Assembly: GCF_018613155.1 (NCBI RefSeq)
Contig: NZ_JAGGQU010000031.1
Span: 36,908 to 95,338, forward strand
Source of the DNA: Bacillus sp. ISL-55
GTDB lineage: Bacteria; Bacillota; Bacilli; Bacillales; Cytobacillaceae
Direction: 5' to 3'
Length of the DNA: 58,431 bases
The notes beneath the pieces were generated by a model. It was not told where the DNA came from. It saw only the letters and a list, made by a program, of their open reading frames with translations, and made no database searches. This document shows, piece by piece, positions 1-58,431 of the stretch (position 1 is the first letter of the stretch; every line of letters starts with the position of its first letter). The position numbers were made by a program, and so were the translations under genes.

Positions 1-74
1 CGACAAAGAAGCGCTTTTTGCTTCTGCGGGCGGAGTTGAAGTTTCGGAGTTTCTAGGAGGCAACACTAGACAAG

Positions 75-111
75 CGTCTCGAGGGGCTAGGCGCTGCAGC
101 TGGACAATTCT
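75..111. repeat. 3' fragment of the dispersed ~118-bp repeat
   Basis: This stretch matches the right end of the dispersed element whose full copies lie at 25188-25306, 29911-30029 and 53702-53820. It contains the shared core GAGGGGCTAGGCGCT and, like the 53702 copy, ends in ACAATTCT. Only the tail is recognisable; the preceding 74 bases are not visibly related. It sits just upstream of uppP. Confidence 0.7.
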
Positions 112-166
112 CCAAGGAAATAAAGTATTTCAATATTTTAAAAAACGCGGAGGAAATCTAAAACTT

Positions 167-979
167 ATGGAAAATTTCTATGACTTGCTTAAATACATAT
201 TTCTTGGCCTCTTCCAGGGAATTACCGAACCAATCCCTGTTTCATCCAGCGGACACCTTGAAATAGCAGAGCACTTTTTCGGACTTGAAATTGAAGGAAT
301 GAGCTTTGCACTTTTGGTAAACACAGCTTCTTTATTCGCTGTTCTATTGATATATCGTAAAGATATCATGCGATTAATTGTCAATGGACTTGCATATCTT
401 AAAAATAAAGATCCGGAAGCAAAATCTGATTTTATGTTCATCATTTATTTAATTGTCGGAACGATTCCTGCAGGTGTAATCGGAGTCCTTTTTGGGGATT
501 TCATTGAGGATAATTTAGCTTCGATTAGGACAGTAGGTTTTACGCTGTTAGTCACAGGCTTAGCATTGTGGTTGATCCGCAACCTGAGAGGCCGTAAAAA
601 TGATGGAGACTTAAGCTTCAAGGATGCCATTATAGTCGGTTTAGCCCAAGCGGTAGCTCTTATTCCTGGAATTAGCCGTTCTGGAGCGACAATTGTCGCG
701 GCGATGGCACTTGGTATGAAACAGGAAACCGCATTGCGTTATTCCTTCCTTTTATATGTACCAGTCAGCGTCGGCGGCATGATTCTTGGATTTTCAGACA
801 TTTTAACAGACCCATACCTTAATGAACTGGCAGTACCATATGTATTTGCTTTTATCGCTTCACTGATTGCCTCTTACTTCTCATTAAAATGGTTCATGAA
901 TATCATGGCGCGCGGAAACTTGAAGTATTTTGCGATTTACTGCTTTATTGTAGGACCACTTATCCTCATCTTTTCTTAA
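167..979 (+). CDS. uppP: Undecaprenyl-diphosphatase UppP (BacA family)
   Basis: This membrane enzyme dephosphorylates undecaprenyl diphosphate to recycle the lipid carrier for cell-wall synthesis, and its overexpression gives bacitracin resistance in related species. The 270-residue product has the usual family length, several hydrophobic helices and both signature regions: the Q/E-rich motif with PVSSSGH at residues 17-30 and PGISRSGAT at 167-175, which forms the diphosphate site. A GGAGGA box lies 12 bases before the ATG. The gene stands alone, with a dispersed-repeat fragment upstream and its own terminator followed by a tandem array downstream. Nothing in the sequence suggests truncation. 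Confidence 0.96.
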
Positions 980-984
980 ATTCA

Positions 985-1016
985 AAAAACCGGCTAACTT
1001 GATAGCCGGTTTTGTG
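985..1016 (+). terminator. Intrinsic terminator of uppP
   Basis: AAAAACCGGCTA pairs with TAGCCGGTTTT around a six-base loop directly after the uppP stop, followed by a T-rich run. Confidence 0.85.
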
Positions 1017-1099
1017 GTTTTTAGTTCAAAATTAGTTCAATATCACTTCAATACTTTGCAGAGGCTGGTATCCTTTTTGACTTTTGAATACTCAATCAC

Positions 1100-1441
1100 T
1101 CATTTGGGCTAATACTTCTTTCTATAGAACCTTTTCATCCCTTCAACTACTTTTCGGGCTTATAGAACCTTTCTATAGGACCTTTTCTTTCTTCCAACTA
1201 CATTTCGGGCTTATAGAATCTTTCTATAGGACCTTTTCTTCCCTCCAACCGATTTTCGGGCTTATAGAATCTTTCTATAAGACCTTTTCTTCCCTCCAAT
1301 TACATTTTGGGCTTATAGAATCTTTCTATAGAACCTTTTCTTCCTTCCAACTACATTTTGGGCTTATAGAATCTTTCTATAGGACCTTTTCTTCCTTCCA
1401 ACTACTTTTCGGGCTTATAGAAACTCTATATAGAACTTTTT
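1100..1441. repeat. Tandem array A: 51-bp units, hairpin plus T-run
   Basis: TTCTATA anchors recur at 1120, 1171, 1222, 1273, 1324 and 1375, an exact 51-bp period, with a degraded seventh unit near 1426. In each unit a GGGCTTATAGAA arm can pair with the next TTCTATAGGACC arm around a three-base loop, followed by TTTTCTT on the + strand, which resembles an intrinsic terminator. The array fills the gap between convergent uppP and argF. Because 51 is divisible by 3, a long open frame (1084-1626) runs through it. That frame has no ribosome binding site and encodes a 17-residue repeat, so I do not call it a gene. Confidence 0.9.
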
Positions 1442-1455
1442 CACATCTTCACCAT

Positions 1456-2418
1456 TTAATCCTTCAGTATCTCCACAAGCAGTGCTTTCTGGGCATGGAG
1501 GCGGTTTCCTGCCTGTTCGAATACGACGGAGTGGTGGCCGTCGATGACTGCCGCTGTTACCTCCTCGCCGCGGTGCGCCGGAAGACAATGCATAAACAGG
1601 TAGTCTTCCTTTGCTGTTTCGAGTAATGCCTCATTCACCTGGTAGCCATTGAAATCATTTAACCTCTGCTCATTTTCGAGTTCCTGGCCCATGCTGGTCC
1701 ATACATCAGTATAGATGATATCTGCATGATCAACTGCTTCTTGAGGGGACTCGGTGATGACCATGCTTGCGCCGCTTTGCCTTGCAAAATCTTCACAGTG
1801 AGCTGTTATCTTCTCATCCGGGAAGTATTCCTTTGGAGACGCAATACTTACATTCATCCCGACTTTTGTGCAGGCGATCATCAGTGAATGAGCAACATTG
1901 TTTCCATCACCGATGTAAGCAAGCTTGAGGCCTTTTAGAGTTCCCTTTTTTTCGTAAATCGTCAGAAGGTCTGCAAGTGCCTGGCATGGATGATACAGAT
2001 CCGTCAGACCATTAATGACCGGAATGTCGGCATGATCGGCCAATTCCTCAACTGACTTGTGTGAGAAGGTTCTAATCATGATGCCGTCAAGATATTGCGA
2101 AAGTACCTGGGCTGTGTCTGCGACCGATTCACCTCTCCCAAGCTGAAGGTCGTTGCCATTTAAATAAAGTGCGCTTCCTCCAAGCTGGATCATTCCTACC
2201 TCAAAAGATACTCTTGTACGTGTTGACGACTTGTCAAAGATCATTCCCAGTATTTTTCCTTTGAGGGGCTCCTCAAATTCTTTTTTTAAGGTTTTATCCT
2301 TTAGGATTACCGCCTTTTCTAACAATGTTAAGATTTCCTGTGATTCCAAATCGGCCAGGGTTAACAAGTCCTTGCCCTTTAGATTCAGATCCATATTCAG
2401 CTGCTGTAAAGCTGTCAT
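1456..2418 (-). CDS. argF: Ornithine carbamoyltransferase
   Basis: ArgF condenses ornithine with carbamoyl phosphate to citrulline, the sixth step of arginine synthesis, in the cytoplasm. The 320-residue protein has the carbamoyl-phosphate motif STRTR (65-69), HPCQ (143-146) and the ornithine-binding HCLPAHRG (277-284), all intact. It is the last gene of the arginine operon. Its ATG overlaps the carB stop in an ATGA arrangement, which implies translational coupling, and an AGGAAG box lies inside the carB end. The carbamoyl phosphate it uses is made by the two genes just upstream. Downstream is tandem array A. Confidence 0.97.
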
Positions 2419-5400
2419 TCTGCCATCACTTCCTCACTAGTTTCTGTCAGCCATTGTTCCAGGGAGTTGACATTCCAACTTTCTACTGTTGCACTTTTTA
2501 ACAGCGCATTTAAAGTTTCCTTTTGGGTCAATACGATTTTTCGGTTCTTGACAGCCCACTCTCTTAGAGAAATATCCCTTTCTGATGTGCCAGGGCAATA
2601 CAAGGCTGCTACCTTTTGATGGTCGGTTACTTTTTCGATATGAATTAAATTGAAATCAGGTGCCAATTTTACTGCTTCCAACAGATCTTTTTCCTCTGCA
2701 AATGCAATGTCTCCCTGGACAGCTTTTCCGCTAATTGAATGGAAACTTTTATTCAGTGCCTCTTCAAGTGTCGAAGCAATGCTGATTCCTTCTCCTGTAG
2801 ATATCATTTGCGGTCCTGTCTTGGCGTCCAGTCCTTTTAAGGCAAAATTCGAAAACACAGGATGCTTTACGCATGTGTACGGTGCATCAGAGTCAAGTAT
2901 TACTTCATCTTTCGACAAAAAGTATTTCCCGAGCAATATTTTTGTCGCTTTTTTTACTAATTCAACACCGGCTACCTTGCTGACGATTGGCATTGTCCTG
3001 CTCGAGCGTGGATTTACTTCAAGCAAAAACACTTCATTTTCCTTCACAATGAACTGGATGTTCATTAATCCCTTATATTTCAATTCCTTGACAATTCTCT
3101 TTGCATACTCAGCCATCCGCTGTTTCGTTTCATTCGGAAAGCTACGGGCAGGAATGATGCAAAAACTGTCCCCTGAATGGACACCTGTTTTTTCAATGTG
3201 TTCGATAATGGCCGGAATCAGGATATGTTCCCCATCAGCTGCAAGATCAAGTTCTGCCTCAGTTGCTTCAATATATTGATCCACCAGAATAGGATATGAA
3301 ATACTCCCTGAATCAAGAGCAGTCTCTAGTTCCTGAGCGTCTCGAAGCACCACCATATTAAGTCCGCCTATAACATAGGAAGGCCTGATTAATACTGGAT
3401 ACCCTAACCGTTCCACAGCGTTAAGCAGTTCACTCTTATCCTCAGCTGTTTCACCCTTTACTCTCGGAATTTGCAGCTTATCGAGAAGCTGGTAAAATTG
3501 ATCCCGGTCCTCAAACAAATCAATGGCTGCTGAACTCGTTCCCAGAAGCTTGACTCCGGATTCCTCAAGGCCTTTAGCCAAATTCAAGGCGGTCTGTCCC
3601 CCCAATTGGACAATGACTTCCTCTATTCCTTCGATTTCAATCACATTCAAGATGTCTTCCAGGGTTAAGGGTTCAAAATATAATCGATCAGATATCGCAA
3701 AATCAGTGCTGACGGTTTCTGGATTATTATTGATCATGATTGTTTCTACATTTTCTTCTTTGAGGGCAAAAACGCCATGAACACTGCAATAATCAAATTC
3801 AATTCCCTGACCGATACTGATTGGACCGCTGCCAATCACTAGCACCTTTCGTTTACTGCTTTTAACTGTCGACTCATTTTCCCCAAGATAGCTGGAGTAA
3901 AAATAATTGGAAGCTGATTGAAATTCTGCTGCACATGTATCGACCATTTTATAAACAGGTGTTATTCCATGCTTTTTTCGCAGATCCCTGACCTCTTTCT
4001 CACTAACCTTCCACTCTTTTGCCAGGTAGGAATCACTGAATCCCTTTTCTTTCAGGTATCTTAATTCTGAAGCTGTAATGCTTTTGATTTCACGACCTTC
4101 GATATCCTTCTCAATGTCGGTCAAAGACTTGAATTTATGAAGGAAAAATAAATCTATTTTTGTTTTTTCATGGAGAAACTCAATTTGCTCACCCCGGCGC
4201 AGCAGTTCGAGCAATGCAAAAACCCTCTGGTCTGTCTGTTTTTCTGCCAATTTATATAGCTGTTCGACAGTGTGTTCTTCAAATTCAGGGAGCCGTAAAT
4301 CCAGAGTTTTTATGTTCAGTGATCGGACGGCTTTGTTAAAGGCCCGTTCAAAGCTTCGATCAATTGCCATTGCTTCCCCTGTCGCCTTCATTTGCGTCCC
4401 TAGGCTCCTGTCGATTTGAGGAAATTGCTCAAACGGCCATTTCGGTATTTTTACCACTATATAGTCGAGCGCTGGCTCATAGCTGGCAAAGGTAGTGCCT
4501 GTTACAGGGTTTATGATCTCGGCAAGATTGTATCCAACTGCCAGCTTTGCCGCCATCCGTGCGATTGGGTATCCTGTAGCTTTTGATGCAAGGGCTGATG
4601 ATCTGCTGACCCTCGGGTTCACTTCAATTAAATAGTATTTTTTGCTCTTGGGATCGAGGGCAAACTGGATGTTGCAGCCTCCAACGATTCCTAGCGCTGA
4701 AATGATTTTAACAGCGGATGTCCTGAGCATCTGGTATTCTCGATCTGTCAGCGTCTGTGAAGGAGCTACTACTATTGAATCGCCTGTATGGATGCCAACC
4801 GGGTCAATATTCTCCATATTGCAGATGGCGATACAAGTACCAGCACCATCACGCATCATTTCATATTCAATTTCTTTAAAGCCTGCGATGCTTCTTTCGA
4901 CCAGACATTGCTTTATCGGACTCTCACTTAATCCGCCTGAAACTAGAGAGATCAATTCTTCCATTGTTTCAGCTATCCCGCCGCCTGTGCCTCCCAGTGT
5001 GTAAGCTGGCCTTACAATTAACGGAAAACCAATCTTTTCAGCAAATGCGACTGCCTCTTCAACTATATGAACAATTTCACTTTCCGGCACAGGTTCATTC
5101 AATTCATGCATTAAGCTGCGGAAGGCTTCCCTGTCTTCACCTTGCTTAATACTTGCAACCGAGGTCCCCAGCACTTTTACATTGTACTTTTCGAGAATTC
5201 CTTCTTCACTTAGCTTAAAGACAAGATTCAAACCTGCCTGGCCGCCAAGAGTCCCTAAAATTCCATCGGGCTTTTCCCGCTGGATCACTTTTTCCACACC
5301 TTCAGAAGTCATCGGTTCAAAATAGACTTCATCAGCGAATATATTGTCTGTCATAACGGTTGCCGGGTTATTGTTTACGAGGATGACCCGATAGCCTTCT

Positions 5401-5516
5401 TCCTTCAAGGCGATGCAAGCCTGTGTCCCTGCATAATCAAATTCAGCGGCCTGGCCGATGATAATCGGGCCGGAACCGATTACTAATATCGATTTAATCT
5501 TTGTATCCTTAGGCAT
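2415..5516 (-). CDS. carB: Carbamoyl-phosphate synthase, arginine-specific large subunit
   Basis: CarB makes carbamoyl phosphate from bicarbonate, ammonia supplied by CarA, and two ATP. The protein shows the duplicated synthetase layout: two homologous halves that each begin with an IGSGPI.IGQ nucleotide-fold motif, each with an ATP-grasp domain (ending in EVNPR), and a shorter C-terminal region in place of the long allosteric domain. I take the ATG at 5516 (1033 residues, close to the length of B. subtilis CarB) because GGAGAG lies just upstream and the protein then begins at MPKDTK, right before the first conserved motif. An in-frame start at 5579 would add 21 unlikely residues inside carA. 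The chosen start overlaps the carA stop by 8 bases. Confidence 0.96.
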
Positions 5517-6588
5517 AGCTGACTTCTCTCCGCTTTCTGTATTTGACTGTATTGATGAAATCTTCAAATATAAATACACTGTCTTCAGGGCCCGGGCTTG
5601 CTTCCGGGTGGAACTGGACAGTCATCAGCGGCCACTTTTCATGGTAAAGGCCTTCGATGGACTGATCATTTTTGTTGAAGAAGCGGACCTTAAGACCTGT
5701 ACTGCTAATACTGTTTTGATTAACAGCATAGCTGTGGTTTTGTGAGGACATGAATACCCGATTGCTTGTCACATCGTATACAGGCTGGTTTGCGCCTCGA
5801 TGGCCAAAGAGCATTTTGTTTGTATCCCCTCCAAGCGCCAGCGCTGCCAGCTGGTGCCCAAGGCAAATCCCCAATACAGGGTAATGCTCGATTACTTTCC
5901 TGATATCATGCAACTGTCCAAATAATTCTTTCGGATCACCTGGTCCATTAGATAACAGAACCCCATCAGGCCTTAATGCAGCAATTTGTTCAAAGCTATA
6001 ATTGTAAGGAACAATTGTCACTAGACAATTTTGTTTGACCAGGTAGTCTGCAATCGACTTTTTAAAGCCATAATCGATTAACACGATGTGGGTGTCACCA
6101 AAGCCGATAGATTCTGGTGCCTTCGATGATACTTCCTCCACCTTGAGACCATTAAAATTGTCACAGCTTGATTCACAAACTGGTTCGCTTGATAAAATTG
6201 CAGGCATCGTCCCGTTCTGGCGTATGCATTTAACGAGCTCACGAGTATCAACCTGCTCGAGTAAAGGTATTCCCCATTTCTCCAGATACTCTGTAAATGA
6301 GTGCTGGGCTTCATAGTGATAAGCTGTTTTGGCAGCTTCTAAAACGATTACCGCTGCAACATGCGGCTTTTTGCTTTCAAAATCCTTATCATTGATGCCA
6401 TAGTTGCCGATCAGCGGATATGTGAAAACAATGATTTGATTCTTGTATGAAGGATCGGTCAGTACTTCTTGATAACCTGTCATTCCTGTAAAAAATACAA
6501 TCTCACCGGCAATGTCCTCTTCAGCTGGCGACCCATGCAAGTGCCCCTGAAATGTCTTGCCGTCAGCCAGATGCAGATATCCTTTCAT
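5509..6588 (-). CDS. carA: Carbamoyl-phosphate synthase, arginine-specific small subunit
   Basis: CarA is the glutamine amidotransferase subunit that hydrolyses glutamine and passes ammonia to CarB. The N-terminal CPSase domain is followed by a class I amidotransferase domain with the nucleophile Cys242 in GICLGHQL and the His327/Glu329 pair in FHPEAS, so the triad is complete. The start at 6588 gives 359 residues. A start five codons further up would place the AGGTG ribosome binding site inside the coding region, so it is not favoured. A 74-base AT-rich gap separates it from argD and holds a possible ARG box. Confidence 0.95.
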   Translation of the reverse strand: MKGYLHLADGKTFQGHLHGSPAEEDIAGEIVFFTGMTGYQEVLTDPSYKNQIIVFTYPLIGNYGINDKDFESKKPHVAAVIVLEAAKTAYHYEAQHSFTEYLEKWGIPLLEQVDTRELVKCIRQNGTMPAILSSEPVCESSCDNFNGLKVEEVSSKAPESIGFGDTHIVLIDYGFKKSIADYLVKQNCLVTIVPYNYSFEQIAALRPDGVLLSNGPGDPKELFGQLHDIRKVIEHYPVLGICLGHQLAALALGGDTNKMLFGHRGANQPVYDVTSNRVFMSSQNHSYAVNQNSISSTGLKVRFFNKNDQSIEGLYHEKWPLMTVQFHPEASPGPEDSVFIFEDFINTVKYRKRREVSYA

Positions 6589-6622
6589 CAGACACCTCTC
6601 CAAACGTATATTTATTTATAAA

Positions 6623-6640
6623 AATCTATTTTTATACATT
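6623..6640 (-). promoter_or_regulatory. Possible ARG box before carA
   Basis: On the minus strand AATGTATAAAAATAGATT matches the ArgR/AhrC consensus TNTGNATWWWWATNCANA at all but three specified positions. It lies in the only sizeable gap of the arginine operon, 35 bases before the carA start. The AT-rich composition makes chance matches likely. Confidence 0.4.
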
Positions 6641-6662
6641 CAATTCTAAAAAAAATTTACTG

Positions 6663-7820
6663 CTATAATGCTGCTGCCTTAGATTTACTTAAAGTTCCTT
6701 TTAGCAATGAAACAGCCTTCTCTATCTCCTCAGCTGTTACATTAAGCGGTGGAAGAAGACGGACAACTTTTTCTCCTGCCGGCAATGCTAACAGTCCCGA
6801 TTTCCTCAATTCTGCTAAAATTGGCTGGGCAGCAACAGTCAGTTCGATTCCAGCCATCAATCCCAGTCCCCTGATTTCTTTAACAACTTCCAAACAGCAC
6901 AGTTCATTATACAGCAACTCAAACAGCAGTCTCCCTTTGTCGGAAACCTCTTCTAGGAATTCCTCTTTAAAAATGATATCCATTACGGCTATCGCAGCCG
7001 ATGTGCTGATTGGATTTCCGCCAAATGTAGAGCCATGGCTTCCAGGACCAAGAGATTCCGCCAGTTCTGCCTTTCCAACGGCAGCTCCTATCGGAAACCC
7101 ATTCCCAAGACCTTTGGCAACAGTGATGATATCGGGTTCAATCCCATAATGCTGAAAGGCGAATGGCTTCCCTGTCCGTCCGACCCCGGTCTGGATTTCA
7201 TCGATAATTAGCAGGACGCCGTTTTCAGCACATAACTTTGCAGCTTCTTTTATAAATTCGTTTGTAACGACGTGGATTCCGCCTTCCCCCTGAACAATTT
7301 CAATCATTACCGCAGCTGTTTCAGGATCTAATTCATTTTTCAGAGCTTCCACATCATTGAATGGCAGATGGATGAATGTTTCAAGCATGCTTCCAAACCC
7401 CTGCTTGATTTTATCCTGTCCAGTCGCAGCCATCCCGGCGAAAGTCCTGCCGTGAAAGGATTGCTGGAATGTGATGATTTTAGTCCGTCCAGTAGCTTTC
7501 CTTGCCAGTTTAATCGCTGCTTCATTTGCTTCAGCTCCGCTGTTGGCAAAGAATACACAATCCAGACCAGATCCGTCTGCGAGCTTTTTCGCTGCTTCTT
7601 CCTGGATACTTTGCGGAAAAAGATTGGATACATGCCAGAATAGACCGAGCTGTTCCTTGACTGCATGTTCGACTGCTTCAGGGCGATGGCCCAAATTGCA
7701 GACGCCTATACCTGAAGTAAAATCAATGTATTGTTGTCCGTCCTTTCCGTATAGGATGGTCCCTGCTGCTTTCTCAGGCTCTATTTCCCAACGGTGATAG
7801 GTAGGGAATAAATGACTCAT
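6663..7820 (-). CDS. argD: Acetylornithine aminotransferase
   Basis: ArgD is a PLP-dependent class III aminotransferase that converts N-acetylglutamate semialdehyde to N-acetylornithine. The 385-residue protein has SGAEA (94-98) for phosphate binding, the cofactor-ring aspartate in DEIQ (207-210) and the Schiff-base Lys236 in TVAKGLGNG. Its ATG overlaps the argB stop in an ATGA arrangement. The length and all key residues are typical of the family, and it lies between argB and carA as in B. subtilis. Confidence 0.96.
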   Translation of the reverse strand: MSHLFPTYHRWEIEPEKAAGTILYGKDGQQYIDFTSGIGVCNLGHRPEAVEHAVKEQLGLFWHVSNLFPQSIQEEAAKKLADGSGLDCVFFANSGAEANEAAIKLARKATGRTKIITFQQSFHGRTFAGMAATGQDKIKQGFGSMLETFIHLPFNDVEALKNELDPETAAVMIEIVQGEGGIHVVTNEFIKEAAKLCAENGVLLIIDEIQTGVGRTGKPFAFQHYGIEPDIITVAKGLGNGFPIGAAVGKAELAESLGPGSHGSTFGGNPISTSAAIAVMDIIFKEEFLEEVSDKGRLLFELLYNELCCLEVVKEIRGLGLMAGIELTVAAQPILAELRKSGLLALPAGEKVVRLLPPLNVTAEEIEKAVSLLKGTLSKSKAAAL

Positions 7821-8590
7821 TTATACACCTCTTCTTTTGCGGCAATTGCAGTTCCATGCCAGCAGTTATTTTTATAGAATTGCTTTTTGCCAGAAATGAT
7901 CATGACAGTATCTACACCAGCTGCTGTGGCTGACAATGCGGATTTCACCTTTGGAACCATTCCTCCATAGATGCTTCCTTCAGAAATATAGTTTTCTATT
8001 TGGCTATCAGTAATTTCGCTCATCAACTCACCATCAATCAGGATCCCATCAACATTTGTTACGAATGCACAGCGTTCAGCCTTCAAGGCTTTCGCGATCG
8101 ACGCAGCAGCATAATCGCCATTTATATTAAGTTTGCTTCCATCCTCGGCAATGCCGATTGGAGTAACTACTGGAATATAGCCATTATGGACCGCCAGCAT
8201 AATCAGGTCAGTATTTACTTTGGTGATAGTACCAACGTATCCCAAGCCTTGTTTATCAATATATTCCGCCTGAAGGCAAAGTCCATCGCTGCCATTGATG
8301 CCCAGAACATTAAAATCCTGCTTCGTTAACATGCTGCATAGCTGACGATTGGTTTGGCCGGACAGGACCATTTCAACAATTCCCATTGTCTTTTCACACG
8401 TCACTCTAAGACCATCTTTGAAATTGGAAGTGATATTATATAAATTCAGCATCGAATTGATTGCTGGTCCGCCCCCGTGGACGATGACGGGATAAAACCC
8501 ATCCTTCATCAATTCTTTAAGACTATTGTAGAAATTGTCATTAAGCTCCTCTAACACACTTCCGCCACATTTAATGACCACTGTTTCCAA
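7817..8590 (-). CDS. argB: Acetylglutamate kinase (TTG start)
   Basis: ArgB phosphorylates N-acetylglutamate, the second step of the acetylated arginine pathway. The protein has the amino-acid kinase fold with KCGGSV near the N-terminus, the HGGGP glycine loop and a C-terminal GGM.PK motif. I choose a TTG at 8590: it is preceded by AAGGGG at good spacing, gives 257 residues (B. subtilis ArgB is about 258) and places the first strand VVIKCGG correctly. An upstream ATG at 8623 has no ribosome binding site and would overlap argJ by 20 bases. It lies between argJ and argD in the operon. Confidence 0.94.
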   Translation of the reverse strand: METVVIKCGGSVLEELNDNFYNSLKELMKDGFYPVIVHGGGPAINSMLNLYNITSNFKDGLRVTCEKTMGIVEMVLSGQTNRQLCSMLTKQDFNVLGINGSDGLCLQAEYIDKQGLGYVGTITKVNTDLIMLAVHNGYIPVVTPIGIAEDGSKLNINGDYAAASIAKALKAERCAFVTNVDGILIDGELMSEITDSQIENYISEGSIYGGMVPKVKSALSATAAGVDTVMIISGKKQFYKNNCWHGTAIAAKEEVYK

Positions 8591-8603
8591 TGAATCCGCC
8601 CCT

Positions 8604-9839
8604 TTATGTCCGATAGCTTGCATTTATTTTCACATAATCATAGGAAAGATCGCAGCCCCAGGCCATTCCTTTCCCTTCACCCACATGGAGGTCAACGAAA
8701 ATCTCAACCTTGTCATTCATCAAGTACTCCCTCGCCTGATCTTCATCAAATGCAACCGGTGTACTTCCTTTTAGCATAGTAATTTCTCCAAGGGATATAT
8801 CGACTGTTTTTGGATTAACCGATGACTTGCTTTGGCCAATTGCCCCAATAATCCGTCCCCAGTTTGCATCAGCGCCGTAAACTGCTGTTTTGACGAGGTT
8901 GGATCCGGCAATTTGTTTTCCTATCATTCGTGCTTCCTCATCAGACATTGCACCAGATACTGAGATTTCAATCAGCTTAGTAGCCCCTTCACCATCCTTT
9001 GCAATCTGTTTCGCAAGACTTGCACAGCTTTCTTTTAAAAGTTCAACAAAAACTGACCAATCTGGATGGTCTGGGTTCAATGGCTGATTACAGGCACTTC
9101 CATTTGCCATCACCAGCACCATATCGTTCGTTGATGTATCTCCATCAACCGTGATTTGATTGAAGGTTGTGTTCGTTACATTTTTTAGCGCTGCAGTCAG
9201 GTGTTCACTAGAAATTTTTGCGTCTGTTGTTAAAAAACCAAGCATCGTGGCCATATTGGGGTGAATCATCCCTGAACCTTTCGCGGCTCCCCCTATACTT
9301 ACTGTTACCCCATCAATTTCAGCAGTGTAGCAGCAGCTTTTCATTACCGTATCCGTTGTCAGGATTGCCGTTTGGAAATCCCTTGCATCCTCAGTTGTCT
9401 TGCCAACTGACAACTTCCCGATACCCGATTGAATTTTTTCCATTTGCATGAATTCACCGATGACACCTGTTGATGCTACAGCGACATGATGTTCAGGAAT
9501 CCCGATTTTTTCTGCTGCCAGTGAACGCATTTTCAATGCATCCTGATACCCTTGTTCTCCCGTGCAGGCATTCGCACATGCACTGTTGACGACGATTGCC
9601 TGAAGCACCTGTTCCTTTGCTATGCTTTCCTGTGTAACCACCAATGGCGCAGCCTGGAAATGACTCGTCGTGTAGACAGCAGCACAACTCGCCGGTTTCT
9701 CGCTTACAATCATACCCAAATCATGCTTGGCATAGCGCAGCCCTGCATGTACTCCACCGCACTGGAACCCTTTTGGAGTTAGAATGCCTCCATCATAGAC
9801 TGTTCTAATTTTCTTCTTGTCGGTCATTGCCTGATACAT
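8604..9839 (-). CDS. argJ: Bifunctional glutamate N-acetyltransferase / ornithine acetyltransferase
   Basis: ArgJ transfers the acetyl group from N-acetylornithine to glutamate (recycling) and, in bifunctional forms, also uses acetyl-CoA. The precursor self-cleaves before the threonine of an ATML motif, seen here at 197-200, so Thr198 should become the nucleophile of the beta chain. The 411-residue length is normal. An AGGAGG box precedes the ATG by five bases, and argC ends 11 bases upstream. No separate argA- or argE-type gene is in the window, in keeping with the cyclic acetyl pathway. Confidence 0.95.
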   Translation of the reverse strand: MYQAMTDKKKIRTVYDGGILTPKGFQCGGVHAGLRYAKHDLGMIVSEKPASCAAVYTTSHFQAAPLVVTQESIAKEQVLQAIVVNSACANACTGEQGYQDALKMRSLAAEKIGIPEHHVAVASTGVIGEFMQMEKIQSGIGKLSVGKTTEDARDFQTAILTTDTVMKSCCYTAEIDGVTVSIGGAAKGSGMIHPNMATMLGFLTTDAKISSEHLTAALKNVTNTTFNQITVDGDTSTNDMVLVMANGSACNQPLNPDHPDWSVFVELLKESCASLAKQIAKDGEGATKLIEISVSGAMSDEEARMIGKQIAGSNLVKTAVYGADANWGRIIGAIGQSKSSVNPKTVDISLGEITMLKGSTPVAFDEDQAREYLMNDKVEIFVDLHVGEGKGMAWGCDLSYDYVKINASYRT

Positions 9840-9850
9840 ATAATCCTCCT

Positions 9851-10885
9851 TTATGGATACAGTGGAATCATTTCTATTCCTGCACTTTCCTTAAACCCAA
9901 ACATGATATTGGCGTTTTGGACGGCCTGCCCTGCAGCACCTTTCATGAGATTATCGATCACTGAGACAATCGTCAGCCTTCCAGTCCTGCTGTCTGAATG
10001 CAACCCAATATCACAGTAGTTCGATCCCTTGACCTCTTTTACGGAAGGAAACACACCATTCTTCCTAACTCTTATAAAAGGGTGCCCATCATATGTTTCT
10101 TTATATAAATCCAGCAATCTAGAAGTATTCGATTCTTCTTTTAACTGGACATATATTGTGGCCATGATTCCTCTGGTAACGGGTATTAAATGTGTGCTGA
10201 AGGTTATCTTTACCTCTTCGCCATTCCAAAGGCTAAGCTGCTGTTCGATTTCCGGGATATGCTGGTGCTCGTTGACTTTATAAATTTTGAAATTTTCATT
10301 CAACTCTGCGTACAGAGTTCCCATTGAGGGTGATCTGCCCGCCCCAGACACGCCAGACTTAGCATCAATAATGATACTATTCGTTTCAATCAGCTTTTCC
10401 TTCAGTACAGGAGCAAGCCCGAGAAGTGCAGCCGTTGGATAACAGCCCGGATTGGCCAGCAGCCTTGCATCCATGATCTGCTCCCTGTTCCATTCGCAAA
10501 GTCCGTATATTGCTTCATTCAGAACAGAAGCATCAACTGGGTCATGCTTATACCATTCTTGATACGCTGATCCGTCTCTTAACCTTAGGTCACCTGATAG
10601 ATCAATAACTTTTATGCCTTTATTAAAAAATGATTCAACAAGCTTTCCAGAAACTTTCGAAGGGGTTGCCAGGAACACAATGTCTGCTTCCTCAGCGATT
10701 TTATCAGAGTCAATCTTGGTGAGGACCTTATCAAAAATTCCTGTTAAATGGGGATACTCATCGGAAACAGGTTTTTCATCTCTTGTTGTGTGGATTGAAT
10801 GAATGCTGATGTATGGATGATTTGCCAGGATACGAATCAATTCTCCCCCACCGTATCCAGTGGTACCAATGATCGCTGCCTTCAC
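9851..10885 (-). CDS. argC: N-acetyl-gamma-glutamyl-phosphate reductase (GTG start)
   Basis: ArgC reduces N-acetylglutamyl phosphate with NADPH to the semialdehyde. An N-terminal Rossmann motif (GTTGYGGGEL, residues 7-16) is followed by the catalytic Cys148 in NPGCYPT. The start is GTG, preceded by AAAGGAGG seven bases away. It is the first gene of the arginine operon, behind a promoter with an ARG box, so the whole pathway is likely repressed by arginine through an ArgR/AhrC protein encoded elsewhere. Confidence 0.96.
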   Translation of the reverse strand: MKAAIIGTTGYGGGELIRILANHPYISIHSIHTTRDEKPVSDEYPHLTGIFDKVLTKIDSDKIAEEADIVFLATPSKVSGKLVESFFNKGIKVIDLSGDLRLRDGSAYQEWYKHDPVDASVLNEAIYGLCEWNREQIMDARLLANPGCYPTAALLGLAPVLKEKLIETNSIIIDAKSGVSGAGRSPSMGTLYAELNENFKIYKVNEHQHIPEIEQQLSLWNGEEVKITFSTHLIPVTRGIMATIYVQLKEESNTSRLLDLYKETYDGHPFIRVRKNGVFPSVKEVKGSNYCDIGLHSDSRTGRLTIVSVIDNLMKGAAGQAVQNANIMFGFKESAGIEMIPLYP

Positions 10886-10904
10886 TTGAAACCTCCTTTC
10901 AACT

Positions 10905-10983
10905 TATGCATAAATAAACATATAAATTTATAATTATAAATAAATTTCTTTTTATTATAAGAACAAAGGATGGAAAACGCAAT
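10905..10983 (-). promoter_or_regulatory. argC promoter with ARG box
   Basis: On the minus strand TTGCGT and TATAAT (10959-10954) are separated by 17 bases and read towards argC. Downstream, 10905-10922 reads TATGCATAAATAAACATA on the + strand, matching the palindromic ARG-box consensus TNTGNATWWWWATNCANA with one mismatch. The AT-rich stretch at 10923-10945 may hold a second, weaker box, since such boxes often occur in pairs. Repression by an ArgR/AhrC protein with arginine is the expected mode. Confidence 0.7.
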
Positions 10984-11110
10984 AGATTTATTAACAATTA
11001 TGTGAACAATTCACAATTTTATTGCTGGCTTTGTATGATTTACAATATAATAATATTAATATCAGATACGGAAGGGAGTATAAAACTCCTCTTAATAAGG
11101 TGGTATTCAT

Positions 11111-11803
11111 ATGTTGACTGCAACAACGTTGTCACCAAATTTGAATAAGCTTTTTGAAAAGGTCCAAAGAATCAAAAGTATTGATAAAGGGCGCTTCCTT
11201 TTTGAAGAAGGCAATATCGCAGATGAGCTGTACATTATTCAGAGCGGGAAATTTCAGATCAGCAAAATGGTACCAGATGGCCGCGAGCTAACAATCAGAA
11301 TGTGTTCATCTGGCGAATTGGTTGGAGAGTTATCATTGTTCAGCCCGGCATCTCAGCATATATTGAATGCCCGCGCCTCGGAAAGCGGGACAGTGGCGGT
11401 TATTCAAAAGGATAAGCTAGAGTCTGAAATTGAAAAGGATAGCGGGCTGGCACTTGAACTCGTTAAATGGCTATCCCTGCAGCACCGTAAATCGCAAACA
11501 AGGTTCAGGGACCTCGTCCTTCATGGTAAAAAAGGTGCTTTGTATTCAACCCTCATCCGGATGGTGAACAGTTACGGAGTCAAAACGGAGGATGGCTTGA
11601 AGATTGATGTATCGCTCACAAACCAGGAACTCGCAAATTTTTGTGGGACCTCACGCGAAGTCGTGAACAGATTATTGAGCGAGCTGAGGAAAAGTAACAT
11701 CATCTCCATTGATAAAGGATTCATTACCGTCCATGCCCTTAATAGGCTAAAGAGAGAAATAGATTGTGAGAATTGTCCGATTGAGATATGCAATATCGAA
11801 TAG
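11111..11803 (+). CDS. fnr: Fnr-type oxygen-responsive regulator, copy 1
   Basis: This is a Crp/Fnr-family transcription factor of 230 residues: an N-terminal cyclic-nucleotide-type beta-barrel (about 20-125), a dimerisation helix, and a C-terminal winged helix-turn-helix with TNQELANFCGTSRE. Three cysteines near the end (219, 222, 227; CxxCxxxxC) have the same spacing as the [4Fe-4S] ligands of B. subtilis Fnr, so it should sense oxygen and activate anaerobic genes. The start follows AAGGTGG at seven bases. A paralogue with the same cysteine pattern lies at 21718. The gene diverges from argC and converges on ywiC. Confidence 0.9.
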   Translation: MLTATTLSPNLNKLFEKVQRIKSIDKGRFLFEEGNIADELYIIQSGKFQISKMVPDGRELTIRMCSSGELVGELSLFSPASQHILNARASESGTVAVIQKDKLESEIEKDSGLALELVKWLSLQHRKSQTRFRDLVLHGKKGALYSTLIRMVNSYGVKTEDGLKIDVSLTNQELANFCGTSREVVNRLLSELRKSNIISIDKGFITVHALNRLKREIDCENCPIEICNIE

Positions 11804-11805
11804 CA

Positions 11806-11836
11806 AAAGCCGCCAGTTCATCACTGGCGGCTTTAC
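11806..11836. terminator. Bidirectional terminator between fnr copy 1 and ywiC
   Basis: AAAGCCGCCAGT pairs perfectly with ACTGGCGGCTTT around TCATC, between two convergent stops. Confidence 0.85.
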
Positions 11837-11861
11837 TTATTAGCTGGTTTTGCATGGATAA

Positions 11862-12581
11862 TCATTTCAGGATCGCAAACAGCATGATGGTAAAGAACAG
11901 GGCTGCGTTCACGATTTCGTATATGCCTACCTTCATGACGGAAAGTGGTTTACCGTAAAATGCTACAGCCCTGATTAAGCTTGGAACTGCGGCTACAGCG
12001 ACTATGATCTCTCCGGCTGCGAGCCACAGGACAGGGACCAAAAGGTGGTAGGTCCAGGAAATCCATTTGAATTGGCTGTTCTTTTTTTCGCGAATCATTG
12101 TTTTCACGTAAAATGTGCTTCCAGTAAAAAAAAGAATGCTTGATGCAAAAACAAGGATTGCATTTTCATTGATTTCACCACTTGGCAGAAAGCTGCTGGC
12201 CAAACCGGCAATAGAGAAAACAACGATTGCACTTAAATCATTAAGGAGAGCACGATCTTTATTTTTAGCAGAGAAATATGCATTGAGCATGAAAAACGGA
12301 ATCATTGCAAATCCGAAGGTTACGATTGCTGGTGTCGTGAACAATGGAACCATTAAAAACACAAGAGCTGGTATGATATAAATAAGCGCCCATTTACGAT
12401 AAAATGGGATTTTCTTTTTCTTGAACAACAATAGAAGTGGATATGTTCCTAGATATAATAATAGCCATCCGATAAAAAACGGGATATGCTGCCAGACTAT
12501 TTCGCTTGCCGAAGCTCCAAGCCAGAAAGGGATGATCAACATCGCCCAGGCCCCATGCTGTTTTGGCATAAATAATTTCAT
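11862..12581 (-). CDS. ywiC: YwiC-like integral membrane protein
   Basis: The 239-residue product is almost entirely hydrophobic, with about seven to eight predicted membrane helices. It begins with the characteristic KQHGAWAMLIIPFWLG segment of the YwiC family. The biochemical function is not established. In B. subtilis ywiC lies beside fnr and the nitrate-reductase genes. The same neighbourhood is seen here, and the gene has its own Fnr-type promoter, so a role in anaerobic metabolism is likely. A GGGAG box precedes the ATG at 12581. Confidence 0.88.
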   Translation of the reverse strand: MKLFMPKQHGAWAMLIIPFWLGASASEIVWQHIPFFIGWLLLYLGTYPLLLLFKKKKIPFYRKWALIYIIPALVFLMVPLFTTPAIVTFGFAMIPFFMLNAYFSAKNKDRALLNDLSAIVVFSIAGLASSFLPSGEINENAILVFASSILFFTGSTFYVKTMIREKKNSQFKWISWTYHLLVPVLWLAAGEIIVAVAAVPSLIRAVAFYGKPLSVMKVGIYEIVNAALFFTIMLFAILK

Positions 12582-12612
12582 GAATGAACACTCCCTTTTG
12601 TTTCCTAACTTA

Positions 12613-12655
12613 AATATAAAGCAGGCGATTCATTCAATAAGTGAAACACATCACA
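12613..12655 (-). promoter_or_regulatory. Fnr-dependent promoter of ywiC
   Basis: On the minus strand TGTGA-N6-TCACT (12655-12640) is followed 21 bases later by TATATT (12618-12613). This puts the palindrome centre about 41.5 bases before the expected start site, the class II activator position. Confidence 0.8.
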
Positions 12656-12834
12656 TTTTTTAGTGTGTAAATGCGGTTGACACTGAACTGTCAAAAACAC
12701 TATCTAATAAAAGGAAAAGTGCATTTTCTGAACCTAAAGCTATAACCTTGGGGCAACACTATAATAAAGCTTTCATATCTTTATATGTAGGAGTGTAGTA
12801 AACTAGAAAATAACTGGAAAGAAGGAGTGATCAT

Positions 12835-13407
12835 TTGAAAGACAACATGAATAGGTTGTTTAAAGATCAACGGAGCGTCCATGTCCTTTATTCCTATAAT
12901 GAAATAGAAAAATACATTGAACAGGCTGTTAATTATATAGAAGACGGCGTTATGGCGGGAGATTATATTATTTTCATTGAAAACGAACCTCTTTTCCGTT
13001 TAATTAACAAAGAGCTAAGAACGCGATTAACGGAAGATCAAATGAAGTTTGTGCATAGCGTAAACAACTACGATTTTTATTATTCCAGTGGCAGTTATCA
13101 TCCTCCCGCAATCCTGGATTACTTTAATAAGATGGTAGAGCCGTACATTGAAAATGATCTCTCTTTCCGATCCTGGGCACATGTTGAATGGGCAACTATG
13201 AAAGACCCGCTGCATATTATTGAAGATTTTGAAAGAATCGTAGACGAGGCAGTAAGTTCATCTTCTTTTCCACTGATATGCGCTTACGAAGGGGAGAAAA
13301 TGCCAGACCATCTTATAAAAATCCTGATGGAAACCCACCCTTATGTTCTAAAAGATGATAATTTCACCATCTCAAATGAATATCAATTAGCAAGTGGCCG
13401 AAAATAA
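12835..13407 (+). CDS. MEDS-domain protein (TTG start)
   Basis: The 190-residue soluble protein resembles the MEDS (methanogen/methylotroph DcmR sensory) domain: an early HVLYSYNE segment, a Walker-like GVMAGDYIIFIE strand-turn, WAHVEW in the middle and CAYEG near the end. Such domains are thought to bind small ligands, often in front of regulators or anti-sigma systems, but here the domain stands alone. The start is TTG with GAAGGAG seven bases upstream; an ATG four codons in is an alternative. It follows the divergent Fnr promoter of ywiC and ends at a strong terminator. Its function is unknown. Confidence 0.75.
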   Translation: MKDNMNRLFKDQRSVHVLYSYNEIEKYIEQAVNYIEDGVMAGDYIIFIENEPLFRLINKELRTRLTEDQMKFVHSVNNYDFYYSSGSYHPPAILDYFNKMVEPYIENDLSFRSWAHVEWATMKDPLHIIEDFERIVDEAVSSSSFPLICAYEGEKMPDHLIKILMETHPYVLKDDNFTISNEYQLASGRK

Positions 13408-13410
13408 AGG

Positions 13411-13445
13411 AAAAACGCTTAGGAGCCCCTAAGCGTTTTTTTATG
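13411..13445 (+). terminator. Intrinsic terminator after the MEDS gene
   Basis: AAAAACGCTTAGG pairs perfectly with CCTAAGCGTTTTT around AGCC and is followed by more T. Confidence 0.9.
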
Positions 13446-13525
13446 TCTCTTTTTATTAAACAAGTAGAATTATTTCATGGGACTTCATTTAACTTTGTTA
13501 CTCAATCTATAACTAAATCCTAAAT

Positions 13526-13954
13526 TCAGCCTCTTCTTTCAAGATGCAGTTTTAAAAAGATTTTCTTTATATATAAGTGCGGTTTTAATAAATAATAAAT
13601 TTCCTTCGTGAATGCCAGGCTTAAGAGGAACAGGAATACAATAATAAAATGTACCTTTGAGAGTATGGAAACGTCTGTAACCAAACTCATGTCTGGCCGC
13701 AGTTGGGCTAGGCTGATGAGCCATCTGAACAGCAATACTGGTTCGTACGCTATGCTGCTCGACAACACAATGGCAATGCCCGTTGCTGTGCTGGCAACCA
13801 TAAGTGTTTTCACGACGACAAGCAGAAACCTTCCTGCCTTCGAACGCGTTCCTTCTTCTCTTGATGCATCGTATTGCCAAACGAGCCCCATCGCTACTAT
13901 TGCCGCAACCGAATACGGATACACAATCCATAAAAAAAGTTGTATCAATTCCAT
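13526..13954 (-). CDS. Shortened NarI-like membrane protein
   Basis: The 142-residue protein resembles the gamma subunit of respiratory nitrate reductase. The start (LFLWIVYPYS) resembles the NarI N-terminus, and the stretch with FRW..SL..L.PD.SLV..V....KVHF matches the region before the last NarI helix. NarI is about 220 residues with five helices and four haem-ligating histidines. This protein has about three helices, and only one histidine (KVHF) falls at an expected ligand position; the one expected in the last helix is replaced (FTKEIYY). The ATG at 13954 follows AGGTGA; an ATG six codons earlier lacks a good site. It follows mobB on the same strand. It may be a haem-poor paralogue or a decaying gene. 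Confidence 0.6.
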   Translation of the reverse strand: MELIQLFLWIVYPYSVAAIVAMGLVWQYDASREEGTRSKAGRFLLVVVKTLMVASTATGIAIVLSSSIAYEPVLLFRWLISLAQLRPDMSLVTDVSILSKVHFIIVFLFLLSLAFTKEIYYLLKPHLYIKKIFLKLHLERRG

Positions 13955-14100
13955 CGCTCTCACCTCATACATATCTCACAACATGAACCCCATTTAACAT
14001 TCTAACCGGGTAAATATGAAGTGACAGTGACAAAAGTCGCCGTATATGTCTAAAATAAGAACTTTTTCTTGGTAAGCCTTTAATGAATAAAGGAAATCAC

Positions 14101-14619
14101 CTAATGGGTACTGCTGATGTACTCAATAATCCAGTTGACTCCATCATCAATTTCTAATACAGGGAGTGACAAACCCTGTAACATATTTGCCAACTCCGCA
14201 TTTCGGCATAAAATCACCTGGATATTCTGCAGCTTTTCCACTAGCTCCAGGTCGCTCTCATCACGCAGGATGACAGCCTTAGGATATGGCTCATTTTTAT
14301 AACCTTCTATCAAGATTACATCAGGCTTGAATAAGGTTAGCATGTCTATTTCTTCAGATAAAGACCATTTATCATTTTCAGCATGAATAACCATCCTGCC
14401 TCCCCCTTCTACAAGAGAGACAGATGCTCCCGCCTTTACATGCCTGTCGGAATCCTTCCCCTCAACAACTTCCGGCCTTCCGCCATGCCCATGATGTTTG
14501 ACTGTCGCAACCTTCAGACCTTTTGCAGCCAGCTGCTGGATCAGTGATAGGCTTAGTGTCGTTTTGCCGCTGTTTTGGTATCCTGCAACCTGAAACAGCA
14601 CCGGTTTTACCAAGGCCAT
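14101..14619 (-). CDS. mobB: Molybdopterin-guanine dinucleotide biosynthesis adaptor MobB
   Basis: MobB is a P-loop GTP-binding protein that assists attachment of GMP to molybdopterin, giving the bis-MGD cofactor used by nitrate reductase. The 172-residue protein has a Walker A motif GYQNSGKTT (13-21), a TVKHHGHG segment and a DVILIEGYK strand, all standard for the family. Its start overlaps the end of moeA by 13 bases, so the two are co-translated. Its ribosome binding site therefore lies inside moeA. Confidence 0.93.
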   Translation of the reverse strand: MALVKPVLFQVAGYQNSGKTTLSLSLIQQLAAKGLKVATVKHHGHGGRPEVVEGKDSDRHVKAGASVSLVEGGGRMVIHAENDKWSLSEEIDMLTLFKPDVILIEGYKNEPYPKAVILRDESDLELVEKLQNIQVILCRNAELANMLQGLSLPVLEIDDGVNWIIEYISSTH

Positions 14620-15872
14620 TCACTGCCCACATGGTCCTCCAGCAACAGAACTTCCACCTCTGATCCTTCTTCAAAGCCTCTTGTACCGCCAGGAAGGATC
14701 ATGAGGGAATTAGCTCCTGCAAGGCTCATGATAATATTCGATTTATCCAGGCCGCTAGGCGTCACTACTAGTTTGCCATTCTCGACTCTAAGAGCGCTCC
14801 TGACAAATCTAGTAAATGGATTTGCTTTAGGAAAGTTGGCATCAAGGATCGCTTTTTCCTTCCTCAAATGAGGCTGGTCAGTGTAGAGCATTGTCCTGAT
14901 GATTGGACGAGCGAACAACTCAAAGCCAACATAGCATGCCGAAGGGTTTCCTGACAATCCAAACAATAATTTCCCATCAAGCTGCGCTACAGTTGTGACA
15001 CTGCCTGGTCTCATCGCTACTTTATTGAACAATACCTCTGCACCCAGCTTAGCGTAGATTTCCGGCAGATAGTCGTAATCTCCAACGGAAACCCCGCCCG
15101 TGGTAATAAATAAGTCCACTTCCTCTATCGCTTTGCTTACTGCATCAAAGCATGTATCAAAATCATCAGGCAGCTGTCCAAAGTATTTCACTTCTGCTCC
15201 TGCACGAATAATTTGTGCGGATATCATATAGGAATTGCTGTTGCGGATTTTCCCTGGCTCAAGCGGTTCGTCGACATTAAGCAATTCAGTTCCTGTTGCA
15301 TATAATCCGATTACCGGCTTTTTCGAAACAGGTACTTTGGCATATCCAAAAGTCGCCAGCATCGCCTGGATTCCAGGATTGATGAACGTGCCTTTTTTAA
15401 CAAGCACTTCCCCTTCCCTCGCATCCTCACCGCGGTAGGAAACATTATCTCCTTCCTTATGCTTGCGCTTTGTTGTCATGTATTTTTTTCCGTCACGCTC
15501 GATTTCACTGGCCAATTCAAACATGACAACAGCATCAGCACCAACAGGCATCTGTGCTCCAGTCATAATTCTGACTGCCTGGAATGGCCCAAGTTCTTTA
15601 TCCGTAAGCATTCCGGCACCGATATGGTCCACCACTTCAAATTCAACAGCGTTATCTTGAGAAGCTTCCTGTGTATCAACGGACCGGATTGCATATCCAT
15701 CATACGGAGCTCTGTCAAAATGCGGTACATCGCTGGTCGCTTTCAAATCCTCTGAAAGATAGCGTCCATAGCTTTCATTGATTGAAACAAATTCAGTGGA
15801 GCCTATTTGCTTATGCTCCATCACTTTTTTAACTGCCTCTCCAATTGGAATAGGGTTTCTTTTCTCTAACAT
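14607..15872 (-). CDS. moeA: Molybdopterin molybdenumtransferase MoeA
   Basis: MoeA inserts molybdate into adenylylated molybdopterin. The 421-residue protein shows the DAPHFDR/APYDGYAI-like N-terminal region (VPHFDRAPYDGYA), the MPVGADAVV loop, the MoCF-binding core TTGGVSVGDYD and GLSGNPSA. The ATG at 15872 has TAGGAG eight bases upstream; a more distant in-frame start adds 27 residues without support. It is the first gene of a moeA-mobB unit, possibly with the NarI-like gene. It diverges from ric, and the Fnr palindrome at 16009-16024 lies between them. Confidence 0.94.
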   Translation of the reverse strand: MLEKRNPIPIGEAVKKVMEHKQIGSTEFVSINESYGRYLSEDLKATSDVPHFDRAPYDGYAIRSVDTQEASQDNAVEFEVVDHIGAGMLTDKELGPFQAVRIMTGAQMPVGADAVVMFELASEIERDGKKYMTTKRKHKEGDNVSYRGEDAREGEVLVKKGTFINPGIQAMLATFGYAKVPVSKKPVIGLYATGTELLNVDEPLEPGKIRNSNSYMISAQIIRAGAEVKYFGQLPDDFDTCFDAVSKAIEEVDLFITTGGVSVGDYDYLPEIYAKLGAEVLFNKVAMRPGSVTTVAQLDGKLLFGLSGNPSACYVGFELFARPIIRTMLYTDQPHLRKEKAILDANFPKANPFTRFVRSALRVENGKLVVTPSGLDKSNIIMSLAGANSLMILPGGTRGFEEGSEVEVLLLEDHVGSEWPW

Positions 15873-16008
15873 ATAATCAGCTCCTATTACAGGCTTATCT
15901 TCTAAATTTACCCTTTTCATTATAAGAGTAATGTAAAAATGAAAACATAACAAACCTCACAGTATTCTCTCATAAAATCTGCCGAAAATATGTAGATTTT
16001 TTGTGAAG

Positions 16009-16051
16009 TGTGATGCGCATCACCAAGTAGTAAAACCATTTCCTTTATGAT
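16009..16051 (+). promoter_or_regulatory. Fnr-dependent promoter of ric
   Basis: TGTGATGCGCATCACC (16009-16024) contains a perfect 14-base palindrome. TATGAT follows after 21 bases (16046-16051), so the centre sits near -41.5. The site might also affect divergent moeA, but its distance from the moeA start is not of the same class. Confidence 0.85.
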
Positions 16052-16094
16052 GAGTATGTAAACAGTATTAAATAATTTACTGGAGGTTTCTTAT

Positions 16095-16793
16095 ATGAAA
16101 ATGCCTTTTGATCAAAACTCTTTAGTTAAAGATATTGTCAATATATTCCCGCAATCAAGTGACTTATTCAAGCAGAATAGACTGGATTTCTGCTGCGGCG
16201 GAAACCGTCCTCTAGCAGAAGCAGCTGGCGAACAGAACCTGGATATACCTGCAATCATGGCTGAACTCGAAGAGCTATATCGCAAGCATAACGGCGCTGC
16301 AGAAAGCATGGAGGTCTGGACAGAAACTAACTCTGGGGAGTTGATCGACCATATCAAGAACAAATACCACCGCGAGCTTGAAGAAGAATTGAAATTGCTC
16401 AGCCCGTATGTAACAAAGGTTGCAAAAGTCCATGGCGATCGCCACGAAGAGCTGTTGAAAGTCTATGAGCTTTTCTACGAGTTGAAGAAAGAGCTCCTGG
16501 AACATACAGCAAAAGAAGAAGCGACTGTCTTCCCGCTCTTACTGCAGCTCGATACTGCCAATGAAGAACAGCGGACCGAAATGCTCGCAGAAATCACAGA
16601 ACTTGAGAAGGAACACGACCATGCAGGCTCCATCCTGAAGCAATTACGTGAAATCACTGCCGACTTCAATCCGCCAATGGATGCTTGCGGAACTTATCGC
16701 TTAGTATACAAACGACTGGAAGCATTAGAATCACATACGTTCATGCATGTTCACCTGGAAAACAACATACTGTTCCCAAGGTATATTGCATAA
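16095..16793 (+). CDS. ric: Iron-sulfur cluster repair di-iron protein Ric (ScdA/YtfE)
   Basis: Ric proteins repair Fe-S clusters damaged by nitric oxide or peroxide. The 232-residue protein has the N-terminal ScdA domain with the short motif FCCGGNRPL (about 33-41) and a C-terminal hemerythrin-like four-helix bundle with spaced His and Glu residues (HDHAGSI, HTFMHVHLENNILFP) that would bind two irons. GGAGG precedes the ATG. Control by Fnr next to nitrate genes makes sense, because nitrite and NO arise during anaerobic nitrate use. Confidence 0.93.
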   Translation: MKMPFDQNSLVKDIVNIFPQSSDLFKQNRLDFCCGGNRPLAEAAGEQNLDIPAIMAELEELYRKHNGAAESMEVWTETNSGELIDHIKNKYHRELEEELKLLSPYVTKVAKVHGDRHEELLKVYELFYELKKELLEHTAKEEATVFPLLLQLDTANEEQRTEMLAEITELEKEHDHAGSILKQLREITADFNPPMDACGTYRLVYKRLEALESHTFMHVHLENNILFPRYIA

Positions 16794-16798
16794 CTATT

Positions 16799-16832
16799 TA
16801 AAAGACCTCATCCTTAACGAGGTCTTTTTTAG
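16799..16832. terminator. Terminator between ric and cls
   Basis: AAAGACCTC pairs with GAGGTCTTT around a nine-base loop, followed by TTTTT on the + strand; both flanking genes converge here. Confidence 0.85.
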
Positions 16833-16858
16833 TTCCTTTTATAATCATTTTTAAAGTG

Positions 16859-18370
16859 CTATAAAGCCCCTGAGAACAGCCGCGCGAATGATTCCTTCGT
16901 TCGTTCCCAAAGCCCTCGCTTATGGTACTGGACCGGGCTGATTTTTTCGGAATCCTCAAGATCTTCTTCATAATGAGCCACAAGGTCCCTGATCGAACTT
17001 GTACCAAACAGGAAGACATTGACTTCAAAATTCAAATGGAAGCTCCGCATGTCCATATTGGCCGTGCCGATCGAGGCGATATTCCCATCAACGATGATGA
17101 CCTTCTGGTGTAAAAAACCCTTTTTGTAGGAGTAGATTTCAGCACCGTTCCGCAGCAGTTCCGAAAAATACGAGCGACTGGCATATTGGGTCAGATAACT
17201 GTCATTGATTTCAGGCACCATGATCCTTACTTCTATCCCTTTGGCTGCAGCTACTCTCAGTGCCGTCCGGATCGCTTCATCAGGAACGAAATAAGGCGTG
17301 GCTATCCAGATCGACTTCGTTGCACAGGACATCATTGTGTAGTAAAAATCACTCATGATTCCCTGCTGTGTATCTGGCCCGCTTGGCACCACCTGGATCG
17401 CACCATCCAGTTCATTATCTTCATGAGGTTTTTTCTCGGCGCGATGGCTCTCCAGAACTCTCTCGCCGCTGATATATTCCCAATCAAGCAGGAAAACATT
17501 GTGTAGAGTATATACAGACTCTCCTGTCATCAGCATGTGAGTATCACGCCAGAAACCGATCTTTTCATCTTCACCGAGGTATTCGACTCCGACATTCAAT
17601 CCGCCAACAAAGCCGATTTCTCCATCAATGACGACAATTTTCCTGTGATTTCGGAAATTGAATTTCTGGTTGAAGAATCCATACTTCAGCGGGGAAAACG
17701 GAGCCGCTTTTATGCCTGCATCCTGCATGGCCTTCAAATCTGTTGCCGCGATTTTCATGCTGCCTGCAGCATCAAAAATAAACAGTACCTCGACACCCTG
17801 TTGCGCTTTTTCAATCAGAATCTCGATGATCTCCTTGCCAAGCCGGTCGGACCTGAAGATATAATACTCCATATGAATGAACTTTTTAGCTTCAAGCAGT
17901 TTCTTTTTTATTTCGTCAAAAGTCTCGTCACCATTTTTCAGGATTTTCGCCCGGGAATTAGTAGTAATCGGAGTCAAGGTTGCATTCTTTGCATATTGCG
18001 CAAAACACTGCTGATTCTCGATCAAAAAAGAGAGGTCCCGCGAATCTTCCTTCCGCATCAGTTTTTCCCACTGATCACGATCTCTCGTACGCTTGCTTTT
18101 ATACAAATAACCCTTCAAATACAACTGCCCTGAGAATAGGTAGAAGAAATAACCGCCCACAGGAAAGAGCAGCATGACATACATCCACATCAGCGTGTGC
18201 TGGGCCGAGCGGTTTTCAAGCATCAATGAATACATGCTGATAAAAATAATCACCGCATAAATCAATATGGCTGTTACTTTGACCGTCTGGCTATAATCAG
18301 TGAATAATACAATGTAAAAACACGCCATTAAAATAAATACAAATAAAAACTCAAGTCTTCTCTTTAGCAT
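16859..18370 (-). CDS. cls: Cardiolipin synthase
   Basis: This phospholipase D-family membrane enzyme joins two phosphatidylglycerols into cardiolipin. Two N-terminal membrane helices precede two HKD motifs, HRKIVVIDGEIGFVGG and HQKVIIVDGNIASIG, each with the catalytic His, Lys and Asp. The start at 18370 (503 residues) has GGAG nine bases upstream and matches the length of B. subtilis YwiE, whose gene also lies near ywiC. An ATG 15 codons earlier has no clear site. There is no obvious Fnr promoter. Confidence 0.92.
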   Translation of the reverse strand: MLKRRLEFLFVFILMACFYIVLFTDYSQTVKVTAILIYAVIIFISMYSLMLENRSAQHTLMWMYVMLLFPVGGYFFYLFSGQLYLKGYLYKSKRTRDRDQWEKLMRKEDSRDLSFLIENQQCFAQYAKNATLTPITTNSRAKILKNGDETFDEIKKKLLEAKKFIHMEYYIFRSDRLGKEIIEILIEKAQQGVEVLFIFDAAGSMKIAATDLKAMQDAGIKAAPFSPLKYGFFNQKFNFRNHRKIVVIDGEIGFVGGLNVGVEYLGEDEKIGFWRDTHMLMTGESVYTLHNVFLLDWEYISGERVLESHRAEKKPHEDNELDGAIQVVPSGPDTQQGIMSDFYYTMMSCATKSIWIATPYFVPDEAIRTALRVAAAKGIEVRIMVPEINDSYLTQYASRSYFSELLRNGAEIYSYKKGFLHQKVIIVDGNIASIGTANMDMRSFHLNFEVNVFLFGTSSIRDLVAHYEEDLEDSEKISPVQYHKRGLWERTKESFARLFSGAL

Positions 18371-18572
18371 CCCAGTATACTCCAATAAATTTATAGTAGA
18401 TTCATGTATACCCATAAATCAATTGTCCGGAAACATAGTATACCCGAATTTTCCAGAAGCCAGATACACAGAAGCGTGATGTGTTTCTAAGTATATTGTG
18501 TAATCGAGAGTTTTTGACGAAGTGGTGGCCACTGTGCATGCGTTACATATTGAGCAGCAATAAGAAAGCACT

Positions 18573-18597
18573 AAAAAAAGACCCCCGAAGGAGTCTT
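18573..18597 (-). terminator. Terminator of moaA
   Basis: On the minus strand AAGACTCC-TTCG-GGGGGTCTT is followed by seven T, overlapping the moaA stop. Confidence 0.8.
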
Positions 18598-19612
18598 AAC
18601 CGCCAATATAGGACATTTCGATTTTCTTTCTGTTCGCAACTGTTTCAGCCGTACGTTCATCGGAATAGCGGTCAATTCTATGGTTCCACACGTCCGTAAT
18701 GCGTGAGCGAAGTTCATCATCTGAAGCACCGGCGCGCATGAAGTCACGGATATCGTGGCCATTGCCGTTGAACAGGCATGTGAAAATCTGGCCATTTGCA
18801 GACAATCGTGACCTTGTGCAACTTGAGCAGAATGACTCTGATACCGAAGAAATGAAGCCGACATTGATATCAGTACCTTTATACCGGTATTTTTTAGCGA
18901 CTTCCCCGAAGTATTCCGGATCAACTGGTTCTAGTTCATAGTGCTCGCTGATTAAGTCATGGATCTGCTTCTTTGTGATGACATCATCCATTTTCCAGCC
19001 GTTCGTGCTGCCCACATCCATATATTCAATATAACGAAGCTCCAGGCCTTCCTTTTTGCAGAATTCAGCCATTGGAAGAATTTCAGAATCATTGAGCCCC
19101 TTCTTGATTACCGTATTGATTTTTACACCCAAGCCAGCTTTCTTAGCTGCTTCAATTCCTTTTAATACCGGTCCAACACCAACATTCCGGCCATTGATTT
19201 GACCGAACAGTTCATCTTTTAGACTGTCAAGGCTGATATTGACACGTTTCAGGCCTGCAGCATACAGCTCATCAGCATATTTTGGCAGCATTACACCGTT
19301 AGTGGTCAAAGCGATATCCTTCAACCCTTCAATCTCATTCAGCATTTTAACGAGAATTGGCAAATCCTTGCGCATTAACGGCTCGCCGCCTGTAAGCCTG
19401 ATTTTTTCCACACCTAGTTCAATGAATAATTTGGCCACACGATCGATTTCTTCATATGACAACAGTTCACTTTTAGGCAAGAACGCAAAATCCGGCCCAA
19501 AAATTTCAGCAGGCATACAATACTGACAACGGAAATTGCATCGATCTATAACAGAAATACGCAAGTCACGGAGCGGTCTATTTAATTGATCTTTAATTAT
19601 GTTTTTCACCAT
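18596..19612 (-). CDS. moaA: GTP 3',8-cyclase MoaA
   Basis: MoaA is the radical SAM enzyme that starts molybdenum-cofactor synthesis by rearranging GTP. The 338-residue protein has the N-terminal cluster motif with CNFRCQYC, a LTGGEPL SAM-binding stretch, a C-terminal second cluster (CSSCTRSR, then FTC), and the GG end needed for activity in this family. The ATG at 19612 follows GGAG; a start five codons upstream is less likely. It is apparently monocistronic with its own Fnr-type promoter, which ties cofactor supply to anaerobic nitrate respiration. Confidence 0.95.
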
Positions 19613-19650
19613 TATTGTCAACTCCAATTATAGAAGTTATGATTATTGAC

Positions 19651-19693
19651 ATTGTAACAGCAACAAAGATTGTTAACTGTTAATATTCTCACA
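19651..19693 (-). promoter_or_regulatory. Fnr-dependent promoter of moaA
   Basis: On the minus strand TGTGA-GAATAT-TAACA (19693-19678), one mismatch from the Fnr consensus, is followed after 21 bases by TACAAT (19656-19651). Confidence 0.75.
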
Positions 19694-19818
19694 GTAACAT
19701 CAATAGCCCTCTATCAGAATAGTAGATTTCATCCTTATGTCTATATTACAACATAAAAACTGCCAGGATAGTGTTTTTATGAAGAATTGTCATCATGTTG
19801 TCATATTATCTAAAATAG

Positions 19819-19850
19819 AAAGCTGCATCAAGGATTCGATGCAGCTTTTA
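19819..19850 (-). terminator. Hairpin downstream of narK
   Basis: AAAGCTGCATC pairs perfectly with GATGCAGCTTT around eight bases, just past the narK stop. The T-run on the minus strand is interrupted. Confidence 0.7.
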
Positions 19851-19855
19851 AAAGT

Positions 19856-21355
19856 TTATTTGCTTTTAACAGGGATTTCGCTGAACATGCCGACAAAGTT
19901 CTTGATTTCACCTGCTTCATTTTTTACAATGCTGATCGTGAGCCATTCCGGGTAAATGGTGCCGTTCTTCTTCATGTTCCAAATTTGCCCCTGCCAAAAC
20001 CCACGCTCTTCTACAGATTTCCACATTTCCTTGTAAAACTCTTCTCCATGCTGACCAGATCGCAGGATGCGGGGATTCTTTCCAATGACCTCTTCTGCAC
20101 TGTAGCCAGTTACAGTCGTGAAGGCTGGATTCACTTTTTCAATACTTCCTTTTATATCTGTGACCATTATTCCCTCTGCTGTGTGGTCAATGATATTTTT
20201 AGCAAGAATTAATTTTTCCTGATAGTACATCCAGATAACGATGATCAAGCTTGCCAGTGCCACCTGGGATAATGCCATGAAACCAATTGCGTAATGTCCG
20301 GTAAGATTAAAAAGGAATGCAAGCATTAGCGGAGGAAAAAAGCCTCCTAATCCGCCCATCGCTGAAACAATCCCGTTTACGATCCCCGCTTGCTTCGAAA
20401 AATAAAGCGGCACAAGCTTGAAGACAGTCCCATTTCCAATACCGGCACTGATTGCGACCGCGAGACAGCCAATTGTATACAGCGTCAATGAAGGTGTGAA
20501 CGAAAGCAGAATACCCGAAATAGTCATTCCGGCAAACACCACCATTAGAATGACAAACGAGTTGAATTTATCACCCAGCCAGCCGCCAATTGGCCTGAAA
20601 AATGTTGCCAATGCAATAAAGCCTGCAGTCCTCAGTCCAGCATCTACTTTATCAAGTTCAAAATGCGATACAAGGAAATTCGGCAAATAGATTGTGAAAG
20701 CTACAAATGAACCAAAAGTTAAAAAGTAGAAAAGACTTAAAGCCCAAAGCTTTTGGTTTTTATATACGCTCTTGATTTGCTCTCCTAAAGGAGTAACGAC
20801 CTTGGGCTCATTTTTGTCACCAAAGAAATAGTTAAGAAAAGCGAATGCTATAAGCAGGATCATAAAAAGTTTGACTGTTGGCTGCCAGCCGAACTGTGCT
20901 GCAATGGCAGGCGCCGAAAAGGTTGTAAGTGCTGTCCCAAGGTTTCCTACTCCATATATACCGTTGACGAAACCGTGGCGTTCTTTCGAATAGTACTTCG
21001 GCAGCGATGTTACACCTACAGAGAATATCGCTCCCCCGATCCCAACAAACAAGCCCCCTATTAACAAATCAGAATAGGAATCAGCGATACTGATGAAGTA
21101 TACCGGTAACAGAAGGAATGCAAAGCTGATAAAGAACAATTTTCGTGCGCCATATTTGTTTGTCCAGTATCCAATCGGGATTCTCAGGATAGAGCCGAGG
21201 ACGACCGGTATGGCAGTGGCCATCGCAATCTGGTTTGAAGTCAGCTGTATATCCTCTTTGATGAAGGGCATTAATGCCGATAAAATAACCCATACCATAA
21301 ACCCGGCAACAAGACTAAGTGTCTGGAGAGGCAGTTGCACTTTTTGTGTTCTCAT
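19856..21355 (-). CDS. narK: NarK nitrate/nitrite transporter fused to a C-terminal PAS domain
   Basis: Residues 1 to about 385 form a 12-helix MFS transporter of the NarK type, with a nitrate-signature-like GGLGGFFPP segment. NarK exports nitrite and imports nitrate. After the last helix (IIVIWMYYQ) the chain continues with about 115 residues of a PAS domain: AKNIIDHTAEGIMVTDIKG, then NPAFTTVTGYSAEEVIGKNP and a PAC-like W.GQIWN.KKNG segment. B. subtilis NarK has only about 395 residues. The ATG at 21355 follows AAAGGGG; the in-frame extension upstream is unsupported. The fusion is continuous without a frameshift. The PAS domain would lie in the cytoplasm and could gate transport in response to a ligand or redox state. 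Confidence 0.88.
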   Translation of the reverse strand: MRTQKVQLPLQTLSLVAGFMVWVILSALMPFIKEDIQLTSNQIAMATAIPVVLGSILRIPIGYWTNKYGARKLFFISFAFLLLPVYFISIADSYSDLLIGGLFVGIGGAIFSVGVTSLPKYYSKERHGFVNGIYGVGNLGTALTTFSAPAIAAQFGWQPTVKLFMILLIAFAFLNYFFGDKNEPKVVTPLGEQIKSVYKNQKLWALSLFYFLTFGSFVAFTIYLPNFLVSHFELDKVDAGLRTAGFIALATFFRPIGGWLGDKFNSFVILMVVFAGMTISGILLSFTPSLTLYTIGCLAVAISAGIGNGTVFKLVPLYFSKQAGIVNGIVSAMGGLGGFFPPLMLAFLFNLTGHYAIGFMALSQVALASLIIVIWMYYQEKLILAKNIIDHTAEGIMVTDIKGSIEKVNPAFTTVTGYSAEEVIGKNPRILRSGQHGEEFYKEMWKSVEERGFWQGQIWNMKKNGTIYPEWLTISIVKNEAGEIKNFVGMFSEIPVKSK

Positions 21356-21419
21356 GATTTCCCCTTTCTTGCTTGCAAATATTTTTTTTGCTTTAAATAC
21401 CGTACAGTTCCCTGGATAA

Positions 21420-21462
21420 ATAGTAAGAAAAATCAAAACTGTTAGATATGATGAACTTCACA
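21420..21462 (-). promoter_or_regulatory. Fnr-dependent promoter of narK
   Basis: On the minus strand TGTGA-AGTTCA-TCATA (21462-21447), one mismatch from the consensus, is followed after 21 bases by TACTAT (21425-21420). Confidence 0.75.
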
Positions 21463-21601
21463 CCTGCTACTTTGTTCAATAAACTGTCACAGATACTGCT
21501 AAACATCCAAAACACCAGTCTTCTTTTATCGATATAATAAACAGAGAGACCGACTTTGTTTCTAAAATGTGAACAAAACCGGCTTAGAATGTGACGAGAT
21601 T

Positions 21602-21647
21602 TTGACAATTCCTTAATCAATATTTAGTTAACACTATCTCGGTGTTA
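21602..21647 (+). promoter_or_regulatory. Probable promoter of fnr copy 2 with downstream inverted repeat
   Basis: TTGACA (21602-21607) and TAGTTA (21625-21630) are separated by 17 bases. TAACAC-N7-GTGTTA (21629-21647) overlaps the -10 end and could be an operator for an unidentified regulator. The leader before the start codon is about 80 bases. Confidence 0.5.
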
Positions 21648-21717
21648 TTATTGTGCCAATAGAGATTATCCACGGATTTTATATAGAAGAGCAAAATCAA
21701 AAAAAAGGGTGATGACC

Positions 21718-22416
21718 ATGCCAAACACAACTAAAGTAACTCATTCAATTGAAATTAAAGAATTACTCCAGTTTGCCGACCGGACGATCCAGGTACCTAA
21801 AGGTTCATACCTCTTCCAGGAAGGCATGGAGGCTGAGGAGCTTTATTTGATCCTGGGAGGCAAGGTCCAAATCAGCAAAGTCACCCAGGATGGCCGCGAG
21901 CTTGCCTTAAGAATCTGCGGAGAGAACGATATCTGCGGAGAATTGACACTTTTTACTGATGCACCTAAGTACCTCTTAAGTGCGCTTATCCTGGAAGATG
22001 CGAAAATTGCTGCAATCAGAAAAGATGTAATTGAAAAGGAAATTTTCCACAATCCGAAACTTGCGTTTGAATTCATGAAGTGGATGAGCGATCATTTCCG
22101 CAAAACACAGACTAAATTCCGCGACCTAGTGCTCAACGGTAAAAAAGGAGCATTATTCTCCACCTTGATTCGAATGACGAACAGCTACGGTGTCCATAAA
22201 GACACCGGCATTTTGATCGACTTGCCGCTGACAAACCAGGAGCTGGCTAATTTCTGCGGAACTTCACGCGAGAGCACAAACCGCATCTTGAATGACCTAA
22301 AGCGAGAAGGAATAATCTCGGTTAAAAAAGGAAAAATCCTTGTACATGATGTAAATTTTTTGCGCCAGGAAATCGGCTGCGAAAATTGCCCAGCAGTATT
22401 TTGTTCAATAGATTAA
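21718..22416 (+). CDS. fnr: Fnr-type oxygen-responsive regulator, copy 2
   Basis: This is a Crp/Fnr-family regulator of 232 residues with the same layout as the copy at 11111: effector barrel, dimer helix, and winged helix with TNQELANFCGTSRE. The C-terminal cysteines 221, 224 and 229 have the Bacillus Fnr cluster spacing. It diverges from narK, the classic partner of fnr. The ATG at 21718 fits AAGGG eight bases upstream; GTG and ATG codons slightly earlier are too close to that site. The two copies are similar throughout but clearly diverged, so they may differ in oxygen response or targets. Confidence 0.9.
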   Translation: MPNTTKVTHSIEIKELLQFADRTIQVPKGSYLFQEGMEAEELYLILGGKVQISKVTQDGRELALRICGENDICGELTLFTDAPKYLLSALILEDAKIAAIRKDVIEKEIFHNPKLAFEFMKWMSDHFRKTQTKFRDLVLNGKKGALFSTLIRMTNSYGVHKDTGILIDLPLTNQELANFCGTSRESTNRILNDLKREGIISVKKGKILVHDVNFLRQEIGCENCPAVFCSID

Positions 22417-22420
22417 CAAG

Positions 22421-22452
22421 AAGAGCGCAAACGCCTTGTTCAGACCCGACAA
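22421..22452. repeat. 5' fragment of the dispersed ~118-bp repeat
   Basis: GAGCGCAAACGCCTTG followed by TTCAGACCCGACAA matches the left end of the dispersed element, with two or three changes. It breaks off at the terminator of fnr copy 2. Confidence 0.7.
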
Positions 22453-22456
22453 ATAA

Positions 22457-22497
22457 AAAAGCGAGTGAATCCCATTTTGGATTCGCTCGCTTTTCTT
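22457..22497 (+). terminator. Terminator of fnr copy 2
   Basis: A 16-bp stem (AAAAGCGAGTGAATCC with GGATTCGCTCGCTTTT, one wobble) is followed by TTCTTG; it may also serve the radical SAM gene on the other strand. Confidence 0.85.
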
Positions 22498-22532
22498 GTT
22501 GAAAGTAATTCTGCCGAGATGGGAGAGCCTTC

Positions 22533-23660
22533 TTAGCTCTCCTGTTTTTGCTTTCTCAGTGCTTTAGGAATGTACACGCAGAATGGCTCGCTCTCCAAGT
22601 AATCACCTGTCATCGCATACGCTCTTGAGCGTGAACCTCCGCATACATGCCTGAACTCGCACACTCCGCATTTTCCCTTGTACTCGTCTGGGTTCCTCAA
22701 TGACTTGAAGATAGGAGAATCTCTGTAAATTTCACCAAGCGGCTGTTCCCTTACGTTCCCTGCTTTTACAGGCAGCAGCCCGCTTGGGTAAACATCTCCA
22801 ACGTGCGAAATGAAGACAAAACCATTGCCATCGTTTACACCTTTTGGTGCGCGTCCCAGACCGTCGATTGAGCCGGTTAATCCTTCCTTCGTCAGTGCGG
22901 TCAGATAATCGATTTCTTCTGTATGATCCTTTGCTTCACGCATTTTTTGCTGGATGACAACCCGGCGATAATGCTGGGCCGCAGTCGTTTTTATATCGAA
23001 CTTAACCCTTTTGCTCAAATCATACAGCCACGTGAAAACTTTTTCATGCTCTACCGGAGAAATCATGTCTTTTTCTTGGCCGCGTCCTGTCGGAACAAGG
23101 AAGAACACACTCCAAAGAACACAATCCAGGTCTTCAACCATCTTTGCCATTTCATCTAAATACTCAATATTATATCGTGAAATTACAGTATTGATCTGGA
23201 TCGGAATTTCCAACTCATGCAAATACTTGATTCTTTCCATCGTTAAATCAAAAGAACCTGCCGTACCCCTGAAGTGGTCGTGGACTTCTGCAGTTGGTCC
23301 GTCAATGCTGAACGCCCAGCGGGACAGCCCAACTGACTTCGCCTTTTCTATCGCTTCCTTCGTCACATTCGGTGTCGCGCTTGGAGTCATCGAAACACGC
23401 ACGCCTTTTTTCACCGCATACTCTGCGATATCAAAAACGTCCTCCCTCATCAACGGGTCCCCACCCGTGAACACAAGCATCGGATTATTCATTTCATATA
23501 TTTGGTCAATCAGCGCTTTCCCTTCTTCAAAGGACAATTCACGCGGATCTCTTCTATATTGTGCTTCCGCACGGCAGTGCAGGCATTTTAATTGGCAGGC
23601 TCTGGTAAGTTCCCAAATCACAATGAATGGGTCTTTGTTAAAATCTCTTTCAAACATCAT
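22533..23660 (-). CDS. Radical SAM/SPASM protein related to the haem-modifying AhbD/NirJ group
   Basis: The protein starts with a radical SAM domain: CQLKCLHC (cysteines 22, 26, 29) binds the SAM cluster and TGGDPLM follows. It ends with a cysteine-rich SPASM region (CGVC, then CGGSRSRAYA and a final Cys) for auxiliary clusters. This arrangement resembles the BA_1875-type family, near AhbD and NirJ, which modify haem precursors. The exact substrate is unknown to me. Two adjacent ATGs (23660, 23657) follow AAGGAGG; a long upstream extension has no support. An Fnr promoter precedes it, so it acts under anaerobic conditions. Confidence 0.8.
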   Translation of the reverse strand: MMFERDFNKDPFIVIWELTRACQLKCLHCRAEAQYRRDPRELSFEEGKALIDQIYEMNNPMLVFTGGDPLMREDVFDIAEYAVKKGVRVSMTPSATPNVTKEAIEKAKSVGLSRWAFSIDGPTAEVHDHFRGTAGSFDLTMERIKYLHELEIPIQINTVISRYNIEYLDEMAKMVEDLDCVLWSVFFLVPTGRGQEKDMISPVEHEKVFTWLYDLSKRVKFDIKTTAAQHYRRVVIQQKMREAKDHTEEIDYLTALTKEGLTGSIDGLGRAPKGVNDGNGFVFISHVGDVYPSGLLPVKAGNVREQPLGEIYRDSPIFKSLRNPDEYKGKCGVCEFRHVCGGSRSRAYAMTGDYLESEPFCVYIPKALRKQKQES

Positions 23661-23692
23661 TGGCGCCTCCTTAAGTACTTCTCTATAAAAGA

Positions 23693-23735
23693 AGTATATA
23701 AGTGTTTTCACCATGATTAAGTGAACTAACTCACA
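23693..23735 (-). promoter_or_regulatory. Fnr-dependent promoter of the radical SAM gene
   Basis: On the minus strand TGTGA-GTTAGT-TCACT (23735-23720) is followed after 21 bases by TATACT (23698-23693). Both halves match the Fnr consensus. Confidence 0.82.
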
Positions 23736-23853
23736 TAAATAGAGACTGAATTGCCATTTTGTATGACAATTTTGTGACTTGACTCTCAACAATAGAAAAA
23801 AGCAGCAGGATGGTTACCTGCTGCTTCTGGATTATATCTTAATTCCCAACGAC

Positions 23854-24165
23854 TTAATCCCTTACGCCTAAAGCAATTTTCGCGTAGCGGGACATCATGT
23901 CCTTAGACCAAGGCGGGTTGAAGACGATATTAACTTCTGTATCTTTTACTTCTGGAAGGTCGGCAAGAGCCAATTTAACCTGCTCAACGATCGTACCTGC
24001 AAGCGGGCAGCCCATGGACGTCAATGTCATTGTCACTGTCGCAAGTCCTTCTTCGTTCAAATCCACATCATATACAAGCCCTAAATTAACGATATCGACG
24101 CCAAGTTCAGGGTCAACGACCATCTCAAGCGCACCCATCATGCTATCTTTTAATTCTTCATCCAT
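23854..24165 (-). CDS. yitW: MIP18/PaaD-type Fe-S assembly factor YitW
   Basis: The 103-residue protein belongs to the DUF59/MIP18 family, which helps mature iron-sulfur proteins. It has VDPELGVDIVNLGLVY near the N-terminus and the TSMGCPL segment with the conserved Cys. The ATG at 24165 has AAGGAGTG seven bases upstream; an in-frame start 14 codons earlier is unlikely. The length equals that of B. subtilis YitW, and the neighbour yitV is conserved as well. It lies 77 bases downstream of yitV on the same strand. Confidence 0.9.
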   Translation of the reverse strand: MDEELKDSMMGALEMVVDPELGVDIVNLGLVYDVDLNEEGLATVTMTLTSMGCPLAGTIVEQVKLALADLPEVKDTEVNIVFNPPWSKDMMSRYAKIALGVRD

Positions 24166-24242
24166 CGGTGAACACTCCTTTTTATTGCTGTAACCTATTA
24201 CTATCATAACAATGATTTGTACCCATTAAAAGCAGAAAGCCA

Positions 24243-25001
24243 TTAGATATGCTTTTCAAACCATTTCGCCGTTGCCTCAACACCAGCATTTGAAACATTG
24301 TGTCCGGCATTTTCATCGGTGATGAATTCAAGCATTCCCTCATAGTTTTTCCTGTTTTGCTCGTAAAAATTATATGCAGAATGATATGGTACAACCGGAT
24401 CTAATTTTCCATGCCAGAATAAAAGCGGACGTTTGTTCAATTTTTCAGGCTGCAGGCTTAAATCATAATGTTTTAACTGATTTAGCAAGCCTGATATTTG
24501 TTCCTGGGATAACCCTATCTGAACATTTCTTTTTTCCATTTCGTTCAGCTGCCATAGTGCGAACTCCTCATATGAAGGATTCCCCATCAGGCTGACACCT
24601 GATTTTATCCACTCATACTTGGCCAGTGCACCAAGTGTCGTAATTCCGCCCATCGATGTACCGGCAACACCGATTCTCGCTGGATCCACCAGACCTTCCC
24701 CAACCAACTCCTGCCTGATCGTCGAAAGCTCCTCAATAGATGTGATGACGATTTCCCAAAAGCGGAAGCTAAGCTCAGCTTCAGACAATCCTTCACCGCG
24801 AGTTCCGTGATATTTCGCCTCTGGCATGATGACCCTAAAGCCTTTTTCGGCAAAAAGGTAAGCGTAATGCATATTACGTTCTTTTGTACTCGTAAACCCA
24901 TGCAGAAAAACAATCAAAGGCATTCTATCTGAAAATTGCTTTTGTTTTACAATATGGAGAACGGGAATATGTTCTATGCGTTTCTTCTCGACTAATATCA
25001 A
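24243..25001 (-). CDS. yitV: Alpha/beta-hydrolase YitV
   Basis: This 252-residue alpha/beta-hydrolase has the oxyanion segment FLHGFTS, the nucleophile elbow GTSMGG, an acidic residue in GKLDPVVPY and a catalytic His in AGHNVS, so the triad looks complete. The natural substrate is not known; it is an esterase- or peptidase-like family member. It forms a likely unit with yitW and diverges from yitU, as in B. subtilis. Confidence 0.88.
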   Translation of the reverse strand: MILVEKKRIEHIPVLHIVKQKQFSDRMPLIVFLHGFTSTKERNMHYAYLFAEKGFRVIMPEAKYHGTRGEGLSEAELSFRFWEIVITSIEELSTIRQELVGEGLVDPARIGVAGTSMGGITTLGALAKYEWIKSGVSLMGNPSYEEFALWQLNEMEKRNVQIGLSQEQISGLLNQLKHYDLSLQPEKLNKRPLLFWHGKLDPVVPYHSAYNFYEQNRKNYEGMLEFITDENAGHNVSNAGVEATAKWFEKHI

Positions 25002-25187
25002 TGATTAACCCTCCAAAAGCGAACGGGAGAATAAATTTACCGCTCTTTAAACTATCTAAAATGATTTTTTTACATTTTATATGTAAAATGGTTACCATAG
25101 TGGTTATAAGACCAATTAACCATAATCCAATATATGTATTGTAGAACTCTTACGAAAAAAGAGCCAATCATACGCATATCATATTTG
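25002..25187. other. Intergenic region between yitV and the dispersed repeat
   Basis: AT-rich sequence with TTTACATTTTATATGTAAAA-like self-complementarity near 25068-25090 (TTTTACAT matching ATGTAAAA). I see no gene. The rest of the gap to yitU is a full dispersed-repeat copy and the yitU leader. Confidence 0.5.
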
Positions 25188-25306
25188 AAAGCGTAAGCGC
25201 CTTGGTCAGCCCCGACAAGCGGTGGAGGGCTGACCGGTGAAGTCGTTCTTTGACTTCATTGGGCGGACCGAAGCGACTCGAGGGGCTAGGCGCTGGAGCT
25301 AGACAG
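25188..25306. repeat. Full copy of the dispersed ~118-bp repeat
   Basis: Begins AAAGCGTAAGCGCCTTGG and ends GGAGCTAGACA. Its ends are complementary (AGCGCCT...AGCCCC with GGGGCT.AGGCGCT), and the middle holds GAAGTC-N7-GACTTC, so a transcript could fold into one long hairpin. It lies upstream of yitU. Confidence 0.9.
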
Positions 25307-25375
25307 TGATCTTAGTACAAAAAGAAAACATACTTATCTTATTAAGAAAAAAATAGTGTTAAAAAAGGAGTATTT

Positions 25376-26194
25376 ATGGCTGAAAAACATTTAATTGCAT
25401 TAGATCTTGATGGAACTTTACTTACAGATGATAAAACGATTTCTGAAAAGAACAAGCACGTGATTAAAAAAGCACGGGAAGCAGGCCATGTTGTCATGAT
25501 TGCTACAGGCAGACCATTCCGTTCCAGCGAGATGTACTACCATGAGCTTGCACTTGATACGCCAATCGTCAACTTCAACGGTGCATTTATCCATCATCCG
25601 CTTGATAGCAGCTGGGGAGTACACCATTCTCCGCTTTCAATCGATGTGGCAAAGGATATCGTCGAAGCACTCGATGATTTCAAGTTCTACAATATCATTG
25701 CCGAAGTAATCGACGATGTATATGTACATTATCATGATGAAAAATTGATGGACATTTTTAATATGGGAAATCCGAATATCACGACTGGCGATTTAAGAAG
25801 ATATTTGAAGACATCTCCCACTAGTATGTTGATTCACTCTGATGAAGAGCATGTCCGTAAAATCCGTAACCATCTGTCAGAAGTCCATGCCGAAGTGATC
25901 GACCATAGAAGCTGGGCTGCTCCTTTCCATGTCGTCGAAATCGTTAAAAACGGCTTGAATAAAGCAGTTGGCTTAAAGAAAGCATCAGAATACTTCCAAA
26001 TTCCTGCTGATCGCATCATTGCTTTCGGCGATGAGGATAATGATTTGGAAATGCTCGAATACGCTGGGCGCGGAATCGCGATGGGCAATGCCGTCGACGA
26101 AGTGAAAAACATCGCCAACGACATGACATTGACAAACGAAGAAGATGGCATTGGCGTTTATTTGAACGACTTGCTTAATTTGAAAGCTCTATAA
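25376..26194 (+). CDS. yitU: HAD phosphatase YitU (riboflavin-pathway type)
   Basis: A Cof-type HAD hydrolase of 272 residues with motif I DLDGTLL (10-16), a TGRP motif II region, the conserved Lys in NGLNKAVGL and motif IV GDEDND. B. subtilis YitU dephosphorylates 5-amino-6-(5-phosphoribitylamino)uracil phosphate in riboflavin synthesis; orthology here rests on sequence type, length and the flanking yitV/yitW genes. AAAAGGAG precedes the ATG by five bases. Its terminator begins tandem array B. Confidence 0.87.
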   Translation: MAEKHLIALDLDGTLLTDDKTISEKNKHVIKKAREAGHVVMIATGRPFRSSEMYYHELALDTPIVNFNGAFIHHPLDSSWGVHHSPLSIDVAKDIVEALDDFKFYNIIAEVIDDVYVHYHDEKLMDIFNMGNPNITTGDLRRYLKTSPTSMLIHSDEEHVRKIRNHLSEVHAEVIDHRSWAAPFHVVEIVKNGLNKAVGLKKASEYFQIPADRIIAFGDEDNDLEMLEYAGRGIAMGNAVDEVKNIANDMTLTNEEDGIGVYLNDLLNLKAL

Positions 26195-26202
26195 AATACA
26201 CA

Positions 26203-26239
26203 ACTGTCCGATAGGGAAGCTCTATCGGACAGTTTTTCA
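26203..26239 (+). terminator. Terminator of yitU, first member of array B
   Basis: ACTGTCCGATAG pairs perfectly with CTATCGGACAGT around a short loop, then TTTTTC. The 3' arm and T-run are the sequence reiterated in the array that follows. Confidence 0.9.
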
Positions 26240-26535
26240 TTGATTCCCCCTGTGTTTGTACGTTAGAAGGGCTCTATCGGACATTTTTCCGTTGATTCCC
26301 CCTGCGTTTGCCCGTTAGAAGGGCTCTATCGGACATTTTTCCGTTGATTCCCCCTGCGTTTGCCCGTTAGAAGGGCTCTATCGGACATTTTTCCGTTGAT
26401 TCCCGCTGCGTTTGTCCGTTAGAAGGGCTGTATCGGACATTTTTTCGTTGATTCCCCCTGCGTTTGTCCGTTAGAAGGGTTCTATCGGACATTTTTTCGA
26501 TATCTTCCGTCTTTATATCCGATAGCAGACTCTAC
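26208..26535. repeat. Tandem array B: 52-bp units, hairpin plus T-run
   Basis: TATCGG recurs at 26223, 26275, 26327, 26379, 26431 and 26483, an exact 52-bp period. Typical units contain CCGTTAG-AAGGGCT-CTATCGG (extended to GTCCG/CGGAC in the later units) followed by ACATTTTTCC, so each can form a terminator-like hairpin on the + strand with one T-T mismatch. No open frame with a ribosome binding site is present. Confidence 0.92.
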
Positions 26536-26686
26536 CGACACCCTCCCCATATTGCTAATCATTGCATGCACATTCCAAAATTGAACTTGCATCAAAACTG
26601 ATTGTTTTTATGTCAAAAGAGCATACTATAAGCGAAGCGGCGTTATAGCCTGTTTCAAATTCGCTCGTAGATGGAGGGGTAAAACG

Positions 26687-26839
26687 ATGGGTAAAAGCAA
26701 TAAATCCAAGCGTTTTGTACAGCAAGGGGTAGATACTGTCTCCAAGCATGATAACCGAATCCCTTACCACACCACTTATGCCGAGGCTGAAGCACAAAAG
26801 ATGGCAAATGTCAGAGAGTCCTCTTTAGGGGGAATTTAA
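26687..26839 (+). CDS. Small hydrophilic protein, 50 residues
   Basis: An ATG follows GGAGGGG by seven bases and opens a 50-codon frame beginning MGKSNKSKRF, rich in Lys, Gln and Glu and containing YAEAEAQKMANVRE. Its stop codon abuts the next start (TTTAAATGG; 0-base gap), so the two small genes are co-translated. The strong initiation site and coupling argue that it is real. I do not recognise the family; small, charged Bacillus proteins of this type are often sporulation-related. Confidence 0.7.
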   Translation: MGKSNKSKRFVQQGVDTVSKHDNRIPYHTTYAEAEAQKMANVRESSLGGI

Positions 26840-27031
26840 ATGGGAAACAGGCTTTTTCAGGAAGCTAGGAAGGCTGTCCAGTTAGCTCAGTCTGCAGAGC
26901 CTGCGGAACAGTCTGCAGCCATCAACACAGCTAAAAATGCTCTGTCATCAGCCTATGCCAATACGACAATGGCTGAAAAAGAGCAGCTTCGGTCATTTCA
27001 GGACGAGCTGAATTCAATTGAAAGCAAGTAA
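26840..27031 (+). CDS. DUF3813-type small protein (YitR-like)
   Basis: This 63-residue, helix-forming protein starts MGNRLFQEARKAVQLA and resembles the DUF3813 family of Bacilli, to which B. subtilis YitR belongs. Function is unknown. AGGGGG precedes the ATG by seven bases, inside the end of the previous small gene. A clear terminator follows. Its place near yitU, yitT and yitS fits the yit neighbourhood. Confidence 0.72.
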   Translation: MGNRLFQEARKAVQLAQSAEPAEQSAAINTAKNALSSAYANTTMAEKEQLRSFQDELNSIESK

Positions 27032-27035
27032 AAGT

Positions 27036-27067
27036 AAAAGCTGGCGAGATTCCGCCAGCTTTTGCTT
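27036..27067. terminator. Terminator after the DUF3813 gene
   Basis: AAAGCTGGCG pairs with CGCCAGCTTT around AGATTC, then TGCTTTG; it lies directly before the convergent stop at 27070. Confidence 0.8.
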
Positions 27068-27069
27068 TG

Positions 27070-27858
27070 TTAGTTATTTGGATTAAATCTTTCGAGCAGA
27101 ACTGGATACGTATGGATGATTTCACCATCCTTGCTGAGTTCATACAAATTAAGAATGAGAGATCCATTTTGCGGAAGCTTGCTTTCAGGTATGGATACGT
27201 CCAGTGTGAAAGGCTTCCATTGCGGATACTTTGCATCAGGGACTACTTCTGTTTCGGCAACCAGCTGGTTATGACCATCTTCAACTGTATAATAAAACTT
27301 CCCATTGATTGGCCTGGCTTCACCCTTTATTTTATAAATCCCCTTGCCGCCCTCTGAAACAACACTTTTAAAAACGGGATTCTCCCCAGGAATATACATT
27401 GTCTTTGTATCTGTAAGCAGCTTTTTGTCCCCAACCGGCTTGCCGTTGACACTGGTTGCTGTTAATTGTGCAGTGACGGTATATTCCCCTTCTTGGACTC
27501 TTTTACCAGCACTGAAGTAGTCCCATTCTTCTACCCATTTCATTTTTTCCTGCGGTTTCAAGGTCAATGTTTCAAAAGCCTGGGCAAAAGACTTTCCTTC
27601 TGAATATTGATATACCTTCTGATTATTTCCGTCCTCAACAGTAATTTCGTATTTTTGAGAGGTTGGGAATTCAAACGATAACTCTGTACTTCCCTGGTTT
27701 TGCAGGACGATTTCAAACTCAGCTTTCTCAGGACCAGCCACGGGGTCAATGTAAAAACTGTATTCCAGACTTGCTTGTGACTGTTTTTCTTCTCCAATCG
27801 CCAGGACAGGTGCCACGGCCATCAGCAGCAAAATGATCAACAAACTGATCTTCCTCAT
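27070..27858 (-). CDS. Secreted BsuPI-domain protein
   Basis: The 262-residue protein has an N-terminal signal peptide (MRKISLLIILLLMAVAPVLA) without a lipobox cysteine. Residues about 28-140 resemble the BsuPI proteinase-inhibitor fold: FEIVLQNQG, LSFEFPTSQKYE and the YTVTAQL strand. The C-terminal part (ending W.PFTLDVSIPES) resembles an Ig-like Gmad2-type module. It probably acts outside the membrane, but target and role are unknown. It begins 23 bases after yitT and is likely co-transcribed with it. Confidence 0.72.
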   Translation of the reverse strand: MRKISLLIILLLMAVAPVLAIGEEKQSQASLEYSFYIDPVAGPEKAEFEIVLQNQGSTELSFEFPTSQKYEITVEDGNNQKVYQYSEGKSFAQAFETLTLKPQEKMKWVEEWDYFSAGKRVQEGEYTVTAQLTATSVNGKPVGDKKLLTDTKTMYIPGENPVFKSVVSEGGKGIYKIKGEARPINGKFYYTVEDGHNQLVAETEVVPDAKYPQWKPFTLDVSIPESKLPQNGSLILNLYELSKDGEIIHTYPVLLERFNPNN

Positions 27859-27881
27859 TTACCAAACCTCCACTTCAGTGA

Positions 27882-28724
27882 TTACTCCTTTCGGAAAAAA
27901 CCGAAAATCCCAGCTGTCTCTACAATATTGGTGAACGCATTAGGATCCACTTCTTTGATAATGTGTTCCAGGTCATATAATTCATACCTTGTCACGACAA
28001 TGATAAGCATTTCTTTCTGCTCTCCTGAAAAAGCTCCCTTGGCAGGCAGCAGAGTGATGCCGCGCACAAGTTTGTCATGGATGGCCATCTTTAATTCATC
28101 CGACTTCTTCGTAACAATCATCGCCGTCAGTTTCTCATGGCGAGTATGGATGGCATCAATTAGCCGTGTGGACACATACAGAGCGACAAGAGTATAAAGA
28201 GCGTTTTCCCAGCCGAATACAAAGCCCGCTGTCATTATAATGATGCCATTCAAGGTAAAGAAATATGTACCAACCGGACGATCATTCATTCGTGACAGGA
28301 TCATTGCAATAATATCCATTCCTCCTGTGGAAGCCCCCCATTTCAAGGTCAGCCCAACGCCTAATGCGGCAATGACTCCCCCAAAAACGGCATTCAGCAG
28401 AATATCACTCGATACTTCTTTTACCGGTATGATTTCAAGAAAGAATGATGAAAGCAGAACGGAGATAAAACTATAGAGTGTGAATGATTTCCCAACTTTC
28501 ATCCAGCCAAGGATTGTCACCGGAATATTCAATAGCAGCAGAAGAATCCCTGTAGAAATATTAAATGGCGCAAATTCACCAAGTATGCTCGAAACGAGCT
28601 GTGCGATTCCGGTAAAGCCGCTGGCATATACATTTGCAGGTATTAAAAAGAAGTTCAGCGACAAAGCATTCAAGAATGCACCGATCACCACGATGATGAT
28701 TTTTTTTGTTTCCAACCAGACCAT
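27882..28724 (-). CDS. yitT: YitT-family membrane protein
   Basis: The 280-residue protein has five to six N-terminal membrane helices, with the family segment SGGMDIIA-like (STGGMDIIAMILS), and a C-terminal cytoplasmic DUF2179 domain ending GIFGFFRKE. The transport substrate is not known. GGGGG precedes the ATG. In B. subtilis yitT is beside yitS and yitU; here yitS (a DegV protein) is divergent upstream. Confidence 0.88.
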   Translation of the reverse strand: MVWLETKKIIIVVIGAFLNALSLNFFLIPANVYASGFTGIAQLVSSILGEFAPFNISTGILLLLLNIPVTILGWMKVGKSFTLYSFISVLLSSFFLEIIPVKEVSSDILLNAVFGGVIAALGVGLTLKWGASTGGMDIIAMILSRMNDRPVGTYFFTLNGIIIMTAGFVFGWENALYTLVALYVSTRLIDAIHTRHEKLTAMIVTKKSDELKMAIHDKLVRGITLLPAKGAFSGEQKEMLIIVVTRYELYDLEHIIKEVDPNAFTNIVETAGIFGFFRKE

Positions 28725-28852
28725 GTAAATCCCCCTTATTCTTTTCTATTCTTCCTGTACCCCTATTTTGCCGAAAATCACTATAATTAATTGTCTTTTT
28801 CCCATATTCCCTATAAACTATTACATATATAGGTTGAAAGCAGGTGAATGTA

Positions 28853-29713
28853 ATGTCAGTAAAAATCATGGCTGATAGTGCATGTGATTTGCCATTGAGT
28901 TTTTATGAAGAAAATGATGCGATATTGTTCCCATTGAAGGTCCAAATTAATGGCAATGACTATGAGGACCTACGAACAATCCAGCCCAAAGAAGTGTACG
29001 ATCAAATCCGCGCTGGCAACCTTCCAAAAACCTCACAGGTCTCTCCTGCTGGTTTTAAAGAAGTTTTCACGGAATTGGCCGAGAATAAGCAGGATGGAAT
29101 ATACATAGCTTTCTCTTCACAGTTATCAGGAACATATCAGACAGCTGTCATGATTGCCGAGCAAGTCAAGGAAGAATACCCTGACTTCAACTTGTCGATC
29201 ATCGATACGAAATGTGCTTCCCTTGGATATGGACTAGTTGTTATCGAAGCAGCACGGATGGCGAAGGTGAATTTTTCAAAAGAAGAAATCGTTGAAGCTG
29301 TCCAATTCCACAGCCAGCATATGGAGCATCTATTCACTGTAGATGACCTTGATCACCTTGCTAAGGGTGGACGCGTTTCAAAAGCTTCTGCATTCGTAGG
29401 CGGCCTGTTGAATATCAAGCCGCTGCTTAATGTCGAGGATGGGAAATTAGTTCCAATTGAAAAAATCCGCGGAAAGAAAAAGCTTCTTCGCAGAATTATT
29501 GAAGTTATGAAGGAACGAGGCGAGGCTTTTGAAAATCAGGTTGTCGGCATCAGCCATGCAGATGATTTTGAGACGGCCACTGAAATGAAGAATATGATCC
29601 TTGAAGAGCTTCATGCAAAAGATGTTTTCATCACTTCGATTGGTGCAGCTGTAGGCTCCCATACCGGACCTGGTACAATTGCAATTTTCTTCTTAAATAA
29701 ACTGCCATCTTAA
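28853..29713 (+). CDS. DegV-family fatty-acid-binding protein (YitS-like)
   Basis: DegV proteins bind a fatty acid and serve as FakB-type partners of the fatty-acid kinase FakA. The 286-residue protein has the N-terminal MADSACDLP strand-loop, the TSQVSP segment and SGTYQTA, which form the lipid-carboxylate site, and ends with GPGTIAIFF. The ATG at 28853 follows AGGTG; a GTG three codons earlier overlaps that site. It ends at an unusual terminator hairpin shared with the next small gene. Confidence 0.88.
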   Translation: MSVKIMADSACDLPLSFYEENDAILFPLKVQINGNDYEDLRTIQPKEVYDQIRAGNLPKTSQVSPAGFKEVFTELAENKQDGIYIAFSSQLSGTYQTAVMIAEQVKEEYPDFNLSIIDTKCASLGYGLVVIEAARMAKVNFSKEEIVEAVQFHSQHMEHLFTVDDLDHLAKGGRVSKASAFVGGLLNIKPLLNVEDGKLVPIEKIRGKKKLLRRIIEVMKERGEAFENQVVGISHADDFETATEMKNMILEELHAKDVFITSIGAAVGSHTGPGTIAIFFLNKLPS

Positions 29714-29720
29714 TTTACAT

Positions 29721-29775
29721 ACTCCTTTCAGGTTTTAGGGAAAATAAAATGTACCTAACCTGAAAGGAGTTTTTT
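29721..29775 (+). terminator. Terminator hairpin that also contains the next gene's ribosome binding site
   Basis: ACTCCTTTCAGGTT (29721-29734) pairs perfectly over 14 bases with AACCTGAAAGGAGT (29757-29770), followed by TTTTT. The 3' arm contains AAAGGAG, the ribosome binding site for the ATG at 29778. Confidence 0.85.
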
Positions 29776-29777
29776 AT

Positions 29778-29909
29778 ATGCCACATACATCTGATAACGA
29801 TAAAAAAGCAAAGGACAACAATGCCCTTCGCCATGAAAAAAATATGATGCGCGAAAAGAACCGCAAAGCAGGCAAGAATCAATATTCGAAGAAAACAGAT
29901 CATCTATAA
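29778..29909 (+). CDS. Small lysine-rich protein, DUF3941-like
   Basis: A 43-codon frame beginning MPHTSDNDKKAKDNN and ending KTDHL encodes a very hydrophilic, basic peptide. It resembles the tiny DUF3941 family of Bacilli, whose function is unknown. AAAGGAG lies seven bases before the ATG but inside the 3' arm of the preceding hairpin. A full dispersed-repeat copy begins right after the stop. Confidence 0.72.
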   Translation: MPHTSDNDKKAKDNNALRHEKNMMREKNRKAGKNQYSKKTDHL

Positions 29910-29910
29910 G

Positions 29911-30029
29911 AAAAGCGCAAGCGCCTTGTTCAGCCCCGACAAGCGCTGGAGGGCCTGACAGTGAAGTCGCTCTTTGACTTCATTGGCAGGGCCGAAACGT
30001 CTCGAGGGGCTAGGTGCTCGCGCTAGACA
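29911..30029. repeat. Full copy of the dispersed ~118-bp repeat
   Basis: Begins AAAAGCGCAAGCGCCTTG and ends GCGCTAGACA, in the same orientation as the copies at 25188 and 53702. Complementary ends and the GAAGTC/GACTTC core are kept. Confidence 0.92.
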
Positions 30030-30065
30030 CTAATCTAAGTGAAAAATTTATACTTTCTTATACAG

Positions 30066-30098
30066 TAAAAAAATAGAGCCAACCGGCTCTATTTTTCT
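30066..30098 (-). terminator. Terminator of cvfB
   Basis: AAATAGAGCC pairs with GGCTCTATTT around AACC and overlaps the cvfB stop; the minus strand continues with seven T. Confidence 0.85.
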
Positions 30099-30952
30099 TT
30101 TTTATATGTCCAGTTATTTTCCTGATAGATCTTTCCTTCCTTCATGAGCCTTCCCATTGCCCGCTTGAAGGAGCCTTTGCTCATGCCGAAACGTTCCTGA
30201 ATGTCCTCCGCCATGCTCTTGTCATGGTAAGGCATTGCGCCATTACGGAGCTCTAGGTATTCCATAATCTTTTCGGCATCTTCATCCAGTGCTTCCTGCT
30301 TGCGCGGCAAAAGCGAGATATTGACCGAACCATCCGGTTTTACGTCGATGATCCTTCCCTCTACTTTCTGGCCAATACGAGGCTCAGTCCGGCGCTGCGA
30401 TTCGTGGATGAAGCCTTTAAAGCCTTCAGCAGTAATCATCCAGCTTCCTACCCTTGCCGTCCGGTAAATATAGCCATGGACATTCTTGTTAAAATCACTT
30501 CTCGTAGCCTTGACGGAGATTTCCTGAATGACAGGGTCAGTTGCCATTCGTGCATAAATCATATTGTTCCGATTTACTCGTAGCGTGATATAAAGCAAGT
30601 CCCCTTCTTGTGGCCAAACTGATTTTACGACCGGCAAGTCTTCCTCACCTAACAAAACATCCTTACTGATACCGATATCAAGGAATATGCCGATACCTTC
30701 CTTAACATCAACGACAGGTACCCACTCATAGTGGCCTACCTGGACTTTCGGTATAGTTGTTGTCGCTGCAAGCCTTCCTCTTGATTCAACAAATAGAAAA
30801 ACCTCTACCTTATCTCCTTCTTCAAATGTCATGTCCGTATCATTGGAATGGAGCAGCACATCCTCTTCTCCGTCCGTTAAAAAGTAGCCGAAATCAACAA
30901 TTCTTGCTACGGTCAGCTCCAAAGTCTGACCTGTATATTCGCTCAAGGACAT
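30089..30952 (-). CDS. cvfB: S1-domain RNA-binding protein CvfB (YitL)
   Basis: The 287-residue cytoplasmic protein has tandem S1-type OB folds: one at the N-terminus around VARIVDFGYFLT, one with GIFLDIG, and a third in GQKVEGRIIDVKPDGSVNISL. A C-terminal winged-helix region (MSKGSFKRAMGRLMKEGKI) follows, as in S. aureus CvfB and B. subtilis YitL. It is thought to regulate gene expression through RNA binding. GGAGG precedes the ATG. It diverges from yitK. Confidence 0.9.
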   Translation of the reverse strand: MSLSEYTGQTLELTVARIVDFGYFLTDGEEDVLLHSNDTDMTFEEGDKVEVFLFVESRGRLAATTTIPKVQVGHYEWVPVVDVKEGIGIFLDIGISKDVLLGEEDLPVVKSVWPQEGDLLYITLRVNRNNMIYARMATDPVIQEISVKATRSDFNKNVHGYIYRTARVGSWMITAEGFKGFIHESQRRTEPRIGQKVEGRIIDVKPDGSVNISLLPRKQEALDEDAEKIMEYLELRNGAMPYHDKSMAEDIQERFGMSKGSFKRAMGRLMKEGKIYQENNWTYKKEK

Positions 30953-31050
30953 AAAATCCCTCCTGCCTTGTTATTAACATCTTACCCAAAGAGCTAAAGC
31001 TCTAAATTACGTAAAGTTGTTTGAACTGCTATATTTTACTATAATGAAAG

Positions 31051-31074
31051 CAAAAGCGAAAGCGCCTTTGACAG
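31051..31074. repeat. Short fragment related to the dispersed repeat
   Basis: CAAAAGCGAAAGCGCCTTTG matches the left end of the dispersed element with a few changes and then diverges. It lies in the leader of yitK. Confidence 0.5.
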
Positions 31075-31123
31075 TTCTTTGTCTTCTGGCGCAGCAAAAT
31101 TTCTCTTAATCCGGAGGTTAGCC

Positions 31124-31615
31124 ATGTCTAAAGAGAGCTCATTTGATATTGTATCCAAAGTTGAAATGTCTGAAGTCACAAATGCAATCAGCATTGCAAT
31201 GAAAGAAATCCAGAACCGTTACGATTTTAAGGGCAGCAAAAGTGATATTTCACTTGATAAAGAAGAACTTGTCCTGATTTCCGATGATGAATTTAAGCTT
31301 GACCAGTTGAAGGATGTTCTATTCAGCAAAATGATCAAACGCGGCATTCCAATAAAGAATTTGGACTACGGGAAAGTCGAACGTGCATCAGGTGGTACGG
31401 TTCGGCAAAAAGCCAAGCTCGTACAAGGAATCGATAAAGAAAACGCCAAGAAGATTAATACACTTATAAAGAACAGCGGCTTGAAGGTCAAGAGCCAGGT
31501 TCAGGATGACCAAGTTCGTGTCACAGGCAAAAACCGTGATGATCTTCAAAAAATCATTGCTGCAGTAAAAGAAGCAGATCTTACAGTAGATGTGCAATTC
31601 GTGAATTATCGTTAA
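31124..31615 (+). CDS. yitK: YajQ-family nucleotide-binding protein (YitK)
   Basis: The 163-residue protein belongs to the YajQ family, with two ferredoxin-like domains. It begins with [16 protein letters not shown] and contains [10 protein letters not shown], both conserved. Some relatives bind cyclic di-GMP; whether this one does is not known. The start at 31124 follows CCGGAGG. An upstream in-frame extension of 15 codons would contain that site and is rejected. Confidence 0.92.
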
Positions 31616-31648
31616 AAAAGAGCTAAAACTAATATAATAATGTTGGGT

Positions 31649-31685
31649 AAAAGCGGACTATGAGAGCATGGTCCGCTTTTGTTTT
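31649..31685 (+). terminator. Terminator of yitK
   Basis: AAAAGCGGAC pairs with GTCCGCTTTT with extra pairing in the loop (TATG/CATG), then GTTTT. Confidence 0.85.
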
Positions 31686-31830
31686 ATCAAAATTCATGAA
31701 TGGTTCACAAACCGCCTACGGTATTATCCTATTTACACGTTACAATTAATGTATTGATCTTAGATGTGACATTAGTTAGTAAAGGATACTTGTTTTGATA
31801 AAACATTCACAAATCCTTCACAAAGTACTA

Positions 31831-31874
31831 TTGGATTTCCCCTATTTTCACGTTAATATACCAGTAGGGGTATA
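31831..31874 (+). promoter_or_regulatory. cdr promoter overlapped by a CsoR/CstR-like operator
   Basis: TTGGAT (31831-31836) and TAATAT (31854-31859) are 17 bases apart. TATACC-AGTAGG-GGTATA (31857-31874) is a perfect inverted repeat that overlaps the -10 end and resembles CsoR/CstR operators (ATACC...GGTAT types). Repression relieved by sulfane sulfur or a metal would follow. Confidence 0.65.
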
Positions 31875-31912
31875 AAACACATAAATTTCTCAACCGAAAG
31901 GATGACAATACA

Positions 31913-33565
31913 ATGGGTAAAAAAATCGTAATCGTTGGCGGCGTAGCAGGTGGCGCAACTACAGCAACTAAGCTTAGAAGACTTGATGAACAAGCTGAGA
32001 TCGTTCTTTTTGAAAGAGGAGAATTCATTTCTTTCGCTAACTGCGGACTGCCTTATCATATCAGTGGTGTTATCGAAGATCGTAAAAAGTTACTTCTTCA
32101 AACTGTTGAAGGCATGAATGCACGTTACAACCTGGATATTCGCAATTTCTCTGAAGTGACTGCAATCAACCGTGAACAGAAAACCGTTTCTATCAAACAT
32201 GTTCAAACTGGTGAAGAATACACAGAAAGCTATGACGTACTAGTGTTATCACCAGGAGCGAAACCAATCGTTCCTCCAATTGAAGGTTTGAAGAGCGCAA
32301 ATGTATTTACACTAAGAAATATTCCGGATATGGATAAAATAAAAGCATACCTTGAAGACAATAAACCAAATAGTGCAGTGGTAATCGGCGGAGGCTTTAT
32401 TGGCCTGGAAATGACAGAAAACCTTGTCCATGCTGGAGTCAATGTAACTCTAGTAGAGAAATTGCCACAGGTAATGGGGCCGGTTGATCCAGAAATGGCA
32501 GCAATCGTTGAAGAAGAGTTGAGAAAGAATGGCGTTGAGCTGATTCTCGGTGACGGTATCACTGACGTTCAAGAAAACGGCACAAAAGTTGTTCTTGAAA
32601 GCGGCAAGGTCCTTGATTCAGAATTGATCATTCTGTCAATCGGTGTTCGCCCAGAAAACAAGCTTGCAGCTGACTCTGGCCTTGTGCTTGGAGAACGCGG
32701 CGGCATCAAGGTAAATGAATACCTGCAGACATCTGATGAATCAATTTATGCAATGGGTGACGCCATCGAGGTTACTGACTATATCAATGGTCAGCCTACC
32801 ATGATTCCGCTAGCATGGCCTGCAAACCGCCAGGCGCACATTGTCGGACACCATATCAATGGACGTAACATTGCATATCCAGGTACATTGGGTACTTCTA
32901 TCGTTAAAGTATTCGAGTTGACTGCTGCAACGACTGGTAACAGTGAAAAGCTATTGCGCAGACTGGGCATTCCATATGAAGTCGTTCATATTCATCCGCT
33001 ATCTCATGCTGGTTACTATCCTGGCGCAGAGCAAATCTCTCTTAAAGTCATTTTCGACAGAGAGACTGGCAAGATCTTTGGTGCCCAGGCAGTCGGAAAA
33101 GATGGAGTTGACAAGCGCATTGACGTCATCGCAACTGCGATTAAAGGCGGATTGAGCGTCTATGACCTTCAAGAGCTTGAACTTGCATACGCACCACCAT
33201 TCTCTTCTGCAAAAGACCCAGTGAACATGGCTGGTTATGTAGCTTCCAATATTGTTGACGGTACGATTGAAACTGTCCAGCACTATGAAGTTGACGAATT
33301 GCTCCAGGACGGCGCATTCATGATTGACGTCCGTACCGAGAAAGAGCATGCAGATGGCAAAATCGAAGGCTCAAAGAATATTCCGCTTGATGACCTGCGC
33401 AATCGTCTGGATGAGTTTCCAAAAGATGAAACAATCCTGATCACTTGCCAAGTCGGTTTGAGAGGTTACCTAGCTTCCCGAATCCTTCAGCAAAACGGCT
33501 TCAAAGTCAAGAATCTGACTGGCGGTTACAAGACTTATTCAATCTTTAAAAATAAACTACAATAG
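31913..33565 (+). CDS. cdr: CoA-disulfide reductase with C-terminal rhodanese domain
   Basis: This FAD- and NAD(P)H-dependent enzyme reduces CoA disulfide or CoA/polysulfide persulfides. Residues 1 to about 450 form the pyridine-nucleotide disulfide reductase fold, with the FAD motif VIVGGVAGGA and a single redox cysteine, Cys44 in SFANCGLPY. About residues 465-550 are a rhodanese domain with active Cys512 in TCQVGLRGY. The 550-residue length fits CoADR-RHD enzymes from Bacillus. It is monocistronic, with an AAAGGATGA site and the operator described upstream, which suggests sulfide or persulfide control. Confidence 0.93.
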   Translation: MGKKIVIVGGVAGGATTATKLRRLDEQAEIVLFERGEFISFANCGLPYHISGVIEDRKKLLLQTVEGMNARYNLDIRNFSEVTAINREQKTVSIKHVQTGEEYTESYDVLVLSPGAKPIVPPIEGLKSANVFTLRNIPDMDKIKAYLEDNKPNSAVVIGGGFIGLEMTENLVHAGVNVTLVEKLPQVMGPVDPEMAAIVEEELRKNGVELILGDGITDVQENGTKVVLESGKVLDSELIILSIGVRPENKLAADSGLVLGERGGIKVNEYLQTSDESIYAMGDAIEVTDYINGQPTMIPLAWPANRQAHIVGHHINGRNIAYPGTLGTSIVKVFELTAATTGNSEKLLRRLGIPYEVVHIHPLSHAGYYPGAEQISLKVIFDRETGKIFGAQAVGKDGVDKRIDVIATAIKGGLSVYDLQELELAYAPPFSSAKDPVNMAGYVASNIVDGTIETVQHYEVDELLQDGAFMIDVRTEKEHADGKIEGSKNIPLDDLRNRLDEFPKDETILITCQVGLRGYLASRILQQNGFKVKNLTGGYKTYSIFKNKLQ

Positions 33566-33573
33566 TTTAAATG

Positions 33574-33608
33574 AAGCGGCTTTCAAATATAAGGGGCCGC
33601 TTTTTTTG
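33574..33608 (+). terminator. Terminator of cdr
   Basis: AAGCGGC pairs with GCCGCTT across a 15-base loop, followed by TTTTTTG; array C begins right after. Confidence 0.75.
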
Positions 33609-33616
33609 TTTGTGTC

Positions 33617-34065
33617 GACTTCTGCATTTTCCCTTTTTTCGCTTCTCTACACTTTTTGGGGTAATGCAGAGCTTCTGCTTTTACCCTTTTTCGCTTCTCT
33701 GCACTTTTTGGGGTAATGCAGAGCATCTGCTTTTACCCTTTTTCGCTTCTCTACACTTTTTGGGGTAATGCAAAGCTTCTGCTTTTACCCTTTTTCGCTT
33801 CTCTGCACTTTTTGGGGTAATGCAAAGCTCCTACTTTTCCCCTTTTTGGTTTCTCAACTCTTTTTGGGGCAATGCAAAGCTCCTGCTTTTACCCTTTTTG
33901 GTTTCTCAACTCTTTTTGGGGCAATGCAAAGCTCTTGCTTTTCCCCTTTTTGGTTTCTCAACTCTTTTTGGGGCAATGCAAAGCTCCTGCTTTTACCCTT
34001 TTTCGCTTCCTACCAACTTTTCGGGCAATGCAGGTGTTCTGTTTTATCGTTTTCAGCGCCCCGGT
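33617..34065. repeat. Tandem array C: 52-bp units, hairpin plus T-run
   Basis: GGGG or its equivalent recurs at 33658, 33710, 33762, 33814, 33866, 33918, 33970 and about 34022, an exact 52-bp period. A unit such as GGGTAATGCAGA-GCT-TCTGCTTTTACCC, followed by TTTTTCG, folds as a terminator-like hairpin on the + strand. Units fall in two subtypes (GGGGTAATGCAGA early, GGGGCAATGCAAA late). Partial open frames here are frame-shifted repeats with no ribosome binding site. Confidence 0.93.
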
Positions 34066-34167
34066 CAATGCACTCCCATGATTAAAAGAAGGAATTTCCA
34101 TGTTTTTAATCTGGTTTTTTAAGGAATTTAATAAATGTTGATTTATATTAAAGGAGTGAATTGTTCT

Positions 34168-35034
34168 ATGTCTAATGAAAATAAAAAACAGGGCTTTCCG
34201 CCCCAGCACCAAGACCATCAGCCTGGTACTGAGCCGGAAATGAACCCTGAGCCGAAGTCAGTGGATGATAATTATAAGGGATCAGGAAAACTGGATGGCA
34301 AAGTGGCCTTGATTACTGGAGGCGACAGCGGTATCGGCAAATCGGTTGCCATCTATTATGCGAAAGAAGGCGCAGATGTAGCGATTGTCTATCTAGAGGA
34401 AAGCAATGATGCGCAAACAACAAAGGAGCTCGTTGAAGCTGAAGGCCGGAAATGCCTGCTGCTTGCTGGTGATATCGGCAGTGAGCATTTCTGTGAGGAA
34501 GTGACGAAGAAAACTCTTGATGAGTTCGGGAAAATTGATATTCTGGTCAATAACGCAGCTGAGCAGCATCCGCAAAAAAGCTTGCTCGATATCTCTGCGG
34601 ATCAGCTGGAGAAGACGTTCCGCACGAATGTATTTTCCATCTTCCATCTTACAAAGGCTGTCCTTCCACACTTAAAGAAAGGCAGCACCATCATTAATAC
34701 TTCTTCTATAACTGCATATAAAGGTCATGAGAAGCTGCTTGACTACTCATCGACAAAAGGGGCTATTGTTTCGTTTACACGTTCTCTTGCCATGTCCCTT
34801 GCGTCACAGGGCATTCGAGTCAACAGCGTCGCTCCTGGTCCGATTTGGACTCCGCTCATTCCTTCCACCTTCACTGCTGAAGAAGTAGCGAAATTCGGAA
34901 CGAACGCGCCGATGGGACGAGCCGGGCAACCATATGAGCTGGCACCCGCATACGTCTATCTTGCTAGCGACGACTCCACTTATGTGAGCGGACAGACAAT
35001 ACACGTAAATGGTGGCACTATCGTGAATGGCTAA
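34168..35034 (+). CDS. SDR-family oxidoreductase
   Basis: The 288-residue protein is a short-chain dehydrogenase with a Pro/Gln-rich N-terminal tail of about 40 residues, the NAD(P) motif TGGDSGIG, NNAAEQ, catalytic Ser-Tyr-Lys (SSIT, then YSSTK) and a C-terminal SGQTIHVNGG. It is close to the B. subtilis YhdF/YhxC group annotated as general-stress dehydrogenases; the substrate is unknown. The ATG at 34168 follows AAAGGAG; a start 11 codons earlier lies before that site and is rejected. Confidence 0.88.
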   Translation: MSNENKKQGFPPQHQDHQPGTEPEMNPEPKSVDDNYKGSGKLDGKVALITGGDSGIGKSVAIYYAKEGADVAIVYLEESNDAQTTKELVEAEGRKCLLLAGDIGSEHFCEEVTKKTLDEFGKIDILVNNAAEQHPQKSLLDISADQLEKTFRTNVFSIFHLTKAVLPHLKKGSTIINTSSITAYKGHEKLLDYSSTKGAIVSFTRSLAMSLASQGIRVNSVAPGPIWTPLIPSTFTAEEVAKFGTNAPMGRAGQPYELAPAYVYLASDDSTYVSGQTIHVNGGTIVNG

Positions 35035-35040
35035 AACAAA

Positions 35041-35080
35041 AAAACTGCACCTCCATTCCAGCATGGAGGTGCAGTTCTTT
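35041..35080. terminator. Terminator between the SDR gene and malR
   Basis: AACTGCACCTCCAT pairs perfectly with ATGGAGGTGCAGTT around TCCAGC between two convergent genes. Confidence 0.9.
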
Positions 35081-35082
35081 AG

Positions 35083-36126
35083 TTACACTAATACTTCTTT
35101 GTAATCCTTAGGATGACCACAGGAATATCGAGTGACAATTTTAAACGGTACGATGATCCGTTTAATTGGCTCCTTAGGATTCTCAATAATTTGAATCAAA
35201 CTTTTCGCAGCCTGGTATCCCAGGTCGAAAATGTTAATATCTACAGAAGTTAAAGGCGGTCTGGCCATCTCGGCTATCAGTACATTGTTAAAGCTGACGA
35301 TGGAAACATCTTGTGGCACGGCAATTCCCATTTCATCCAGCTTATTCAACACTCCTAGTGCCATCAGGTCATCGGCAACTACCATTGCGGTAGGTGGCTG
35401 ATCCAAGGAAAGCAATACCTCAACAGCATCCTGGCCGCTTTCGCGGAGGAATTCATCATTTACAATGTACTTATCTTCAAGATGGATTCCAGAGTTTCTC
35501 AGAGCTTTTTCATAGCCAAGCAGACGTTCAACCGTCACGACTAAATCAAGATTTCCTCCAATGAAAGCAATCCGGTCATGACCAAGCTGGATAAGATGCT
35601 CGGTTACTTCTTTGCCCGCTTTAAAATTATCATTATCGACATAACTGGTATTTTCATCATCTTTAAAAGGTTTGCCTATCACGACAAACGGAAATTTTCT
35701 TTCCTTCAAATAAGCAATGACCCTGTCTTCCACCTTTGAATATAAAAGAACTACACCATCTACTCTTCCGCCCTGAACCATTGCGACCACACCATCGAAG
35801 ATTTCATCCTCTGTTTTTCCAGTCGTCATGTGAAGAGCGTATTGCTTTGAATGCGCACCTTCGCTCAAACCTGTCAAGACAGTAGGAAAGAACGGGTTCT
35901 GGAAGACGACATCAGTAGAGCTCGGCATTACCAGGCCGATTGCCCGGGTGGATTGGCTAGCTAGGCTTCTGGCGATGAAGTTTGGGTGATACCCAAGCTG
36001 GTCCATAACCTCCCTGACTCTCTCTTTCGTTTTTTCGCTGATCCTCGGACTATTGGCGATTACACGCGAGACAGTTGAAGGCGCGACGTTAGCTACCTTC
36101 GCAACATCTTTAATTGTGACAGCCAT
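35083..36126 (-). CDS. malR: LacI-family regulator of the maltodextrin locus
   Basis: The 347-residue protein has an N-terminal helix-turn-helix and hinge (VTIKDVAKVANVAPSTVSRVI, NFIARSLASQ) and a periplasmic-binding-like sugar domain. By position at the end of the mdx operon and by family it should be the repressor responding to maltose or maltodextrin, as MalR/MdxR do. GGGAGG precedes the ATG. LacI-type palindromes that could be its operators lie at 41766-41775 and 40271-40282. Confidence 0.85.
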   Translation of the reverse strand: MAVTIKDVAKVANVAPSTVSRVIANSPRISEKTKERVREVMDQLGYHPNFIARSLASQSTRAIGLVMPSSTDVVFQNPFFPTVLTGLSEGAHSKQYALHMTTGKTEDEIFDGVVAMVQGGRVDGVVLLYSKVEDRVIAYLKERKFPFVVIGKPFKDDENTSYVDNDNFKAGKEVTEHLIQLGHDRIAFIGGNLDLVVTVERLLGYEKALRNSGIHLEDKYIVNDEFLRESGQDAVEVLLSLDQPPTAMVVADDLMALGVLNKLDEMGIAVPQDVSIVSFNNVLIAEMARPPLTSVDINIFDLGYQAAKSLIQIIENPKEPIKRIIVPFKIVTRYSCGHPKDYKEVLV

Positions 36127-36252
36127 AAAGTTCCCCTCCCTTTTGCCAGAAAAAATCCTTATCTCTATTATAAATGATTTGTCCCGTATTTTTGCTTATT
36201 TTTTCGAGTCTCCATTAAACAACAATGAAGGCAGGTTTTGGTCTTGCTCTCA

Positions 36253-37785
36253 TTATTCCTTGCTTCGCTTCCTTCTCTTGAAAAGGAGGAAAATGAAGCC
36301 GAAGAACGCTGCGTATACAGCACCCATTGTCGCTATATAAGGAATATTCAATCCTGTTTTTTCGGCTAGCACATAAATCTCTGCTTTTTCACGTTCCAAT
36401 GCAAGGTTATACTCTCCATCCTTGCTTCTGACAAGGTCATCTGCAAGCAAGCCTCTCAACTCTTTATCATCTTCCAGCTGATCTGCTGTCAGTGTGACAT
36501 TCTGGGTATTTGAGGTGTTATTAATTGCAATGACGGAAGTTTCGTTTTCATAGGTTCTCTTGAAAACGGCCATGCCCTTCTTTTCATAAAGGACTTCCAA
36601 ATCACCTCTCCTTAATGAAGGAAGGTCATTGCGCAGCTCACCAATTTTCGTGATGTAATCAATTAATTCTTTATCAGCCCTGAAGCTCATCTGTCTGCGG
36701 TTATCCGGATCTTCACCGCCGTCAAGGGCGATTTCACTTCCATAATAGACAATCGGAATTCCCGGTGCAGTATACATATAAGTCAGCGCCATCTTCCATC
36801 TCGTTCCTGGATGATGCCTGTTCTGGACGGCTTTCCTTGTAAACCTGACCATATCATGGTTGTCGATAAAATTCCCCATCAACTCAGGATTTTCGTATAT
36901 CGCTTTATTTCTTTTCGCAGTTGTTAAAAGCCAGTCCAAAGTTTGATCTGGTTTTTCGAATGCAGTGCGCAGCTGCTCATTCAATGGGAAATCAACAAAA
37001 CCATCGATGCCTGCTTTATCATATTCAGCAATATAATTTGGATCTTCAGACCATACTTCACCAATCAGGTAAAAATCATCTTTGACACTTTTCACTTCTT
37101 TTGAAAAATCTTCCCAGAATTCAACAGGTACGTGGCGGACAGTATCGAGTCTATAACCGTCGATATCTGTTTCTTCAATCCACCACTTAGCGGCTTCCAA
37201 TAGATATTTCCTGGTATCCGGATTTTCCTGAGCTAAATCGGGAAGCCCGTAAAGCCAGTTATTCTCCAGCTGATCCTGGTCATCCCAGTCAATGATATCC
37301 TGTTTTTCATGGAACCAGTCTTTCTTGGCCGGATCATTTACCCATTCGTGTTCTGGAGCAACATGGTTGACGACGAAATCAAGAATGATTTTAATATCGC
37401 GATCATGCGCTTCTTTTACCAGCTCTTTGAATTTGTCAACGCTTCCAAAGTGCTCTTCTGTATTATAGAAGTCCTTGATCCAATATCCATGGTACCCCTT
37501 GTCGACATTATCGAACACCGGCGTAAGCCAGATTGCGGTAAAACCCATTTCCTTTAGGTAATCCAGCTGGTCGATGACACCCTGGAAGTCGCCTCCATGA
37601 TAGGCTTTAGGATCATTTGCGTCCACATCGAAATCATTGCTATTGTCACCGTTGTTAAAACGGTCAACCATTAAAAAATAGATTGTTTCATCCTGCCATT
37701 TGCGTTCTTCATTTTCAACGGCACCTGCCGGGAGGGCGCTAAAAAGAAGAAACGGAATCAAGATGAAGATGATCATTTTTTTCAT
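36253..37785 (-). CDS. Secreted alpha-amylase-type GH13 enzyme with a C-terminal membrane anchor
   Basis: The 510-residue protein starts with a signal peptide (to about residue 22) and continues with a GH13 barrel. Asp214 in GYRLDTVRH, Glu243 in LIGEVW and Asp311 in FIDNHD form the full catalytic triad. The last 32 residues are a hydrophobic helix (about 481-502) ending in KRRKRSKE, which would hold the enzyme on the outer face of the membrane. It probably cuts starch or glycogen into maltodextrins for the adjacent transporter. AGGAGG precedes the ATG. A long intercistronic hairpin separates it from mdxG. Confidence 0.88.
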   Translation of the reverse strand: MKKMIIFILIPFLLFSALPAGAVENEERKWQDETIYFLMVDRFNNGDNSNDFDVDANDPKAYHGGDFQGVIDQLDYLKEMGFTAIWLTPVFDNVDKGYHGYWIKDFYNTEEHFGSVDKFKELVKEAHDRDIKIILDFVVNHVAPEHEWVNDPAKKDWFHEKQDIIDWDDQDQLENNWLYGLPDLAQENPDTRKYLLEAAKWWIEETDIDGYRLDTVRHVPVEFWEDFSKEVKSVKDDFYLIGEVWSEDPNYIAEYDKAGIDGFVDFPLNEQLRTAFEKPDQTLDWLLTTAKRNKAIYENPELMGNFIDNHDMVRFTRKAVQNRHHPGTRWKMALTYMYTAPGIPIVYYGSEIALDGGEDPDNRRQMSFRADKELIDYITKIGELRNDLPSLRRGDLEVLYEKKGMAVFKRTYENETSVIAINNTSNTQNVTLTADQLEDDKELRGLLADDLVRSKDGEYNLALEREKAEIYVLAEKTGLNIPYIATMGAVYAAFFGFIFLLFKRRKRSKE

Positions 37786-37803
37786 CTCCGGTCCTCCTCA
37801 TAA

Positions 37804-37837
37804 TTTAAGCAAAGGCCAAATATGGCCTTTGCTTAAA
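37804..37837 (-). promoter_or_regulatory. Intercistronic hairpin between mdxG and the amylase gene
   Basis: A perfect 15-bp inverted repeat (TTTAAGCAAAGGCCA with TGGCCTTTGCTTAAA, four-base loop) lies 19 bases before the amylase start on the transcribed strand. No T-run follows, so mRNA processing or stabilisation is more likely than termination. Confidence 0.7.
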
Positions 37838-37856
37838 ATGTTTCTGCCCTAATAGA

Positions 37857-38699
37857 TTATCCTTTTGTTCCTCCTGCCGTCAAACCAGAAACAAAGTATT
37901 TCTGGAATGACAGGAACAGGATCGCAATCGGTACCGCGATCAATACTGCACCAGCCGCGAAAGTCGTGAACTCTGCACCGAACTGTTTGGCTACCATATC
38001 ATACAGACCAACAGCAAGTGTGTATTTTTCTTCGGTTCTTAAAAGGATTCTTGCAAGGATGAAATCCCCGAATGGAGCAATGAACGCGAACAATGCTACA
38101 ACCGCGATGATTGGTGTCGCAAGCGGCATGACGATCTGGAAGAAAATCCTCAAGTGCCCGGCACCATCCATTTTAGCTGATTCATCAAGTTCTTTCGGAA
38201 TCGTATCAAGATATCCCTTCATCAACCAAGTATTCATCGGGATTGCGCCCCCAACGTATACAAGGATCAAACCTAAGTGAGTGTCAAGAAGGCCAGTCAA
38301 TAGAGCAAGGATGAAAATCGCGATCAGGGCTGCAAAGTTTGGAATCATCTGCAGGATCAGGAATGTCATCAAGCTGTTTTTACGGCCGATAAAACGGTAA
38401 CGTGAAAATGAATAAGCTGTAAGGCTGACTAGGATGACTGTGAACACCATTGTCAGCACACTTACCTTCAGTGAATTCCAGTACCAGTATAAGTACGCGC
38501 TCTGGCTAGTATCGAAAAGCTCCTTATAGTGAGCAAGCGTAGCATTTTCCGGAATGATGCTTGAACCGGACAAGCTTTGCCCCGGGTTGAAAGATGAACC
38601 GACAATCCAGAGGAGCGGGTAGATAATGATCGCAAACATAGATAAAATCACAAGATACGTTAATGTCAGTCTGAGGTATTTCTGTCGTTTGATACTCAT
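37857..38699 (-). CDS. mdxG: Maltodextrin ABC transporter permease MdxG/MalG
   Basis: This inner-membrane permease of 280 residues has six predicted helices and the EAA loop for the ATPase (ELDESAKMDGAGHLRIF). It ends in GLTAGGTKG, as MalG proteins do. It starts one base after mdxF ends. No ATPase gene (msmX/malK) is in the locus; Bacilli often use a shared MsmX-type ATPase encoded elsewhere. Confidence 0.92.
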   Translation of the reverse strand: MSIKRQKYLRLTLTYLVILSMFAIIIYPLLWIVGSSFNPGQSLSGSSIIPENATLAHYKELFDTSQSAYLYWYWNSLKVSVLTMVFTVILVSLTAYSFSRYRFIGRKNSLMTFLILQMIPNFAALIAIFILALLTGLLDTHLGLILVYVGGAIPMNTWLMKGYLDTIPKELDESAKMDGAGHLRIFFQIVMPLATPIIAVVALFAFIAPFGDFILARILLRTEEKYTLAVGLYDMVAKQFGAEFTTFAAGAVLIAVPIAILFLSFQKYFVSGLTAGGTKG

Positions 38700-38700
38700 A

Positions 38701-39984
38701 TTACATCATATCCTCTTCTTGGAATGATTTCGTTCTCTTGAACTGCCATAAAGCTACTCCGATAACGATCAATGAAAGCAGCATTGTGATGGCAGCAGCT
38801 TTGGAATATTGTGCAGATGTCATCGTGAGGCTGTAAATCCACGAAATCAGGATATCTGTTCCGCCGGCATTAGCGCCAGGCACAGCAGGTCCGCCGCCAT
38901 TAAAGAGATAAATAATATTAAAGTTATTGAAGTTGAACGTGTATTGCGTAATCAGGATTGGCGCTGTAGCGAAAAGCACCAGCGGCAATGTGATGTTCTT
39001 GAACTTCTGGAAGTTTGTCGCACCGTCAACCGTCGCCGCTTCGTACAATTCTTCTGGAATGGATTGAAGGACACCTGTTACCATTGCGAAAATGAACGGG
39101 AATCCAAGCCATGTTTGAATCATGATCAGCGCGATTTTCGTATACATTGCCTCTGTCATCCATGGAATAGGATCGATTCCAAAGAAGCCAAGGATGTCAC
39201 GGTTGATTGCACCGAATGATTCGTTGAACATACCGGCAAATACAAGGATTGATACGAATGCAGGTACAGCCCAAGGAAGAATGAATACTGTACGGATGAT
39301 TGCCTTTCCTTTAACATCCTTCTGGTTGACAAGAATCGCCAGGAACATTCCCAATGCAACCTGGAAAGTAGTTGCGACAAATGTCCAGATGATTGTCCAT
39401 GATAGTACGGAGAAGAATGTCTGACGCCAAGATTCTAATTGGAATAAATCAAAGAAGTTTTTCAGTCCGACCCAGTCAACCAATTTTGCAGGCGGTGAAT
39501 GGTATAGGTCATAGTTAGTGAATGCTAGTAAAACTACGAATAGAATTGGGAATACAACAACAAAAATCAATAGCAGGAATCCAGGTGACATGATCAAATA
39601 TGGGAATCCATTGTCAATTAAATTGTTGTATTGCTCTTTAACAGTACTAAGACGCTCTCCCATGTCTCTTTTTAAGCCAGTCTTATATGCATCATTTAAG
39701 TTGAATAGATAGAAACCGATTCCAAAGATCAGGACAATCAGTGCCAGGATCCCTTCAACCATCAAGAAGATGGAATGGTCACGTGGCGTCTGCTCTCCAA
39801 GTGTGAACAGGCCCCATAAACCCATGTTGAGCAGGTCTGCGAACACTCCGAAGAATGCACCGGTCAAAATTAAGAATGCGATCCCTTTTAAATATTGTTT
39901 GTTGTATAGCTGTCCTAGCCCTGGAATAATCGAAAGGGCTGTTGCTATTCTGCGGTGGTTGGTTTGATAGGACTTCTCTTTCAT
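38701..39984 (-). CDS. mdxF: Maltodextrin ABC transporter permease MdxF/MalF
   Basis: The 427-residue permease has an extended N-terminal part with extra helices and a cytoplasmic loop, then six core helices and the EAA loop (ELYEAATVDGATNFQKF). This long form fits MalF/MdxF of Firmicutes. AAAGGGG precedes the ATG. A gap of about 440 bases separates it from mdxE, with hairpin and operator-like sequences. Confidence 0.92.
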   Translation of the reverse strand: MKEKSYQTNHRRIATALSIIPGLGQLYNKQYLKGIAFLILTGAFFGVFADLLNMGLWGLFTLGEQTPRDHSIFLMVEGILALIVLIFGIGFYLFNLNDAYKTGLKRDMGERLSTVKEQYNNLIDNGFPYLIMSPGFLLLIFVVVFPILFVVLLAFTNYDLYHSPPAKLVDWVGLKNFFDLFQLESWRQTFFSVLSWTIIWTFVATTFQVALGMFLAILVNQKDVKGKAIIRTVFILPWAVPAFVSILVFAGMFNESFGAINRDILGFFGIDPIPWMTEAMYTKIALIMIQTWLGFPFIFAMVTGVLQSIPEELYEAATVDGATNFQKFKNITLPLVLFATAPILITQYTFNFNNFNIIYLFNGGGPAVPGANAGGTDILISWIYSLTMTSAQYSKAAAITMLLSLIVIGVALWQFKRTKSFQEEDMM

Positions 39985-40425
39985 CCTATATTCCCCTTTC
40001 TCTGTCTATGTTTTTTTAAGGCTTCTCATCGTGTAACCCGCTTTTCTTGCTTCCTGTGAACCAGTCTCGATCAAACATTTCTTTTAAAAGAGAGTGGAAT
40101 CAGCAATGGAAAAACTGCAATTCTTGCGAAGAAACCTAGGTAAAAGCATCAGATGCTTTATGAGAACGAATACATTGTTATCATACAGAAGGCACTCTCT
40201 TTCTGTATTATCCCGAAAACTCTTGTTTTCACTCTCATGAAGCACCTGATCAACTTATCTCTATTCTAGCGCAACCGTTTGCTCAATGAAAGACTTTTTT
40301 ACTGCGTTTTTCGTAAACTTTGTGACTTTTCACGTACCGCTTAGGAAGACACAGAAAATGGAATATACTACTTGAAAATATAACAGTACCCCCCATGGGA
40401 GGTACTGCTATATCTATTGGTACTA
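39985..40425 (-). promoter_or_regulatory. mdxE-mdxF intercistronic region with hairpin and LacI-type site
   Basis: AGCAGTACCTCCC and GGGGGGTACTGTT (within 40382-40410) form a strong hairpin right after the mdxE stop, with only a weak T-run. GCAACCGTTTGC (40271-40282) resembles the LacI-type operator before mdxE and may control an internal promoter for mdxFG. I see no gene in the remaining sequence. Confidence 0.6.
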
Positions 40426-41703
40426 TTATTTTGAGTGGTTTTGCTCAATGTTTTGCTGAATTTGTTTTACAGCTGAATCAAGAGCAGCTTTCGGTTCTGC
40501 TTTGCCAGTTACAACTGTTTGCAATGCACTTGCCATTGGTGACCAAACTTCGCCCATTTCTGGGATGTTTGGCATTGGAACTGCGTCTTGAGTCTGTAGT
40601 GCAACTGCTTTAGCGCCTTCGTTCTCAGCGATTGCCGGATCGTCAACAAGTGCTACGTTTGTTGGAACTTCAGCAGTTTGCTCGAAACGGTACTTCGCGT
40701 TTTCGTCATTTGTGATGTACTCAAGGAACTTAACAGCCCAATCTTGGTTCTTAGAATAAGAAGAAACGTGCCATCCTTTAACACCCATGAAAGTCTTCAT
40801 TGGAGTGCCATCAGCGAATTTAGGGAATGGAGCTACACCAAAGTCGATGCCAGCATCTTTCATTCCGCCGAATGCCCATGGTCCATTCATAACAGAAGCA
40901 ACTTTACCTTCGTTGAAAAGTCCGTCCATAGCAGATCCGCCGTTTTCGCCGATGATTCCGTTAGGGAATAATTTTTCAGCATACCATTTCTGGATGTACT
41001 CAGTACCTTTTACAGCACCTTCATTGTTCAATCCAAGATCTTTTGGATCTAGAGCGCCGTCTTTTTCACCGAATACATATCCGCCGTTGCCGCCGATTGG
41101 AGCGTGTGCGAAGTAGAAGTTATCCCAAAGTGCGAGGAAACCGTACTTGCCGTCTGTAGTATTAGCTTTTGCAAATTCGTAAAGGTCTTCCATTGTAGCA
41201 GGAACTTCAGTCATAAGAGCTTTATTGTAGATGAATACTGGAGTTTCAGCAGACTTTGGAAGTCCGTATAATTTACCGTCGAAAGTTTGTGCTGAGATTG
41301 AAGATTCAGAGAAAGTGCTCTTCACATCGTCGCTTACATTTAGTTCAGCAATGTGTCCTTGAACTGCAAGCTCACCGATTTGGTCATGTGGAAGAGTGAT
41401 GATGTCCGGGCCAGTACCAGCAGGTCCGTCAAGACGTAATTGTTCTTTCATTTTTGTAGCCATTTCTACTTCTTTGAACTCGATTTTAACACCGTGTTCT
41501 TTTTCGAAATCTGCTGCTACTTTTTCTAGCCAGCCAGACTTATCTTTGTCTTCCCAAACTACTAGCTTCTCTGGTTTAGAAGCGTCTTCTGTTTTCTCGC
41601 CGTTGTCTTTTGAACCTGTGTTTTCTTCTTCTTTAGGTCCACAAGCTGCAAGTGCGCCGATCATTAAGACCAGCATCATGAAAATCGACAATGCCTTTTT
41701 CAT
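40426..41703 (-). CDS. mdxE: Maltodextrin-binding lipoprotein MdxE/MalE
   Basis: The 425-residue solute-binding protein has a lipoprotein signal with the lipobox LAAC (Cys21), an acidic linker, then a maltose/maltodextrin-binding family domain (LVVWEDKDKSGWLEKVA, GPDIITLPHDQIGELA, GLPKSAETPVFIYNK). AGGAGGGG precedes the ATG. It is the first gene of the mdxEFG-amylase-malR unit, behind LacI-type and cre sites. Confidence 0.94.
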   Translation of the reverse strand: MKKALSIFMMLVLMIGALAACGPKEEENTGSKDNGEKTEDASKPEKLVVWEDKDKSGWLEKVAADFEKEHGVKIEFKEVEMATKMKEQLRLDGPAGTGPDIITLPHDQIGELAVQGHIAELNVSDDVKSTFSESSISAQTFDGKLYGLPKSAETPVFIYNKALMTEVPATMEDLYEFAKANTTDGKYGFLALWDNFYFAHAPIGGNGGYVFGEKDGALDPKDLGLNNEGAVKGTEYIQKWYAEKLFPNGIIGENGGSAMDGLFNEGKVASVMNGPWAFGGMKDAGIDFGVAPFPKFADGTPMKTFMGVKGWHVSSYSKNQDWAVKFLEYITNDENAKYRFEQTAEVPTNVALVDDPAIAENEGAKAVALQTQDAVPMPNIPEMGEVWSPMASALQTVVTGKAEPKAALDSAVKQIQQNIEQNHSK

Positions 41704-41765
41704 GTGTATACCCCTCCTAAAAATGTGTTGTAACTAATTATTGCGCAGAACGTTATCTATCTGTG

Positions 41766-41775
41766 CAAACGTTTG
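41766..41775. promoter_or_regulatory. LacI-type (MalR) operator between mdxE and the neopullulanase gene
   Basis: CAAACGTTTG is a perfect palindrome within GTGCAAACGTTTGTAAT. It is typical of LacI-family operators and lies in the divergent control region. Confidence 0.65.
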
Positions 41776-41794
41776 TAATACTGTTTGCAAGTCT

Positions 41795-41809
41795 ATGAAA
41801 ACGATTGCA
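41795..41809. promoter_or_regulatory. cre site for CcpA
   Basis: ATGAAAACGATTGCA matches the consensus WTGNAANCGNWNNCW at every specified position, so glucose repression of the mdx locus is likely. Confidence 0.7.
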
Positions 41810-41962
41810 CAACCTAACTCTTATTATAAAGACTAAAATTCTTTTGACAACTAGTTTTTTAAAAAATTTTTTAAAGCCGGATGAAATCGTTAAAGTTTTG
41901 TGAATCAGCTTTTTAATAATTGACATTTCAAAATGAGTGTTCTACCCTTGTTTTAATCTTGA

Positions 41963-43825
<1,863 letters not shown>

Positions 43826-43831
43826 ATTAGC

Positions 43832-43866
43832 AACCCCTTTTCCTATTCGGGAAAGGGGTTTGCTCT
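43832..43866 (+). terminator. Terminator of the neopullulanase gene
   Basis: AACCCCTTTTCC pairs with GGGAAAGGGGTT (one wobble) around five bases, then TTGCTCTTTG. Confidence 0.8.
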
Positions 43867-43912
43867 TTGTTCTGTTCGTGGACCTACACTATTAATGACA
43901 TTTTATCCTTAT

Positions 43913-43937
43913 CGCGGAATACTTTCTCCATTCCGCG
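43913..43937. repeat. Solitary inverted repeat
   Basis: CGCGGAAT and ATTCCGCG flank a nine-base pyrimidine-rich loop, perfect over 8 bp, in the 270-base gap before the MATE gene. It recalls a single unit of the hairpin arrays. Confidence 0.6.
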
Positions 43938-44137
43938 GAATAATCGCTTATGGCTTCTTTTTACACAAAGGAAGATTGATCATAACCGAATAAATTTGTT
44001 AAAACTCAACTTTTTAGGAACGAATTTTTAAAATCCAAGAACATTTCCAATTATTTTTTCGTAAAACGAATCTTTTTCACTTCAAATTCCTCTTATTGTC
44101 TGTATAATTAAGGAATTACAACTTGGAGATGTAAAAC

Positions 44138-45481
44138 ATGAAGAATAAAACTGCTAAACTATCACTCTTTGCCATTACATGGCCTCTTTTTATTGAAATT
44201 CTGCTTTATATGCTGATGGGAAATGCGGATACGCTGATGCTTTCCCAGTATTCGGATAATTCTGTGGCTGCTGTCGGTGTTTCCAACCAAATCCTGTCCA
44301 TGGTCATCGTTATGTTCGGCTTTATCGCAACTGGTACCGCAATTCTTGTTGCCCAGAACCTTGGTGCCAAAATGGATGAGGATGCCCGAGAGGTTTCAGC
44401 TGTCTCTATTGGTGCAAACCTTGTATTCGGCTTGATTCTGAGCGCAGCCGTTTTCATTTTCAGCGAGCAATTGCTCAGATTGATGGACCTTCCGCCTGAG
44501 CTTTTTGAGGAAGCCAACTCCTATCTGAAAATTGTCGGCGGATTTTCGTTTATTCAATCTTTGATCATGACCGTCAGCAGCATCATCCGCAGCTATGGAT
44601 TTACCCGTGATATCATGTATGTCACTATCGGGATGAATGTGCTGAATGTCATCGGCAACTATTTGTTCATCTTCGGGCCATTCGGCTTCCCTGTCCTGGG
44701 TGTAGAAGGTGTGGCGATTTCCACTACTGTCAGCCGGATCCTCGGATTGTTGGCTGCCATTTATGTCATGACCAAGCGAGTCCCTGGATCATTGCCATTA
44801 ACGATGCTTTTCAGTTTTCCAAAAAAACATTTGAAAAACCTGCTTAACATCGGGATTCCTTCTGCGGGGGAACACTTGAGCTACAATAGTTCCCAGATGG
44901 TGATCACGTACTTTATCGCGACCCTTGGAACACAGGCATTGACGGCAAAAGTTTATACCCAAAACGTCATGATGTTCATCTTCCTATTCAGCATCGCCAT
45001 CAGCCAGGGCACACAGATTCTGATTGGGCACATGGTGGGGGCAAAGGAAATTGAAAATGCATATAAGCGTGCACTAAAAAGCTTGAAGCTGGCGATTATC
45101 ATTTCCATTGCTGCCGCTTTGATCGTTTCCTTCTTTTCAAAAAACCTGCTGGGAATTTTCACTGATAATATGAGTATCATCGAACTAGGCACCACATTGA
45201 TTTTGCTCACAATCATCCTTGAACCCGGCAGATCTTTTAACCTGGTACTGATTAGTTCACTCAGGGCTGCGGGTGACGTGCAGTTCCCGGTTTATATGGG
45301 AATCCTGTCGATGTGGGGTGTCAGCGTTACCTTATCTTACTTCCTGGGAATATATCTCGGTATGGGGCTGGTTGGGATATGGATCGCATTCATTGCTGAT
45401 GAGTGGCTCCGCGGATTGCTCATGCTGTGGCGCTGGAAATCCAGAGTGTGGGTGAAAAAGTCGTTTGTTCCAGCAAAATAG
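44138..45481 (+). CDS. MATE-family efflux transporter
   Basis: The 447-residue protein has about 12 hydrophobic helices in two related halves, with the family features WPLFIEILLYMLMGNADTLM and GTAILVAQ in the first half and IGIPSAGEHLSYNSSQ in the second. It should export drugs or metabolites using a cation gradient; the substrate is unknown. TTGGAG precedes the ATG by nine bases. It is a single gene. Confidence 0.9.
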   Translation: MKNKTAKLSLFAITWPLFIEILLYMLMGNADTLMLSQYSDNSVAAVGVSNQILSMVIVMFGFIATGTAILVAQNLGAKMDEDAREVSAVSIGANLVFGLILSAAVFIFSEQLLRLMDLPPELFEEANSYLKIVGGFSFIQSLIMTVSSIIRSYGFTRDIMYVTIGMNVLNVIGNYLFIFGPFGFPVLGVEGVAISTTVSRILGLLAAIYVMTKRVPGSLPLTMLFSFPKKHLKNLLNIGIPSAGEHLSYNSSQMVITYFIATLGTQALTAKVYTQNVMMFIFLFSIAISQGTQILIGHMVGAKEIENAYKRALKSLKLAIIISIAAALIVSFFSKNLLGIFTDNMSIIELGTTLILLTIILEPGRSFNLVLISSLRAAGDVQFPVYMGILSMWGVSVTLSYFLGIYLGMGLVGIWIAFIADEWLRGLLMLWRWKSRVWVKKSFVPAK

Positions 45482-45600
45482 ATAGAAATACGCTGATTTA
45501 ATACCAAAAAGTGTTCGAGTAGAATCCAAACGTTCTTGCTTATAGAAAATAGGATGAATAGGACAATAGTTTTCCGGGTTTTAAATCGAAATCCAAAATT

Positions 45601-45710
45601 TTATAGCGATATTTTCAGTTTTATAGCGAAAATTTCTCTTTTATAGCGAAAATCTAATTTTTATAGCGAAATTACTACTTTTATAGCGAAAATCGAATTA
45701 TTATAGCGAA
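45601..45710. repeat. Tandem array D: 20-bp period, constant 10-mer plus variable 10-mer
   Basis: TTATAGCGAA (first copy TTATAGCGAT) starts at 45601, 45621, 45641, 45661, 45681 and 45701, exactly 20 bases apart. The five intervening 10-mers are all different (for example ATTTTCAGTT, AATCTAATTT, ATTACTACTT). No cas gene is nearby and the spacers are far too short for CRISPR. Confidence 0.9.
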
Positions 45711-45729
45711 TTCCAGTTCAGCATAGAAT

Positions 45730-45763
45730 AAGCAAGCCCGTTCATCTACGGGCTTGCTTTTTT
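45730..45763. terminator. Terminator next to asnO
   Basis: AAGCAAGCCCGT pairs perfectly with ACGGGCTTGCTT around TCATCT, followed by T on the + strand and A/T-rich sequence on the other; it can serve both convergent genes. Confidence 0.85.
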
Positions 45764-47609
45764 AGTCTGCAATATTAATATTGTAATCTCTGAACCAGAT
45801 ATGAATCTGCGCCAGCTGTGCCAGCAGCTGCGGACCTGTCATCAGTTGGCCGAACCATGGCACTTTGAAGGATGCTCCCTCGGACTCAATCATTTTCTGG
45901 AGTGTGGCCCTGTCGAAGAATTCATGCAGCGCGCTGTTCGAATCACCCATGAATTCTGACAGCATTCCCTGGACTGCCTGGGTATAGGCCGGATGGTGAG
46001 TCTTCGGATATGGACTCTTTTTCCGGTACAAAACTTCATCAGGCAATGTGCCCTCCAATGCTTTGCGCAGGATTCCTTTTTCTCTGTTGCCGTGCATTTT
46101 CATTTCCCAAGGGATGTTCCAGACGTATTCCACAAGCCTGTGGTCGGCAAACGGTACCCTCACTTCAAGGCTGGCACCCATGCTCATGCGGTCTTTCCGG
46201 TCTAGAAGTGTTGTCATGAACCAGATGATATTCAGATAGAATAATTGTCTACGCTTAGCCTCTACTTGATTTTCCCCGTCCAGTACCGGCACCTCTGCGA
46301 TCGTCTCGTTGAATTTTGCCATCATATATTCTTCCAGACTCAATTTTTTCCGCCAATGGTCCCTCAGCATGTTTTGACGCTCATTAATCGACCGCATCCA
46401 CGGAAACCCTGGTCTATTCAGGTCTTCCTCTCTGTGGAACCATGGATAGCCGCCAAAAATCTCATCAGCACATTCACCTGAAAGTCCTACGGTGAAATCC
46501 TGTTTGATTTCCCGGCAGAACCAGAGCAGTGATGAATCGATGTCAGCCATTCCTGGCAGATCCCGTACATGGACAGCTTCAGTTAAATAGCCAGCCAGAT
46601 CCTGCTGGGAGATAATGCTGTTATGGTGAACAGTACCAAATGTTTCGGTCATTTTATTGATCCAATAGGCATCAGCATTTGGCTGAAACTCATTTTTCTT
46701 AAAATATCTGTCATTGCCTTCGTAATCGATCGAGTAAGTATGCAGGCTCCCCTTACCCTCTGCCTTGTAATGATTCGCAGCAATAGCAGTGATTGCGCTT
46801 GAATCCAGTCCGCCTGAGAGGAATGTGCATAGTGGCACATCTGAAACTAGCTGTCTTGTGACAGCATCGGTGAACAATTCCCGCACTTTATCGGCTGTCT
46901 CATCAAGGGTATCAGTGTGCTGCTCGCTTTTCACATTCCAGTATCTCCATATTTTAAGCCCATTTTTTGAAAAAGTCAGACCGTGACCGGGCCGGAGCTC
47001 CTTCATATTTTTAAAGATACCTGCCCCTGGAGAACGGGATGGTCCAAGCCCAAACACCTCACAAAGTCCTTCCCTGTCTACCTCAGCCTTCACTTCTGGA
47101 TGTGCAAGCAGCGCCTTTTGTTCAGAAGCAAACATAAGACCAGATGCTGTTTCAAGAAAAAACAGCGGCTTCACACCAAGCCGGTCGCGGCCAATGAACA
47201 ATCGCTCTTGCTCTTGATCCCAGACAGCAAATGCGAAGATCCCGTTTAAATGCTCAAGGCAGTTTTCCTTCCATTCCATGAAAGAAGTAAGCAAAACCTC
47301 TGTATCAGAATGACCGTTAAAAGAATATCCTTTTAATAGCAGTGCTTTTCTGAGGTCTTCCGTATTATAAAGTTCTCCGTTATAACAAATGGTATAACGG
47401 TTATCGCCCTGTGCTCTGGTCATTGGCTGTTTGCCGCCCTCAGGATCGACAACTACCAGTCTTTTATGTCCCAGCGCAGCATGCCCCGCAGTCCATACAT
47501 TCGTATCGTCGGGACCTCTTTTACTTAAAGTTTCCGCCATTTTTGCCATAGTCTCGCGTTCATGATCCAGATTTCTTCGAAAATCTATCCAGCCTGTTAT
47601 TCCACACAT
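45762..47609 (-). CDS. asnO: Asparagine synthase, glutamine-hydrolysing (AsnO-type)
   Basis: The enzyme makes asparagine from aspartate, ATP and glutamine. The 615-residue protein begins with Cys2 (MCGITGW), the glutaminase nucleophile, has the class II amidotransferase domain to about residue 200, and a synthetase domain with the ATP-loop SGGLDSS. B. subtilis AsnO (YisO, 614 residues) is the sporulation-linked paralogue, and its neighbour yisN is also conserved here, which supports the name. AAAGGAATGA precedes the ATG. Confidence 0.9.
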   Translation of the reverse strand: MCGITGWIDFRRNLDHERETMAKMAETLSKRGPDDTNVWTAGHAALGHKRLVVVDPEGGKQPMTRAQGDNRYTICYNGELYNTEDLRKALLLKGYSFNGHSDTEVLLTSFMEWKENCLEHLNGIFAFAVWDQEQERLFIGRDRLGVKPLFFLETASGLMFASEQKALLAHPEVKAEVDREGLCEVFGLGPSRSPGAGIFKNMKELRPGHGLTFSKNGLKIWRYWNVKSEQHTDTLDETADKVRELFTDAVTRQLVSDVPLCTFLSGGLDSSAITAIAANHYKAEGKGSLHTYSIDYEGNDRYFKKNEFQPNADAYWINKMTETFGTVHHNSIISQQDLAGYLTEAVHVRDLPGMADIDSSLLWFCREIKQDFTVGLSGECADEIFGGYPWFHREEDLNRPGFPWMRSINERQNMLRDHWRKKLSLEEYMMAKFNETIAEVPVLDGENQVEAKRRQLFYLNIIWFMTTLLDRKDRMSMGASLEVRVPFADHRLVEYVWNIPWEMKMHGNREKGILRKALEGTLPDEVLYRKKSPYPKTHHPAYTQAVQGMLSEFMGDSNSALHEFFDRATLQKMIESEGASFKVPWFGQLMTGPQLLAQLAQIHIWFRDYNINIAD

Positions 47610-47801
47610 TTTTTAATCATTCCTTTCAGCGGAACTTTTTGATGTCAATAAGCACTTTTCAAAAACTAGACTATTGCTTAAGCATTACTCATCTTATGCA
47701 AATACATCTCAACTGGTTAATTGCCTATCTTTTAAATCATGTTATAAATTCGCCAAAATCTGTCTACAAAGAAGGTGAGCGATAATTAACGGAGGATCCA
47801 A

Positions 47802-48362
47802 ATGAATCGACAACAACGAAGCAATCTAATTGAATTCCAACCCCGAGCCTTCAACACCGGGACAGTAGAATATATTAATTCACAATGGGTTTTCTTTGAT
47901 GAAGAAACAGAAGAGGCCGCACTTGTCGATGAGTTCATCCATCAAGAGGTTGAAGTCCAGCGAAACAATAAATGGTGCAAAGGTTTTTTGCTGGATAACG
48001 GCTCCATTCAAACCGGCGGTGAAAAAATCACTTTACAGGACCAGGAAATGATCAAAATCAGGAAACAATTGATCTATTCATTCGAGCGTCTGCTTGATGA
48101 GCTGAATGATGAGGCTTTTGTCCAATTTATCAATACATTGAATTCGCTCAACTTTTCGATCTATGATTGCATTTATTGTTATAACCACCTGACCTTCCTC
48201 GATCATGAAAAAGGGGTTTCAGGAGTCAATTTTTTAATTCTCGATAATGAAGAATTCATTTGCAGCGTGCAGCATCACTTCGATTATTTTGAAACACAAA
48301 ATGACAGGTTCGAATTAACTTTGAATAACGGGAGACGGACCGTTATCGAGAGGATTTCGTAA
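47802..48362 (+). CDS. DUF2777 protein (YisN-like)
   Basis: The 186-residue acidic, soluble protein resembles the DUF2777 family of Bacilli. It begins MNRQQRSNLIEFQPRAFNTG, has a strand-rich first third and a later helical part with FERLLDELNDEAF. The function is unknown. Its position divergent to asnO matches yisN-asnO in B. subtilis. CGGAGG precedes the ATG by six bases. A terminator shared with the next, convergent gene follows. Confidence 0.75.
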   Translation: MNRQQRSNLIEFQPRAFNTGTVEYINSQWVFFDEETEEAALVDEFIHQEVEVQRNNKWCKGFLLDNGSIQTGGEKITLQDQEMIKIRKQLIYSFERLLDELNDEAFVQFINTLNSLNFSIYDCIYCYNHLTFLDHEKGVSGVNFLILDNEEFICSVQHHFDYFETQNDRFELTLNNGRRTVIERIS

Positions 48363-48400
48363 AAAAGAGCCAGCACAAATGTGCTGGCTCTGTCCTTTTA
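48362..48400. terminator. Terminator between the DUF2777 and EAL genes
   Basis: AGAGCCAGCAC pairs with GTGCTGGCTCT around AAAT; A-rich on the left and T-rich on the right, so it can act in both directions. Confidence 0.85.
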
Positions 48401-50437
48401 CCTTACCGTATACTCAACTTTTTCCACAGTCCTGAAGCCTTTTTCGAAAGCAGCTATATCAAGCGGCTTCTGGATGTAGTAACCTTGTGCATAATGACAG
48501 TCCATATCTCTTAAAAGGTTCAGCTGTTCATGTGTTTCTACACCCTCGGCGACAATTTTCACCGAAAGTCCCTGTCCCATCGTAATGATTGCCTTGACGA
48601 TCGCAATATCTGATGGGTCATCATGCAGATTATTGATAAATGACTGGTCGATTTTAAGTGTATCGATTGGCAGATTGCGCAAATAGCTTAATGACGAGTA
48701 ACCTGTCCCGAAGTCATCAATCGAAACCTTTACCCCGAGTTCCTGTAACGATTTCATTACTGAAATACTATAGACGATATCTTTCAGCATCGCGCTTTCT
48801 GTCAGTTCCAGGGAAAGGTATCCTGGTTCAAGCTGTGAAGTTTTCAGGGCTTGAATCACTTGTCCAATAAAAGCATGCTGCTGGAACTGATATGCTGATA
48901 CATTTACAGAGATGCCTAAATTCGGGAATCCGTTTTGCTGCCAGGCTTTTGTCTGGACACATGCGGTGGTAAGCACCCATGCCCCGATCTCCTCAATCAA
49001 CCCTGTTTCCTCTGCCAGAGGAATGAACTGTGCTGGCGAAACCAGTCCCAGATGCGGATGCTGCCAGCGGATGAGGGCTTCAGTACAGGTAATCTCCCCA
49101 GATTTCAAGTCCATAAGCGGCTGGTAGCACAGATAGAATTCATTCTTTTGGAGCGCTTTCCTTAAATAGCTTTCAAGCTCAAGCCGGACCATTGCCTGGT
49201 CATTCATGCCGGTTGAGAAGTAAGTAATCTTATTCCCGCCTTGATTTTTCGAGCGGTTCATCGCAATATCCGCATTTTTCAGCAGTACATGCTCATCAAG
49301 ACCATCCCCCGGGAAAGAGCTGATTCCAATGCTTGCGGAGACGATGAATTCCTGATTCTCGTAAAATAAGGGCATTGAAATAAGTTTCTGCAATTCCCTG
49401 GCTGTTCTTGTCGTCTGGTCGATGCTGACATTCTCTGTCAGCAGCATCGTGAACTTATCGCCGCTGAACCTTCCGAGATAAGCGCCTGCAGGAAGCTTAT
49501 CCTCGATTCTTTCTGCCAGTTCTTTCAAAACAATATCTCCAGCATAATGTCCGAGACTGTCATTGATGATTTTGAAACGGTCAATATCAATGACAAGCAC
49601 GGCAAGGAGTTCTTTCTTATGCCTGGCACGGTGAATCATTTCTTCCAGCTGTTCGGTAAACCTCATCCTGTTCGGCAATCCCGTATCCTGGTCATAGTAG
49701 GCAAGCTGAATGATCTTTTCCTCTGTTTTTTTCTGGGCAGTAATATTTCGCCCAATACCATACGTTCCTACACATGCACCATTTACCGTAATCGGAATAT
49801 TTTTGATCTGAAAAATCTGGGTTTCACCACTTTTGACCGGAATCTCAATGGTGTAGGTCTGATCTTTCCCCTTCAGCGCCTGAATAAAATGCGTTTTGGC
49901 ACGTTGCACATCTTCCTGGTTGATAAAGTCGAGCGCTGACCTGCCAATAAGTTCATTCTCGTTGTAGCCAAAGGTCTTCATGAATGCCTGGTTGATACTT
50001 GTGAAATTCCCTGTTAAATCTGTTGAATAGACAAAATCTCCATTATTGTCAAACAGCGAACGATAGTATTGCTCGGAAACTTTGAGGCTTTCGTTAAGCT
50101 GAAGGATGTCTTGCTGTGAGGTTTCGACAAGACTATTCAATGTGTTGATGGTGTACTGATCTTGAAGAATAGGATTAAGTTCCTGTTTATCGAAAACTGT
50201 AAATGAGATAACAAATTGTTTATCACCAGTGAAGAAGCCTTTTACTTCACAGCTCAACACAGTGGAAGCGGGTAGCTGCTTTTTTAGCAACTGCTCCATA
50301 CGCTGAAGATCAGGTTGTTCTTTTTGACTGAAAAAGATTTGCACCAATACATTTTGGTGGTCTTTGAATGAATTGCCCTCTATAAAGCTATTAAGTTGTA
50401 TGTCATTCTCGTAAACGCAGCTTTTTGTCGTAGCCAT
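48398..50437 (-). CDS. PAS-GGDEF-EAL protein, probable cyclic-di-GMP phosphodiesterase
   Basis: The 679-residue protein lacks membrane helices. Residues about 1-90 resemble part of a FIST sensory domain, then come a short helical linker, a PAS domain (about 125-240), a GGDEF domain and an EAL domain. The GGDEF signature reads SGDKF, so diguanylate cyclase activity is doubtful. The EAL domain keeps EALIRW, ELTESAML, DDFGTGYSSL and EGVE, which are the metal and catalytic residues, so hydrolysis of cyclic di-GMP is likely. The ATG at 50437 has GGAG six bases upstream; a TTG four codons earlier is less likely. It is a single gene. Confidence 0.88.
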   Translation of the reverse strand: MATTKSCVYENDIQLNSFIEGNSFKDHQNVLVQIFFSQKEQPDLQRMEQLLKKQLPASTVLSCEVKGFFTGDKQFVISFTVFDKQELNPILQDQYTINTLNSLVETSQQDILQLNESLKVSEQYYRSLFDNNGDFVYSTDLTGNFTSINQAFMKTFGYNENELIGRSALDFINQEDVQRAKTHFIQALKGKDQTYTIEIPVKSGETQIFQIKNIPITVNGACVGTYGIGRNITAQKKTEEKIIQLAYYDQDTGLPNRMRFTEQLEEMIHRARHKKELLAVLVIDIDRFKIINDSLGHYAGDIVLKELAERIEDKLPAGAYLGRFSGDKFTMLLTENVSIDQTTRTARELQKLISMPLFYENQEFIVSASIGISSFPGDGLDEHVLLKNADIAMNRSKNQGGNKITYFSTGMNDQAMVRLELESYLRKALQKNEFYLCYQPLMDLKSGEITCTEALIRWQHPHLGLVSPAQFIPLAEETGLIEEIGAWVLTTACVQTKAWQQNGFPNLGISVNVSAYQFQQHAFIGQVIQALKTSQLEPGYLSLELTESAMLKDIVYSISVMKSLQELGVKVSIDDFGTGYSSLSYLRNLPIDTLKIDQSFINNLHDDPSDIAIVKAIITMGQGLSVKIVAEGVETHEQLNLLRDMDCHYAQGYYIQKPLDIAAFEKGFRTVEKVEYTVR

Positions 50438-50564
50438 TGCATTCTCCAATTATTATATTTCTCCAATAACCCTTCTCTTAAATTATCATATTTTGCGGGG
50501 TTAAGATATGACAAAAAAAGAAAAAGCTGCCTATAAGGACAGCTTTCTTTCGACAATTTCACTA

Positions 50565-50918
50565 TTAAAACAAATATGTTCCAAGTGGAAGTGAAAAACC
50601 TAAATATAGTACAAGAAGAACTGCGACAATGAATTGAATCCACAGTACAGACGCTTTTTCGTTCTTTTTTGTACGGATTAAAATCATTTCCAGCATGGCG
50701 ATCACCCACAAGCCTACTGCTGCTTTCAGCACATACATCAGGCTGATATTGATGCTGAATAGAAGCCAGAAGCCAGTCAATAGAATCAGCACGTAAAACA
50801 ATCTAAGGACCATGTGGACAATTTTAGCGCCTTTTTCCTTACCGCTTTTATGTAGTCCTAGTGCTACGAAGAATAAAACAAGAGCCAAAAACCAAGCTGT
50901 CATATGGGCATGTATCAT
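50565..50918 (-). CDS. yisL: YisL-type membrane protein (UPF0344/DUF1516)
   Basis: The 117-residue protein has four hydrophobic helices and the family start MIHAHMTAWFLALVLFF with the GLHKSGKEKGAKIVHM loop. Its function is unknown. GGAGG precedes the ATG. It lies next to yisK, as in B. subtilis, but on the same strand with an 83-base gap. Confidence 0.88.
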   Translation of the reverse strand: MIHAHMTAWFLALVLFFVALGLHKSGKEKGAKIVHMVLRLFYVLILLTGFWLLFSINISLMYVLKAAVGLWVIAMLEMILIRTKKNEKASVLWIQFIVAVLLVLYLGFSLPLGTYLF

Positions 50919-51001
50919 GTACCCGTCCTCCTAATAGTAAATTCTAAAATATCATATCATAACGCCATCAAAAAAACTAAAATAAACTAGCCAGGCTATG
51001 A

Positions 51002-51910
51002 TTAACTCTCCACTTTGTTACGCAATGTCCCAATCCCTTCAACAGTAATTTCAACGGTATCTCCAGCCTTAAGGAACCTTGGCGGCTTGAAGCCTTTACC
51101 GACGCCTGCTGGTGTTCCGGTGGCAATAATATCCCCTGGCTCGAGTGTCATTCCCTGGGAGAGCACGGCAATGATTTCTTCTACCGGAAAAATGAAGTTT
51201 TCCGTATTGGAATCCTGTCTCACTTCTCCATTTACGATAGTCTTGATATCCAGATTGTTCGGATTTGAGATGGCTGATTTATGGACAATCCATGGCCCCA
51301 TCGGGCAGGTGGTATCAAGGCTTTTCCCAATGAAAAACTGTTTGTGTCTTGCCTGGAGGTCGCGGGCAGTCACATCGTTAATGATGGTATAGCCAAAAAC
51401 ATAATCCAAAGCCTCTTCCCTTTTGATCGCTTTTCCTTTTTTGCCGATGACGACTGCAAGCTCGCCTTCATAGTCCAGCTGCTCTGTAAGTTCTTTATGC
51501 TCTTGTATGCTCTGACCATGAGCAATGACCGTAGTAGGTGCTTTCGTGAACACCATTACATGCTCAGGAATATCATCCTTGCTGCCCATTTCAATCGCAT
51601 GCTCAGCGTAATTTTTGCCAACACAGAAAATATTCTTGGACGGACGCGGAATCGGTGCTAGCAATTCTACTGATTCAAGCGGGATGTAAAGTTCGCCGTC
51701 GAGATTATTCTCGCTTACCCATTGAACTGTTTTTTCCGCTTCCTGGTAAAATACTTCTCCCATTGAAATAGCCTCTAGCATATCAGCGGGAATCGCTGTT
51801 TCACCACCCATTTTTTCATAGGCTTCCCGAAGTGGCAGAACGCGGGTCCTTTCTCCATTTACAATTCCAATGAACTGGCCAGAATCATTTTTATATGTAG
51901 CGAATTTCAT
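51002..51910 (-). CDS. yisK: Fumarylacetoacetate hydrolase-family protein YisK
   Basis: The 302-residue protein has the FAH fold with metal-binding Glu/Asp in LDYEGELAVVIG and the FCVGKNYAEHA segment. B. subtilis YisK acts on oxaloacetate and interacts with the cell-shape protein Mbl; orthology is inferred from length and neighbours. AAAGGAGGG precedes the ATG. It is one base from the P-loop gene upstream and likely in one transcript with it. Confidence 0.9.
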   Translation of the reverse strand: MKFATYKNDSGQFIGIVNGERTRVLPLREAYEKMGGETAIPADMLEAISMGEVFYQEAEKTVQWVSENNLDGELYIPLESVELLAPIPRPSKNIFCVGKNYAEHAIEMGSKDDIPEHVMVFTKAPTTVIAHGQSIQEHKELTEQLDYEGELAVVIGKKGKAIKREEALDYVFGYTIINDVTARDLQARHKQFFIGKSLDTTCPMGPWIVHKSAISNPNNLDIKTIVNGEVRQDSNTENFIFPVEEIIAVLSQGMTLEPGDIIATGTPAGVGKGFKPPRFLKAGDTVEITVEGIGTLRNKVES

Positions 51911-51911
51911 G

Positions 51912-52436
51912 TTAACGCCCTCCTTTAATTGACTGCCCTATTAATAATTTTTCTGTTTCACGAGGATTTTTAAAATGGTATATTCCTTTTCCCTGAAGCT
52001 TGAATTCTTCTAACTTGGCAATGATGCCAGGAGCTTTTTCACGCTTGTATGCTGCGACCCACTTGATAAAATCCCAATCAAGTCTCTCCGGACAGCCTTC
52101 ATTCATATCCGGCCTGGTCCTGCCATGGTACATGATTCTCCTCTTGAAAATTCCATACAGGCACCTTGGAGCAGAATAATCGAGAAAGATGATTGTGTCC
52201 GCTGCTTGTGCCCTCATGTCCATCGTACTGCCGTAGTTGCCATCCAAGATCCATGAATCTTCTTCAGTCACTTGCTGAATTAGTTTTTTCCACTCATCCT
52301 TTGCAGTCATTTCCCAGCCCGGTTTCCAGTACATTGCATCAAGATGATACACCTTTAGGTTAAGGATCTTTCCCAGCTTCCGGGCCAGTGTCGATTTACC
52401 TGCGCCTCCGCAGCCAATGATGATGACCTTCTCCAT
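51912..52436 (-). CDS. P-loop kinase-like protein (topology-modulation/FlaR type)
   Basis: The 174-residue protein has a Walker A motif GCGGAGKSTLARKL (8-21) and an adenylate-kinase-like fold with HLDAMYWKPGW and WILDGNYG, which are typical of the family annotated as FlaR or DNA topology modulation protein. The true substrate is not known. Its ATG overlaps the stop of the DUF418 gene by one base (TGATG), and the ribosome binding site AAGGGAG lies inside that gene. Confidence 0.83.
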   Translation of the reverse strand: MEKVIIIGCGGAGKSTLARKLGKILNLKVYHLDAMYWKPGWEMTAKDEWKKLIQQVTEEDSWILDGNYGSTMDMRAQAADTIIFLDYSAPRCLYGIFKRRIMYHGRTRPDMNEGCPERLDWDFIKWVAAYKREKAPGIIAKLEEFKLQGKGIYHFKNPRETEKLLIGQSIKGGR

Positions 52437-53620
52437 CAGGATTCTCCCTTTTTAAAACGCTGTCTCTTCATGTATGTGCCGCTGCGCCACAGCCATTCGA
52501 CAGGCCCATAGTAAAACCTTTTCACCCACCAGCTGCTAAAAGCCAACTGAACCACATAAATTCCAAGCGCTAGCATTGTTCCCGAGAAAATGGACATTTC
52601 CCCATAATATCCTAATCCATAACTGTAAAATATCATTGTCGAAACAACAGACTGGAACAGGTAATTGCTGATTGAGATCCTGCCCGCGGCTTCCAGCGGG
52701 GAGAACAGTCTGTCAAATCGTTTAAGCTCAGAAATCAGCGCAATGATCAGGGCATACGCCATCGCGACCATCGCTCCGCCAAAAACATCCTGCGCATAAT
52801 CCGACATCAATGTTATACCATACAGGTATGGAATTGCCTTGATCAACAAGCCAAGTGCAGCGAGTACAGCCGCAGCGATTGCAAGCTTTCTCTTTTTGTC
52901 CTGTATATTCTCAAACAGCTTGAGCTTTGCCGCTCCTGCTCCAATCATGAACAGAGGCAGGATAGTGATCAAATATAAGAATAATCCAAACAGGTTATTA
53001 TTTTTATACCATTCCGTTATTCTATGATGGGTCACTTCAGAAAAGCTGCCATTTTGATAGATGGTTATCGTCTGTCCTGCAGCTTGTGCGTCATACATTG
53101 AAAATTCCGCTCCGCCGTCAACCGCAGATACTGCACCGAGCATCAACAACAAAAGGATATTTGGAACTATGTATAAACCCAATCCGGCAATGAGAAGCCT
53201 CTTTGCACTCCAGCCAATAAACAGAAGAAAAACAAAACCGCATACTGCATAGGTTATGAGAATATCACCTGGCCAGATCAGGAATGCATGGATGATCCCA
53301 ATCAACAATAGGATTGAGAGTCTCCTTAATGCAAGAGGATTGAAGCTCAGGCCTTTTTCCAGTGTGCGTTCTCTTAAAATTACCAGACCATATCCGAACA
53401 ACATCGAAAACAGCGGGTAAAAGCTAGCCTGGATAAATATATCAATGAACTGGTATGTAAATAAATTCGCCTTTCCATCCCACCATTTTTCTGGATCGAT
53501 ATAAAAATAGGGCGAATGGAATGAAATCATATTTACAAGAAATATCCCCAATAATGAAAAGCCTCGCATCCGGTCAATTGAAACAACCCTGTTTCCGGAT
53601 GTCTGTCCGTTAATCTCCAT
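52436..53620 (-). CDS. DUF418-family membrane protein
   Basis: The product has about ten membrane helices, the N-terminal RVVSIDRMRGFSLLGIFLVN motif and a C-terminal DUF418 region ending FYYGPVEWLWRSGTYMK. Relatives such as YeiB and YrkO are uncharacterised, perhaps transporters or acyltransferase-like enzymes. I take the ATG at 53620 (394 residues) because GAGGGGGA lies just upstream, although spacing is short; an ATG at 53641 has no site. It begins the DUF418-kinase-yisK unit. Confidence 0.82.
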   Translation of the reverse strand: MEINGQTSGNRVVSIDRMRGFSLLGIFLVNMISFHSPYFYIDPEKWWDGKANLFTYQFIDIFIQASFYPLFSMLFGYGLVILRERTLEKGLSFNPLALRRLSILLLIGIIHAFLIWPGDILITYAVCGFVFLLFIGWSAKRLLIAGLGLYIVPNILLLLMLGAVSAVDGGAEFSMYDAQAAGQTITIYQNGSFSEVTHHRITEWYKNNNLFGLFLYLITILPLFMIGAGAAKLKLFENIQDKKRKLAIAAAVLAALGLLIKAIPYLYGITLMSDYAQDVFGGAMVAMAYALIIALISELKRFDRLFSPLEAAGRISISNYLFQSVVSTMIFYSYGLGYYGEMSIFSGTMLALGIYVVQLAFSSWWVKRFYYGPVEWLWRSGTYMKRQRFKKGES

Positions 53621-53701
53621 CTTCCCCCTCATTCCATCCAATAGTTTACATCTAATCTATGTATATCACACAATTTACCAACATGCCAAAGGTAACATTA
53701 G

Positions 53702-53820
53702 AAATGCGCAAGCGCCTTGGTCAGCCCCGACAAGCGCTGGAGGGCCTGACAGTGAAGTCGTTCTTTGACTTCATTGGCAGGACCGAAGCGACTCGAGGGG
53801 CTAGGCGCTGGAGCTGAACA
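53702..53820. repeat. Full copy of the dispersed ~118-bp repeat
   Basis: Begins AAATGCGCAAGCGCCTTGG and ends GGAGCTGAACA, in the same orientation as the other copies. It lies between the DUF418 gene and the acyl-CoA ligase. Confidence 0.92.
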
Positions 53821-53829
53821 ATTCTTACA

Positions 53830-53870
53830 TTAGAATAGAAAGGGGACGCCGTTACCAAGGCAGTCCCCCA
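53830..53870 (-). terminator. Terminator of the acyl-CoA ligase gene
   Basis: On the minus strand GGGGACTGCC and GGCGTCCCC form an imperfect stem around a nine-base loop, followed by TTTCTATTCT. Confidence 0.65.
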
Positions 53871-53877
53871 TAGGCTA

Positions 53878-55470
53878 TTAATTTACAAATCTGCCAGTCT
53901 TTCCATTTGCTTCCCAGTATTCATTCCGCAAATGGACCTTCTGGATTTTGCCTGAGGCCGTTTTCGGCAGTTCTTTTACGAAAGTGACTCCTGTAATTGC
54001 CTTAAAATGGGCAAGTTTTTCTCTTGAAAATGCAATGAGATCCTGTTCTGTTACCTGCTCATTTTCACGGAGTACAATATAGGCATGGGGAGTCTCGCCC
54101 CACTTTTCGTGAGGTACTGCAATGACTGCTGCTTCGAGGACAGCCGGATGGTCGTACAATACACCTTCAACTTCGATGGAGGAAATATTTTCGCCACCGC
54201 TAATGATGACGTCTTTCTTACGGTCGACGATATCAATGTTGCCATATTCATCGACCGTTGCCATGTCCCCGGTATGAAGCCAGCCATTACGAATCGTTTC
54301 CATCGTCGCCTCTTCATTTTTCCAGTACCCTTTCATGACTCCATTGCTTCGGGTAATGACTTCACCTATTTCCTTGCCATCATGGGCTACCTCATCGCCA
54401 TGGTCATTCACAACTTTTACCTGGCTGCCAATCATTGATATACCTGCTTTTGCTTTCATTCGGTATTGTTGATTCAGAGGAAGCTGCTTCAAATGGGACC
54501 TGACAGTTGAAATCGTGCTTAATGGAGAGGATTCTGTCATGCCATACACCTGGATGAACTCCCAGCCTAATTCCTTTTCCACCCGGGTGACAAATGCTGG
54601 CGGCGGTGCTGAACCGGCAATAACTACCCGAACCTGTTGTTCGATGCTCGGGACATTTTTTTCATAAAACTGAAGCAGCGCATTCAAAACAGTTGGTGCC
54701 ATGTGCATGACGCTGACTTTATGTTTTTCCAAAGCGTTAAAAATTGTCTCAGGTGTCGTTTTTCGCAAGCATACCTGCGAAGCGCCGTTCGCTGTGTAGT
54801 AGAATGGCGATCCCCATCCGTTAACATGGAACATTGGCAGGACATGCAGAAGGACATCCTCATCGCTGACGCGCAAATGGTGCATGGTGCTTAACGCGTG
54901 GATGTAATTATTCCGATGCGTGAGCATGACTCCTTTTGGATTTCCAGTCGTCCCGCTTGTATATAGAAGGCTGCAGACATCATTTTCATCAAGTTCTTCA
55001 CGTTTGAACGTCTGATCAGATTGCTGTGATAGCCATTCATCATAACCAGTTTCAACCAGGCTATCCTCCTTGTAATGGACAATAATGTGCTGTATGGTCT
55101 CAAGCTGATCCTTAATCGGCTGGATCAGATGGTATAAGTCCTGGTCCACAAATAAAACCTTCGACTCACTGTGATTAAGGATGAACAGATAATCATCAGG
55201 TTTCAAACGGATGTTCAATGGGACCATGACTGCACCAAGCTGGAATACTCCATAAAAACCTTCAAGCATTTCAATCGAATTTGGTGCAAGATAGGCAATC
55301 CGGTCTCCCTTGTTTACTCCCAGTTTTCTTAAACCATCAGACAGCCTGTTCACCCTGTTGTTCAACTCAGAATATGTAAGTTCTCTGTCCTCGGAGAAAA
55401 TGGCTTTCTTACTGCCGTAAAGCGACACTGCACGATCGAGAAACTGGTTCAACACCAATGGAACGTTCAT
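53878..55470 (-). CDS. Acyl-CoA synthetase (AMP-forming, fatty-acid type)
   Basis: The 530-residue enzyme of the ANL family activates a carboxylic acid with ATP and CoA. It has the P-loop YTSGTTGNPKGV, the YGMTESSP motif, the GWLHTGD hinge region and a catalytic Lys near the end (PKTASGKIQK). It resembles Bacillus acyl-CoA synthetases annotated as long-chain-fatty-acid ligases; chain length cannot be read from sequence. GAGGAGG precedes the ATG. It is monocistronic, with a palindrome upstream that may be a TetR-type operator. Confidence 0.88.
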   Translation of the reverse strand: MNVPLVLNQFLDRAVSLYGSKKAIFSEDRELTYSELNNRVNRLSDGLRKLGVNKGDRIAYLAPNSIEMLEGFYGVFQLGAVMVPLNIRLKPDDYLFILNHSESKVLFVDQDLYHLIQPIKDQLETIQHIIVHYKEDSLVETGYDEWLSQQSDQTFKREELDENDVCSLLYTSGTTGNPKGVMLTHRNNYIHALSTMHHLRVSDEDVLLHVLPMFHVNGWGSPFYYTANGASQVCLRKTTPETIFNALEKHKVSVMHMAPTVLNALLQFYEKNVPSIEQQVRVVIAGSAPPPAFVTRVEKELGWEFIQVYGMTESSPLSTISTVRSHLKQLPLNQQYRMKAKAGISMIGSQVKVVNDHGDEVAHDGKEIGEVITRSNGVMKGYWKNEEATMETIRNGWLHTGDMATVDEYGNIDIVDRKKDVIISGGENISSIEVEGVLYDHPAVLEAAVIAVPHEKWGETPHAYIVLRENEQVTEQDLIAFSREKLAHFKAITGVTFVKELPKTASGKIQKVHLRNEYWEANGKTGRFVN

Positions 55471-55537
55471 AATCTGCCTCCTCTAGAATAATTTTATAAT
55501 TCTAAATATATAAATATATTAACATATTACTCCTCCT

Positions 55538-55567
55538 GTTATATAAATTTTTAACTGTTATATAACA
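55538..55567. promoter_or_regulatory. Palindromic operator candidate upstream of the acyl-CoA ligase
   Basis: TGTTATATAACA (55556-55567) is a perfect 12-base palindrome, and TGTTATATAA is repeated at 55538-55547. The position suits a repressor site, but the cognate regulator is not in the window. Confidence 0.45.
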
Positions 55568-55689
55568 TGTTTTTTGCAAGATGGCATGACCATTTTTTAA
55601 GAGGATGATTTGCCACTTGTATCAAAACACGAGCCGGCTAGTGAAGTTTTTCTAAAAAAGGCTCTTATAAACACAATGGGCATTTTAAT

Positions 55690-55717
55690 CACATTCTCCA
55701 TCTGGGCACATAGGATA
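55690..55717 (+). promoter_or_regulatory. Sigma-K-type promoter of gerP
   Basis: CACA (55690-55693) and CATAGGATA (55709-55717) match the mACm / CATANNNTA pattern of mother-cell sigma-K promoters with 15 bases between. The gerP operon of Bacillus is known to be sigma-K dependent. Confidence 0.65.
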
Positions 55718-55747
55718 ATAAAGAAATCTATTTAAAGGGTGTTGCAA

Positions 55748-55969
55748 ATGCCAGCAATCGTTGGAGTAGCACAGGTCATTTCCCTTGGGAACAGCGCTGT
55801 CTTCCACATAGGCGATGTTTACAGAATCAGCCCGATTTCCAATGCAAAAACCTTTTCTGGAGCAGGTTCGTTCAATACCGGAGATGGATTGACCGTGTAC
55901 AATAACCAAAGTTCAACAAATACGTATGATCCAGATGCCGTCGATCAAGGTAATTATCTGAATGTATAA
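55748..55969 (+). CDS. gerPA: Spore germination protein GerPA
   Basis: GerP proteins build or modify the inner spore coat so that small germinants can reach their receptors. The 73-residue product begins MPAIVGVAQVISLG and contains FHIGDVYRISP and GSFNTGDGL, the GerPA/GerPF family pattern. The ATG at 55748 follows AAAGGGTG; an in-frame TTG three codons earlier is less suitable. It is the first gene of gerPABCDEF. Confidence 0.93.
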   Translation: MPAIVGVAQVISLGNSAVFHIGDVYRISPISNAKTFSGAGSFNTGDGLTVYNNQSSTNTYDPDAVDQGNYLNV

Positions 55970-55983
55970 TGCGGGTGAGTACA

Positions 55984-56244
55984 ATGAATTTTTATATACA
56001 ACAATCGATCAATATCAACCAGTTGAAGATTGATGGAATCACAAACTCTTCTGTACTGCAAATTGGCAGTGCAGGAATGATAAAGCCAGTTTCTTACCTT
56101 TATAACACCGGGGGATTCACAGCACCTGCACCAGAGGCTGTCCATCCATCAGAAATCTCAACTGGCATGGGGGCAATGCCAGGCAGCAGCAACACACTTG
56201 AAGCACCTGCTGTTCCGCTTCAAGCTCCTGTACGCAAAAATTAA
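55984..56244 (+). CDS. gerPB: Spore germination protein GerPB
   Basis: The 86-residue protein begins MNFYIQQSININQLKIDGI and contains SSVLQIGSAG, the motif shared by GerPB, GerPD and GerPE. The C-terminal tail is rich in Ala, Pro and Gly. GGGTGAG precedes the ATG at 55984; a start five codons earlier would contain part of that site. It lies 14 bases after gerPA. Confidence 0.9.
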   Translation: MNFYIQQSININQLKIDGITNSSVLQIGSAGMIKPVSYLYNTGGFTAPAPEAVHPSEISTGMGAMPGSSNTLEAPAVPLQAPVRKN

Positions 56245-56280
56245 TTAATTAAAATGCTGGGTCGATGCGAGGTGATTTCT

Positions 56281-56895
56281 TTGAACGCGGAATTCTATCA
56301 ATATCTTAAAAAGCTGCATATATATGTGGAGCACCAAAGCAAAAAGACTGCCAAATTGGAGAAAATGATTCTCGAACTGCAGCAGGAAATTGCTGCACTT
56401 AAGGAGCGGCCTCCGGTTCAAATAGGGAATATCGAGTATAAATTCGACCAGTTAAAAGTGGAAACCCTTGAGGGGACCTTGAATATCGGCTTGAACCCAA
56501 CAGATTTGGACGGTATTGATGATTTTACTGTTGATCAAAAGTCTGTAAATGTGCCGATTCCTCCAAAGCAGTTATTTAAAAGGACGATTGAGATCGAAAC
56601 AGCACTCAACAAATATTTGGAATCTGATTTGGAGAACATCTACCGAGGGGCACAGGCGGAGCTGGGGATCAGTATAGATGATTCTTATTTCGAATTCATA
56701 AAAAATGATATTAAAAAACAGTTGTCTGGCAGAGCGGCTCAGCATTTACAGGAACAATCATCAGGTGAAAGAGGCACGGATCTGAGCCCTGAACTGAACG
56801 AACGGGTGATTGATCTCCTTAAGCAGGAAATCCAGAATGGCGTGTTCCTGTTCCTGAAAAACCTGCCTGATAACATAAAGGAAGGACGTTCATAA
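56281..56895 (+). CDS. gerPC: Spore germination protein GerPC (TTG start)
   Basis: The largest GerP protein, 204 residues from the TTG at 56281. It has an N-terminal coiled coil (YQYLKKLHIYVEHQ to LEKMILELQQEIAALKER) and a conserved PVQIGNIEYKFDQLKVETL segment. The TTG has GAGGTG seven bases upstream and gives nearly the length of B. subtilis GerPC (about 205); an ATG at 56254 lacks a site. Its stop overlaps the gerPD start by one base (TAATG). Confidence 0.9.
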   Translation: MNAEFYQYLKKLHIYVEHQSKKTAKLEKMILELQQEIAALKERPPVQIGNIEYKFDQLKVETLEGTLNIGLNPTDLDGIDDFTVDQKSVNVPIPPKQLFKRTIEIETALNKYLESDLENIYRGAQAELGISIDDSYFEFIKNDIKKQLSGRAAQHLQEQSSGERGTDLSPELNERVIDLLKQEIQNGVFLFLKNLPDNIKEGRS

Positions 56896-57077
56896 TGAAT
56901 TTCCAAGTCTATAACCGTGATATTTGCGTCGGTGATATAAGGATCATAGGTGTCTCGAGTTCCTCGTTGCTGATGGTTGGTGATGCGGGTACAATCCAGC
57001 TGGCAGCAACCTTTGATACACCTGCAGAATCTTTGATTGTCGGGCCATTTGTCCCGCTATCGCCGGATATAACGTGA
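56895..57077 (+). CDS. gerPD: Spore germination protein GerPD
   Basis: The 60-residue protein begins MNFQVYNRDICVGDIRIIG and contains SSSLLMVGDAG, the signature shared with GerPB and GerPE. It is translationally coupled to gerPC by the TAATG overlap. Length and order are as in the known operon. Confidence 0.92.
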   Translation: MNFQVYNRDICVGDIRIIGVSSSSLLMVGDAGTIQLAATFDTPAESLIVGPFVPLSPDIT

Positions 57078-57082
57078 TCGCT

Positions 57083-57478
57083 ATGCTACAGAGAATATCC
57101 TGTGTTGACCACATAAAAATTGACGCGGTATCCTTCTCCTCGATTTTACAGATTGGTGATTCAGAGCAAATACTGGCATTGTCCAGGGCGCTGGCCGTCC
57201 AAAGAGAGGCAGAAATCTTTTTTGATAATGAAGGTAACTTCGGAGCATTCCCGATTTTTTCTGAAACAATTCCTTTTCAACCAGCAGTTGAAGAAAATCT
57301 AGTTTTCTCAACCCACAATCTCAACCCAGTGTTAAAGGTTCGGAACATTGATATTCTGGGAGCCTCATCCTCGTCTGTAGTGCACCTTGGAAACAGCTCC
57401 AATATTGCTATGGAAGCCCGTGTAAAGCATATACGCCAGCTTTTGCCCAGGAATGGTATATCAAATGGGGAAGAATGA
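57083..57478 (+). CDS. gerPE: Spore germination protein GerPE
   Basis: The 131-residue protein begins MLQRISCVDHIKIDAVSFSS, followed by ILQIGDSEQI, and a second IDILGASSSSVVHLGNS repeat near the end, so the GerP motif occurs twice. A GTG three codons earlier overlaps the gerPD stop and is a possible alternative start. The ribosome binding site is weak, in line with coupling to gerPD five bases upstream. Confidence 0.9.
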   Translation: MLQRISCVDHIKIDAVSFSSILQIGDSEQILALSRALAVQREAEIFFDNEGNFGAFPIFSETIPFQPAVEENLVFSTHNLNPVLKVRNIDILGASSSSVVHLGNSSNIAMEARVKHIRQLLPRNGISNGEE

Positions 57479-57564
57479 TAGATTTAATGAGAAGCTTCTG
57501 ATCATAAGCATGAATAAGCAACAATGAAAAATGGTTAAAACAAAAGAAGAAAAGGATGTTTTCA

Positions 57565-57783
57565 ATGCCAGCAATAATAGGTCCTGTGCAAATATTGAAT
57601 GTAGGCGGCGGGACAGTGCAGTTTGGCGACACGCTGTTCATCTCGCCAAAAAGCAGTTCAAAAACAGTCGCTGGTCAGGGCGGATTCAACACAGGTGGTT
57701 TTATTGTTACGAATAACGGATTAAGTGCCAGCAATGTTCTTGATGCCAACCTGATTGACCAGCCGATAGCAGGTAATAACTAG
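57565..57783 (+). CDS. gerPF: Spore germination protein GerPF
   Basis: The 72-residue protein begins MPAIIGPVQILNVGG and has GGTVQFGDTLFISP and GGFNTGGF, like GerPA. AAAGGATG precedes the ATG at 57565. It is the last gene of the operon, 86 bases after gerPE. Its stop codon interlocks with the stop of the opposing yisB in the sequence CTAG, so no separate terminator lies between them. Confidence 0.93.
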   Translation: MPAIIGPVQILNVGGGTVQFGDTLFISPKSSSKTVAGQGGFNTGGFIVTNNGLSASNVLDANLIDQPIAGNN

Positions 57784-58088
57784 CGTTTATGTCGTTTTCG
57801 CGCATTAGATTTTGAAATTTTCGGCAGCCTTGTAGAAGGCTGTTTTTTTATCCACTTTAAAAACTTCTGTAATTCAGGATGGGAGCGAAGCTGAGCAACC
57901 GTGTTCAAGCCGGTGGCGAGCTCCTCATTCGTGAATAAAGCATGAATCTGTTTATGACAAGGGATACAAAGATTGGCTGTTGGCATAAAGGTGCCTCCCA
58001 TTTCTTTAGGAGTCAAATGGTGAATGGTCACCTCAACCTCTTCCCTGCCGCATAATTCACATGTGCCAGATTGCTTTTTCTTTGCCAC
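57780..58088 (-). CDS. yisB: HNH endonuclease-family protein YisB (GTG start)
   Basis: The protein has a zinc-binding HNH nuclease fold: CELCGRE, then TIHHLTPKEMGG with the catalytic His, and NLCIPCHKQIHALF. The GTG at 58088 has GGGGAGGG eight bases upstream and gives 102 residues, close to B. subtilis YisB, whose gene also neighbours gerPF. Starts further up (58109, 58139) would contain that site. Its biological role is unknown. No intein or phage gene is nearby, so it is probably a resident gene and not a mobile element. Confidence 0.85.
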   Translation of the reverse strand: MAKKKQSGTCELCGREEVEVTIHHLTPKEMGGTFMPTANLCIPCHKQIHALFTNEELATGLNTVAQLRSHPELQKFLKWIKKQPSTRLPKISKSNARKRHKR

Positions 58089-58221
58089 TCGGTGATCCCT
58101 CCCCACCATTTGTGATTTGGTATTCAAAATTAAATGCAAAAATAGCCTTTGTTCTATTCCCTAGCGCAGAAACTGATTGATCACCATCTATATTGACTGA
58201 TATCCTCCAATTACATGCATC

Positions 58222-58431
58222 AATAGCCCTTCTATCGGACATTTTCCTCGGAATCCATCTTCTGTTTGGCCGATATAGCCCTTCTATCGGACATTTTCCT
58301 CGGCATCCGTCTTCTGTTTGGCCGATACAGCCCTTCTATCGGACATTTCCCTCGGCATTCGCCTTCTGTTTGGCCGATATAGCCCTTCTATCGGACACTT
58401 TCCTCGGCATCCGTCTTCTGTTTGGCCGATA
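58222..58431. repeat. Tandem array E: 52-bp units, runs off the window end
   Basis: TATCGG recurs at 58233, 58285, 58337 and 58389, an exact 52-bp period. Units contain CCGATATAG-CCCTT-CTATCGG followed by ACATTTTCC, a hairpin with a short T-run on the + strand. The core TTCTATCGGACATTTT is shared with array B, so the two arrays are related. Confidence 0.92.

Follow-up and report, generated by a model that had tools for sequence, protein, structure and literature searches.

The window, by which we mean the whole stretch of 58,431 nucleotides that was analysed, holds four intergenic tandem arrays with unlike unit sequences and units of 51 or 52 bp, as originally predicted and as confirmed here with TRF. 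Array A (1117..1442) has 6.4 units of 51 bp with the 27-bp core GGGCTTATAGAATCTTTCTATAGGACC and is flanked by convergent genes, a BacA-like gene on the + strand and a carbamoyltransferase gene on the - strand. Array B (26219..26496) has 5.3 units of 52 bp with the core TGTCCGTTAGAAGGGCTCTATCGGACA, and array C (33622..34032) has 7.9 units of 52 bp with an imperfect dyad (GGGGCAATGCA / TGCTTTTACCC). Array E (58223..58431), which adjoins an HNH gene, has 4.0 units of 52 bp in the window, with the core TGGCCGATATAGCCCTTCTATCGGACA, and runs on in the contig beyond the window end. The - strand is the purine-rich one in all four. Searches of the window with Rfam and with ARAGORN gave no match.

The original prediction gave these arrays a common build, a short-loop dyad followed by a T-run on the + strand, and placed A, B and C after + strand genes, adjoining or including the terminators of those genes. 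The build holds for arrays A, B and E, but the dyad of array C is imperfect (palindrome z 0.4). The placement is true for all three, although array A lies in a convergent gap. A simple pattern scan put the terminator of a HAD hydrolase gene at 26202..26234 (+), overlapping the first unit of array B and sharing its arms, such that the first hairpin of the array is the terminator of the gene. For arrays A and C the terminators are separate: the intrinsic terminator of the BacA-like gene was found by the same scan at 986..1013 (+), and that of a CoA-disulfide-reductase-like gene, absent from the scan list, was recognised by eye upstream of array C at 33573..33608 (+, ends approximate). The scan found no terminator inside arrays A and E, and within array C it returned four weak 5-pair hairpins, with 1.7 expected.

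A tandem-repeat search by period, run on a 1.66-Mb sample from four genomes, confirmed a narrow size class. Where TRF rows overlapped, we kept the shortest period whose score reached 60% of the top one. Periods of 51–53 bp account for 61 arrays and periods of 50 or 54 for none, so the class far exceeds chance. Sample stretches were evenly spaced in genomes G009 and G011; in G000, G001, G002, G008 and the outgroups they were hand-chosen on known contigs, blind to arrays, except that one G001 stretch (L244) includes an array seen beforehand. The same search gave no array of 51–53 bp in 100 kb from each of four genomes that belong to other families. Where units were found by arm match, the spacing from dyad to dyad is 51–53 bp in 327 of 330 cases. 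Sequence is variable, with 20 clusters among the 61 arrays (60% unit identity, units of equal length). When arrays were left unmasked, the gene caller covered more than half of only one array and overlapped two more in part, and 57 of the 61 periods are not a multiple of three.

We take B. selenatarsenatis, B. boroniphilus and B. subterraneus to lie in or near Mesobacillus, where we also place the genome of the window. All three are among the species listed by Subirana and Messeguer 2021 (PMC8161180), who described 52-nt tandem repeats of constant size and variable sequence in Bacillus. Our arrays have the properties of that class (length 51–53 with variable sequence, non-coding, at least four repeats), with a median of 5.7 units over the 61 arrays and only 2.5–4 in some sampled arrays. 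Several families per genome and a partly conserved position are likewise shared, whereas the 27-bp dyad, the 10.4-bp phasing, the location at 3′ ends and the replication polarity are added here. The class itself is already known and is unexplained in print: PMC8161180 gives the 52-nt repeats no established function and uses no term for terminators, for orientation or for leading strand and skew, and our literature search for the dyad, phasing and polarity of the class found nothing in print.

A dyad spanning 27 bp with KG..CM edges, a pattern devised after inspecting the arrays, is present in 50 of 61 units and in 5 of 488 shuffled units run as a control; the 11 arrays outside this pattern are excluded from dyad-based counts (n = 50). 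The palindrome score exceeds all 40 mononucleotide shuffles for 39 of 61 units (22 do not) and all 40 dinucleotide-swap shuffles for 37 (24 do not). Units fold better than shuffled ones, with a median of -8.55 versus -3.15 kcal/mol among 380 units picked by arm match, and with -6.7 kcal/mol when the folding window is centred on the spacer. In the 22 arrays without indels and with at least four units, otherwise unselected, pairwise divergence of units within an array is 0.129 for arms versus 0.201 for spacers, and arms are the lower in 19. This lesser variation of the arms bears out the earlier view that one length and a common dyad point to structural constraint. The inner arm pair (offsets 4–9) is complementary at 64–78%, versus a cross-array expectation of 27–38%.

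A function in duplex rather than single-stranded form is favoured because wobble pairs are equal on both strands and compensatory changes are few. Sorted by replication strand, G.T pairs number 170 and A.C pairs 183 (22 arrays versus 20, 8 ties), and just 4 of 315 deviations are compensatory (double) changes. No signal of single-strand pairing was found by replication direction; sorting by gene direction leaves the sense strand with slightly more G.T (148 versus 111 pooled; 15 arrays versus 10, 1 tie). Selection on an RNA or single-strand hairpin, favoured weakly by the latter comparison and evenly balanced in the former, was rejected.

A/T content is phased along the units at 10.4 bp, and 52 bp are five helical turns. 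At harmonic 5 (10.4 bp) the normalised Fourier power of A/T content is 2.98 for the 39 arrays with a 52-bp consensus versus 1.33 for 2856 control intergenic 52-mers, and among the 11 harmonics this one has the greatest power in 64% of these consensi versus 14% of controls. The 51-bp and 53-bp consensi (11 each) have powers of 2.66 and 4.23, and the mean over all 61 arrays is 3.15, the highest of 300 shuffles being 1.33. For 18 published 52-nt consensi from other Bacillus species the power is 2.96, and harmonic 5 is largest in 56%. With AA/TT steps in place of A/T content, harmonic 5 is largest in 56% (52 bp), 27% (51 bp) and 28% (published). In 33 of 34 arrays the A/T content of the spacer keeps in phase with the core. 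Phasing is present in 16 of the 20 sequence clusters; it could be inherited among related families, since the four largest clusters hold 43 of the 61 arrays.

Arrays favour the 3′ ends of genes and convergent gaps. Their context, taken from our own hexamer gene caller (which missed the HNH gene by array E), is convergent in 17, divergent in 4 and co-directional in 34 of 55 arrays, the other six having no gene on one side and being excluded. The corresponding counts for array-free gaps of at least 150 bp are 55, 170 and 339, giving odds ratios of 4.1 for the convergent (p = 4e-5) and 0.18 for the divergent context (p = 1e-4).

The arrays are also oriented with replication. We inferred the leading strand from skew, taking for every 20-kb stretch the strand richer in G once arrays were masked; in 76 of 80 stretches this is also the strand that most genes follow. 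The leading strand is the purine-rich one in 53 of 57 arrays, a count from which the four arrays of the window were set apart; their + strand T-runs fit the same rule because the - strand is leading there by skew. All seven arrays with co-directional genes that face the fork follow replication, some of them in stretches of weak skew.

Period, dyad geometry, phasing, location and polarity can all be read off directly. The reading that we think best, although we would stop a little short of calling it probable, is that the arrays are curved duplex DNA and candidate wrapping sites for a topology or nucleoid protein. The arrays would then be duplex-DNA elements made of helically phased dyad units of five turns each, with A/T-rich stretches every 10.4 bp that probably leave the DNA curved or easily wrapped on one face, and the constancy of 52 bp would be that of the helical repeat times five. 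They occupy sites, after genes and between convergent genes, where positive supercoils from transcription would be expected, and their purine-rich strand runs along the leading strand of replication. They may serve as wrapping sites of a protein working along the chromosome. The interpretation in the original prediction is partly supported, in that a repeat bound by a protein is retained as the best idea.

DNA gyrase would be the lead candidate for the binder, an assignment we regard as doubtful. It is favoured because the E. coli gyrase motif (PMC6379681) has phased G/C content and wrapped fragments of 35–52 bp, and gyrase is enriched downstream of transcription units. Phased base content, 35–52 bp wrapping and 3′ location would be points of likeness between our arrays and the gyrase motif/BIME-2; the gyrase motif is however a single degenerate one of 130 bp with 10.75-bp phasing, whereas the arrays are tandem 52-bp units phased at 10.4 bp. 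Instead of gyrase, the binder may be HU or another nucleoid protein, or a factor linked to SMC. Wrapping does not account for the replication polarity, which gyrase does not predict either, and the inner-arm complementarity is more than wrapping alone needs. Because B. subtilis is almost without tandem repeats (PMC8161180 Table 4), the arrays are not an essential topology function of the group.

In its widest form, which we put forward only tentatively, the proposal is that a Bacillota chromosome may bear some 160 such arrays, dispersed and oriented with replication, whose five-turn units with a 27-bp dyad consist of phased, bent DNA. Together they may form a chromatin-like system of DNA wrapping that signals replichore direction and zones of positive supercoiling, and the DNA helix rather than RNA structure would fix the 52 bp. 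Phasing, a fixed dyad and strong replication polarity make a testable answer possible, and they direct attention away from small RNAs and towards bending and supercoiling of DNA and the replication fork. Were a wrapping protein to be found, the arrays would be a dispersed chromatin-like bacterial element helping to keep chromosome arms ordered or relaxed.

Orthologous sites bear on a second explanation, in which the arrays are neutral satellites that slippage during replication has expanded, that quiet intergenic regions tolerate, and whose orientation reflects strand-dependent stability or mutation bias. Arrays with similar arms are found at the site of array A in 7 of 13 genomes, and copy number at this site ranges from 2.2 to 12.6 units. 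The site of array C has an array in 8 of 13 genomes, six of them sharing the arms of array C. The site of array B carries arrays of the same or another family in stretches L127, L128 and L129 and none in L130–L139. Such varying copy number, the occupation of one site by differing families in different species, the avoidance of divergent gaps and a polarity that tracks replication are all what satellites could give. We nevertheless think this explanation rather improbable. The period is fixed across unlike families, arms are conserved more than spacers (94% identity in the core and 51% in the spacer among array A consensi from five genomes), and diverged spacers keep the helical phasing. Moreover, the purine bias of background intergenic DNA is just 0.516, versus 0.614 in the arrays.

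Also unlikely is a role in terminating head-on (antisense) transcription or insulating against it. In the direction opposed to the fork, a unit presents a hairpin, then a short T-run, then a spacer rich in C and poor in G (leading-strand composition A 0.40, G 0.29, T 0.18, C 0.13), and this could halt RNA polymerase whether or not Rho takes part. Of 50 arrays, 41 have the stronger T-tail on the head-on strand (mean 2.14 versus 1.26), with values of at least 2.5 in 16 arrays versus 4 on the other strand, and the inner arms are complementary across families. Native terminators have stronger tails, however, at 3.45 (n = 14; random genome 0.99), the balance of G.T and A.C by replication strand gives no sign of RNA pairing there, and the 52 bp and their 10.4-bp phasing are left unaccounted for.

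That the arrays come from a mobile element, whether REP/RAYT-like or a site-specific recombinase acting at sites of 27 bp, seems very improbable. Imperfect palindromes, conserved edges and dispersal through the genome would fit it, as would the finding that 19 of 21 searched genomes encode Y1_Tnp proteins, which have the RAYT-type domain PF01797. Against this, the search at E <= 0.001 gave no PF01797 match for genome G006, which is 100% complete, yet this genome has arrays at loci A and C, on which ground RAYT/REP origin was rejected, and the 39 sites of the exact hairpin of the array B family in the genome of the window lie, by their coordinates, within or next to arrays or at a distance of 52 bp from a further site. 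A putative resolvase half-site consensus, TGTCYRTTA, fits some arms by eye; it had no literature match, the odd-numbered span of 27 bp speaks against a 2-bp crossover, and it was dropped.

Least credible of all is the reading first proposed, serial fail-safe terminators or 3′-end protectors of the upstream gene, which was rejected on T-run orientation, a strict terminator scan and replication polarity. The hairpin units do fold better than shuffles, which on one of its two refuting conditions favours the original prediction, 28 of the 34 co-directional arrays are nearer the upstream stop, and the small sense-strand G.T excess points the same way, but in these 34 arrays T-run direction, on which the other refuting condition turns, does not track transcription (11 with, 18 against, 5 ties, p = 0.26), and T-tails in those with a 27-bp core are sense in 9 of 26 and antisense in 10 of 26. 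Strict stem-plus-T-tail terminators lie inside the 34 arrays in only 2 cases on the sense strand and 1 antisense, whereas the same criterion finds one at most 150 nt past the stop in 130 of 339 array-free gaps; 14 of the 34 have such a terminator between stop and array. The arrays by fork-facing genes follow replication, and the GC stem then T-run along transcription that marks intrinsic terminators is not the form of the arrays.

REP/BIME palindromes are intergenic, imperfect and mostly at gene 3′ ends. The arrays resemble them in this, but are strict 52-bp direct tandem repeats, found also in a genome without a PF01797 match. REP/BIME palindromes are also reported to span 20–40 bp and to carry GTAG/CGTC tags (PMC3733652). 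CRISPR likewise alternates a conserved palindromic part with a variable part, but its spacers are unique, whereas those of the arrays are alike within an array (homologous, 0.20 divergent), and there are many arrays per genome. SRS, Chi and KOPS are replication-polarised short words, and share with the arrays a strand bias set by replichore, but they are single short words. SpoIIIE SRS words were rejected as not above composition in the arrays: the SRS word GAGAAGGG has a best match of 5.62 in arrays versus 5.54 in shuffled sequence, and matches at 7 of 8 letters in 6 arrays versus 4.5 expected.

Arrays of 20–21 nt have no one clean helical harmonic (h1 2.21, h2 2.12), and the polarity is not clearly shared by noncoding arrays of 20–21 or 40–41 bp (17 of 26). 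A 20-bp array in the window, located by TRF at 45597..45710 (no strand assigned) and with the sequence TTTTATAGCGAAAAT..., probably belongs to this other constant-size class (20–21 nt, PMC8161180).

Four tandem arrays of 51 or 52 bp were found in the window by TRF: A (1117-1442), flanked by convergent BacA-like and carbamoyltransferase genes; B (26219-26496), between a HAD hydrolase gene and small + strand genes; C (33622-34032), between a CoA-disulfide-reductase-like gene and an SDR gene; and E (58223-58431), which starts ∼84 bp upstream of an HNH (HlpB-like) gene and extends beyond the window end. The HAD protein adjoining array B is 97% identical to a Bacillus sp. ISL-37 protein and 91% identical to one from Mesobacillus subterraneus; these identities place the genome in or near Mesobacillus. 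The small HNH protein (57780-58139, − strand), whose gene start faces array E, matches NCBIfam HlpB, and its weak IscB-type similarity is under the cut-off of the IscB-type model.

The arrays belong to a known repeat class for which we describe new properties. Subirana and Messeguer (2021; PMC8161180) catalogued 51–53-nt repeats of constant size and variable sequence in ∼30% of species among 176 Bacillus genomes, gave their function as unknown and proposed nucleoid proteins or small RNAs; their text never mentions terminators, palindromes, hairpins, orientation, convergent or intergenic placement, leading or lagging strand, skew or purine content. A literature search of open-licence papers found no report of the 27-bp dyad, 10.4-bp phasing or replication polarity of these repeats. 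In 1.658 Mb, comprising the window and, for four genomes of the genus, twenty 20-kb stretches apiece, TRF found 61 arrays of period 51–53 and none of period 50 or 54, a density of ∼36 per Mb (some 160 per genome) that makes up 1.4% of the DNA; 400 kb from four other families yielded none of period 51–53. Two more species of the genus, sampled at 200 kb each, gave six (G002) and two (G008). The array with most units among the 61, at 10882-12274 of stretch L244 (G001), has 26.6 units in ∼1.4 kb. The period is not divisible by three in 57 of the 61, and when genes were called without array masking only one array had more than half its length inside a gene. Open frames do run through arrays A (1084-1626, +) and C (33768-34085 and 33820-34122, both +); these are likely spurious and prone to misannotation as proteins.

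When units are centred on their best palindrome, the dyad spans exactly 27 bp in 50/61 and is bounded by [TG]G.. ..C[AC], in the forms TGTC..GACA, GGGY..RCCC/GACC and GGTA..GCCC; this pattern, defined only after the arrays were inspected, occurred in 5/488 shuffled units. Successive dyads are 51, 52 or 53 bp apart in 327 of 330 cases. The 7-bp centre is unconstrained, and the inner arm positions vary between families yet remain complementary (offsets 4–9: 64–78% Watson–Crick, versus 27–38% with arms crossed between arrays). Among 27 published consensi, 27 was among the best spans in eight (two from B. coagulans, three from thermoamylovorans and one each from litoralis, oceanisediminis and alkalitelluris), at p ≤ 0.05 against 60 shuffles. 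The other 19 did not show this: those of horikoshii and sp. m3-13, for example, peak at 29, and those of cellulosilyticus, kochii and two of alcalophilus lack a clear dyad.

The Fourier spectrum of unit A/T content shows a single main peak, at harmonic 5 (10.4 bp in a 52-bp unit), whose power is 2.98 versus 1.33 in 2856 control intergenic 52-mers; it is the top of eleven harmonics in 64% of units versus 14% of controls. The peak recurs in 51- and 53-bp consensi and in 18 published 52-nt consensi, holds for 16/20 sequence clusters and lies above all 300 shuffles. For AA/TT steps harmonic 5 also peaks in the mean but is less often the largest (56% for 52 bp, 27% for 51, 64% for 53 and 28% for published consensi). 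Spacer A/T is in phase with the core in 33/34 arrays, with A/T-rich centres near unit positions 9, 19, 30, 41 and 50 (34 arrays). Mainly because this phasing makes 52 bp five turns, probably of curved or readily bent duplex, we favour a DNA-level reading.

Genes were called on either side of 55 arrays and are convergent at 17, divergent at 4 and co-directional at 34; the corresponding numbers for array-free gaps of at least 150 bp are 55, 170 and 339 (64, 174 and 367 with array gaps included). For co-directional arrays the median distance is 78.5 bp to the upstream stop and 149.5 bp to the following start, the stop being the nearer in 28/34. The purine-rich strand is the leading strand, taken as the G-rich strand of each 20-kb stretch with arrays masked, in 53/57 arrays (p = 4e-7 against the 64% of 545 control intergenic sequences with a leading purine fraction above 0.5; this fraction averages 0.614 in arrays and 0.516 in controls), and of the four exceptions two deviate from balance by no more than 0.01. 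The rule holds in all 16 convergent arrays and in all seven co-directional arrays whose genes face the fork, some of which sit in weakly skewed stretches. In G009 the + strand is purine-rich in 12/12 arrays up to 2.19 Mb and in 0/7 from 2.86 Mb, and the sign change of the skew lies within 2.17–2.40 Mb; in G011 it is purine-rich in 10/10 arrays before the skew change (2.50 to 2.74 Mb), after which 4/6 are not, one is balanced and one goes against. The window has a GC skew of −0.067 and arrays A, B, C and E are all purine-rich on the − strand. Polarity was kept in 6/8 arrays of G002 and G008, both misses coming from one stretch. The arrays are phased, dyad-bearing duplex elements at gene ends or between convergent genes, oriented with the replication fork.

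That the arrays are neutral satellites is a live alternative, on which the turnover of their loci bears. A similar-armed array of 2.2 to 12.6 units is present at the A site in 7/13 genomes; the C site has an array in 8/13, with the same arms in six and of other families in two. At the B site, the L128 array shares the arms of B, the L129 array is of another family, and none is present in the next 10 loci (L130-L139). Downstream of the HAD gene in L127 (3340-3560), a third kind of array, with two units, lies beside apparently decayed 52-bp B-type units, recognized by reading the sequence letters, possibly a snapshot of family replacement. Among locus-A consensi from five of the seven array-bearing genomes (two were unparsed), identity is 94% over the core and 51% over the last 20 bp of the spacer; within arrays, divergence is 0.129 in arms, 0.201 in spacers and 0.239 in loops (22 unselected arrays, 180 units). 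The L128 and L146 records hold HAD genes 96% and 78% identical to the Bacillaceae gene of the window; these records, titled Chryseobacterium sp. ISL-80 and Pseudomonas sp. ISL-84, look mislabelled.

An antisense-terminator role is likewise a live rival. A short A-run lies immediately 5′ of the dyad (A at −3 in 41/50), giving T-tails that are stronger against the fork in 41/50 arrays but weaker than the tails of native terminators. Units do fold better than shuffles, as originally predicted (median −8.55 versus −3.15 kcal/mol; −6.7 with folding centred on the spacer). Selection on one strand should leave more G.T than A.C pairs on that strand; the leading strand has no such excess (170 versus 183; 22 arrays show it, 20 show the reverse and 8 tie), and that in gene direction is weak (148 versus 111 pooled; 15 arrays versus 10). 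Among 315 departures of units from the consensus pairs, only 4 are double changes that preserve pairing. The original prediction that the units are serial terminators of the upstream gene fails on direction, T-runs following transcription in 11 co-directional arrays and opposing it in 18, with 5 ties; their direction tracks replication instead.

On the DNA-level reading, the arrays would lie where positive supercoiling occurs and would wrap a protein. Gyrase would be the first candidate by analogy since, according to PMC6379681, its E. coli motif has two 47-bp arms with G/C phased at 10.75 bp, the GyrA C-terminal domain wraps a fragment of 35–52 bp and gyrase builds up downstream of highly transcribed operons; HU-like or SMC-linked proteins would come next. 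The polarity could arise from the way in which an advancing fork or translocase reads the arrays, or from selective survival of one orientation during replication.

TRF also found one 20-bp array in the window, A/T-rich, at 45597-45710 (TTTTATAGCGAAAAT...). It probably belongs to the second constant-size class noted in PMC8161180, of 20–21-nt repeats (two helical turns). Similar 20–21-bp arrays, some read as 40–41 bp, occur in the sampled relatives. Repeats of 57 and 60 bp, at approximately 3617-4013 in several Peribacillus-type loci among L194-L202, are probably coding and perhaps akin to the repeats of general stress proteins that PMC8161180 lists.
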